Shown: positions 1 to 22,097 of the stretch, in pieces
Position numbering within the stretch: position 1 is the stretch's first letter
Layout of the letters: every line of letters starts with the position of its first letter
Virus record (IMG/VR): IMGVR_UViG_3300048597_000242
Span: 1 to 22,097 of that record
Strand: one strand, 5' to 3'
Length of the DNA stretch: 22,097 bases
Source of the DNA: a virus
Notes under the pieces: model-generated
The model's input: only the letters and a program-made list of their open reading frames with translations
What the model was told of the DNA's origin: nothing
Database searches by the model: none
Position numbers and translations under genes: made by a program

Positions 1-202
1 TGTTGCACAGCCTGGTGCATGGCGGGTGCATCACGGCGAGAAAGTCCCAGCCGTCGTCCAGAATGTCGCGGATGTCACAGATCAGGTGGCGGTTGCTGCC
101 ATCCTCCGCCGGCAGCAGGTCGCAGCTCCACGCGTCATGGCCCAGTTCCGTCAGGGCGCGGCGCAGAACGCCGCTCGTCTCGCATCCGACCAGACACCTC
201 AC
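1..202 (-). CDS. DNA methylase-like protein (partial, 3' end beyond window)
   Basis: Only the first 67 residues lie in the window. The start is a GTG at 202 whose GTGA overlaps the stop of the upstream ParB-like gene, so the two are translationally coupled. The visible protein begins MRCLVGCETSGVLRRALTEL and continues through a 'GHDAWSCDLLP' segment to a 'HPPCTRLCN' motif at residues 59-67. This resembles phage proteins related to cytosine-C5 methylases: a Rossmann-like start, an acidic strand, then a PPC motif where the catalytic cysteine of C5-methylases lies. The family assignment is by memory of motif layout; the target-recognition part is not visible. It is the last gene seen in the leftward early operon. 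A phage methylase would fit protection from restriction or regulation, but that is inference. Confidence 0.75.
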   Translation of the reverse strand, partial: MRCLVGCETSGVLRRALTELGHDAWSCDLLPAEDGSNRHLICDIRDILDDGWDFLAVMHPPCTRLCN

Positions 203-1062
203 GCCGGCACCCACGCGCTGTAATCCTCGGCGATCGCCGCCGCCATCGCCGCGCCCAGGCTGGAATGCCCATCCCGGCGCAGCTGCCCGCGCAGCCGCCA
301 GCCCTGCGGCTCGACCCTGCCGATCAGGACGGCCAGGCGATCCAGGTCGACGGCCGCCTCCATGCCGTCCAGCGCCAGCACCACGGCGCCGATCAGCGGC
401 CCCTGCAGCTCCACCCGGCGCCCGTCATAGGCCACCCGCACGGCGCGCAGCGCGTCCAGCACCATGTCCCGGCCGTGCGCCTTCAGCAGCGATTCCAGCC
501 GCCCGGCCGCCTGGGTCCGGCCAGGTCCGGCCTTGGCTTCGGTGCCCGAGCTGACCAGCCGCACGCCGGCGGCGGCGCAAACCTCCACGACAAGCCGCGC
601 GTCCGGGTCGCCCGAGGTCAGCCGCGCCTTCAGCAGCGCCGTCTGGTGCACCTGCAACCGGTCCCGGTTCAGCGCCATGAACGCGCCCGCCTCGTCGGCC
701 AGGCTCATCTGCGGCATCACGTAGCACGGCAAATTCGGGATATCGCCGCGCAGCAGCGCGGCCGCCAGCCGGTGCTGGCCGTCGATCACGGCATAGAGGT
801 CGCCCCCATCTGCTCCACAAGCACGGCGCGCGGCGTTCACCGGCTGGTACTTGGCCCAGCTCCAGCCCGCCGCGATGCGCCGGATCAGCGCCACGCTGCG
901 CTCCGACTCCAGCGACCGCTGGTATGCCGCGCCAACCCGCATCAGCGACACCGGCACCCAGTCGAGGTCGGGCAGCGGCCCGCCGGGCGGGAACGTCAGC
1001 CCCCGGCTATCCGGCAACCGCACCTTGCGCAAGGTGATTGGATGCACCTGCCCGCCATTCAT
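199..1062 (-). CDS. ParB-like nuclease-domain protein
   Basis: A 287-aa protein. The N-terminal half carries the ParB/Srx-type core: 'YQRS' at about residues 47-50, then 'YAVIDGQHRLAA' at about 90-101, where DGQHR is the signature box of the fold. A longer in-frame upstream start exists, but the ATG at 1062 follows a strong GGGGAGGGGA ribosome site and overlaps the previous stop by 4 bases (ATGA), so it is preferred. Phage members of this fold (DUF6551-like) are usually of unknown role; ParB-fold proteins bind CTP or act as nucleases, and no centromere-like repeats or ParA partner are seen here, so a partition role is not supported. The C-terminal half is helical with no recognised domain. 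Confidence 0.8.
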   Translation of the reverse strand: MNGGQVHPITLRKVRLPDSRGLTFPPGGPLPDLDWVPVSLMRVGAAYQRSLESERSVALIRRIAAGWSWAKYQPVNAARRACGADGGDLYAVIDGQHRLAAALLRGDIPNLPCYVMPQMSLADEAGAFMALNRDRLQVHQTALLKARLTSGDPDARLVVEVCAAAGVRLVSSGTEAKAGPGRTQAAGRLESLLKAHGRDMVLDALRAVRVAYDGRRVELQGPLIGAVVLALDGMEAAVDLDRLAVLIGRVEPQGWRLRGQLRRDGHSSLGAAMAAAIAEDYSAWVPA

Positions 1063-1364
1063 GCCTGTTTCCCCTCCCCAGCCAGCGCGGATTGCTCCCG
1101 CTTCACCTGCTGCACCCGCAGCCAGAGCCGCCGCACGATGCCCTTCCACCGGTCGCGATCGAGCGCCAGCGCCGCCTTGTCGGCGTCGGCCTCCTCCAGC
1201 TGCAGCCGCAGCCAAGCGTTCTCCGCCTCGAACAGCGCCGTATAGTTGGCGTCGCTGGTCTCGCGCTCATAGTTGCCCCGCGCCCGCGCCAGCTTCTCCA
1301 GCGTGCTCGCCCGCCGCAGCGCGGCGGCGCCCCGGTCATGGGCGATGGTCAGCAGCTGGTTCAT
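1059..1364 (-). CDS. Small coiled-coil protein of the early operon
   Basis: A 101-aa protein I do not recognise. It is charged and helical throughout, with a likely coiled coil over residues 20-90 (runs such as 'EAENAWLRLQLEEADADKAA'). Its ATG abuts the stop codon of the GP88-like gene directly (TAG then ATG, no spacer), and its stop overlaps the ParB-like start by 4 bases, so it is embedded in the operon and translated by coupling. No membrane segment or cysteine pairs are seen. It could be a partner of either neighbour; that is only a suggestion from position. Confidence 0.7.
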   Translation of the reverse strand: MNQLLTIAHDRGAAALRRASTLEKLARARGNYERETSDANYTALFEAENAWLRLQLEEADADKAALALDRDRWKGIVRRLWLRVQQVKREQSALAGEGKQA

Positions 1365-2126
1365 CTACTGCTCCATGAAGGCGATGCGCCTTCCCGTGGT
1401 CCAGCACAGGCCGCAGGTGCCGCAGGTGTCGGTCTGGCGCGTCTCGTAGGGGCACGGCACGGCGTCCGATGGGATGGCGCCGCGCGCCGTCACCGTCGAC
1501 CGCGCGCCCGGGCCGTCGCTGTACCGGATCCAGAACCGGTCGGCATGGAAACGGGTGACGATGCCGATGGCGTCGCCGATCTCGGTGCCGGGCATCCAGG
1601 CAGTGAAGCCGAACACCCGCAGCGCCGGGAACATCCCCAGCCAGGCCAGCCACGCCATCACGTATTCCGGCGAGTAGAAGTCCCCCAGGACGTGCAGCCG
1701 GACGACGAATCCGTTGCGAAAGCGGCGCTGCAGCGCGGCCAGTTCGCGCTCGATCTGTTCCTCGAGCGCGTCGCCATGCCGGAACCGGCGGGCGGCATGC
1801 ATCTTGTTGCCGTAGCAGTCGAGCCAGTGCGCGCACCCGGAAGGGCAAGTCGCCCGCTCCTCGAGCGTCAGGGTGAAGATCGGAAAGCCGCGCCACCGTC
1901 CCTTGCGGACTTCGCGCCCGATCTTGCGGTTGTGGAAGCCCGACTTCAGCACCGGCCCGTCGTCGCCTGGAGCCATCACGCGCGTCGGAAACAGCGTGTG
2001 ACCTTCCCGCGCGGCCGGATGGACCGAGAGCAGCACCACGCGCCGCTTCTTCTCCGGGCGCTTCATCCGCGCCAGGCCGTGGCCCGGCATCGGCAGGTAG
2101 CGCGACTTGCGGGCGGCCCTAACCAT
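1365..2126 (-). CDS. GP88-like cysteine-rich phage protein
   Basis: A 253-aa protein resembling the phage GP88 family. Visible hallmarks: a basic segment 'KGRWRGFPIFTLTLEE' (about 75-90), a cysteine group C94/C98/C104 in 'CPSGCAHWLDCYGNKM', the motif 'VVRLHVLGDFYS' (about 141-152), a 'FGFTAW' segment, and a second cysteine group C225/C235/C238/C241 ending 'CGTCGLCW'. The two groups suggest a bound metal or iron-sulfur site; the first does not match the CX3CX2C radical-SAM motif. Biochemical function is unknown. The ATG at 2126 overlaps the previous gene by 8 bases; internal methionines at residues 13 and 21 are possible alternative starts because the first 20 residues are very basic. Confidence 0.75.
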   Translation of the reverse strand: MVRAARKSRYLPMPGHGLARMKRPEKKRRVVLLSVHPAAREGHTLFPTRVMAPGDDGPVLKSGFHNRKIGREVRKGRWRGFPIFTLTLEERATCPSGCAHWLDCYGNKMHAARRFRHGDALEEQIERELAALQRRFRNGFVVRLHVLGDFYSPEYVMAWLAWLGMFPALRVFGFTAWMPGTEIGDAIGIVTRFHADRFWIRYSDGPGARSTVTARGAIPSDAVPCPYETRQTDTCGTCGLCWTTGRRIAFMEQ

Positions 2127-2547
2127 AGCTGGCCACCCCGGCGAGCGTCCGCGGGATCGCCTCGATCTCGCGCCGGTCGAACCGCGCGCAGCCCTCGATC
2201 GGGCAGCCGGCGGCGTACTGCATCAGGATCTGGCAGCGCGGGCAGTGCCCCTCGCCCTGCGCCAGACGCTTGCGCGGCGACCGCACCAGCCCCAGCTCCG
2301 CCGCGCGCAGCGCCGTGTCGCCCTTTGTGCGGTTCAGCCGGTGCGCGATCTTGCCCTCGGTCAAGGTCATGTCCGGCCACAGCGCCCGCAGCCTGGCGTC
2401 CTCGGCCTCGCTCCAGCCAACCGACGCAGCCGGCACCGTCGCGGCCGGCTTCTCCCGGCTGGACCGCGTGAGCGCCAGCGCAACAAGCCGGCGCTCGGCC
2501 GCGTTCATCCGGCCTGTCAGCGACGCGTCCTTCGCAGGGCCGGGCAT
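2119..2547 (-). CDS. GcrA/SANT-like DNA-binding protein with zinc knuckle
   Basis: A 142-aa protein. Residues about 44-90 ('WSEAEDARLRALWPDMTLTE' then '...GKIAHRLNRTKGDTALRAAELGL') have the layout of the N-terminal domain of GcrA, the alphaproteobacterial cell-cycle regulator: a Trp-led acidic helix, a short turn and a recognition helix followed by a 'LGL' end. The C-terminal part carries CPRC and CPIEGC groups, a likely zinc knuckle. Its ATG overlaps the upstream stop (TGATG), so it is coupled. True GcrA binds the housekeeping sigma factor and methylated GANTC sites; whether this phage version does is unknown. A plain SANT/Myb-like DNA-binding protein is the alternative. Confidence 0.7.
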   Translation of the reverse strand: MPGPAKDASLTGRMNAAERRLVALALTRSSREKPAATVPAASVGWSEAEDARLRALWPDMTLTEGKIAHRLNRTKGDTALRAAELGLVRSPRKRLAQGEGHCPRCQILMQYAAGCPIEGCARFDRREIEAIPRTLAGVASYG

Positions 2548-2879
2548 CAGCGGCGCCCGCCGTGGAATTCGGCGGCGCCAGGCCAGCCGGCCGGCGCCTG
2601 CGCCCCAACCTCCTGCGCCAGCGCCGCATAGCCCGCCAGGTCCACCGCGCTGTCCCGGTGCACGTAAAGCCGCTGCCGGGCCAGCTTCATGCCCGCCAGC
2701 ATCAGCAGCACCTCGCGCGCGGTGTAGGCCCGCCCGGTCAGCGCCTGCCAGATCAGCGCCACGGCGCCATAGGTGTCGGCCGCGTCGCCATACTGGTCGG
2801 CGCGGTCGCCATTGATCAGCGCCTCGGCCTCGCGCAGCACCGCCGCCCGCTCGTTCGCCTTCTTCAAGCGTTCACTCAT
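2547..2879 (-). CDS. DUF6378-type phage protein
   Basis: A 110-aa protein. It has the DUF6378 pattern: 'EAEALINGDRADQYGDAADTY' split over about residues 18-38, a middle helix with 'REVLLMLAGMKLARQ' and an 'HRDSAVDLAGYAALA' block near residues 74-88. The family is common in phage early regions and has no established activity; the HRDS-D-AGYAAL block with conserved acidic residues hints at a small helical fold that might bind nucleotide or metal, which is inference. The start overlaps the 3' end of the small membrane-peptide gene by 8 bases and the stop overlaps the GcrA-like start by one base. Confidence 0.8.
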   Translation of the reverse strand: MSERLKKANERAAVLREAEALINGDRADQYGDAADTYGAVALIWQALTGRAYTAREVLLMLAGMKLARQRLYVHRDSAVDLAGYAALAQEVGAQAPAGWPGAAEFHGGRR

Positions 2880-2994
2880 CGGCGGCCTCCCGCGCCGCGG
2901 CGGCCAGTTGCCGAAGCACCCGCCACAGCCACGCCAGCGAGGCCAGCAACACCGCGAAACAGATCAGATCCCCCCAGCCCATCGCCCCCTCCAT
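2872..2994 (-). CDS. 40-aa single-pass membrane peptide
   Basis: A short gene starting ATG at 2994 and ending TGA at 2872, overlapping the next gene. The product is MEGAMGWGDLICFAVLLASL followed by AWLWRVLRQLAAAAREAADE. Residues about 8-24 form one hydrophobic helix followed by an Arg/Ala-rich amphipathic tail, so an N-out, C-in inner-membrane peptide is likely. The position (overlap with the next start, 11 bases after the previous stop) supports it as a real operon member rather than chance. Role unknown; small early membrane peptides of phages often act in superinfection exclusion or host inhibition, which is not shown here. Confidence 0.6.
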   Translation of the reverse strand: MEGAMGWGDLICFAVLLASLAWLWRVLRQLAAAAREAADE

Positions 2995-3005
2995 GGCTTA
3001 TCGCC

Positions 3006-3488
3006 TCACTCGACCCGCCGCCGCCGCCGAACCTTCGCCATACCCGCGCGCTTTTGCGCCGCCTGCTGCAACACGCCGTCGATGCTGTCGCGCAGCGCCT
3101 CGAGCAGCGGCTGCAGCCGCGCCGCTTCCATGTGATCGATCCGGCCGTCGCGCAGCGCCTCGGCCATCGCCGCGCACAGCGCCGCGTTGTCGGCGTGCAC
3201 GTCGAGCAGGCTGGCGTCGTCGGTGTCGACGACGCGCAGCTCCATGCCGATCAGCCGGAACAGCCCGTTGCCGAACCCCGGCCCCAGCACGGCGATCAGC
3301 CGCAGCAGACGGTCGGCGGTCGGCAGCTGCCGGCCCTGCACATAGCTCTTGATGGTGCTCGCCCCGTCCCCCGTGGCGTCGGCCAGCTGCGCCGTGCTGT
3401 ATTTGCGCCCCTGGCCCACCAGCAGCCGCAGCGCGTCGGCCAGCGTCTCGCGGACGGTATCGGGGCTGAGCGCGCGCAATCCGGTCAT
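3006..3488 (-). CDS. HTH regulator, CII-like in position and length
   Basis: A 160-aa protein with a helix-turn-helix in residues about 10-60 ('KYSTAQLADATGDGASTIKS' followed by YVQGRQLPTADRLL). A much longer in-frame reading exists upstream, but it is the antisense-type GC-rich shadow of the overlapping gene; the ATG at 3488 overlaps that gene's stop by 4 bases (ATGA) and is the natural start. The C-terminal third is helical and ends in a basic 'KVRRRRRVE' tail. It lies two genes after cro in the rightward-type (PR) operon, the slot occupied by cII in λ, so it is a good candidate for a delayed-early activator; sequence similarity to CII itself is not claimed. Confidence 0.75.
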   Translation of the reverse strand: MTGLRALSPDTVRETLADALRLLVGQGRKYSTAQLADATGDGASTIKSYVQGRQLPTADRLLRLIAVLGPGFGNGLFRLIGMELRVVDTDDASLLDVHADNAALCAAMAEALRDGRIDHMEAARLQPLLEALRDSIDGVLQQAAQKRAGMAKVRRRRRVE

Positions 3489-3958
3489 GATCCGGCCTTT
3501 CCGTTCGTGCCAGTGTTCCCATCGAGCGGGGACACCTGCCCGGCCGACGGTTTGGCAACATGAAAGGAGGCCAGAATTTCCAGATCCGCCGCGAGTTCGC
3601 GCAGGGCATTGATCAGGTGCTCGCCGGGACGCCGCGCCAGGCGGTTGTCCCGGGCCAGCGCGTCCAGCATGCCCTCGGCGTCGTCGAGCCGCCCGCCCGC
3701 CACGGCGCGCAGCGCCTGGTCCATGGCGGCGCCCCACATCAGCGCGGCGCCGCCATCGACCTGGGCGGTGAAGAAGATGCCGTCGGCCCCCTGCCCGTCG
3801 ATCAGCGCGCCGATCTTGCCGGCGATCCGGTTCGACTGCGGCCCGGGCCGGTCTGACAGCGCCGCCACCGCGGCCTCGAGCCGCCGGCGCAGCGCCGAGG
3901 TGTCGGGCGCCCCGCCGGTCGATCCCCGCTTGCGGGCATGGTACGCGGCGCGCTGCAT
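3485..3958 (-). CDS. Unknown early protein between cro and the CII-like gene
   Basis: A 157-aa protein I do not recognise. It starts at ATG 3958 directly after the cro stop codon with no spacer and ends overlapping the HTH gene. The first 12 residues are basic ('MQRAAYHARKRGS'), the middle is Ala/Asp/Gly-rich and probably helical, and residues 40-95 have an alternating pattern ('RIAGKIGALIDGQGADGIFF'). No cysteine pairs, membrane helix or classical HTH are visible. Codon use is typical of the surrounding high-GC genes, and the tight coupling on both sides argues that it is genuine. Confidence 0.7.
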   Translation of the reverse strand: MQRAAYHARKRGSTGGAPDTSALRRRLEAAVAALSDRPGPQSNRIAGKIGALIDGQGADGIFFTAQVDGGAALMWGAAMDQALRAVAGGRLDDAEGMLDALARDNRLARRPGEHLINALRELAADLEILASFHVAKPSAGQVSPLDGNTGTNGKAGS

Positions 3959-4225
3959 CTATGCGGCCTCCGTGGCGGGGCTGGCGGGCGTGGCGCCGGT
4001 CTCGGGCTGCGGCACCGTGAAGAAATCTTCTGGCGCCAGGTCGATCAGCCCTTCGCGGGCCTTGTCCATCAGCCGGTGCTGCCACGACGCCGGGATCGGC
4101 TTGCCCTCGATCAGCAGCTGGTTCACTCGACTGCGATGCCGCTCGACAAGCGCCGCAACCGCGTCAATGCCGCCTAGCTTGCGGACCACGTGGAGTGACG
4201 GGGAAAGGGGATAGGTGCTTTTCAT
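3959..4225 (-). CDS. cro: Cro-like repressor
   Basis: An 88-aa protein starting MKSTYPLSPSLHVVRKLGGI. Residues about 12-45 form a Cro/YdaS-type helix-turn-helix ('GGIDAVAALVERHRSRVNQL'), followed by 'PASWQHRLMDKAREG', a usual C-terminal helix in such proteins, and a Pro/Thr/Ala-rich tail. It is the first gene of the leftward early operon and is divergent from cI, the classical Cro place. A longer reading upstream to 4321 would run through the operators and promoter, so ATG 4225 is chosen. No ribosome site precedes this ATG and the predicted transcription start is only two or three bases upstream, so the mRNA may be nearly leaderless. It should compete with CI for the same operators. Confidence 0.8.
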   Translation of the reverse strand: MKSTYPLSPSLHVVRKLGGIDAVAALVERHRSRVNQLLIEGKPIPASWQHRLMDKAREGLIDLAPEDFFTVPQPETGATPASPATEAA

Positions 4226-4233
4226 GCTGCAAG

Positions 4234-4261
4234 ATTGTGTGATTTCCACACACCCTGTCAA
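4234..4261 (-). promoter_or_regulatory. Early promoter PR for the cro operon
   Basis: On the minus strand a perfect -35 TTGACA (4256-4261) is followed after 16 bases by CACAAT (4234-4239), matching four of six -10 positions. Operator O1 fills the spacer and reaches the -10, so repressor binding would exclude RNA polymerase. The expected start point is near 4227. Confidence 0.75.
4236..4252. promoter_or_regulatory. Operator O1 (repressor palindrome)
   Basis: TGTGTGATTTCCACACA: 6-bp arms TGTGTG/CACACA with a 5-bp spacer. It lies inside PR. The same arms and spacing recur at 4295, 5563 and 5597, only in the immunity region promoters, which is the expected pattern for CI/Cro operators. Confidence 0.75.
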
Positions 4262-4294
4262 CAGCTTTCGAGTGGAATACGAACGTGCCCTGCG

Positions 4295-4311
4295 TGCGCG
4301 TTCCGCGCACA
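4295..4311. promoter_or_regulatory. Operator O2 (degenerate copy)
   Basis: TGCGCGTTCCGCGCACA keeps the TGYGYG-N5-CRCACA layout of O1 with arm changes. It ends 8 bases before the cI start codon, where binding could autoregulate cI. It can also be read as a 7-bp palindrome in a shifted register, so it is less certain than O1. Confidence 0.5.
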
Positions 4312-4319
4312 CTCCGCGC

Positions 4320-4997
4320 ATGGACGCTCAATGGTTCAAGAAACGCATGCGGGAATTGCGCGTCACCCAGGAGGACGTCGCGCGTCAACTGGGGCGTGAT
4401 CGTTCGATTGTCAGCCGCATCCTCACCGGCACCCAGCCCATGGGGCTGAAAGAGGCGCGCATTTTCTCCCAGATGCTGGACGTGCCATTAGGCGAGGTTC
4501 TGCGGCGGGCGGGTCAGCCTCTGACCGATCGTTTCGACGTCGAGCAGTTCGTGCCCGTCGAAATCGTCGGCACCGTCCAGGCCGGCATCTGGCGCGAAGC
4601 AGTCGAGCGCCCGGCCCCTGACGTGATGCCGATCTACGTCGAGCGCCCGCCGGGCGACGGGCGGCTGTTCGCGGTCGACGTGCGAGGGGATTCCATGGAC
4701 CTGGTGTTTCGCCAGGGCGAAACGCTGGTCTGCCAGCCGATCGACAGTTTCCCGGGCGAGTTGCGCAGCGGCCTGTTCGTCATCGTTGAGCGGCGCCGGC
4801 ACGACATCGTCGAGACGACGGTGAAGGAACTGGAAATCACCGACTCGGGATGGATTCTGTGGCCGAGGTCGAGCAACCCGGCGCACGTCAGGATCGACGT
4901 GGCGATGCACGGCGACAACGCCGACGAAACCAGCGAGATCCGCGTTACCGGCGTCGTGCTAAGCTCGCACCGTCGGCTGCTGCCCGGGTATCAGTAG
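4320..4997 (+). CDS. cI: CI-type prophage repressor with S24 self-cleavage domain
   Basis: A 225-aa repressor. Residues about 1-60 are a helix-turn-helix of the XRE type ('LRVTQEDVARQLGRDRSIVS'). The C-terminal half is a LexA/CI-like peptidase S24 domain: an Ala-Gly cleavage site at A88-G89 ('GTVQAGIW'), catalytic Ser125 in 'VRGDSMD' and Lys169 in 'ETTVKEL'. This predicts RecA-stimulated self-cleavage and SOS induction. The ATG at 4320 is preferred to an upstream in-frame ATG at 4215, which would span the operators. No ribosome site is seen before 4320, so the maintenance transcript may be leaderless as for λ cI. It is divergent from cro and converges with the lipoprotein gene, the stop codons overlapping by 7 bases. 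Confidence 0.9.
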   Translation: MDAQWFKKRMRELRVTQEDVARQLGRDRSIVSRILTGTQPMGLKEARIFSQMLDVPLGEVLRRAGQPLTDRFDVEQFVPVEIVGTVQAGIWREAVERPAPDVMPIYVERPPGDGRLFAVDVRGDSMDLVFRQGETLVCQPIDSFPGELRSGLFVIVERRRHDIVETTVKELEITDSGWILWPRSSNPAHVRIDVAMHGDNADETSEIRVTGVVLSSHRRLLPGYQ

Positions 4998-5497
4998 GTG
5001 GTATAGCGCAGCCGCGGTGCCGGGCGGACAGTGTTCATGGTGATGCCGTCGGCGATCATCTGCGGCTGGCGATGCGCCTCCCACAAGGCGCGCTCCCGCA
5101 TGTCCTCTTGTCCGGGCACCGGGTACAGCGCCACAGCAACGCCGCCGCCCGGATAGTGATTCAGACCGCCCGCCACCCAGTCCGTCGCGCCGATCGGCGG
5201 CACCCAGTAGGTCGCCGCGCCGGTGCGGCTGGTCACTGACGGCACGACCACGGTCTTTACCGCATAGCCCGGCGCCGAACAGGTGATGGTCAGCGGCTCG
5301 CGGCTCTTGCCCAGCGGAATGAACCCGCGCAGCCCGTAGGTCGAGGCGACCAGGTGGCCCTTCTGGGTCACGTCGCAGATCGCCGACGCGGTGTTGGTGT
5401 AGATCGGGATCGTCTGGTCCGTGCCCTCCATGACCGACGCGCACCCCTGCAGGGCGACTGCCGCCAGGACGATGCCGGCTACCTTGTTGCGTATCAT
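4991..5497 (-). CDS. Lipoprotein, probable lysogenic conversion gene
   Basis: A 168-aa protein with a clear type II signal peptide: MIRNKVAGIVLAAVALQGC, where C19 would be lipidated (lipobox LQGC). The mature part has a 'GTDQTIPIYTNTASAICDV' segment and later 'LTITCSAPGYAVKTVVV', a β-rich pattern with two cysteines (about 41 and 92) that could form a disulfide in the periplasm; this pattern occurs in a family of small bacterial lipoproteins of unknown function. It lies between cI and the left early promoter, the place where λ has the rex genes, and is transcribed against cI. That position, outside both repressed operons, suggests expression in the lysogen, for example as a surface or exclusion factor. 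Its own promoter is not identified. Confidence 0.8.
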   Translation of the reverse strand: MIRNKVAGIVLAAVALQGCASVMEGTDQTIPIYTNTASAICDVTQKGHLVASTYGLRGFIPLGKSREPLTITCSAPGYAVKTVVVPSVTSRTGAATYWVPPIGATDWVAGGLNHYPGGGVAVALYPVPGQEDMRERALWEAHRQPQMIADGITMNTVRPAPRLRYTTY

Positions 5498-5562
5498 CTT
5501 CTGCCCCCAACCCGTTGCACAAATGACTTGCCGAACACTAACACGAAGTGCCGTTTCTGATT

Positions 5563-5579
5563 TGTGCGTTTTTCACACT
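5563..5579. promoter_or_regulatory. Operator O3 (repressor palindrome)
   Basis: TGTGCGTTTTTCACACT, the same 6-5-6 layout as O1 with two arm changes. It lies upstream of the PL -35 box and may also cover the unidentified leftward promoter of the lipoprotein gene. Its centre is 34 bp from that of O4. Confidence 0.6.
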
Positions 5580-5587
5580 TTTTCTGT

Positions 5588-5615
5588 TTGACAAGATGTG
5601 TGTTTGGCACACATT
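5588..5615 (+). promoter_or_regulatory. Early promoter PL for the plus-strand operon
   Basis: -35 TTGACA (5588-5593), 16-base spacer, -10 CACATT (5610-5615; three of six consensus positions). Operator O4 occupies the spacer and -10 in exactly the register seen in PR. A leader of about 20 bases with a GGAGG ribosome site (5633-5637) leads to the ATG at 5643. Confidence 0.7.
5597..5613. promoter_or_regulatory. Operator O4 (repressor palindrome)
   Basis: TGTGTGTTTGGCACACA: arms identical to O1, spacer different. The conserved arms with an unrelated spacer argue for a protein-binding site rather than a copied sequence. Confidence 0.75.
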
Positions 5616-5642
5616 CTCAAGCCTCCACAACCGGAGGCCATC

Positions 5643-5894
5643 ATGTTTACCTTTCCGACTGACCTCGACTTCGCCCAGGCCCTGTCCGTCGCCGAGGCCG
5701 CCGCCGTGCTGTTCTCGCAGAAGATCGTCGAGACCACCGGCGAGCCCGCGCCCGGCGCCGTGCTGGTGCACGACCCGCACCTGGCGCTGCGCATCCTGCA
5801 GCAGGCCGCCCGCACCGCCGGCAACCCCCGCGTCAAGGCCGCTGCTTCCGTCGGATCGCCGCGTAGCCCACTACGGCGAAGCGGGGTCGCCTGA
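5643..5894 (+). CDS. First protein of the PL operon, unknown
   Basis: An 83-aa protein I do not recognise. The ATG at 5643 follows a GGAGG site by five bases and sits just downstream of PL; a longer reading from 5598 would start inside the operator and is rejected. Residues 9-60 look helical ('FAQALSVAEAAAVLFSQKIV'). The last residues, 'GSPRSPLRRSGVA', are encoded by a palindromic element (5859-5884), so the original C-terminus may have been replaced or extended by its insertion. The stop is followed after one base by the next ATG. By position it is the λ N slot, but no Arg-rich antiterminator motif is present. Confidence 0.7.
   Translation: MFTFPTDLDFAQALSVAEAAAVLFSQKIVETTGEPAPGAVLVHDPHLALRILQQAARTAGNPRVKAAASVGSPRSPLRRSGVA
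5859..5884. repeat. GNA-bulge palindrome, copy 1
   Basis: CCGC-GTA-GCC, loop CACTAC, GGC-GAA-GCGG: two stems separated by GTA facing GAA. It lies in the last codons of the gene at 5643. Confidence 0.6.
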
Positions 5895-5895
5895 C

Positions 5896-5994
5896 ATGGC
5901 CATGTGGGACGTCTGGATCGTTGCCGCCGCCGTTGTCGCGCTCGGCCTCGCCGTCACCGCCGCCAGCATCCGGAGGTGGCTCCATGGAGAGTGA
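5896..5994 (+). CDS. 32-aa membrane peptide
   Basis: The product is MAMWDVWIVAAAVVALGLAV followed by TAASIRRWLHGE: one hydrophobic helix (about residues 4-23) with a positively charged tail. It starts one base after the previous stop and its last 11 bases overlap the next gene, so it is embedded in the operon. No strong ribosome site is evident, suggesting translation by reinitiation. Function unknown; one of several tiny membrane proteins in this phage (others at 2872 and 8730). Confidence 0.55.
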   Translation: MAMWDVWIVAAAVVALGLAVTAASIRRWLHGE

Positions 5995-6484
5995 CACCAC
6001 TTTTGCCGACCGGCCCCCTCGGGAGGCCATAGCCGGCAACGCCGGCGACGGCCCCACCCCGATCAGCCTCGGCCGCCCGACGCTCGACCTCGCGCGGACC
6101 GCGTCCGGCGAAGCCTCCGAAGGAGAGCGTAGCCGGATGACGCTGGTCCCGGCCCCGCCCGTTCCCGAGCCGGAGCGGCGGTTCAGCTGGTGGAAGGAAA
6201 CCGGCATGGACAACCGCACCGTCCGCTACCTGATCCGCGACGAGAACGGCAACCACGTCGCCACCTGCGGCCTCGAGCACCAGGCCCAGGACCTGATCGA
6301 CCTGCTCAACTTCGCGATCCGCGCCGAAGCCAACATCGACGATTTCGAGGCCCCGCTCACCGGCCTGCGCGAGGACCTGCACGAGGCCCGCGTCGCCGGC
6401 AAGGGCAGGGTCGCCATCGGCCGCATGAACGTCCGCCTCGACGATATCTGGAAGTCCATCGGCAGAATTCGAGGCCGGGTATGA
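5984..6484 (+). CDS. Unknown early protein with repeat-derived N-terminal half
   Basis: Read from ATG 5984 (GGAGG seven bases upstream, overlapping the previous gene) the protein has 166 residues. Residues 1-74 are low-complexity, Pro/Gly/Glu-rich and include a palindromic element (6104-6137, encoding about residues 41-52). Residues 75-166 look like an ordered domain starting MDNRTVRYLIRDENGNHVAT and containing 'CGLEHQAQDLIDLLNFAIRA'. An ATG at 6206 with its own AAGGAAA ribosome site would give just this 92-aa domain. Either the gene has two starts or the N-terminal part is an insertion that happened to stay open. Stop and next start overlap (ATGA). Function unknown. Confidence 0.65.
   Translation: MESDTTFADRPPREAIAGNAGDGPTPISLGRPTLDLARTASGEASEGERSRMTLVPAPPVPEPERRFSWWKETGMDNRTVRYLIRDENGNHVATCGLEHQAQDLIDLLNFAIRAEANIDDFEAPLTGLREDLHEARVAGKGRVAIGRMNVRLDDIWKSIGRIRGRV
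6104..6137. repeat. GNA-bulge palindrome, copy 2
   Basis: TCCGGC-GAA-GCCTCC, short loop, GGAGAGC-GTA-GCCGGA. The outer 6-bp stem is perfect, the inner one has a one-base bulge. In coding sequence, in the low-complexity half of the 5984 gene. Confidence 0.6.
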
Positions 6485-6732
6485 AAGTCACTTTTACGGA
6501 CGTGCCGCTGTCGCACTTCGCCGGCCGCAACCCGCGCGGCGCGCTGATCCAGACCAAGCAGGGCAAGCGCATCCTCGCCATGGCCCAGCGGGCCATGGCC
6601 CTGGGCGGTTCCGTCCACGTGGAAACCCGGATCGATGATGCCTCCATGAAAACGAGCCGGGATCAGATCACCGGCACGGTCTACGAGCGCATCACCGCCA
6701 CCATCGACACCAGCCCGGAGCCTGCCGCATGA
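6481..6732 (+). CDS. Unknown 83-aa early protein
   Basis: Starts MKVTFTDVPLSHFAGRNPRG, with ATG overlapping the previous stop, and its own stop overlapping dnaN (ATGA in both cases). The middle ('GKRILAMAQRAMALGGSVHV') is helical and basic and the end has a β-like 'VYERITATIDTSP' segment. It could be a small DNA-associated protein because it is co-translated with the clamp gene, but there is no recognised motif. A longer reading from 6190 is an out-of-frame shadow of the previous gene. Confidence 0.7.
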   Translation: MKVTFTDVPLSHFAGRNPRGALIQTKQGKRILAMAQRAMALGGSVHVETRIDDASMKTSRDQITGTVYERITATIDTSPEPAA

Positions 6733-8009
6733 CCCGCACCGCCACCAAGGAAAGGCCGGCCACGCCCGGCGAAGCTCCCCCGGGGAGCGAAGCCGGGTTC
6801 GCATTCACCCTCCCCGCTGGCGCGTTCGCCGCCGCCGTCGGCAAGGCCTGCGCCGTGGTCTCCGGCCGGGTCACTATCCCGATCCTGTCGCATGCCCTGC
6901 TGCGGCTCGACGCGTTCGGCGTGCTGCACGTCATGGGCACCAATCTCGACCAGGTCGTCGAGGCGGCCGCGTCGACAACCCACAGGCATGTCGTCTCCGG
7001 CGCCATCACCGTGCCCGCGCTCGACCTCAAGGACGCGCTCGGCCATTTGAAGCCGGCCGAGGACGTGTCCGCCGTGCTTGACCCGAACCGTGCCCTGCTG
7101 GTGCTGAAGCAAGGCCGCACCACCTACAAGCTGCCGACGCTGCCGGCGGACGATTTCCCGCTGGTCGCCGAGATCGCCGGCAAGACCGCCGCCTTCGACG
7201 TCGACGCCGCCGCCCTGGCCGGCGCTCTCCGGCAGGTCGAGATGGCCGCCTCCACCGAGGAAGCCCGGTTCTACCTGAACGGCGTGTTCTTCGATTTCAA
7301 CGCGCCCGCGCCCGCGGCCGGAGCAACTTCCGTGCTGCTGGTCTCCACCGACGCCCACCGCCTGCACAAGGCCGCGCTGGCGCTGCCGGACGGCGCCCCG
7401 GCGCCAGATGCCGGTTTCTCCTTCATCCTGCCCAGCGCCGCCGTGCGGCCGCTGCTCGCCGCCTGCGACGGCCCCGCCGCCGGTCACCGCCTGTCGCTTA
7501 CCCTGGGCGGCGCCAAGCTGCGCATCGACGCGCCTGACGCCAAGGGCGGGCCGGTGGTGCTGACCACCAAGCTGATCGACGGCACCTTCCCCGACTGGCG
7601 ACGCGTGGTGCCGCAAGACCCGCCCAACCGGGTCGCCGCCGACCGCGACGAGCTGCTCGCCGCCGTCGAGCGGGTGGGCATCGTCCAGGGTGCCCAGATG
7701 AACAGCGACAACGCGAAAAGGCGCACGGCCGCCATCAAGCTGTCCTTCGCCGACGGCGAACTGCTGCTGTCCAACCGCGACCCGAATACCGGCGAGGAAG
7801 CCGACAGCGCCTGCGCCTGCTCGCTGCTCGCCGGCCACCCCGGCGAGGTCGGCTTCAACGCCGCCTACCTGGCCGCCGCCCTGCGCTCGTTCGGCGCCGC
7901 CGACAGCATCGAGATCGCCTGGACCGACGCCGGCGGACCGGCGCTGTTCACACGCCACGGCGCAGCCGGCGACGCCGACGCCCGCGTCGTCATGCCGATG
8001 CGGTTCTAG
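6729..8009 (+). CDS. dnaN: Phage-encoded DNA polymerase sliding clamp (DnaN homologue)
   Basis: A 426-aa protein that aligns by eye along the whole length of bacterial DNA polymerase III β: start of domain 1 'FAFTLPAGAF' with 'VTIPILSHALLRL' (about 48-60), 'YKLPTLPADDFP' at 133-144, the domain 2 'ARFYLNGVFFD' at 179-189, 'TTKLIDGTFPDWRRVVPQ' at 279-296 and the terminal 'VVMPMRF'. The terminal MPMR(L/F) contributes to the pocket that binds clamp partners, so it probably still binds polymerase. It is longer than E. coli DnaN (366 aa): an N-terminal extension of about 22 residues, partly encoded by a 33-bp palindrome, and extra loops around 190-200, 222-228 and 296-302. The ring encircles DNA and tethers polymerase; here it may recruit the host replicase to phage DNA. 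No clamp loader or polymerase is seen in the window. Confidence 0.93.
   Translation: MTRTATKERPATPGEAPPGSEAGFAFTLPAGAFAAAVGKACAVVSGRVTIPILSHALLRLDAFGVLHVMGTNLDQVVEAAASTTHRHVVSGAITVPALDLKDALGHLKPAEDVSAVLDPNRALLVLKQGRTTYKLPTLPADDFPLVAEIAGKTAAFDVDAAALAGALRQVEMAASTEEARFYLNGVFFDFNAPAPAAGATSVLLVSTDAHRLHKAALALPDGAPAPDAGFSFILPSAAVRPLLAACDGPAAGHRLSLTLGGAKLRIDAPDAKGGPVVLTTKLIDGTFPDWRRVVPQDPPNRVAADRDELLAAVERVGIVQGAQMNSDNAKRRTAAIKLSFADGELLLSNRDPNTGEEADSACACSLLAGHPGEVGFNAAYLAAALRSFGAADSIEIAWTDAGGPALFTRHGAAGDADARVVMPMRF
6765..6797. repeat. GNA-bulge palindrome, copy 3 (in dnaN)
   Basis: CCCGGC-GAA-GCTCCCC, one-base centre, GGGGAGC-GAA-GCCGGG: 13 perfect base pairs per side interrupted only by GAA facing GAA. 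It encodes 'PGEAPPGSEAG' in the extension before the conserved clamp sequence begins. Confidence 0.7.
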
Positions 8010-8013
8010 CGTT

Positions 8014-8265
8014 ATGGACCTGATCGCAACCGGAAAGGCGCTTTGCCAGGGCAGTTGCGGCCTGGTTGACGTCGCCGATCTGATTCCCGACGCCAATGAC
8101 CCGCCTGGGCGCTGCCCAAGTTGCGGCGGGCAGACCTGCCAATGCTCGTTTTGCGGCGAAACAGCCCAGGCCAAGCACGGCGAAAACCAACCCACCTCTG
8201 TCATCCCGGCGGCCAGTCCTGCGAAGCCCACCGGGCGAAGCGGGAAGGCCGGGACCCAGACTTGA
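8014..8265 (+). CDS. Small zinc-ribbon-like protein ending in a REP
   Basis: An 83-aa protein starting four bases after the dnaN stop, MDLIATGKALCQGSCGLVDV. It has cysteines at 11 and 15 and a dense group 'CPSCGGQTCQCSFCGE' (about residues 34-49), typical of a zinc ribbon or knuckle. From about residue 62 onward ('SVIPAASPAKPTGRSGKAG') the coding sequence is a REP element carrying a second, nested palindrome, and the stop codon TGA lies inside the REP. The original C-terminus was therefore probably lost or replaced. Close linkage to dnaN and gapR suggests a role in phage DNA metabolism, but nothing more specific is supported. Confidence 0.7.
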   Translation: MDLIATGKALCQGSCGLVDVADLIPDANDPPGRCPSCGGQTCQCSFCGETAQAKHGENQPTSVIPAASPAKPTGRSGKAGTQT

Positions 8266-8266
8266 C
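8199..8266. repeat. REP element interrupted by a second palindrome
   Basis: The outer parts TGTCATCCCGGC (8199-8210) and a 23-base right part (8244-8266, beginning GAAGGCCGGGACCCAG) are identical to the intact copy at 8549-8583. Between them are 33 extra bases (8211-8243). Confidence 0.85.
8217..8245. repeat. GNA-bulge palindrome, copy 4 (nested in REP)
   Basis: TCCTGC-GAA-GCCC, loop ACC, GGGC-GAA-GCGGGA: both stems pair (one T·G) and GAA faces GAA. It accounts for nearly all of the extra sequence in the REP at 8199. Confidence 0.7.
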
Positions 8267-8283
8267 AATCAAGGAGGCCCTCC

Positions 8284-8526
8284 ATGGCTGACACCAAAGG
8301 CATCGCCGCCGGACAACTGAAAACCCTGATCGAGCGCATCGAGCGCCTCGAGGAGGAAAAGAAGGGCCTCGCTGAAGACATCGCCGACGTCTACGCCGAG
8401 GCCAAGGGCAACGGCTTCGACCCCAAAGTCATGCGCCAGGTGATCCGCCTGCGCAAGATGGAACGGGGCGACCGCCAGGAACTCGAGGCCCTCATGGACC
8501 TCTACATGTCGGCGCTGGAGGGCTAG
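8284..8526 (+). CDS. gapR: GapR-family nucleoid protein (DUF2312)
   Basis: An 80-aa protein matching GapR along its whole length: 'GQLKTLIERIERLEEEKKGL' (about 10-29), 'DVYAEAKGNGFDPKVMRQVI' and 'RLRKMERGDRQELEALMDLY'. GapR of Caulobacter forms a dimer of coiled coils that clamps overtwisted DNA ahead of replication forks and helps topoisomerases; the family is largely confined to alphaproteobacteria and their phages. A strong AAGGAGG site precedes the ATG. Co-operonic with dnaN, it may help phage replication or compete with the host protein; the role is inferred. Confidence 0.92.
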   Translation: MADTKGIAAGQLKTLIERIERLEEEKKGLAEDIADVYAEAKGNGFDPKVMRQVIRLRKMERGDRQELEALMDLYMSALEG

Positions 8527-8733
8527 ATGGGCAAGACCCGCTTCACCTTGTCATCCCGGCGAAGGCCGGGACCCAGACTTGACGGGTTTTTTGACCGCGA
8601 GGTGGTCGAGTTGCTAACCGGCGTGAGTCGGCTGGCTATTACTACCGGCGTGGTGCGATTTGGGAAACTGCCGATCGCCCTGAGCCCGGAGGTCCACGCG
8701 ACACTGCTTGCCATGAAGGCGATCAAGCCATGA
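8527..8733 (+). CDS. Small unknown protein with a translated REP in its N-terminus
   Basis: A 68-aa protein. The ATG directly follows the gapR stop and has GGAGG five bases upstream, so this start is well supported. Residues 8-19 ('LSSRRRPGPRLD') are encoded by an intact REP (8549-8583). The remainder, from 'GFFDREVVELLTGVSRLAIT' to the end, looks like a normal small helical protein. A GTG inside the gene after the REP could be the ancestral start, but it lacks a good ribosome site. The stop overlaps the next ATG (ATGA). Function unknown. Confidence 0.65.
   Translation: MGKTRFTLSSRRRPGPRLDGFFDREVVELLTGVSRLAITTGVVRFGKLPIALSPEVHATLLAMKAIKP
8549..8583. repeat. Intact REP element
   Basis: TGTCATCCCGGC followed by GAAGGCCGGGACCCAG and CTTGAC; hairpin CCCGGC/GCCGGG. 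Sequences of this type are widespread REPs in proteobacterial genomes. This copy is inside coding sequence, read in a different frame from the copy at 8199. Confidence 0.85.
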
Positions 8734-8870
8734 TCCCCGGTATCCGCGAATGCCTGGGCTACATCGTCGCCGGCGTCGCCGCCCTGTTCATGCTGGCGCT
8801 GATCGTCCTGGTGGTCATCCCGCTGCGCGCCCTGAACTGGCTGTGGCGCGCCGTCCGGCGGTCCCTGTGA
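8730..8870 (+). CDS. 46-aa membrane peptide
   Basis: MIPGIRECLGYIVAGVAALF continues with a long hydrophobic stretch to about residue 31 and ends 'LNWLWRAVRRSL'. One transmembrane helix (about 11-32) followed by an aromatic and Arg-rich juxtamembrane end. The start overlaps the previous stop (ATGA), so it is coupled. Function unknown. Confidence 0.65.
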   Translation: MIPGIRECLGYIVAGVAALFMLALIVLVVIPLRALNWLWRAVRRSL

Positions 8871-8893
8871 CCGCCCCGCCGGGAGAATAGCCC

Positions 8894-9052
8894 ATGGCCA
8901 CCCGCGCTGTCGGCAAGCCGACGCCGTCGCATTCGGGCCTGCTGGCCCTGGCGGCGGCGCTCGGCCGGCAGGCGGCGCGCGAGGACCACGCGGCCCGCAA
9001 GGTGGCGGCGGAGCAGAAGCCGGACAACAACGGAGATGATCGCCATGACTGA
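8894..9052 (+). CDS. 52-aa basic protein
   Basis: A short gene with a GGGAGAA ribosome site before ATG 8894. The product begins MATRAVGKPTPSHSGLLALA and has a helical Arg/Ala-rich middle ('GRQAAREDHAARKVAAEQK') and an Asp/Asn-rich end. Its stop overlaps the next ATG by 8 bases. I do not recognise it; size and charge would suit a small nucleic-acid-associated or modulator protein, without direct support. Confidence 0.55.
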   Translation: MATRAVGKPTPSHSGLLALAAALGRQAAREDHAARKVAAEQKPDNNGDDRHD

Positions 9053-9247
9053 CCGCGCCCCCTCGACTCCGTAGACGACGCCCTGAGGCTGGTCGGCTCC
9101 GGCAAGATCGTGAACCTGCGGATATACGCGGACGGCTCTGCGACCTGCGCCATAACCGATGATGGCTATTGCGAGGATGGAGACACGGTTTTCCCCACCG
9201 CCGCCATTGCCCTGACCATCGCCATTTTGGAGGACAGCCGTGGATGA
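9045..9247 (+). pseudogene. Frameshifted small early gene
   Basis: ATG 9045 opens 'MTDRAPSTP' and hits TAG at 9072. Shifting frame at the five-C run (9058-9062) restores a plausible protein: after 'MTDRAP' it reads LDSVDDALRLVGSGKIVNLR, then 'IYADGSATCAITDDGYCEDG' and a helical end to TGA 9245-9247. The 'YADGSA...DDGY.EDGDTVFPT' pattern looks like a real small phage protein. One extra C in the run would repair it. It may be a true disruption, a sequencing error in a homopolymer, or programmed slippage; disruption or error is more likely because no slippery signal beyond the C run is seen. The end overlaps the next GTG start. Confidence 0.6.
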
Positions 9248-10070
9248 CCTTGTGAAGCAGGCCCGCGACCACGCTGCGGGGATGGGGTGGGTGCCGGTCG
9301 ATCAGGTGCCCGAGGAATGGAAGGATGGGCGCGAGCTGCTGGCTTACTGGAGTGGCAGCAAAGTCCACGCTATCGTCGAGCATTGGGCTGGGAAGTGGAT
9401 CGACGCCGATAATCTGGAAGTCGGACCGCCCACGCATCTGCGCGACCCAGACGATTTACACTCCGACCCGACCGCCGCCCTGCTGGTGTCCCTCGCGGAC
9501 GCCTATGAAGCGCCTATTCCCATGCTGCTGTTCTGCCCGAAATGCGGACTGCAGCATATCGACGCGCCCGAGGATGGGTTTCACGAGGGTGCTGACGCGC
9601 AATCTGGCGCGTGGTCACCCAGATGGGACAACCCGCCGCACCGTTCGCACCTCTGCCTTGGCTGCGGACATATCTGGCGCCCATGCGACCGTTACACGAC
9701 TGGCGTGGCGGCTATCGAGACAGCCGGGAAGGCTGATGGCTCGCCAGTTCCGTCCCTAGCGGACGAGGTGGTGCGGCTACGGGGCGATCTTGCCCACGCC
9801 TACGCTGAATCGCAAGCCAATCAGACCGCAGCAAGAACCGTGATGGGTGGCTTTATGGACCTTCGAGAGACGCACGCCGCCATGACCGACGCGGTGGTGC
9901 GGCTGCGGGAGGCGAGGGCCGTGCTTCACGAGATATGGGGCTGTTCCTACACATCCACGAAAACAGAGCGCGTAATGACGTTGCCGCTCGATCTTTTTAA
10001 CCGGATGCATCTCGTATTTTTTCCAGATCAGGGCCGCCGCGCGCTGGCTGGCGAGCAGGGAGACGGGTGA
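9240..10070 (+). CDS. Zinc-ribbon phage protein with DUF551-like N-terminus
   Basis: A 276-aa protein starting at GTG 9240 after a GGAGG site. Three parts are visible. Residues about 15-60 ('GWVPVDQVPEEWKDGRELLA...W') resemble DUF551, a small β-domain of phage proteins. Residues about 98-165 carry 'CPKCGLQHIDAPE' and 'NPPHRSHLCLGCGHIWRP', two CxxC pairs that make a zinc ribbon well known from phage proteins. Residues 170-240 are helical ('LADEVVRLRGDLAHAYAES', 'TDAVVRLREARAVLHEI'). It looks like a mosaic of common phage modules. Molecular role unknown. The stop overlaps the next start (TGATG). Confidence 0.75.
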   Translation: MDDLVKQARDHAAGMGWVPVDQVPEEWKDGRELLAYWSGSKVHAIVEHWAGKWIDADNLEVGPPTHLRDPDDLHSDPTAALLVSLADAYEAPIPMLLFCPKCGLQHIDAPEDGFHEGADAQSGAWSPRWDNPPHRSHLCLGCGHIWRPCDRYTTGVAAIETAGKADGSPVPSLADEVVRLRGDLAHAYAESQANQTAARTVMGGFMDLRETHAAMTDAVVRLREARAVLHEIWGCSYTSTKTERVMTLPLDLFNRMHLVFFPDQGRRALAGEQGDG

Positions 10071-10402
10071 TGGCCAACAACATCATCGGCATTCGGGTGG
10101 TCAAGACGTGGGAAACCTGCGAACGCACCACCTATTACATTGAACTGCGCACCGATGAGGGCTTCACGATGACGCCGAGCAGCCATCGCACCAGAAGCAT
10201 CTACACCGACTTTGTGGGGTTGACCAAGGATGAGGCCCGCGACCGCGCACTGATCGACGCGAACACGTGGGCCGACTTCCTCGGTCTCACCGTCGATGCC
10301 TACGTCGAGGATGGAGTTGAGCGCCAGCCGTCTATGCACTTCGAGACCTACACCACCCGGCGCAAGCTGGCCGCAAGGAAGGACACAACCCATGACCAAT
10401 GA
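10070..10402 (+). CDS. Unknown early protein
   Basis: A 110-aa protein, MANNIIGIRVVKTWETCERT, started from ATG 10070 (a GTG three bases earlier is possible; the GGGAGA site fits the ATG). It shows a β-rich first half ('TTYYIELRTDEGFTMTPSSH') and an acidic helical middle ('GLTKDEARDRALIDANTWAD'). No known motif. It overlaps both neighbours by a few bases, so it is co-translated with the zinc-ribbon gene and the 10392 gene. Confidence 0.65.
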   Translation: MANNIIGIRVVKTWETCERTTYYIELRTDEGFTMTPSSHRTRSIYTDFVGLTKDEARDRALIDANTWADFLGLTVDAYVEDGVERQPSMHFETYTTRRKLAARKDTTHDQ

Positions 10403-11621
10403 CCCCATAGACGAAGCGCGGCGGGTGCTGGAAGCCTACGGCTTCGAGATGCACCCGACCATCAAGCGAGCGTTCGAGAACCTCCTGTCCCACGTCGAGC
10501 GCCCGACCGCCCCGGTGGACGCAGAGGTGGAGCGGCTGGCCGAGCGGCTGGACAACCTGACATCCATGAGCGGAGTTTGGGGAAATGACCTTGCGGACGC
10601 CGCCGCCATGCTCCGGTCCCTAGCCGCCGAGCGGGATGATCTGAGGGAGGAACTTCGCATCCTGACCTGTTCGGATGAGGAAATTCTTGCCGACGTGCTG
10701 CCCGAGGATATCGAGGCAACCAAGGAAATCGTTGAGCGCGCATTGGCGGATGCTCGAAGGCACATCGCGCTGACTAGCCAAGTGACGGACGCGGAGGTGG
10801 CTGGTCTGCTCGAACGCGGCGGATACACGAGCCAGCTTTCGCCCGATCTTCTTCATCGACTAATTACCGATGCGTTGACCATGGTGCAAAAGATCTGGTA
10901 CCAGCAGACCGCCCCGGTGACGGGTGACCGGGCGGAGTTCGAGAAGCGATTAGAGGCTATGAAACGCGATCCGAACACACCGCTTCGTCACCAGATTCTA
11001 GCAACGGACACGCTTGCCCTCCTCGAAGCCGCCGACCGCCGCGAGATGGCGCTGGCCGAGGCGATTGCGGAGATTATTGGGCGCGTCAAGATGGCGGATG
11101 AACACGATGCAAGTCAATCTGGAACCAGATGTTTCAAGGAGCGGATGCTCACAAAGGAAGCAAAATCAATGACTACATTACGCGAGAGGTTGTGGAAGTC
11201 GGCAAGCTCCCTTGAGGACACTGCCATCGACCCTGCTTTGCTGTCCTATTTTCACAGCATGGCACAGAACGAGGCCCATGATCTTGTCCTAACCCTTTTC
11301 CTGGCTGCTGCCGATAGGGAAGGTGTGAACAAGGCATTTCTTGCGCGCCGGATGGACAAGTCCCCGGAACAAGTCACACGCTGGCTGGGGGGCTCCGGCA
11401 ACTGGACACTCGAAACGCTGACCAACCTTTTGGTCGCACTCGGCTACAAGCCGAAGTTCAGCGCTGAACGCCTCTCCGCTATGCGCCAGGACAACGAGCA
11501 CCACGACTTGGCGCACCCCGCCATCGTCGTCAACGTGACGAGTTCAGATTCATCGAGTGAAGCTAAATCCCTCAAGCTGTTGGCAGATCATGGCGATGGT
11601 GTTTTAACGGGAGCCGTATGA
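10392..11621 (+). CDS. Apparent fusion: phage coiled-coil protein + XRE-type HTH protein
   Basis: A 409-aa reading frame from ATG 10392. Residues 1-250 are of the phage Ead/Ea22 sort: repeated short helices such as 'EVERLAERLDNLTSMSGVWG' and 'AAMLRSLAAERDDLREELRI'. Residues 260-409 look like a separate protein starting MTTLRERLWKSASSLEDTAI, with an internal ATG at 11169 preceded by AAGGAAG, and a helix-turn-helix 'NKAFLARRMDKSPEQVTRWL' followed by GGSGNWTLETLTNLL. That layout is common in stand-alone XRE regulators of alphaproteobacteria. The linking stretch ('SQSGTRCFKERMLTKEAK') looks accidental. I think a formerly separate HTH gene was brought into frame, and it may still be translated separately from 11169. 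The end overlaps the next gene. Confidence 0.7.
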   Translation: MTNDPIDEARRVLEAYGFEMHPTIKRAFENLLSHVERPTAPVDAEVERLAERLDNLTSMSGVWGNDLADAAAMLRSLAAERDDLREELRILTCSDEEILADVLPEDIEATKEIVERALADARRHIALTSQVTDAEVAGLLERGGYTSQLSPDLLHRLITDALTMVQKIWYQQTAPVTGDRAEFEKRLEAMKRDPNTPLRHQILATDTLALLEAADRREMALAEAIAEIIGRVKMADEHDASQSGTRCFKERMLTKEAKSMTTLRERLWKSASSLEDTAIDPALLSYFHSMAQNEAHDLVLTLFLAAADREGVNKAFLARRMDKSPEQVTRWLGGSGNWTLETLTNLLVALGYKPKFSAERLSAMRQDNEHHDLAHPAIVVNVTSSDSSSEAKSLKLLADHGDGVLTGAV

Positions 11622-11953
11622 TGACCAACCAAAGAATGCCGGATTTCAAGTACATCTACGCTAATGGCTTCGGAGTTCAATTCGGTGGCGTCGAATTTAT
11701 GCTATCTTTTGGCATCAAAGAGAGCGTTGTATCAGATGATATAACTGAACAAGTGGGAGTTATTTTAACTCCTTCTTCTGTAAAGTTATTGTCGGTACTT
11801 CTGACAAAGTTTGTTTCCGCGATTGAGGCTGAATCAGGAGAGATTCCTCTGGATGCAAGCAAGGTGGCGAAGGTTGACGAAGCCTTAGGCGCGGCGGCGG
11901 CGGAAAGCCGAAAGCGCAAGGCGGCAGCAGAGCAGCCAACAGGGAAAGCTTAG
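11621..11953 (+). CDS. DUF3467-like protein
   Basis: A 110-aa protein. 'YIYANGFGVQFGGVEFMLSF' (about 10-29), then 'VGVILTPSSVKLLSVLLTKF' and 'VSAIEAESGEIPLD' match the layout of DUF3467, small proteins of unknown function often found beside HTH genes. The ATG at 11621 has GGGAG seven bases upstream; an overlapping ATG at 11618 is possible. The first 240 bases are markedly AT-richer than the rest of the window ('ATATAACTGAAC', 'GTTATTTTAACTCC'), a sign of separate origin together with the HTH part just upstream. A plausible moron pair; function unknown. Converges with the 11950 gene, the ends overlapping by 4 bases. Confidence 0.7.
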   Translation: MTNQRMPDFKYIYANGFGVQFGGVEFMLSFGIKESVVSDDITEQVGVILTPSSVKLLSVLLTKFVSAIEAESGEIPLDASKVAKVDEALGAAAAESRKRKAAAEQPTGKA

Positions 11954-12186
11954 GGTTTTGCCCAGCGCTTAGCCGCTGCCTTCTTCGCGATCTCTGAGCG
12001 CTGTTCCGGTGTCAGGCTTTTTGCCCGTGCCGTGCCGCCCTTCTTGCCCAGCGCCTTCGCTGCCGGGTCTTTGCCGTCATCCACGGCTTCGGCCTCGGTG
12101 ATCTCGCCGGTGGCGATCTTGGCGATCATGACGGCGGCGCCGATCACATCGGCTGGCCGCTTCTGGCCTTTCGGTCCTTTAGGCAC
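11950..12186 (-). CDS. Small basic protein with KGG and K/R-A-rich tail
   Basis: A 78-aa protein, MPKGPKGQKRPADVIGAAVM..., ending with 'GKKGGTARAKSLTPEQRSEI' and AKKAAAKRW. This type (RPADVIG...VDDGKDPAAKALGKKGG...) is a common conserved hypothetical in Rhizobiales and related bacteria. The Lys/Arg-Ala C-terminus is histone-H1-like and suggests nucleic-acid binding, an inference from composition. It is the second gene of a two-gene minus-strand unit, overlapping the first by 8 bases. It occurs in chromosomes as well as phages, so this unit may be a host-type moron. Confidence 0.75.
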   Translation of the reverse strand: MPKGPKGQKRPADVIGAAVMIAKIATGEITEAEAVDDGKDPAAKALGKKGGTARAKSLTPEQRSEIAKKAAAKRWAKP

Positions 12187-12373
12187 CAGCCTTCTCCGCG
12201 CCGTCCAATTCCCTCAACAGCCCTCCAAGCTCGTCGTAAGCCCACTGAATGTGCGCTCTGATGTCCAGCCTGTGTTCCTTGGATGTCGCTTGGGCAAGTT
12301 CCGTCCAGTCGCTACGGAGCGAATCCAGCAAGCCCTCCATGTCATCTTTGATTTCAGCAGCTTTGCGTTGCAC
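12179..12373 (-). CDS. 64-aa helical protein upstream of the KGG gene
   Basis: Starts at GTG 12373 with GGAGAAG six to ten bases upstream: MQRKAAEIKDDMEGLLDSLR. It is acidic and probably all helical ('DIRAHIQWAYDELGGLLREL'). It is transcribed from the promoter at 12410-12437 and overlaps the next gene. An acidic helical partner next to a very basic protein suggests that the two may form a complex; no family is recognised. Confidence 0.6.
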   Translation of the reverse strand: MQRKAAEIKDDMEGLLDSLRSDWTELAQATSKEHRLDIRAHIQWAYDELGGLLRELDGAEKAGA

Positions 12374-12384
12374 TTTGCTTCTCC

Positions 12385-12402
12385 ATGCTTACCGCTGAGC
12401 AT
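12385..12402. promoter_or_regulatory. Dyad operator candidate
   Basis: ATGCTTACCGCTGAGCAT: 7-bp arms (one mismatch) around CCGC, immediately downstream of the -10 at 12410 and upstream of the GTG at 12373. The layout fits an XRE-type repressor; the HTH part of the 10392 gene is the nearest candidate. Confidence 0.55.
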
Positions 12403-12409
12403 ACATGGG

Positions 12410-12437
12410 AGGATAGCCTGGCGCAAAGCAGCGTCAA
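12410..12437 (-). promoter_or_regulatory. Promoter of the two-gene minus-strand unit
   Basis: -35 TTGACG (12432-12437), 16-base spacer, -10 TATCCT (12410-12415) on the minus strand. Transcription would start inside or next to the dyad at 12385-12402. Unlike PR and PL it lacks the TGTGTG operator, so it should be active independently of CI. Confidence 0.6.
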
Positions 12438-12553
12438 CCCCGCCGCATTTCAAACTGAGACACTACCGATGAACAGGCAGACTCAGGCGTTGCTCAGGGG
12501 CTGAGAGAGGCGCTTCGTGTTCTCGCCAAGGTGAGCGCGGAGGGGGGTGAGTG

Positions 12554-12595
12554 ATGGCGCCAATTGACAACCCGCCCCGATCGTCCGACCGTTAG
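12554..12595 (+). CDS. 13-aa leader peptide before the integrase (tentative)
   Basis: ATG 12554 follows a GGAGGGGGG site and encodes MAPIDNPPRSSDR, stopping at 12593-12595, four bases before the integrase ATG. The integrase itself has only a weak ribosome site, so translation of this short frame could feed ribosomes to it. It may be chance; the purine-rich site is the main support. In another frame, a tail-like 'VAQGLREALRVLAKVSAEGG' reading ends at the same place without any visible start. Confidence 0.3.
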   Translation: MAPIDNPPRSSDR

Positions 12596-12599
12596 GGCC

Positions 12600-14288
12600 A
12601 TGCCCACCGCCGCACCCCGCACCGCCGTCTACGCCCGCTACAGCACCGACCTGCAGCGCGACGCGTCGATCGAGGACCAGGTGCGCTCGTGCCGCCAGCT
12701 GCTCGCCCGCGAGGGCGTCACCGAATTCGAGACCTTCGCCGACCGGGCGATCTCCGGCGCGTCGATGATGCGCCCGGGCCTGCAGGCCCTGCTCGAGGCG
12801 GTGCGCGACGGCCGCGTCGACGTCATCGCCGCCGAGGGCATCGACCGCATCAGCCGCGACCAGGCCGACATCGCCGACATCGCCCGCACACTGCGCCACG
12901 CCGGCGTGCGCCTGCTGACCGTCCAGGAGGGCGAGGTCAACGAGTTGCATGTCGGGCTGAAGGGCACCATGAACGCCCTGTTCCTGAAGGACCTGGCCGC
13001 CAAGGTGCGCCGCGGCCTCGAGGGCCGGGTGCGCGCCGGCCGCTCCGGCGGCTCGCTCGGATACGGCTACCGCGTGGTGCAAGGCGCCGAGCGCGGCGGC
13101 CGCGCCATCGACCCGGCCGAGGCGCTGGTGGTCGAGCGGATCTTCAGGGACTACGCCGCCGGCGTCTCGCCGCGCGCCATCGCCCACGCGCTCAACCGCG
13201 AGGGCGCACCCGCCCCGTCCGGCGGCAGCTGGAACCAGTCCAGCATCAACGGCAATCGCCGCCGCGGCACCGGCATCCTCAACAACGAGCTTTATGTCGG
13301 CCGCCTTGTGTGGAACCGGCAGAGCTTCGTCAAGGACCCGGCCACCGGCCGCCGGGTTGGCCGCGAGAACCCGCCGGAGAAATGGGTGATCGAGCCGGCG
13401 CCGGACCTGCGCATCGTCGCCCAGGACGCCTGGGACGCGGTCAAAGCCCGCCAGGATGCCACCAGCACGAAGCGCGCGGGCGAGGCGCGCCACGCCAACA
13501 CCGGGCACCGCCTGGTGCGGGCCCGGCGGCCGAAGACGCTGCTGTCGGGGCTGGTGCGCTGCGGCTGCTGCGGCGGACCGATGGTCCGCGTCCACAGCGG
13601 CCGCATGGCATGCAACCGGGCGCGCGAGACGAAAAGCTGCGACAACCGGCTGCGCATCGACGGCGCCCAGCTCGAGCGTACCGTGCTCGCCGGCGTGCGC
13701 GCGAACCTGCTGGCCGCCGACACCTTCGAGGCATTCGCCCGCGCCTATCTCGACGAGGCCAACCGCATCGCCATGGAGGAGAACGTCGCCCGCGCCTCGG
13801 CCGGCGCCGAGCTCGCCACCGTGGTCCGCCAGCTCAACCAGCTGGTCGATCAGATCCTCGCCGGCACGCCCGGCAGGATCCTCGCCGAGCGCATCGAGCA
13901 GCTCGAGGAAAAGCGCACCGCGCTCGAGGCGCTGATCGCCCGCACGCCCGAGTCGCTGCCCTACGCCCACCCCAACCTGCCGGCCCGCTGGCGCGCCAAG
14001 ATCGAGGCCCTGAACGGGGGCCTCGCCGCCGGCGACATGGGGGCCACCGAGATCCTGCGCAGCCTGATCGACCGCGTCGACCTGGTGCCGGAGGGTGGCA
14101 AGCTGAGGATCGATCTGCATGGGGAAGTGGCGGGAATGCTGGCGTTTTGCGGCGAAGACCGCCCGCCAAGGCCGACACGAACCGGCCGCCTTATGGCTGG
14201 TTCCATATCGTTGGTAGCGGAGGAGCGCTGCCAACGATATAAACGGCTCGAATCCCTGGTGTTCCGCGACCTGCCGCTGGTAGCGTGA
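12600..14288 (+). CDS. int: Large serine recombinase (phage integrase)
   Basis: A 562-aa large serine recombinase. The catalytic domain (about 8-145) has the nucleophile Ser15 in 'YARYSTD', then 'DRAISGASMMRPGLQ' and 'EGIDRISRDQADIADI'. The Recombinase domain follows (about 160-275; 'LGYGYRVVQG', 'ALNREGAPAPSGGSW', 'NELYVGRLVWNR'), then a zinc ribbon with C321/C324 and C338/C347, and a coiled coil (about 405-450; 'RILAERIEQLEEKRTALEAL') used for synapsis and directionality. It would join attP to attB by double-strand cleavage and exchange. A TTG start at 12564 is possible; ATG 12600 is preferred from the alignment of the first strand. The last 50 residues have no domain and include a 36-bp dyad. 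No excisionase (RDF) gene is obvious nearby. Confidence 0.93.
   Translation: MPTAAPRTAVYARYSTDLQRDASIEDQVRSCRQLLAREGVTEFETFADRAISGASMMRPGLQALLEAVRDGRVDVIAAEGIDRISRDQADIADIARTLRHAGVRLLTVQEGEVNELHVGLKGTMNALFLKDLAAKVRRGLEGRVRAGRSGGSLGYGYRVVQGAERGGRAIDPAEALVVERIFRDYAAGVSPRAIAHALNREGAPAPSGGSWNQSSINGNRRRGTGILNNELYVGRLVWNRQSFVKDPATGRRVGRENPPEKWVIEPAPDLRIVAQDAWDAVKARQDATSTKRAGEARHANTGHRLVRARRPKTLLSGLVRCGCCGGPMVRVHSGRMACNRARETKSCDNRLRIDGAQLERTVLAGVRANLLAADTFEAFARAYLDEANRIAMEENVARASAGAELATVVRQLNQLVDQILAGTPGRILAERIEQLEEKRTALEALIARTPESLPYAHPNLPARWRAKIEALNGGLAAGDMGATEILRSLIDRVDLVPEGGKLRIDLHGEVAGMLAFCGEDRPPRPTRTGRLMAGSISLVAEERCQRYKRLESLVFRDLPLVA
14205..14240. repeat. 36-bp dyad at the 3' end of the integrase gene
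   Basis: Arms ATATCGTTGGTAGCG and CGCTGCCAACGATAT (15 bp, one mismatch) around GAGGAG. It lies within the last coding part of int. Size and imperfect symmetry suit a serine-integrase att site or a hairpin limiting transcription; there is no T-run, so it is not a classical terminator. Confidence 0.7.
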
Positions 14289-14313
14289 ACCGGCATTTAT
14301 GGAGGCAAGAGCA

Positions 14314-14664
14314 ATGAAAATCATAGACCGCGCCACGTTCCTGGAGATGCCAGCGGGGACGCTCTTCCAGAAATACAGCCCTTATGTGTTCGAAGACCTG
14401 TGCATCAAGGGCGAGACCACCACCGCCGCCGGCTTCTTTCAAGTGGACCTGTGCGGGCTATGGCCGGCCGATTGCAACGACACCAATGATTTCTGCGATG
14501 CCCTCGACCGCATGCGTGCCGGCGCGGCCCTACCGCTTGACTTGGAGACGGAGTGCCGTGACGGCCTGTTCGACAACAACCAGCTGTTTGCCGTCTGGGA
14601 GGCCCGCGACGTCGAGGCCCTGATCGCCCGACTGGGCGCAGCCTTGCGCAGCGACGCGGCATAG
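14314..14664 (+). CDS. Unknown protein downstream of int
   Basis: A 116-aa acidic protein, MKIIDRATFLEMPAGTLFQK, with segments 'YSPYVFEDLCIKGETTTAAG' and a helical end 'DVEALIARLGAALRSDAA'. GGAGG lies eight bases before ATG 14314, so this start is chosen over an ATG at 14299. It seems to be a compact single-domain phage protein of the kind that follows integrases or sits in early regions; no motif is recognised. It converges with the late operon, from which it is separated by the terminator. Confidence 0.7.
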   Translation: MKIIDRATFLEMPAGTLFQKYSPYVFEDLCIKGETTTAAGFFQVDLCGLWPADCNDTNDFCDALDRMRAGAALPLDLETECRDGLFDNNQLFAVWEARDVEALIARLGAALRSDAA

Positions 14665-14684
14665 TAGACCGATTCCCTGAAACG

Positions 14685-14727
14685 AAAAAAGGCCCGGCCG
14701 GCGCCCCTAAAGGACACCGGCCGGGCC
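14685..14727 (-). terminator. Rho-independent terminator of the late operon
   Basis: Perfect 11-bp stem GGCCCGGCCGG (14691-14701) / CCGGCCGGGCC (14717-14727), 15-base loop, followed on the minus strand by TTTTTT (complement of 14685-14690). It ends the leftward late transcript. On the plus strand there is no T-run after the stem, so it is not designed for the 14314 gene. Confidence 0.9.
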
Positions 14728-14764
14728 AGTTAACCGCGCTGAAATCCTTGGGAGGCCGACCCGC

Positions 14765-14808
14765 CCGGCGAAGCCTTGGCGAAGACGGAAGCCTCGGCGA
14801 AGCCCGTC
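14765..14808. repeat. GNA-bulge palindromes, copies 5 and 6 in tandem
   Basis: CCGGC-GAA-GCC-TT-GGC-GAA-GACGG (14765-14788; one outer mismatch) directly continued as GACGG-AA-GCC-TC-GGC-GAA-GC-CCGTC (to 14808), sharing the middle arm. The last bases include the stop codon of the 14807 gene. Bases 14728-14764 show nothing else. Confidence 0.55.
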
Positions 14809-15397
14809 AGGGCGTGTTCGACGGCAACAGCGACTGCGCCTTGCCCAGATAGTCCGATCCGCCCTCGCTGGTGCGGGTCGCCGCCAGGCCGGTGGCGAAG
14901 AACCGTGCCCGCTCGGCCGCGCTCTCGGCCTTGCCGAACACGCCGGTCAGGTCGGACAGGCTCCAGTTGTTGCGCACGCCGAAGCTGCCGAACACGCTGC
15001 GGCCGTCGGCGATGTCCATGCTCTCGGTGACGGTCACCGGCACGCCGTCGATCGTCGTCTGGCTGACGGTCGTCGACTTCCAGGTGCCGTTGAGGGTGCG
15101 GACTTCCTTGGTCACCTTGCCGTCGCCCTTGTCGAGCTTGTAGAGGTACGTGTTCGGGATCCGCACGCAGTTGCGCTCGCCGTCCAGGTACACCCCGGGC
15201 GTCGGATAGGAGCCGCAGGCGCGGTCCTTGAAGCCGGCCGAGACCAGCGCCGACTCCATGTAGAAATAGGTCGCGGTCTGGTCACCGGCGCGCGCCGGAC
15301 TCCAGCCCGACAGCACCAGCGCCAGGAACACCAGCACGCCCGCCCAGATCAGCAGCGCGCCTTCGATCTTGTTCATCATCCAGTCCAGCCAGGTCAT
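14807..15397 (-). CDS. Membrane-anchored protein, last gene of the late operon
   Basis: A 196-aa protein. MTWLDWMMNKIEGALLIWAG begins a hydrophobic segment (about 13-31) ending 'SGWSPARAGDQ', readable as a signal peptide cleaved after ARA or as an N-terminal anchor. The rest is exported in type: 'YFYMESALVSAGFKDRACGS', 'GVYLDGERNCVRIPNTYLYK', Thr/Ser-rich β-like stretches and two cysteines. AAGGAAGG precedes the ATG inside the upstream lipoprotein gene. Being in the lysis block and envelope-directed, it might be a spanin-like or superinfection protein; no family is recognised. A palindrome provides its stop codon. Confidence 0.7.
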   Translation of the reverse strand: MTWLDWMMNKIEGALLIWAGVLVFLALVLSGWSPARAGDQTATYFYMESALVSAGFKDRACGSYPTPGVYLDGERNCVRIPNTYLYKLDKGDGKVTKEVRTLNGTWKSTTVSQTTIDGVPVTVTESMDIADGRSVFGSFGVRNNWSLSDLTGVFGKAESAAERARFFATGLAATRTSEGGSDYLGKAQSLLPSNTP

Positions 15398-15602
15398 GGC
15401 AAATCCTTCCTTGGATTGTTTTCGAGATCAGCGCCGCCGACCCCAGGTTGGCGGTCACCATGGCGTAGGTCGTCCGCGTCTCGCCGCACGCCATCGGCGG
15501 AAGCGTCGAGCAGCCCGCGCAGCCGATCGAGAGCAACAGCGAGGCCGCCGCCGAAACGCGTGAAGCGCGGGAACTTCGGAAACCGCGCGAACGCCACGGC
15601 AT
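15282..15602 (-). CDS. Lysis-cassette lipoprotein (Rz1/spanin candidate)
   Basis: A 106-aa frame starting at ATG 15602, overlapping the holin stop by one base (TGATG). A basic start (MPWRSRGFRSSRASRVSAAA) leads to 'SLLLSIGCAGCSTLPP'; C31 in AGCSTLPP is the likely lipidated residue (C28 is also possible). The Pro after the lipobox is usual for outer-membrane spanin subunits. The last 39 residues overlap the 14807 gene in another frame and look like its shadow, so the useful protein is about 65 residues. An alternative frame from 15597 (67 aa) lacks a lipobox and is less convincing. Confidence 0.6.
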   Translation of the reverse strand: MPWRSRGFRSSRASRVSAAASLLLSIGCAGCSTLPPMACGETRTTYAMVTANLGSAALISKTIQGRICHDLAGLDDEQDRRRAADLGGRAGVPGAGAVGLESGARR

Positions 15603-15757
15603 CAGGCCGTCTTGTTGGGCGTGGCCCAGACGGCGATGGTGGTGATCACGACCACCACGGCGTCCTGGAACTGCGCCGGCACGTCGAAGCCCTGCGCCGC
15701 CGCGATGGCGGCGACGGCGGCCACCGCTGCGGCGATGGCCTTGTTGTAGCGGGTCAT
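15602..15757 (-). CDS. Holin
   Basis: A 51-aa protein, MTRYNKAIAAAVAAVAAIAA then AQGFDVPAQFQDAVVVVITT and IAVWATPNKTA. Two hydrophobic segments (about 7-22 and 32-46), a charged start and the 'P-N-K' end are like small holins of alphaproteobacterial phages. GGAGAAAG precedes the ATG. It lies between the M15 endolysin and the lipoprotein, the normal holin place, and would form the lesion that lets endolysin reach the cell wall. Too short for the ordinary gene finders, but strongly supported by context. Confidence 0.8.
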   Translation of the reverse strand: MTRYNKAIAAAVAAVAAIAAAQGFDVPAQFQDAVVVVITTIAVWATPNKTA

Positions 15758-15768
15758 GAACTTTCTCC

Positions 15769-16170
15769 TCAATAGGACCAGAGCGCGGGGCGCGGATAGT
15801 CCGGCGCCGCGAGCAGGTCGAGATGGATGAAGCGGGCCGTGCCCTTCTGCTGCACGCCGATGCCAGTCACCCCCAGCCGGATGGCGTGGCCGACCAGCGC
15901 CAGCGCCGCAGCGCCCTCGATCGCGATGTCAACCGCCCGTCCCGTGGTGTGCGGGCCGGTGTCGCCGGTCGGCGAAATGCGGCGGTTGTAGGAAGGCGCG
16001 CGGTAGCCCGACGTCACCGGCAGCGGCCGGCCGACGGCCGCGCGCAGCGCCTCGAGGATGTCGAGCAGCGCCGGGTCGACCAGCAGCGCGCCGGTGCCCT
16101 TGCAGGCGAACTCGCGCGGCTGGAAATGCGGCCAGCGGCCGGGCTTCCACTGGCTGGCGTCGGTGATCAT
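15769..16170 (-). CDS. Endolysin, peptidase M15 family
   Basis: A 133-aa single-domain peptidase M15 (VanY/Ply-like, Peptidase_M15_3). Zinc ligands are visible as H74 and D81 in 'HTTGRAVDI' and H116 in 'FIHLDL'; 'VTSGYRAPSYNRR' at 52-64 is the usual substrate strand. It would cut the D-Ala-containing peptide of peptidoglycan. No signal peptide, so it needs the holin encoded just downstream. Length is normal for the family. Confidence 0.92.
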   Translation of the reverse strand: MITDASQWKPGRWPHFQPREFACKGTGALLVDPALLDILEALRAAVGRPLPVTSGYRAPSYNRRISPTGDTGPHTTGRAVDIAIEGAAALALVGHAIRLGVTGIGVQQKGTARFIHLDLLAAPDYPRPALWSY

Positions 16171-16183
16171 GGCAAGGCTCCGC

Positions 16184-16600
16184 TCAGAATTCGTCGCAGC
16201 CGGCGATGCGGTAGGTCAGCCCGGTCATTTCCTCGTAGTCGGCCATCAGCGCGTTCAGCCGCCGCAGCGCGCCGGGCCTGATCGCCTCCATGTCGCCGCC
16301 GTCGATGCCGTCCAGCGCCGCGCACTGCTCGCGCCTGGCGTCGTACAGCTCGGCCGAGATCAGCCGCACCTCGATCCGCTTGGCCCGCGCGTCCAGCCGC
16401 GCCAGGTCGGCGGCGTTGGCGAATCCGGCCACCCAGGGCAGCATGCCGCAAGCCCACAATATGTGCACCGTCAGCACCGAGCCGATCGCCAGCACCACGT
16501 AGAACACCGCCCAGCGCCACGCCTGGCGCGTGTCCTCGTCGGCCGTGCGCTTCGGCGGCACGATCGAGCGCACCACGGGTATGAAGTCGATCGCCCCCAA
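16184..16600 (-). CDS. Membrane protein of the lysis region
   Basis: A 138-aa protein beginning at TTG 16600 (GAGGAGG site five bases upstream; no ATG fits). One strong transmembrane helix (about 30-52, 'WAVFYVVLAIGSVLTVHILW') and a second weaker hydrophobic stretch, followed by a helical charged domain ('LARLDARAKRIEVRLISAEL') and a short end with a cysteine. An inner-membrane anchor plus periplasmic coiled coil is the layout of an i-spanin, which would pair with the lipoprotein at 15282; an antiholin is the alternative. Assignment is by topology and position only. Confidence 0.65.
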   Translation of the reverse strand: MGAIDFIPVVRSIVPPKRTADEDTRQAWRWAVFYVVLAIGSVLTVHILWACGMLPWVAGFANAADLARLDARAKRIEVRLISAELYDARREQCAALDGIDGGDMEAIRPGALRRLNALMADYEEMTGLTYRIAGCDEF

Positions 16601-16623
16601 GCGGCCCTCCTCGTCAGGATGGA

Positions 16624-17109
16624 TTAATCCTTAAGCGCCGCGGCCAGGGCGCGCAGCGCGGCGCGCGTGCCCGGGTCCTTCACCTGCCCCAGCGCCGCCT
16701 CCACCCGGCTGCGCCGGGCTTCTTCCCGCTCGGCCTTCGGCAGGCGCTTGTCGATCCGCCGCAGCAGCGGCTTGAACGGCCAGCACTCGACGAACAGATG
16801 GTGGTTCTCGCCAGGCTTCAGCGCCAGCCGGCGCAGCCCTTTGCCACGCAGGCCGTGGAACAGCACCTCGGCATCCTCGGGCAACCCGTCCAGCACCAGT
16901 TCGCCGTCCTGCTCGCTGATCGTCACCGGCATGTCCGGCCGCTCGGCGCAGGTGATCCCCATCGGGTCGCTCATATGCGTGTCCGGGTGGCACTCGTCGG
17001 GCACCGGCCGCCAGGCGCAGTTGCCCGGCAGGTTCGGCAGCGTGCCGGCCGAGCTGCGCCGTGTCTCCAGGATCTGCCCGGTCGTGGTGTCGTAGATGGC
17101 GACTTTCAT
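16624..17109 (-). CDS. Late protein between tail tip and lysis genes, unknown
   Basis: A 161-aa protein, MKVAIYDTTTGQILETRRSS, with a β-rich first two thirds ('PVTISEQDGELVLDGLPEDA') and a charged helical end ('KRLPKAEREEARRSRVEAAL'). This place is often taken by tail-fibre or assembly proteins; the opening 'AIYDTTTGQIL' is like start regions of short phage tail-accessory proteins. No firm family. It is preceded by a spacer carrying a palindromic element. Confidence 0.65.
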   Translation of the reverse strand: MKVAIYDTTTGQILETRRSSAGTLPNLPGNCAWRPVPDECHPDTHMSDPMGITCAERPDMPVTISEQDGELVLDGLPEDAEVLFHGLRGKGLRRLALKPGENHHLFVECWPFKPLLRRIDKRLPKAEREEARRSRVEAALGQVKDPGTRAALRALAAALKD

Positions 17110-17133
17110 GAGGACCTCTTGTCCGGCTCGTCA

Positions 17134-17155
17134 CGCCGTAGCTTTAGCGAAGGCG
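17134..17155. repeat. GNA-bulge palindrome, copy 7
   Basis: CGCC-GTA-GC, loop TTTA, GC-GAA-GGCG, in the 50-base spacer between two late genes. Flanks match copy 8: CTCGTYACGCCGTAGC on the left and GCGAAGGCGGA on the right in both. Confidence 0.75.
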
Positions 17156-17159
17156 GAAG

Positions 17160-19439
17160 CTATCTCTTGATGACGAAGATGCGGGCCTGCAGGTTTGATG
17201 CCGTACCGGTCCAGCCCGCCTCCAGCGAGGTCACAGACAGCCGGTAGGTCGGATTGGCCGTGGCGATGTCCGGGTCGATGAACGGCACCACGTTGGACTG
17301 GTCGCCAAGTTCGTTGAACAGCACCGGCGCGCCCTGCAGCGGAAACTTGTCGCTCGGCCCCACGTCGACCCGCTGCACCCGGCACTGATAGGCCGTGCGG
17401 TCGCCAAAGCCGGTGCCGCCGATGGTGAACATGAACGTCACGTCGACGTCGTAGCCAGCCGGCGCGGTCACCGCCAGGTCCCACAGCGTCGTTGTGCCGC
17501 CCTCGGTCAGCGCCACCGTGGTCTTGTCGGTGCCGGTGTTGTCGGTCACCGCGTTCGGGTTGATCTGCGCCGTGTTGACGCTGTCGAGCACCGCCAGGTC
17601 GCCCTGGTTCAGGATCGTGCCGGCGATCGTCGTGTCGGTGATCGTCACGCTGCCGGACGTCGACCAGGCCGAGACCACGAAGGTGCTGTTGATGTGCGCC
17701 ACCCGCACCTTGTAGGTCGTACCCTTCACCAGGCCGGTGATGATCGCCCCGTCGCCGCTGCTTGCCGGCACCGTGCCATAGGGCAGCCAGGTGGTGCCGT
17801 TGTCCGGCGAAAGCTGCACGTCGCTCGAGATGATGAACGGGCTCGGGTCGGCCCATGTCACCTTGATCGCCGGGATCTTCGACCCGTCCGACCCGACGAA
17901 CGTCGCCGCCACTGCCGTCAGGCTGGCCGGCGCCGACAGGTCGAGCGGGATCGTCACCACCGGCCCACCGCCCGCCATCGCCGTGTAGCCGGCCTCGTGC
18001 GACGCCGCTGTCCAGGAATAGACCGCGCTGGCCTCTTCCTTGACGTCCAGGTCGATGGTGTAGGCATCGCCCTCGCTGTCGGGCGAGTTCAGCCGCCAGC
18101 CATGCACCCGCATCACCTTTGACGACCACGAGAAGCTGCCGTGCGTCACCTGGATCGTGTCCCACACCCGGATGTCGAGGCCCTTCAGGTTGACCCGGAT
18201 GGTGCCCGAGCCCCGCTGGCGCGCCTGGTTCTTGGCGATGCGCGCGATCCGCTGCGCCATCCGGTGGTCGGTGGTGAACGGCAGGTCGAGCGTCAGCCAG
18301 AATATCTCGCCGCCGTCCTCGGTCACCGCCGTCGAGTCGGTCACGACCGGGTAGTCGGCCGGCTGGTAGGCGTTGCCGGTGTCGATGAACAGGCCCTTGA
18401 CCTGGTTCGCCAGCTCGCGCCGCGACGGCGCCTTCTTCCACTCCACCGAGACGATGTCGCCTTCGGTGAACGTCGCCGCCGGGCTGTCATAGGCGCCCGG
18501 ATGGAACCGGAACACCCCGCCCGAGAACGTCAGCGTGCCCGCCATCGAGCGGGTCATCAAATCCATCACCTCCTCGTGCGACATCGACGAGTTGATGATC
18601 GCATTCACCGAGTAGCGCAGGATCGTCCCGCCGCCGGTTACCGAGACCGTCTCGTCGCAGATGTTCGCCGCCGCCTGGATGTTGGCCATGTCGAAGGCGC
18701 TCAGCGGGAAGCCCGGGCCGAGATAGCTGTCGCGCAGATAGTCCAGCGCGCACAACACCGGGTTGACGCTCCACGCCCAGGTCGATTCCGTCGCCGCCCG
18801 GTGCGAGCCGGACCCGCCGGACACCGTGCTGTCCAGCCGTGGATCGTAGACCTTCTTGCCCTTGACCAGCACCGAGATGTTGGGCAGGCCGGTCGGATAG
18901 ACGTCCCGGTCGAACAGCAGCCGGTGCACCTGGTAGGCGCAGCCGCGCAGCCGGTGGTTGCTGGTCCAGCGGCTCGAGGCCGCGTCGAGGGTGGCGTCGA
19001 CGGTCTGCGAGGCGGCGCCCAGGTGCTCGTAGCGCCAGGCGAAATTCGGATAGGGCGCCGTCGTCGCCGCGTTCGACGAGAACGCGATCAGCTCGTCGTT
19101 GTAGTAGACCCCCTGGAAGCTGTCGATCTCGTGGTCGGCGTAGACGTTGACCAGCCAGACGTTCTCGTTGTCGGTGCCGGTGCTTTCCACATAGACGATG
19201 GTGCCGCCGGTCCGGCGCAGGCCGTAGATGTACTCCCGCGGCGCCGCCGGATCGCGGCTCATGTTGATGACCGTGCCCTGGTCCCCGGCATTGTAGCCGC
19301 CGGCAATCAGCTTGCCGATGGTGTTGACCAGGAAGCCGCTCACGGCGGTGACCACGATCCCGGCGATGATCCCGGCCGTGGCCGCGCCGATGCCGATATT
19401 CACCAGAGCAGCGGCGACGAACGCGACGACCGGCGGCAT
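17160..19439 (-). CDS. Tail-tip / host-specificity protein (λ gpJ-like)
   Basis: A 759-aa protein. The start at ATG 19439 overlaps the previous stop (TGATG); a longer reading is out-of-frame shadow. Residues 4-45 are hydrophobic ('VVAFVAAALVNIGIGAATAG'), then 'YIYGLRRTGGTIVYVESTG' and 'VYADHEIDSFQGVYYND', the opening usual in gpJ/TipJ proteins. The middle has the hub-like parts ('VSVEWKKAPSRRELANQVKG'), and about 500-600 form a fibronectin type III domain ('PASLTAVAATF...IKVTWAD...GTTYKVRVAHINS'). The final 150 residues are β-rich and variable in type, a likely receptor-binding end. Shorter than λ gpJ (about 1130 aa). Confidence 0.85.
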   Translation of the reverse strand: MPPVVAFVAAALVNIGIGAATAGIIAGIVVTAVSGFLVNTIGKLIAGGYNAGDQGTVINMSRDPAAPREYIYGLRRTGGTIVYVESTGTDNENVWLVNVYADHEIDSFQGVYYNDELIAFSSNAATTAPYPNFAWRYEHLGAASQTVDATLDAASSRWTSNHRLRGCAYQVHRLLFDRDVYPTGLPNISVLVKGKKVYDPRLDSTVSGGSGSHRAATESTWAWSVNPVLCALDYLRDSYLGPGFPLSAFDMANIQAAANICDETVSVTGGGTILRYSVNAIINSSMSHEEVMDLMTRSMAGTLTFSGGVFRFHPGAYDSPAATFTEGDIVSVEWKKAPSRRELANQVKGLFIDTGNAYQPADYPVVTDSTAVTEDGGEIFWLTLDLPFTTDHRMAQRIARIAKNQARQRGSGTIRVNLKGLDIRVWDTIQVTHGSFSWSSKVMRVHGWRLNSPDSEGDAYTIDLDVKEEASAVYSWTAASHEAGYTAMAGGGPVVTIPLDLSAPASLTAVAATFVGSDGSKIPAIKVTWADPSPFIISSDVQLSPDNGTTWLPYGTVPASSGDGAIITGLVKGTTYKVRVAHINSTFVVSAWSTSGSVTITDTTIAGTILNQGDLAVLDSVNTAQINPNAVTDNTGTDKTTVALTEGGTTTLWDLAVTAPAGYDVDVTFMFTIGGTGFGDRTAYQCRVQRVDVGPSDKFPLQGAPVLFNELGDQSNVVPFIDPDIATANPTYRLSVTSLEAGWTGTASNLQARIFVIKR

Positions 19440-19864
19440 CAGCCCACCCGCCAGGCGAACCTGGCCCCGGTCGTCGGCAGCCGGATCGGCCCCTCCGCGC
19501 CCGGCCCGACGCATTCGGCGCCTATGCAGGTCAGCAGCGTCGGCCCGAGCGCCGTCACCGCCAGCACCGGGTCGCCCCGCCGCGCCATGGCGGGCGCCGC
19601 CGGCTTGCCGAACTTGCGCGCCATGGTGTGATAGAGCGAGCCGGCGCCGATTTCCTTCAGCGCCGCCGACGCCGACGCCGCGTCATGGTACTGCCCGCGA
19701 AACTCCGCCATCGGGTCCGCGCCGGTCATCGCCTTGCAATGGTCCGACCATGCCGTGGTGCAGTCATGCTTGCCCCAGCGGAAGGTTTTTCCGGCCTGCG
19801 CCTCGATCGAGGCCGCCAGCCGCTCCGGCCAATCTTCCCGGCGGGTGATGGCTTTCCGGGTCAT
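19439..19864 (-). CDS. DUF6950 / NlpC-like tail protein
   Basis: A 141-aa protein with 'FRWGKHDCTTAWSDHCKAMT' at 28-47 (C35 in the NlpC/P60 nucleophile position), 'HTMARKFGKP' and 'ARRGDPVLAV' further on. This is the DUF6950 pattern. It stands in the slot of λ gpK or the gene transfer agent cell-wall peptidase. A catalytic His after the GD motif is not visible, so it may be an inactive or divergent form. Overlaps by 4 bases with the previous gene and 1 base with the next. Confidence 0.8.
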   Translation of the reverse strand: MTRKAITRREDWPERLAASIEAQAGKTFRWGKHDCTTAWSDHCKAMTGADPMAEFRGQYHDAASASAALKEIGAGSLYHTMARKFGKPAAPAMARRGDPVLAVTALGPTLLTCIGAECVGPGAEGPIRLPTTGARFAWRVG

Positions 19865-20481
19865 TTCTTGGCCTGCTTCTTCAAATTCTTGCGCGACTGC
19901 TTGGTCTGCTCGCCGTCGTTCTGGCCCCAGTTGATGGCGATGTCCTGGATCGCCGGGATGTATTCCAGCCCGATGTCGCCCGAATAGCGCGACTGCTGGT
20001 CCATGTCGGTCCGGCGCCGGTCGTTGGCGCGCTCGAGCACCCGCATCCAGCTCTCGCAGTTGACCGTGATCCGCCCGGTTTGCCCCTGGTCGGTGACCTC
20101 CATGAAGTCCATCACCCCGCCGAAGATCTGCGGCGGCGTCGAGATCAGCGCCAGGGTCGCCGTGTTGAACAGCCCCAGCCAGATTCGGGCCGCGCGCCCC
20201 TGGTAGTTCTCGGTCAGCGCCGTCGCCAGCAGCGACGTGTCGGTGATGTCCAGCGTCAGCTGCACCCCGGTCGCGACGATGTCGGCCTTTTCCTCGATCA
20301 CCGAGATGCCGCCCAACTCGCCGACACCGGTGAACGTCGCGCCCTCCGGCCCGGTGATCGAGCCGATGCCGGTCCAGGCGCGCACGACGCCGGACGAGAA
20401 GTCCAGCTCGACGAAATACGCCGCCACCACCCGCGAGGCCGCCGCCGCGTTGGCGTTGTCGGTCGTCAGGCCCCTGCTCAT
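19861..20481 (-). CDS. Minor tail protein (DUF2163-slot, baseplate hub type)
   Basis: A 206-aa protein. 'RVVAAYFVELDFSSGVVRAW' (about 17-36), 'ATFTGVGELGGISVIEEKAD', 'TLDITDTSLLATALTENYQG', and near the end 'RRRTDMDQQSRYSGDIGLEY' form a conserved pattern of siphophage tail proteins found immediately before the NlpC-like gene. It ends in a very basic tail. By order it corresponds to gene transfer agent ORF13 (DUF2163) and λ gpL; the family name is inferred from order and pattern. Confidence 0.8.
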   Translation of the reverse strand: MSRGLTTDNANAAAASRVVAAYFVELDFSSGVVRAWTGIGSITGPEGATFTGVGELGGISVIEEKADIVATGVQLTLDITDTSLLATALTENYQGRAARIWLGLFNTATLALISTPPQIFGGVMDFMEVTDQGQTGRITVNCESWMRVLERANDRRRTDMDQQSRYSGDIGLEYIPAIQDIAINWGQNDGEQTKQSRKNLKKQAKK

Positions 20482-20499
20482 TTTATGTCGCCCTCGTTA

Positions 20500-20521
20500 C
20501 GCCGTAGCCTTGGCGAAGGCG
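20500..20521. repeat. GNA-bulge palindrome, copy 8
   Basis: CGCC-GTA-GCC-TT-GGC-GAA-GGCG, in the 42-base spacer between two minor tail genes. The wider sequence shares 28 of 31 bases with copy 7. Confidence 0.75.
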
Positions 20522-20523
20522 GA

Positions 20524-21132
20524 TCATCGCAGATCCTCGATCGCCGTGAACGACATCGTGCCCAGTCGCAGCAGGTCGGAATCCCAGGACACCCGGTTGT
20601 CGATCAGCCGGAACTTGCCCTTGGCGTCGGTGATGGTGATCGCCGCGTTGTTGGCTGGCGACTGGCCGGCGCCGATGCCGGGCGAGATGTCGAGCGTCAG
20701 ATTGCCCGAGCCGTCCGAGGTGCCGTCGGCGACCACCATGCGCAGCAGGCCGTTCACCTCGATCCAGTCACCCGCCTTCAGCACCAGGGTCGAGTTCGGC
20801 CAGCCGTCGGTCACCAGCGTGTAACCCGACTGCGACCCGCCATTGACCAGCGGCGTGCCGCCCCCCGCGCCGCGCGGAACCCGAGCGTCCGGATCATAGC
20901 CGTAGAAGCTGCCATAGGTGCCGCGCAGCGACATGCCGAACGCCTGCCAGGCCGCGATCTGCGCCCTTGTCTTCCTCGGCAGGCTGAACTCGAACACCAG
21001 CAGGTCGCCGGCCCGCGCCACGGTCTGCACCGAGCGGTTCAGCGACTGGATGTTGACGTTGTTGAAGTCGGCGCCGAAGGTCGAAACCGTGAAGCCCCGG
21101 TCGGGCAGCGTCAGCGGAAAGGAAATCGTCAC
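20524..21132 (-). CDS. Minor tail protein (distal-tail type)
   Basis: A 202-aa protein with a conserved phage pattern: 'SLPRKTRAQIAAWQAFGMSL' then RGTYGSFYGYDP, 'RGAGGGTPLVNGGSQSGYTL', 'DGWPNSTLVLKAGDWIEVNG' and 'FTAIEDLR' at the end. Such proteins stand directly after the tape measure gene in siphophages and take the ORF12 (DUF2460) or λ gpM place, at the distal tail. The start overlaps the tape measure stop by 4 bases. Confidence 0.8.
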   Translation of the reverse strand: MTISFPLTLPDRGFTVSTFGADFNNVNIQSLNRSVQTVARAGDLLVFEFSLPRKTRAQIAAWQAFGMSLRGTYGSFYGYDPDARVPRGAGGGTPLVNGGSQSGYTLVTDGWPNSTLVLKAGDWIEVNGLLRMVVADGTSDGSGNLTLDISPGIGAGQSPANNAAITITDAKGKFRLIDNRVSWDSDLLRLGTMSFTAIEDLR

Positions 21133-22097
21133 CGGATGAACGCCCCCGCCGTGCGCTGGTTGGCGTTGCGGACCGCCTGGGCGGCCTGGGCGGCGATCTT
21201 CGGCGTGTGCTGCCGGATACGCTGGTCGACACCCTCCAGCCCGACGTCATAGTGGTTGTGGATGTTGACGACCACGGCCTGGCCCCCGCCCATCTTGTTG
21301 TTCGGCACGATGCCGCCCGACGACCCCGGCACGAACATCTCCGGCCCCTTCTCTCCGACCAGGTACGGCGTGTTTGCCGTCACCGGCCCGCCGGCCGCGC
21401 GCGTGCCGAGCGTGCCCGAGCCGATGCCGAAGATCGAGCCGAACACTCCGCCGCCGCTGCCCCCGGACGCGGCGCCGAAGATCGACTTCATCAGCGGCTG
21501 GATCACCGACAGCCGGAACGCCTCGTTGATCATGTCGTTGATCAGCGTCTTGAACGACCGGCCCACCTGCTTGAAGATGTCGCCCGCGAACCAGTCGATG
21601 TTCGACAGGCCCTGCTCCAGGCCCTGCAGCGCCCGGGCGAACCCGCCCTCCAGCGTCTCCGACGCCAGCAGCGCCTCGTGGCTCAGCCGCCCGATCGCCG
21701 CCGCCGCCTCGTCCGTCGTCAGCCCGTGCTCGCCGGTCAGCGCGTTGATCCGCTCGATCTCTTGCGCCAGCGCCACCATCGGGTCGCTGGCGGCGCGGAT
21801 CGCATCCGCCTCCTCGCCGATCCGGGCGATCCGGTCCTGCTGTTCCTTCGGGTCGAACCACGCCGACACGTCGATCGGGAACGCCGCCCCGGACTTGCCG
21901 ACGAAGCCGCCGTCGATCAGGTCGGGCAGCGCGTCGGCCTTGCCCGGCTTGCCGGTGCTGACCTTCAGGTCAGCGGCAACGCGCCCGGTGCGCCCGAAAT
22001 TGCCGACCGAGCCCTTCCAGTCCTGACTGCTCTGGACAACCCATTCCGGGCCGTTGCCGATGCCCATCCTGGCAAGGAATTCCTGCGTCGCGCGGGC
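21129..22097 (-). CDS. Tail tape measure protein, C-terminal part
   Basis: 322 codons are visible; the frame stays open to the window edge (an in-frame 'ARATQEFLAR' precedes the methionine at 22067), so the gene continues to the right. The C-terminus has the well-known tape-measure end: 'FRLSVIQPLMKSIFG', a Gly-rich stretch, 'GGPVTANTPYLVGEKGPEMF' then VPGSSGGIVPNN, and 'VVVNIHNHYDVG'. The region before it is helical ('EEADAIRAASDPMVALAQEI'). It sets tail length and threads the tail tube. The last residues 'AQAVRNANQRTAGAFIR' overlap the next gene. Confidence 0.9.
   Translation of the reverse strand, partial: ARATQEFLARMGIGNGPEWVVQSSQDWKGSVGNFGRTGRVAADLKVSTGKPGKADALPDLIDGGFVGKSGAAFPIDVSAWFDPKEQQDRIARIGEEADAIRAASDPMVALAQEIERINALTGEHGLTTDEAAAAIGRLSHEALLASETLEGGFARALQGLEQGLSNIDWFAGDIFKQVGRSFKTLINDMINEAFRLSVIQPLMKSIFGAASGGSGGGVFGSIFGIGSGTLGTRAAGGPVTANTPYLVGEKGPEMFVPGSSGGIVPNNKMGGGQAVVVNIHNHYDVGLEGVDQRIRQHTPKIAAQAAQAVRNANQRTAGAFIR

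What the first reader, a model, noticed from the sequence alone, without database searches (positions are those of the whole stretch)
4234..5615. Two opposite early promoters built from one promoter/operator module
PR (4234-4261, minus) and PL (5588-5615, plus) both read TTGACA, three bases, TGTGTG, five variable bases, CACACA, then AT or TT. The operator sits in the same register in both, covering spacer and -10. The 5-bp spacers are unrelated, so arms and promoter boxes are conserved by function. Two weaker copies lie at 4295 and 5563. This predicts tight, simultaneous CI control of both arms, as in λ, with a new operator sequence TGTGYG-N5-CRCACA.
Basis: seen in the sequence. Interest (0 to 1): 0.65.

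Follow-up and report, generated by a model that had tools for sequence, protein, structure and literature searches.

The report
Lambda-like switch with leaderless cro
This fragment of a temperate bacterial virus, probably an alphaproteobacterial phage, carries a lambda-type on/off switch: the same repressor-binding site is built into both opposed early promoters, and its relatives keep the exact spacing although their binding sequences differ, so most of this is classic lambda design with a few new geometric details.

Summary
TTGACA-N3-TGTGTG-N5-CACACA-WT occurs only at 4234-4261(-) and 5588-5615(+), never in shuffles. The two sites flank a 225-aa HTH+S24 repressor (CI), with an 88-aa Cro divergent from it: a mirror image of the lambda immunity region. 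Lambda has the same register (4 nt instead of 3 between -35 and operator), so the promoter/operator design is not new.

Comparison with about 34 non-redundant relatives of the Cro shows more. (1) Operator arms change between phages, but the register, and within a phage the PL/PR match, are kept. (2) OR1-OR2 is 33 bp and OL1-OL2 is 34 bp, against 24 in lambda: about one helical turn more. The 5563 copy is OL2, exactly 34 bp away. (3) The -35 lies 35-37 nt before the cro ATG in 29/34, with no Shine-Dalgarno in 32/34, so cro is predicted leaderless. CI also appears leaderless, with OR2 near -42. (4) Operator similarity tracks the recognition helices of both CI and Cro beyond overall relatedness, so both probably bind it.

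It is a new variant of a known kind. Binding, transcription starts and the window's weak OR2/OR3 are inferred. The record is a 22-kb fragment.

The parts
4234..4261 (-). PR: -35 TTGACA (4261-4256), -10 CACAAT (4239-4234), 16-bp spacer
   Evidence: -35 first T is 36 nt before the cro ATG, as in 29/34 relatives at 35-37
4236..4252 (.). OR1, TGTGTG-ATTTC-CACACA
   Evidence: centre 19 nt before the cro ATG (relatives 17-20)
4269..4285 (.). candidate degenerate OR2, CGAGTG-GAATA-CGAACG, centre +33 from OR1 and 43 nt before the CI ATG
   Evidence: position predicted by relatives; 8/12 match, a level met by 0.4% of window positions
   Evidence: relatives have OR3 at +56 to +60
4308..4313 (+). weak PRM -10-like CACACT, 6 nt before the CI ATG (inferred)
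   Evidence: inference from the lambda-like geometry
4320..4997 (+). cI repressor, 225 aa: HTH (recognition helix RDRSIVSRIL) plus Peptidase_S24, A-G at 88-89, GDSM with Ser at 125, Lys at 169
3959..4225 (-). cro-like gene, 88 aa, predicted HTH, relative of carph-isopro domain proteins; ATG at the expected transcription start
3006..3488 (-). third gene of the PR operon, HTH, weakly CII-like (160 aa)
   Evidence: phrog_101, E 3e-4; phrog_16695, 1.3e-7
5588..5615 (+). PL: -35 TTGACA (5588-5593), -10 CACATT (5610-5615)
5597..5613 (.). OL1, TGTGTG-TTTGG-CACACA
5563..5579 (.). OL2, TGTGCG-TTTTT-CACACT, centre 34 bp upstream of OL1
   Evidence: same 34-bp spacing in L008 and 31-35 bp in 14 of 16 phages
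5643..5894 (+). first gene of the PL operon, 83 aa, unknown; has leader and Shine-Dalgarno GGAGG (5633-5637)

Best explanation
This is a lambda-type immunity region. A CI-like repressor (HTH plus S24 self-cleavage domain) and a small Cro-like protein read the same 17-bp operator. In each early promoter the operator fills the spacer and overlaps the -10 box, so a bound dimer blocks RNA polymerase; occupancy of OR1 and OL1 shuts off the cro arm and the PL arm together. Each promoter has further operators about one helical turn further apart than in lambda (OR1-OR2 33, OL1-OL2 34 bp), suited to side-by-side cooperative binding. OR2 would sit near -42 of a weak PRM for CI self-activation, and OR3 would cover PRM for CI shut-off. 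cro, and probably cI, are predicted to be read from leaderless mRNAs starting at or within about 2 nt of the AUG, while the PL gene has a normal leader with Shine-Dalgarno. Shown: sites, register, spacing, conservation, gene families. Inferred: binding, cooperativity, activation, transcription starts.
For: Exact unique pair. CI = Peptidase_S24 41.3 bits (cutoff 23.3) with HTH, PHROG repressor 5.5e-23, A-G/Ser/Lys aligned with lambda CI and P22 C2. Lambda has the same register at PR and PL. Of 34 non-redundant relatives (window included), 29 have TTGxxx (>=4/6) 35-37 nt before the cro ATG, other 3-nt bins 0-4; 32 lack a Shine-Dalgarno, and the 2 that have one (L053, L054) lack the module. PL copy matching the phage's own PR operator in 13/14 loci with >=2.6 kb beyond CI. 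OR2 at 32-35 in 20/27, OR3 at 56-60 in 18/27, OL2 at 31-35 in 14/16. CI ATG 41-43 nt from OR2 in 21/25; lambda 42. Operator similarity correlates with the recognition helix of CI (partial r 0.43) and Cro (0.62), 0 of 2000 permutations each.
Against: No binding or RNA data. In the window itself OR2 and OR3 are weak by sequence. The -10 boxes are poor matches to TATAAT (4/6 and 3/6) with a 16-bp spacer, although the sigma-70 -10 region is reported as poorly conserved in the alphaproteobacterium S. meliloti (PMC3616915). Partial Mantel tests do not fully remove shared ancestry. The window Cro scores below the NCBIfam cutoff and its model has only weak fold matches. No close relative of the window was found, so its own sites could not be compared with near relatives.
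Confidence: 0.88

Rival explanations
1. The palindromes are sites for a host regulator of the CRP/FNR kind (TGTGA-N6-TCACA-like) that couples the early promoters to host state, rather than CI/Cro operators.
For: TGTG...CACA half-sites resemble the CRP consensus (own knowledge).
Against: In relatives the same position holds quite different palindromes (TCGCGA, GTAGCGA, TATGCGA, ATTACA) that match between PL and PR of one phage and follow the recognition helices of that phage's CI and Cro. A host factor would not change site from phage to phage.
Confidence: 0.04
2. Only one of the two proteins uses these sites: CI binds the operators while the Cro-like protein acts elsewhere, or the reverse.
For: In PY54 Cro binds a single operator and does not repress its own synthesis (PMC4488713). 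The window Cro is only weakly assigned.
Against: Both recognition helices track the operator, Cro more strongly; window and L008 share HRSRVN in Cro and TGTGYG arms at only 37% overall identity.
Confidence: 0.15
3. The two promoters are alike because of a recent duplication of one promoter, with no shared repression needed.
For: Two 28-bp elements share the whole -35 box and both operator arms.
Against: The 5-bp centres, the 3-bp link and all flanks differ; the pair is present at both places in 13/14 relatives with different arms, so the match is maintained, not inherited from one copying event.
Confidence: 0.02

Closest known systems
Bacteriophage lambda immunity region (OR/OL, CI, Cro, PR, PL, PRM)
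   Same: Divergent cI/cro, second operator region beyond cI, 17-bp operator filling spacer and -10 just after TTGACW at both PR and PL, weaker operators beside each, OR2 42-43 nt before the cI AUG, leaderless cI.
   Different: 3 instead of 4 nt between -35 and operator; OR1-OR2 33 and OL1-OL2 34 instead of 24 bp; OL with two, not three, recognisable sites; cro leaderless (OR1 centre to ATG 19, lambda 35); different operator sequence and an unrelated-looking Cro; a lipoprotein gene on the opposite strand where lambda has rexAB.
Telomere phages PY54 / N15 / phiKO2 immB
   Same: N15 CB binds three OR sites and two OL sites; in PY54 both cI and cro mRNAs were shown by RACE to be leaderless (PMC4488713); the window Cro model weakly resembles N15 and Xfaso 1 Cro.
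   Different: PY54 Cro binds one site, up to 40 bp from the cro promoter, and does not control its own promoter; in the window family the operator is inside the cro promoter.
Alphaproteobacterial prophages with carph-isopro-type Cro (L006-L026, L031-L046; e.g. Aquamicrobium defluvii, Rhizobium sp.)
   Same: Same register, leaderless cro, operator spacings and PL copy.
   Different: Most have TYGCGA-N3-TCGCRA operators; only L008 and L043 share the TGTGYG arms; many have stronger OR2 and OR3 than the window's.

Membership tests
Lambda-type immunity region | cI and cro divergent with an operator region between them | tested here: met
Lambda-type immunity region | second operator region with an opposed early promoter on the far side of cI carrying the same operator | tested here: met
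Lambda-type immunity region | operator occupies spacer and -10 of PR and PL in the lambda register | tested here: met
   (centre 17 against 18 nt from the first T of the -35)
Lambda-type immunity region | three OR sites | tested here: inconclusive
   relatives yes; in the window OR2 and OR3 are degenerate but in place
Lambda-type immunity region | CI and Cro bind the operators and repress PR and PL | not testable with these tools
   indirect only: recognition helices follow operator
S24 (LexA/CI-type) phage repressors | HTH plus Peptidase_S24 with A-G cleavage site, Ser and Lys | tested here: met
   (41.3 against cutoff 23.3 bits)
NCBIfam NF046037 carph-isopro domain | score above curated cutoff (38 bits) | tested here: not met
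   18.7 bits, E 0.0015; related to proteins nearer the family, not filed as a member

The most novel reading that the evidence does not exclude
A widespread alphaproteobacterial form of the lambda switch in which -35, operator, -10 and AUG form one rigid module of about 36 nt at cro, mirrored by a similar operator-to-AUG spacing at cI. Both regulators are made from leaderless mRNAs, operator pairs sit one helical turn further apart than in lambda, and operator arms diversify together with the CI and Cro recognition helices.
Probability: 0.7. Interest if true: 0.55.

Novelty: new variant of a known kind. Interest (0 to 1): 0.45.

Why it matters
It gives a natural series of some thirty lambda-like switches with fixed geometry and varying operator letters, each with its own CI and Cro. 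That makes the coupling between recognition helix and operator, and the tolerance of cooperative spacing (24 against 34 bp), directly testable. If cro and cI are both leaderless, translation of the two switch proteins would bypass Shine-Dalgarno initiation while the PL operon does not, which could tie the lysis-lysogeny choice to ribosome state. For the window alone it is an ordinary immunity region with a new specificity.

Tried and rejected
No DNA relative among 50,697 phage records for the immunity region or a 3-kb stretch further along, 16600-19600. The strict 28-mer pattern found nothing in viral contigs; a relaxed one found 14 stretches, of which only L068 (= L008) and L069 were recognised as immunity regions, while L061, L064, L065, L067, L070, L071 and L073 share one repeated stretch that looks like coding sequence. 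CI homologues L003-L005 were too distant to use in the survey; L005 shows a similar palindrome after TTGACG, read by eye only. No solved structure matches CI by sequence; the Cro profile hits in the PDB are not meaningful. The first orf83 searches used a frame shifted by one base, as did; they were repeated correctly for Pfam and PHROGs, but not for NCBIfam. CRP-like host site, duplication and chance were considered and rejected (see rivals). L040, L042, L053 and L054 do not fit the full module and were kept in the counts.

Full report
Observation. No other match with up to 3 mismatches exists in the window and none in shuffles. The operator alone, with no mismatch, occurs only at these two places. 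Against the strict consensus the 5563 copy (2 mismatches) stands out, while the 4295 copy (3 mismatches) does not do so by sequence. It is nevertheless a strong inverted repeat, GTGCGCG-TTC-CGCGCAC, centred on 4302.

Setting. The record is a 22,097-base viral fragment. Between the two promoters lies a 225-aa repressor with HTH and Peptidase_S24 domains; the A-G cleavage pair and the Ser and Lys residues align with lambda CI and P22 C2. The minus-strand promoter reads into an 88-aa protein that AlphaFold models as a helical HTH protein (pLDDT 76), with weak fold matches to the Xfaso 1 and N15 Cro proteins. It is a weak relative of NCBIfam carph-isopro. Two genes further on is an HTH protein weakly like CII. 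This is the lambda gene order in mirror image.

Lambda itself. In the annotated lambda record OR1 and OL1 begin 4 nt after TTGACT and TTGACA and run through the spacer into the -10.

Relatives. Cro homologues were found in viral contigs, GTDB genomes and 782 genomes sampled around one of them, giving 34 non-redundant upstream regions including the window. In 29 of 34 a TTGxxx hexamer with at least 4/6 matches stands 35-37 nt before the cro ATG; every other 3-nt bin has 0-4. Palindrome centres peak 17-20 nt before the ATG. A Shine-Dalgarno run is absent in 32 of 34, and the two loci that have one (L053, L054) are loci without the module. With a -35 starting about 36 nt before the AUG, transcription should begin at or within about 2 nt of the AUG. 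Leaderless cro and cI mRNAs have been shown by RACE in PY54 (PMC4488713), and leaderless genes starting exactly at AUG are mapped in Sinorhizobium meliloti (PMC3616915).

Both arms. In 13 of 14 loci with at least 2.6 kb of sequence beyond CI, a -35 plus an operator matching the phage's own OR1 lies on the far side of CI in the PL direction, scoring above all 40 shuffles. L025's hit has a poor -35, and L017 has none. L008 is the most telling: PR TTGACA-GTA-TGTGCGATTTCGGCACA, PL TTGACC-CAT-TGTGCGATTTGCGCACA, and a second OL site 34 bp upstream, the same 34 bp as in the window. L043 also has TGTGCG arms at OR1, and an unrelated phage, L069, has TGTGCG-N5-CGCACA at two places with an XRE-type Cro.

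Geometry. Secondary sites that match each phage's own operator at 9/12 or better lie at 32-35 (20 of 27) and 56-60 (18 of 27) from OR1, and at 31-35 upstream of OL1 (14 of 16). Lambda has 24 and 47 at OR and 24 at OL. The added distance is about 10 bp, one helical turn, so neighbouring dimers would keep the same face (inference). The CI ATG is 41-43 nt from OR2 in 21 of 25 loci; lambda has 42. In one search the OR2 position was chosen within a 6-nt window; among the 13 loci with an OR2 match of at least 10/12, 10 lie at 42-43. In the window OR2 (4269-4285) is degenerate but lies at exactly +33, and 43 nt from the CI ATG; OR3 lies 17-18 nt before the CI ATG.

Who binds. Over 24 loci, similarity of operator half-sites correlates with similarity of the recognition helix of CI (partial r 0.43) and of Cro (0.62) after removing similarity of the rest of the protein; 0 of 2000 permutations reach either value. 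GTAGCGA operators go with HRTRVSNW in Cro, TYGCGA mostly with KHVSRVYRW, and TGTGYG in the window and L008 with HRSRVN. Partial Mantel tests can be too generous with related sequences, so this is strong support, not proof.

PL side. The first PL gene (83 aa, 5643-5894) has a leader and GGAGG. Seven phages (L006, L009, L013, L018, L031, L034 and the window) have a start codon with a Shine-Dalgarno within about 60 nt of the -35; in others the first gene is unclear. The contrast of leaderless regulators with a leadered PL operon is suggestive only.

Conclusion. What is added is that the module belongs to a conserved, apparently undescribed alphaproteobacterial version of the lambda switch. No paper was found for this Cro family, but the paper library lacks most subscription journals. 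Binding and transcription remain to be shown.

Noticed in passing
window 4991-5497 (-): 168-aa ORF with a lipoprotein signal (LQGC), convergent with cI and in the place of lambda rexAB; no Pfam family, only a weak PHROG match. A possible lysogenic-conversion or exclusion gene.
   Followed up: partly
window 6729-8009 (+): Phage-encoded DNA polymerase III beta clamp homologue with all three domains, downstream of PL on the same strand.
   Followed up: no
window 12564-14288 (+): Large serine recombinase (Resolvase, Recombinase, zinc ribbon), a probable integrase, at the far end of the PL-direction genes.
   Followed up: no
L069 1-1500: A different phage with TGTGCG-N5-CGCACA operators in the same register (TTGACT-AAA-operator-AT, ATG 37 nt from the first T of the -35) but with an XRE-type Cro and a short repressor without an obvious S24 domain: the same module with unrelated proteins.
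   Followed up: partly
relatives L034, L038, L039: CI proteins with a longer loop before the recognition helix (DRAAVNKM type) go with GTAGCGA operators and HRTRVSNW in Cro, an apparent co-specialised subgroup.
   Followed up: partly
window 2547-2879 (-): 110-aa protein matching PHROG families labelled phosphofructokinase (1e-21); the label looks doubtful for so small a protein.
   Followed up: no

Follow-up and report, generated by a model that had tools for sequence, protein, structure and literature searches.

A 22,097-nucleotide stretch of viral DNA, referred to here as the window, contains on its + strand a series of short palindromes in which an outer and an inner stem are separated by facing triplets. 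The copies were identified by a strict palindrome scan, by R1, a covariance model with five window copies among its training sequences, and by R2, a second covariance model trained only on sequences from outside the window. R1 recognised seven copies in the window at E ≤ 0.001. The weakest, at 5852–5887, lies at the 3' end of a small + strand ORF and reads CCGC-GTA-GCC(CACTAC)GGC-GAA-GCGG (strict scan; R1, E 0.001; R2, E 0.2). The copy at 6099–6138 (6104 in the original prediction) reads TCCGGC-GAA-...-GTA-GCCGGA, has a bulged inner stem and falls within an open frame with a possible start at 5984; it lay outside the R1 training set (R1, E 0.001; R2, E 0.022). At 6760–6798, the sequence CCCGGC-GAA-GCTCCCCCGGGGAGC-GAA-GCCGGG (strict scan; R2, E 0.0011) is located in the N-terminal extension of dnaN, where the Pfam DnaN domain starts at residue 26. 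The copy at 8212–8245 (R2, E 9e-4 for 8212–8246) occupies the GAA loop of a TGTC/CGTC-type REP, such that the interrupted REP at 8199–8266 consists of TGTCATCCCGGCG, the insert and AGGCCGGGACCCAGACTTGAC. Comparison with the uninterrupted twin of this REP at 8549–8583, i.e., the empty site, gave a net insert of 33–34 nt, with one base being ambiguous. An intergenic spacer holds the copy at 14759–14790, which has two mismatched outer pairs and was likewise outside the R1 training set (R1, E 4.8e-5; R2, E 7.8e-5). A tandem pair had been proposed here; one element was found, followed by a partial hairpin that reaches approximately 14808 and, on reading, lacks a GNA/GNA bubble. Finally, two copies with a CTCG foot fill most of two spacers in the tail operon, namely, CGCC-GTA-GCTTTAGC-GAA-GGCG at 17127–17158, whose outer stem contains an additional A (spacer 17110–17159; strict scan; R2, E 1.1e-6), and CGCC-GTA-GCCTTGGC-GAA-GGCG at 20493–20524 (spacer 20482–20523; strict scan; R2, E 1.4e-7). 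Reading of the sequence thus bore out the locations originally described, namely, coding ends, a dnaN extension, spacers of the tail operon and the inside of a REP.

That such palindromes form a family was confirmed by their excess over expectation. A Watson-Crick scan of the window returned four strict GNA-bubble palindromes (5859, 6765, 17134, and 20500), as compared to 0.09 expected from 100 dinucleotide shuffles of the window; when G-T pairs were permitted, 8217 joined as the fifth, against an expected 0.61. The other 15 NxN triplet classes, with the same class required on both sides, gave 0 or 1 match each, as opposed to the four obtained with GNA. Scanning for C-GNA-G closure yielded five matches on the + strand and none on the − strand (shuffle mean 0.23, maximum 2, n = 300). 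R2 also returned background matches in the window, with 8099 on the − strand (E 0.011) ranking above both 6099 and 5852, and 19571 (E 0.09) ranking above 5852. Because the window-free model recovered five copies at E ≤ 0.0011 and 6099 weakly, while 5859 was inseparable from noise, five of the window copies are firm, one is probable and one is doubtful. A chance origin of the palindromes is ruled out by the shuffles, the closure scan and R2. Exceptional folding energy was not seen, values obtained with DNA parameters being ordinary for most copies (z −0.03 to −2.87). Membership in a known RNA family was likewise ruled out, as no Rfam family reached its gathering score in the window, the one sub-threshold match lying away from the copies.

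Considered across genomes, the canonical unit comprises about 30 nt on one strand, made up of a four-base foot, most often CYTG, followed by TCCGCC-GNA-GCYTTRGC-GAA-GGCGGA, with family members measuring about 30–40 nt. It has a two-stage stem of 6 + 3 bp, a 3x3 GNA/GAA bubble and no fixed tail. The foot is variable; of 126 anchored copies representing mixed phyla, 66 have C[TC]TG. The triplets had originally been given as GAA or GTA and then GAA; the 3' GAA stands, whereas GNA describes the 5' triplet, any of the four bases occurring at N, with C-GNA-G closure, so that the earlier wording was slightly too narrow. Arm-pairing statistics bore out the idea that the copies follow a single design, in which the stems covary while the loop stays constant. 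Among Verrucomicrobiota copies unselected for pairing, 427 of 545 outer-stem cells were paired, as compared to 349 (sd 7) when arms were re-dealt. In a further test, Watson-Crick pairs accounted for 308 of 378 distal outer pairs, as compared to 204 upon re-dealing. A model in which mini-hairpins are closed by neighbouring arms, rather than one long hairpin being formed, was rejected, as adjacent arms pair far fewer cells. On the GNA strand, distal pairs included 25 G-T and seven A-C combinations (42 and 33 when re-dealt), an imbalance that points to the GNA strand as the strand likely to fold. GC skew also suggests that the GNA strand is more often the C-rich strand, a weak bias that is confounded by gene direction.

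The design is real, covarying and spread across many phyla. The canonical unit was found in at least 12 phyla, as judged from record titles, and a 20-base stretch based on the core of the copy at 20493 occurs exactly in many phyla, in 17 viral contigs and in at least 117 genome stretches. Sampling revealed the element in 41 of 116 Patescibacteria, in 20 of 115 Alphaproteobacteria and in about 32 of 145 Verrucomicrobiota, the last being an estimate derived from 43 genomes with a pattern match given that the reversed control matched in 29. Pattern matches outnumbered those of the reversed control by 184 to 1 in the 116 Patescibacteria and by 339 to 8 in 41 genomes, all of which had been pre-selected as copy-bearing. 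Copy number reaches 44 pattern matches in one genome (G039) and 21 model matches in an alphaproteobacterium (G293), with many genomes containing just 1–3. When the canonical 30-mer was used as query, no match at E ≤ 0.5 was obtained in 50,697 records of named phages, and six partial matches were obtained in 72,556 plasmid records. Apart from the REP sites considered below, copies lie in spacers, at gene ends and just 3' of tRNA or tmRNA genes. No close relative of the window phage was found among named phages or, for two proteins, among viral contigs; tail proteins sharing 25–49% identity were present in 9 of 190 alphaproteobacterial genomes, with nothing closer there. As such, comparison of filled and empty sites at the window loci was limited to the internal REP twin at 8549.

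Sites elsewhere afforded such comparison. In 60 Bradyrhizobium genomes, REPs of the form ATTGC-GA-GC-GNA-GC-GAA-GCAAT, assigned to the CGTC class on the basis of their CGTC tag, were sought with the content of any gap left free. This revealed 4,383 uninterrupted REPs and 73 interrupted ones, 72 of which contained the element. All 72 inserts present a single orientation and occupy a single bond; their lengths are mostly 30, 31 or 33 nt and no flank is repeated. The CTTG foot is present in 65 of the 72, corresponding to the unpaired tag by which REPs are defined. All four loop variants of the REP contain the element, the inserts representing several inner subtypes, and in alphaproteobacterium G293, the same bond is used in REPs with different stems. 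That bond is GN^A within the C-GNA-G loop of another hairpin, either a CGTC-type REP or another copy of the element; in repeated cases, the extra 30–33 nt appear in one orientation with no visible target duplication, as in insertion of the IS200/IS605 type. Self-nesting at GN^A was seen at four loci (L022, L061, L079, and L118), and in a set of 51 genomes, manual reading revealed 17 nested loci, all in four of the genomes; at three of these loci, the outer copy differs in subtype from the inner one. Copies in hairpin loops, with a flanking stem of at least 6, numbered 13 of 197, as compared to 4.8 expected. Given that it inserts into loops, those of other repeated hairpins as well as those of its own copies, the element behaves like a tiny mobile element, and the original suggestion of a mobile unit gains support from both the interrupted and uninterrupted REPs and the nesting.

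Comparison with known systems places the element closest to tagged REPs. CGTC-tagged REPs were surveyed by Di Nocera, De Gregorio, and Rocco (2013; PMC3733652). Like the element, they are, in the portion of that survey drawn on here, tagged palindromes of 20–40 bp of similar stem length that include intragenic copies, occur in several phyla and have no linked transposase, and the CGTC-type REP searched for here obeys the same GNA/GAA grammar. The element is also dispersed in many copies per genome, as REPs are, and no dedicated transposase was found for it. It differs, however, in having a CYTG foot rather than CGTC (or TGTC/CCTC), a two-stage stem with a 3x3 GNA/GAA bubble rather than an 8–9 bp stem with a loop of 4–5 bases, and no CCA-like tail, as well as in inserting within CGTC-type REPs and itself; the words CTTG and CCTG are absent from the main text of PMC3733652. 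GTAG REPs and REPtrons with a RAYT (TnpA-REP) similarly place a foot directly before an often bubbled hairpin and reach high copy number, yet their foot is GTAG or GTGG and members flank a Y1 transposase gene. The subterminal hairpins of IS200/IS605 elements resemble the unit in combining a hairpin and foot with oriented insertion and no target duplication (general knowledge and the consulted sections of PMC6006769), whereas the unit is a single hairpin that encodes no transposase and targets a loop triplet. Class 3 TnpA hairpins, with a CnGA foot, are described in those same sections as atypical and REP-like, occurring in Acidobacteria, Planctomycetes, and Proteobacteria, with some 600 in one Solibacter genome; the CYTG foot sets the element apart from these by description only, and overlap is possible. 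Rickettsia palindromic elements (RPE), compared here by description, also lie in frame within genes; according to the consulted portion of PMC3733652, RPE-4 and RPE-6 are CGTC REPs, while RPE-1 is longer. MITEs of DDE transposons, by contrast, measure 70–300 bp and have terminal inverted repeats and target duplication, as opposed to an insert of 30–33 nt with no duplication at REP sites. The same C-GNA-G heart is found in the d(GCGAAGC) mini-hairpin and the (GNA) duplex motif, although this is a synthetic motif and not a mobile repeat. No description of the element family was found among titles and opening lines of abstracts, strings containing the GNA core had no match in the literature text searched, and a shorter core string matched only papers with unrelated titles. 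The element is best filed as a new tagged REP-like family.

The observations are probably best explained by a family of REP-like mobile palindromes that are site-specific and moved as single-stranded DNA by an enzyme acting in trans. The GNA strand would fold when single-stranded at replication and be recognised by its foot and bubble; the enzyme would then cut at the foot and rejoin the unit into an exposed GNA loop, much as IS200/IS605-type HUH transposases handle hairpin ends. Because the element inserts into GNA loops and has such a loop itself, it would bring along its own preferred target. Against this reading stand the finding of no transposase linked to the unit, the presence of just part of the copies in hairpin loops, the variable foot and the mostly ordinary folding energies. 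The C-rich bias of the GNA strand, moreover, is the opposite of that predicted by a simple preference for the lagging-strand template, although gene direction confounds this bias.

Were a REP-associated tyrosine transposase (RAYT) residing in the genome to move the unit, the foot tetranucleotide and bubbled hairpin would fit the REP layout presented in the consulted sections of PMC6006769. Y1_Tnp is present in 28 of 30 element-bearing genomes, and co-occurrence was seen in Verrucomicrobiota (18/20 vs. 25/40) and in Patescibacteria with at least three copies as compared to those without the element (17/22 vs. 30/75). However, the overall Patescibacteria association (24/41 vs. 30/75) is not significant (p 0.08) and is absent within size classes, such that genome size confounds what is in any case a weak co-occurrence; two genomes with nine (G384) and six (G398) copies have no Y1_Tnp match, although their assemblies are perhaps incomplete. 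A check for linkage to a RAYT-like transposase, as had been proposed, relied on 138 Y1_Tnp neighbourhoods, comprising 108 of 110 matches from the 30 element-bearing genomes and 30 loci from the Verrucomicrobiota search. A loose scan of the 108 gave 14 rows, two of which, both at L155, were taken as the element and 12 as look-alikes, while all three rows from the 30 loci were taken as look-alikes. The unit thus adjoins Y1_Tnp in only 1 of 138 neighbourhoods, and a dedicated resident RAYT gains no support from this; together with the CYTG rather than GTAG foot, this makes the RAYT explanation unlikely. In G011, a GNA/GNA palindrome with different stems (CTGGGGC...GCCCCAG) lies near Y1_Tnp in 3 of 12 neighbourhoods and at two other loci, and the GNA-bubble design as such may therefore be linked to Y1 enzymes. 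It is also somewhat unlikely that the element is itself immobile, having entered a CGTC-type REP once, long ago, with the compound then being multiplied by the CGTC REP mover. The shared orientation and bond in Bradyrhizobium could reflect such spread of one composite REP, and in a Verrucomicrobiota genome (G052), all 16 stretches taken (17 copies) fall within a composite repeat of about 90 bp. Yet the element sits at the same bond in REPs whose stems differ, both in G293 and in the window, the variety of loop variants and inner subtypes and the nesting of unlike subtypes also speak against such spread, and only three of 136 anchored copies (L088, L102, and L127) read by eye as insertions into REPs of the CGTC kind.

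A hairpin retained as a terminator, processing or mRNA-stability site, with spread being secondary, would account for 7 of 136 copies lying no more than 60 nt 3' of a tRNA or tmRNA gene (0.37 expected, with not all seven being independent) and for the window copies being mostly in spacers or at gene ends. Such a selected signal is nonetheless decidedly unlikely, given the exact insertions into REPs and own copies, the in-frame copies found inside genes and the lack of any fixed relation to transcription, as the GNA strand is the coding strand at the four copies from 5859 to 8217 but the template strand at 17134 and 20500. Replication template switching, described in the consulted part of PMC8794818, could make and repair such hairpins in an enzyme-free manner, arm matching then being mutational rather than selected. 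Although arms do remain matched despite sequence differences, this origin is very improbable, since it explains neither why the foot is shared and C-GNA-G and GAA keep fixed positions nor why the 20-mer recurs exactly across phyla.

Movement as single-stranded DNA in trans, the favoured reading, can be extended to a third tagged REP super-family (CYTG, C-GNA-G) that would jump into GN^A, cross phyla and phages and rely on an enzyme in trans that is possibly non-resident, with Russian-doll nesting being possible because the element contains the GN^A loop itself; this extended version is plausible, if slightly short of probable. The 2013 survey (PMC3733652) left open how CGTC-type and other REPs lacking a RAYT spread. 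The element offers thousands of natural empty sites, tens of filled ones and one defined bond, while its nesting records the order of insertions. Direct tests of the rule governing insertion, of which strand acts and of candidate movers thereby become feasible. Moreover, a 30-base unit that is almost unchanged across many phyla, tiny Patescibacteria genomes and phages would serve as a sensitive marker of DNA exchange. Some in-frame gene inserts, such as the phage dnaN extension, would be accounted for by short mobile palindromes rather than by features specific to the gene. A possible, ambiguous insertion was also seen in a polymerase (L109).

Scanning the window for an outer stem of at least 4, GNA, an inner stem of at least 3, a loop of at most 8 and a second GNA returned four matches, as compared with 0.09 expected from 100 dinucleotide shuffles, with each of the other 15 NxN loop classes giving 0-1 matches. 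As such, the mini-palindrome family of the original prediction is real. When C-GNA-G closure was considered, five matches were obtained on the plus strand and none on the minus strand (shuffle mean 0.23). A covariance model built without window sequences (R2) recovered copies at 20493, 17127, 14759, 8212 and 6760, all at E≤0.0011, together with weaker copies at 6099 (E 0.022) and 5852 (E 0.2), with background matches appearing at 8099 on the minus strand (E 0.011) and at 19571 (E 0.09). Judged against this background, five copies are firm and one is probable; that at 5852 is doubtful.

The GNA letters lie on the plus strand in all seven window copies, even though genes run in both directions, the tail genes being encoded on the minus strand and the early genes, dnaN among them, on the plus strand. 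The heptamer GCGAAGC is found nine times on the plus strand and never on the minus strand. One copy does indeed fall in an N-terminal extension of dnaN, as had been predicted; the Pfam match begins at residue 26. The window, which spans the whole of an IMG/VR virus record of 22,097 bases, also encodes a serine recombinase in which resolvase and recombinase domains were recognized. No near relatives of the window were found, with only tail proteins of 25-49% identity being detected in 9 of 190 alphaproteobacterial genomes.

The element is a real and widespread mobile palindrome, similar to short repetitive palindromes (REPs), with a clear insertion rule. The 20-mer GCCGTAGCCTTGGCGAAGGC, made on the core of the 20500 copy, is exactly present in 17 viral contigs and in at least 117 bacterial genome stretches. 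Among the matches listed, record titles name Verrucomicrobia, Acidobacteria, Bacteroidetes, Planctomycetes, Omnitrophota, Marinimicrobia, Nitrospinota, Nitrospirales, Acidimicrobiia, Zipacnadia, Myxococcota, delta- and alphaproteobacteria and several Patescibacteria, although single assignments may be wrong since most of these records are metagenome-assembled; Bradyrhizobium isolates are also included. Reading of the neighborhoods revealed a canonical unit comprising an unpaired foot (CTTG or CCTG, with CTCG and others also seen), TCCGCC or CCCGCC, GNA, an inner part (GCCTTGGC, GCTTTAGC, GCTTCAGC or a longer hairpin), GAA and GGCGGA. Among the 126 anchored copies, 66 have a foot reading C[TC]TG. 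Pattern searches yielded 339 matches against 8 for a reversed control in 41 genomes, all selected as holding a copy, and 184 against 1 among the 116 Patescibacteria searched (41 positive). In 145 Verrucomicrobiota, a looser pattern gave 146 matches against 35; matching genomes numbered 43 and those matching the control 29, and 32 of the 43 had a best row with four or more of the 5 outer pairs formed. At E≤0.01, a covariance model that included five window copies (R1) found matches in 20 of the 115 Alphaproteobacteria searched. In five viral contigs (L005, L008, L013, L016 and L017), the element occupies a common sequence context with diverged flanks and, in four, is translated in a single frame as part of a small gene, so that this copy has been inherited.

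The original prediction also placed a copy inside a REP and named a mobile unit as one possible reading, both of which were supported. The window REP TGTCATCCCGGCG^AAGGCCGGGACCCAGACTTGAC (^ being the insertion bond) is empty at 8549-8583 and contains 33-34 extra bases, corresponding to the element, at 8199-8266. The two copies of this TGTC/CGTC-type REP lie some 350 bases apart, and one ends an ORF (8014-8265). The same arrangement, with the element inside a CGTC-type REP, is seen at three Bradyrhizobium loci (L088, L102 and L287). In total, 60 Bradyrhizobium genomes were searched for the two halves of this REP separated by any 15-45 bases. Of 73 matches in 27 genomes, 72 hold the element, a few damaged and all in a single orientation, while the last represents two neighboring REPs rather than an insertion; the 60 genomes also contain 4,383 uninterrupted copies of the pattern. 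The foot is CTTG in 65 of the 72 inserts, whose length is 30 in 37 cases, 33 in 18, 31 in 11 and other in 6. All four bases are found at N in the GNA loop of the REP itself. In a 2.0 Mb alphaproteobacterial genome (G293), differently stemmed REPs are interrupted at this same bond (L305, L308, L313, L314 and L316). In the same genome, the base preceding this bond is C at L315, and other copies lie in the loop of a terminator-like hairpin (L310) or within another GNA palindrome (L317); a flank stem of ≥6 was found for 5 of 20 copies against 0.44 expected.

The element also enters itself. At L022, four interrupted left halves are followed by one whole copy, every junction being GA^A, with the contig ending after three right halves; this nest lies at the end of the minus strand, following a TGTCATCCCCGCG REP half. 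Nests at L061, L079 and L118 are joined at GT^A, while similar junctions within repetitive coding sequence at L114 are candidate nests only. There (5874-7790), the element lies in the frame of a repetitive 1418-residue protein and has been multiplied along with the protein repeat. A search of 51 genomes chosen as element-bearing for split elements whose halves stand 22-50 bases apart gave 30 partly overlapping rows in seven genomes, which upon reading comprised 17 distinct nested loci in four (G005, G109, G183 and G032) and six rows otherwise arranged. At three loci of G005, a copy of inner type CCTTGG is inserted into an outer copy of type TTCA, which favors insertion over duplication. CGN^AG as the joint flank, not always a nest, was seen 9 times across 123 anchored copies against 3.1 expected, and 13 of 197 copies tested were flanked by a stem of ≥6, where 4.8 would be expected (permutation maximum 11). 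Hairpin loops are thus a preferred but not the sole site.

DNA closed as C-GNA-G is stable. The predicted compensating changes in the arms were upheld in 109 distinct Verrucomicrobiota sequences, collected without a pairing rule and with chance-looking rows retained: pairing at the five free outer positions was seen in 427 of 545 cells, as compared with 349 (sd 7) upon re-dealing of the 3' arms, and inner pairing in 175 of 218 against 154 (sd 3). The possibility that adjacent arms form mini-hairpins was not supported by pairing counts on these sequences. For the 126 anchored copies, those outer pairs that are anchor-free, three per copy, are Watson-Crick in 308 of 378 cases against 204 (maximum 225 in 1,000 permutations). 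An alignment of 52 copies gave 94.4% paired cells against 80.4% when shuffled, with 7 of 9 pairs changing on both sides, a count that leans toward structure because these copies were selected with a pairing rule. The same anchor-free pairs include 25 G-T and 7 A-C, an asymmetry that agrees with the GNA letters in pointing to folding of one strand.

Y1_Tnp, the domain of REP-associated tyrosine transposases (RAYTs), was detected in 28 of the 30 genomes examined among the 41 selected as holding a copy. It was found in 18 of 20 positive Verrucomicrobiota (chosen from 43) against 25 of 40 zero-count genomes (from 102; p 0.034). The corresponding counts in Patescibacteria are 24 of 41 positive genomes against 30 of 75 without the element (p 0.08), rising to 17 of 22 with ≥3 copies (p 0.003), but genome size differs between the groups compared and the difference is not significant within two size classes. 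Of 138 Y1_Tnp neighborhoods, only one (L155) contained the unit, such that the proposed link to a RAYT-like transposase was not supported for this unit, and no Y1_Tnp match was obtained in G384 (9 copies) or G398 (6 copies), assemblies of unstated completeness. A resident dedicated RAYT is therefore unlikely for this unit, which may be moved in trans or by another enzyme. At L155 (1290-1920), the Y1_Tnp gene is adjoined by a GTAG-type REP whose loop, by reading, contains an inverted element pair. In G011, palindromes of other sequence with a GNA/GNA bubble lie within about 200 bases of Y1_Tnp in 3 of 12 neighborhoods (L139, L171 and L181), with only two further loci elsewhere among those examined, suggesting that Y1 enzymes may handle the design. 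This palindrome, CTGGGGC-GNA-GC-GNA-GC-GNA-GCCCCAG, in which N varies and some triplets are not intact, is possibly the REP of those Y1_Tnp genes, sharing the bubble grammar. GC skew on the GNA strand is slightly negative (55 of 131 copies positive, p 0.007). This is at odds with a simple lagging-strand-template preference, although gene direction acts as a confounder.

Classes of TnpA-REP have been described together with their hairpins, among which a CnGA foot occurs in class 3 (PMC6006769, main-text portions). A CYTG foot with a GNA bubble is not described in the main-text portions of PMC3733652 or PMC6006769; figures or supplements may hold an earlier description.

Other sites were also noted. 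Of 136 copies, seven are situated no more than 60 nt 3' of a tRNA or tmRNA gene against 0.37 expected, four being at tmRNAs. These seven are not fully independent, since L046 and L081 represent one site shared by two Bradyrhizobium species and a single genome supplied both L066 and L077. Copies at L046, L077 and L081 fall between tRNA-Ile and tRNA-Ala, as in a ribosomal RNA operon spacer. Copies at L078, L103, L113, L306, L312, L303 and L070 lie at or a few bases from a tmRNA or tRNA 3' end, with the CCA end of the RNA supplying part of the outer arm in several cases. In-frame copies were found in several open genes, including the ORF of a phage prohead protease, where the copy is downstream of the domain itself, and a UvrD helicase gene, where it comes past the domains. 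Finally, the Verrucomicrobiota genome G052 (L325-L340) contains at least 16 near-identical composite repeats of some 90 bp (AAAAGT...ACTTTT), in each of which the element is one of two hairpins.
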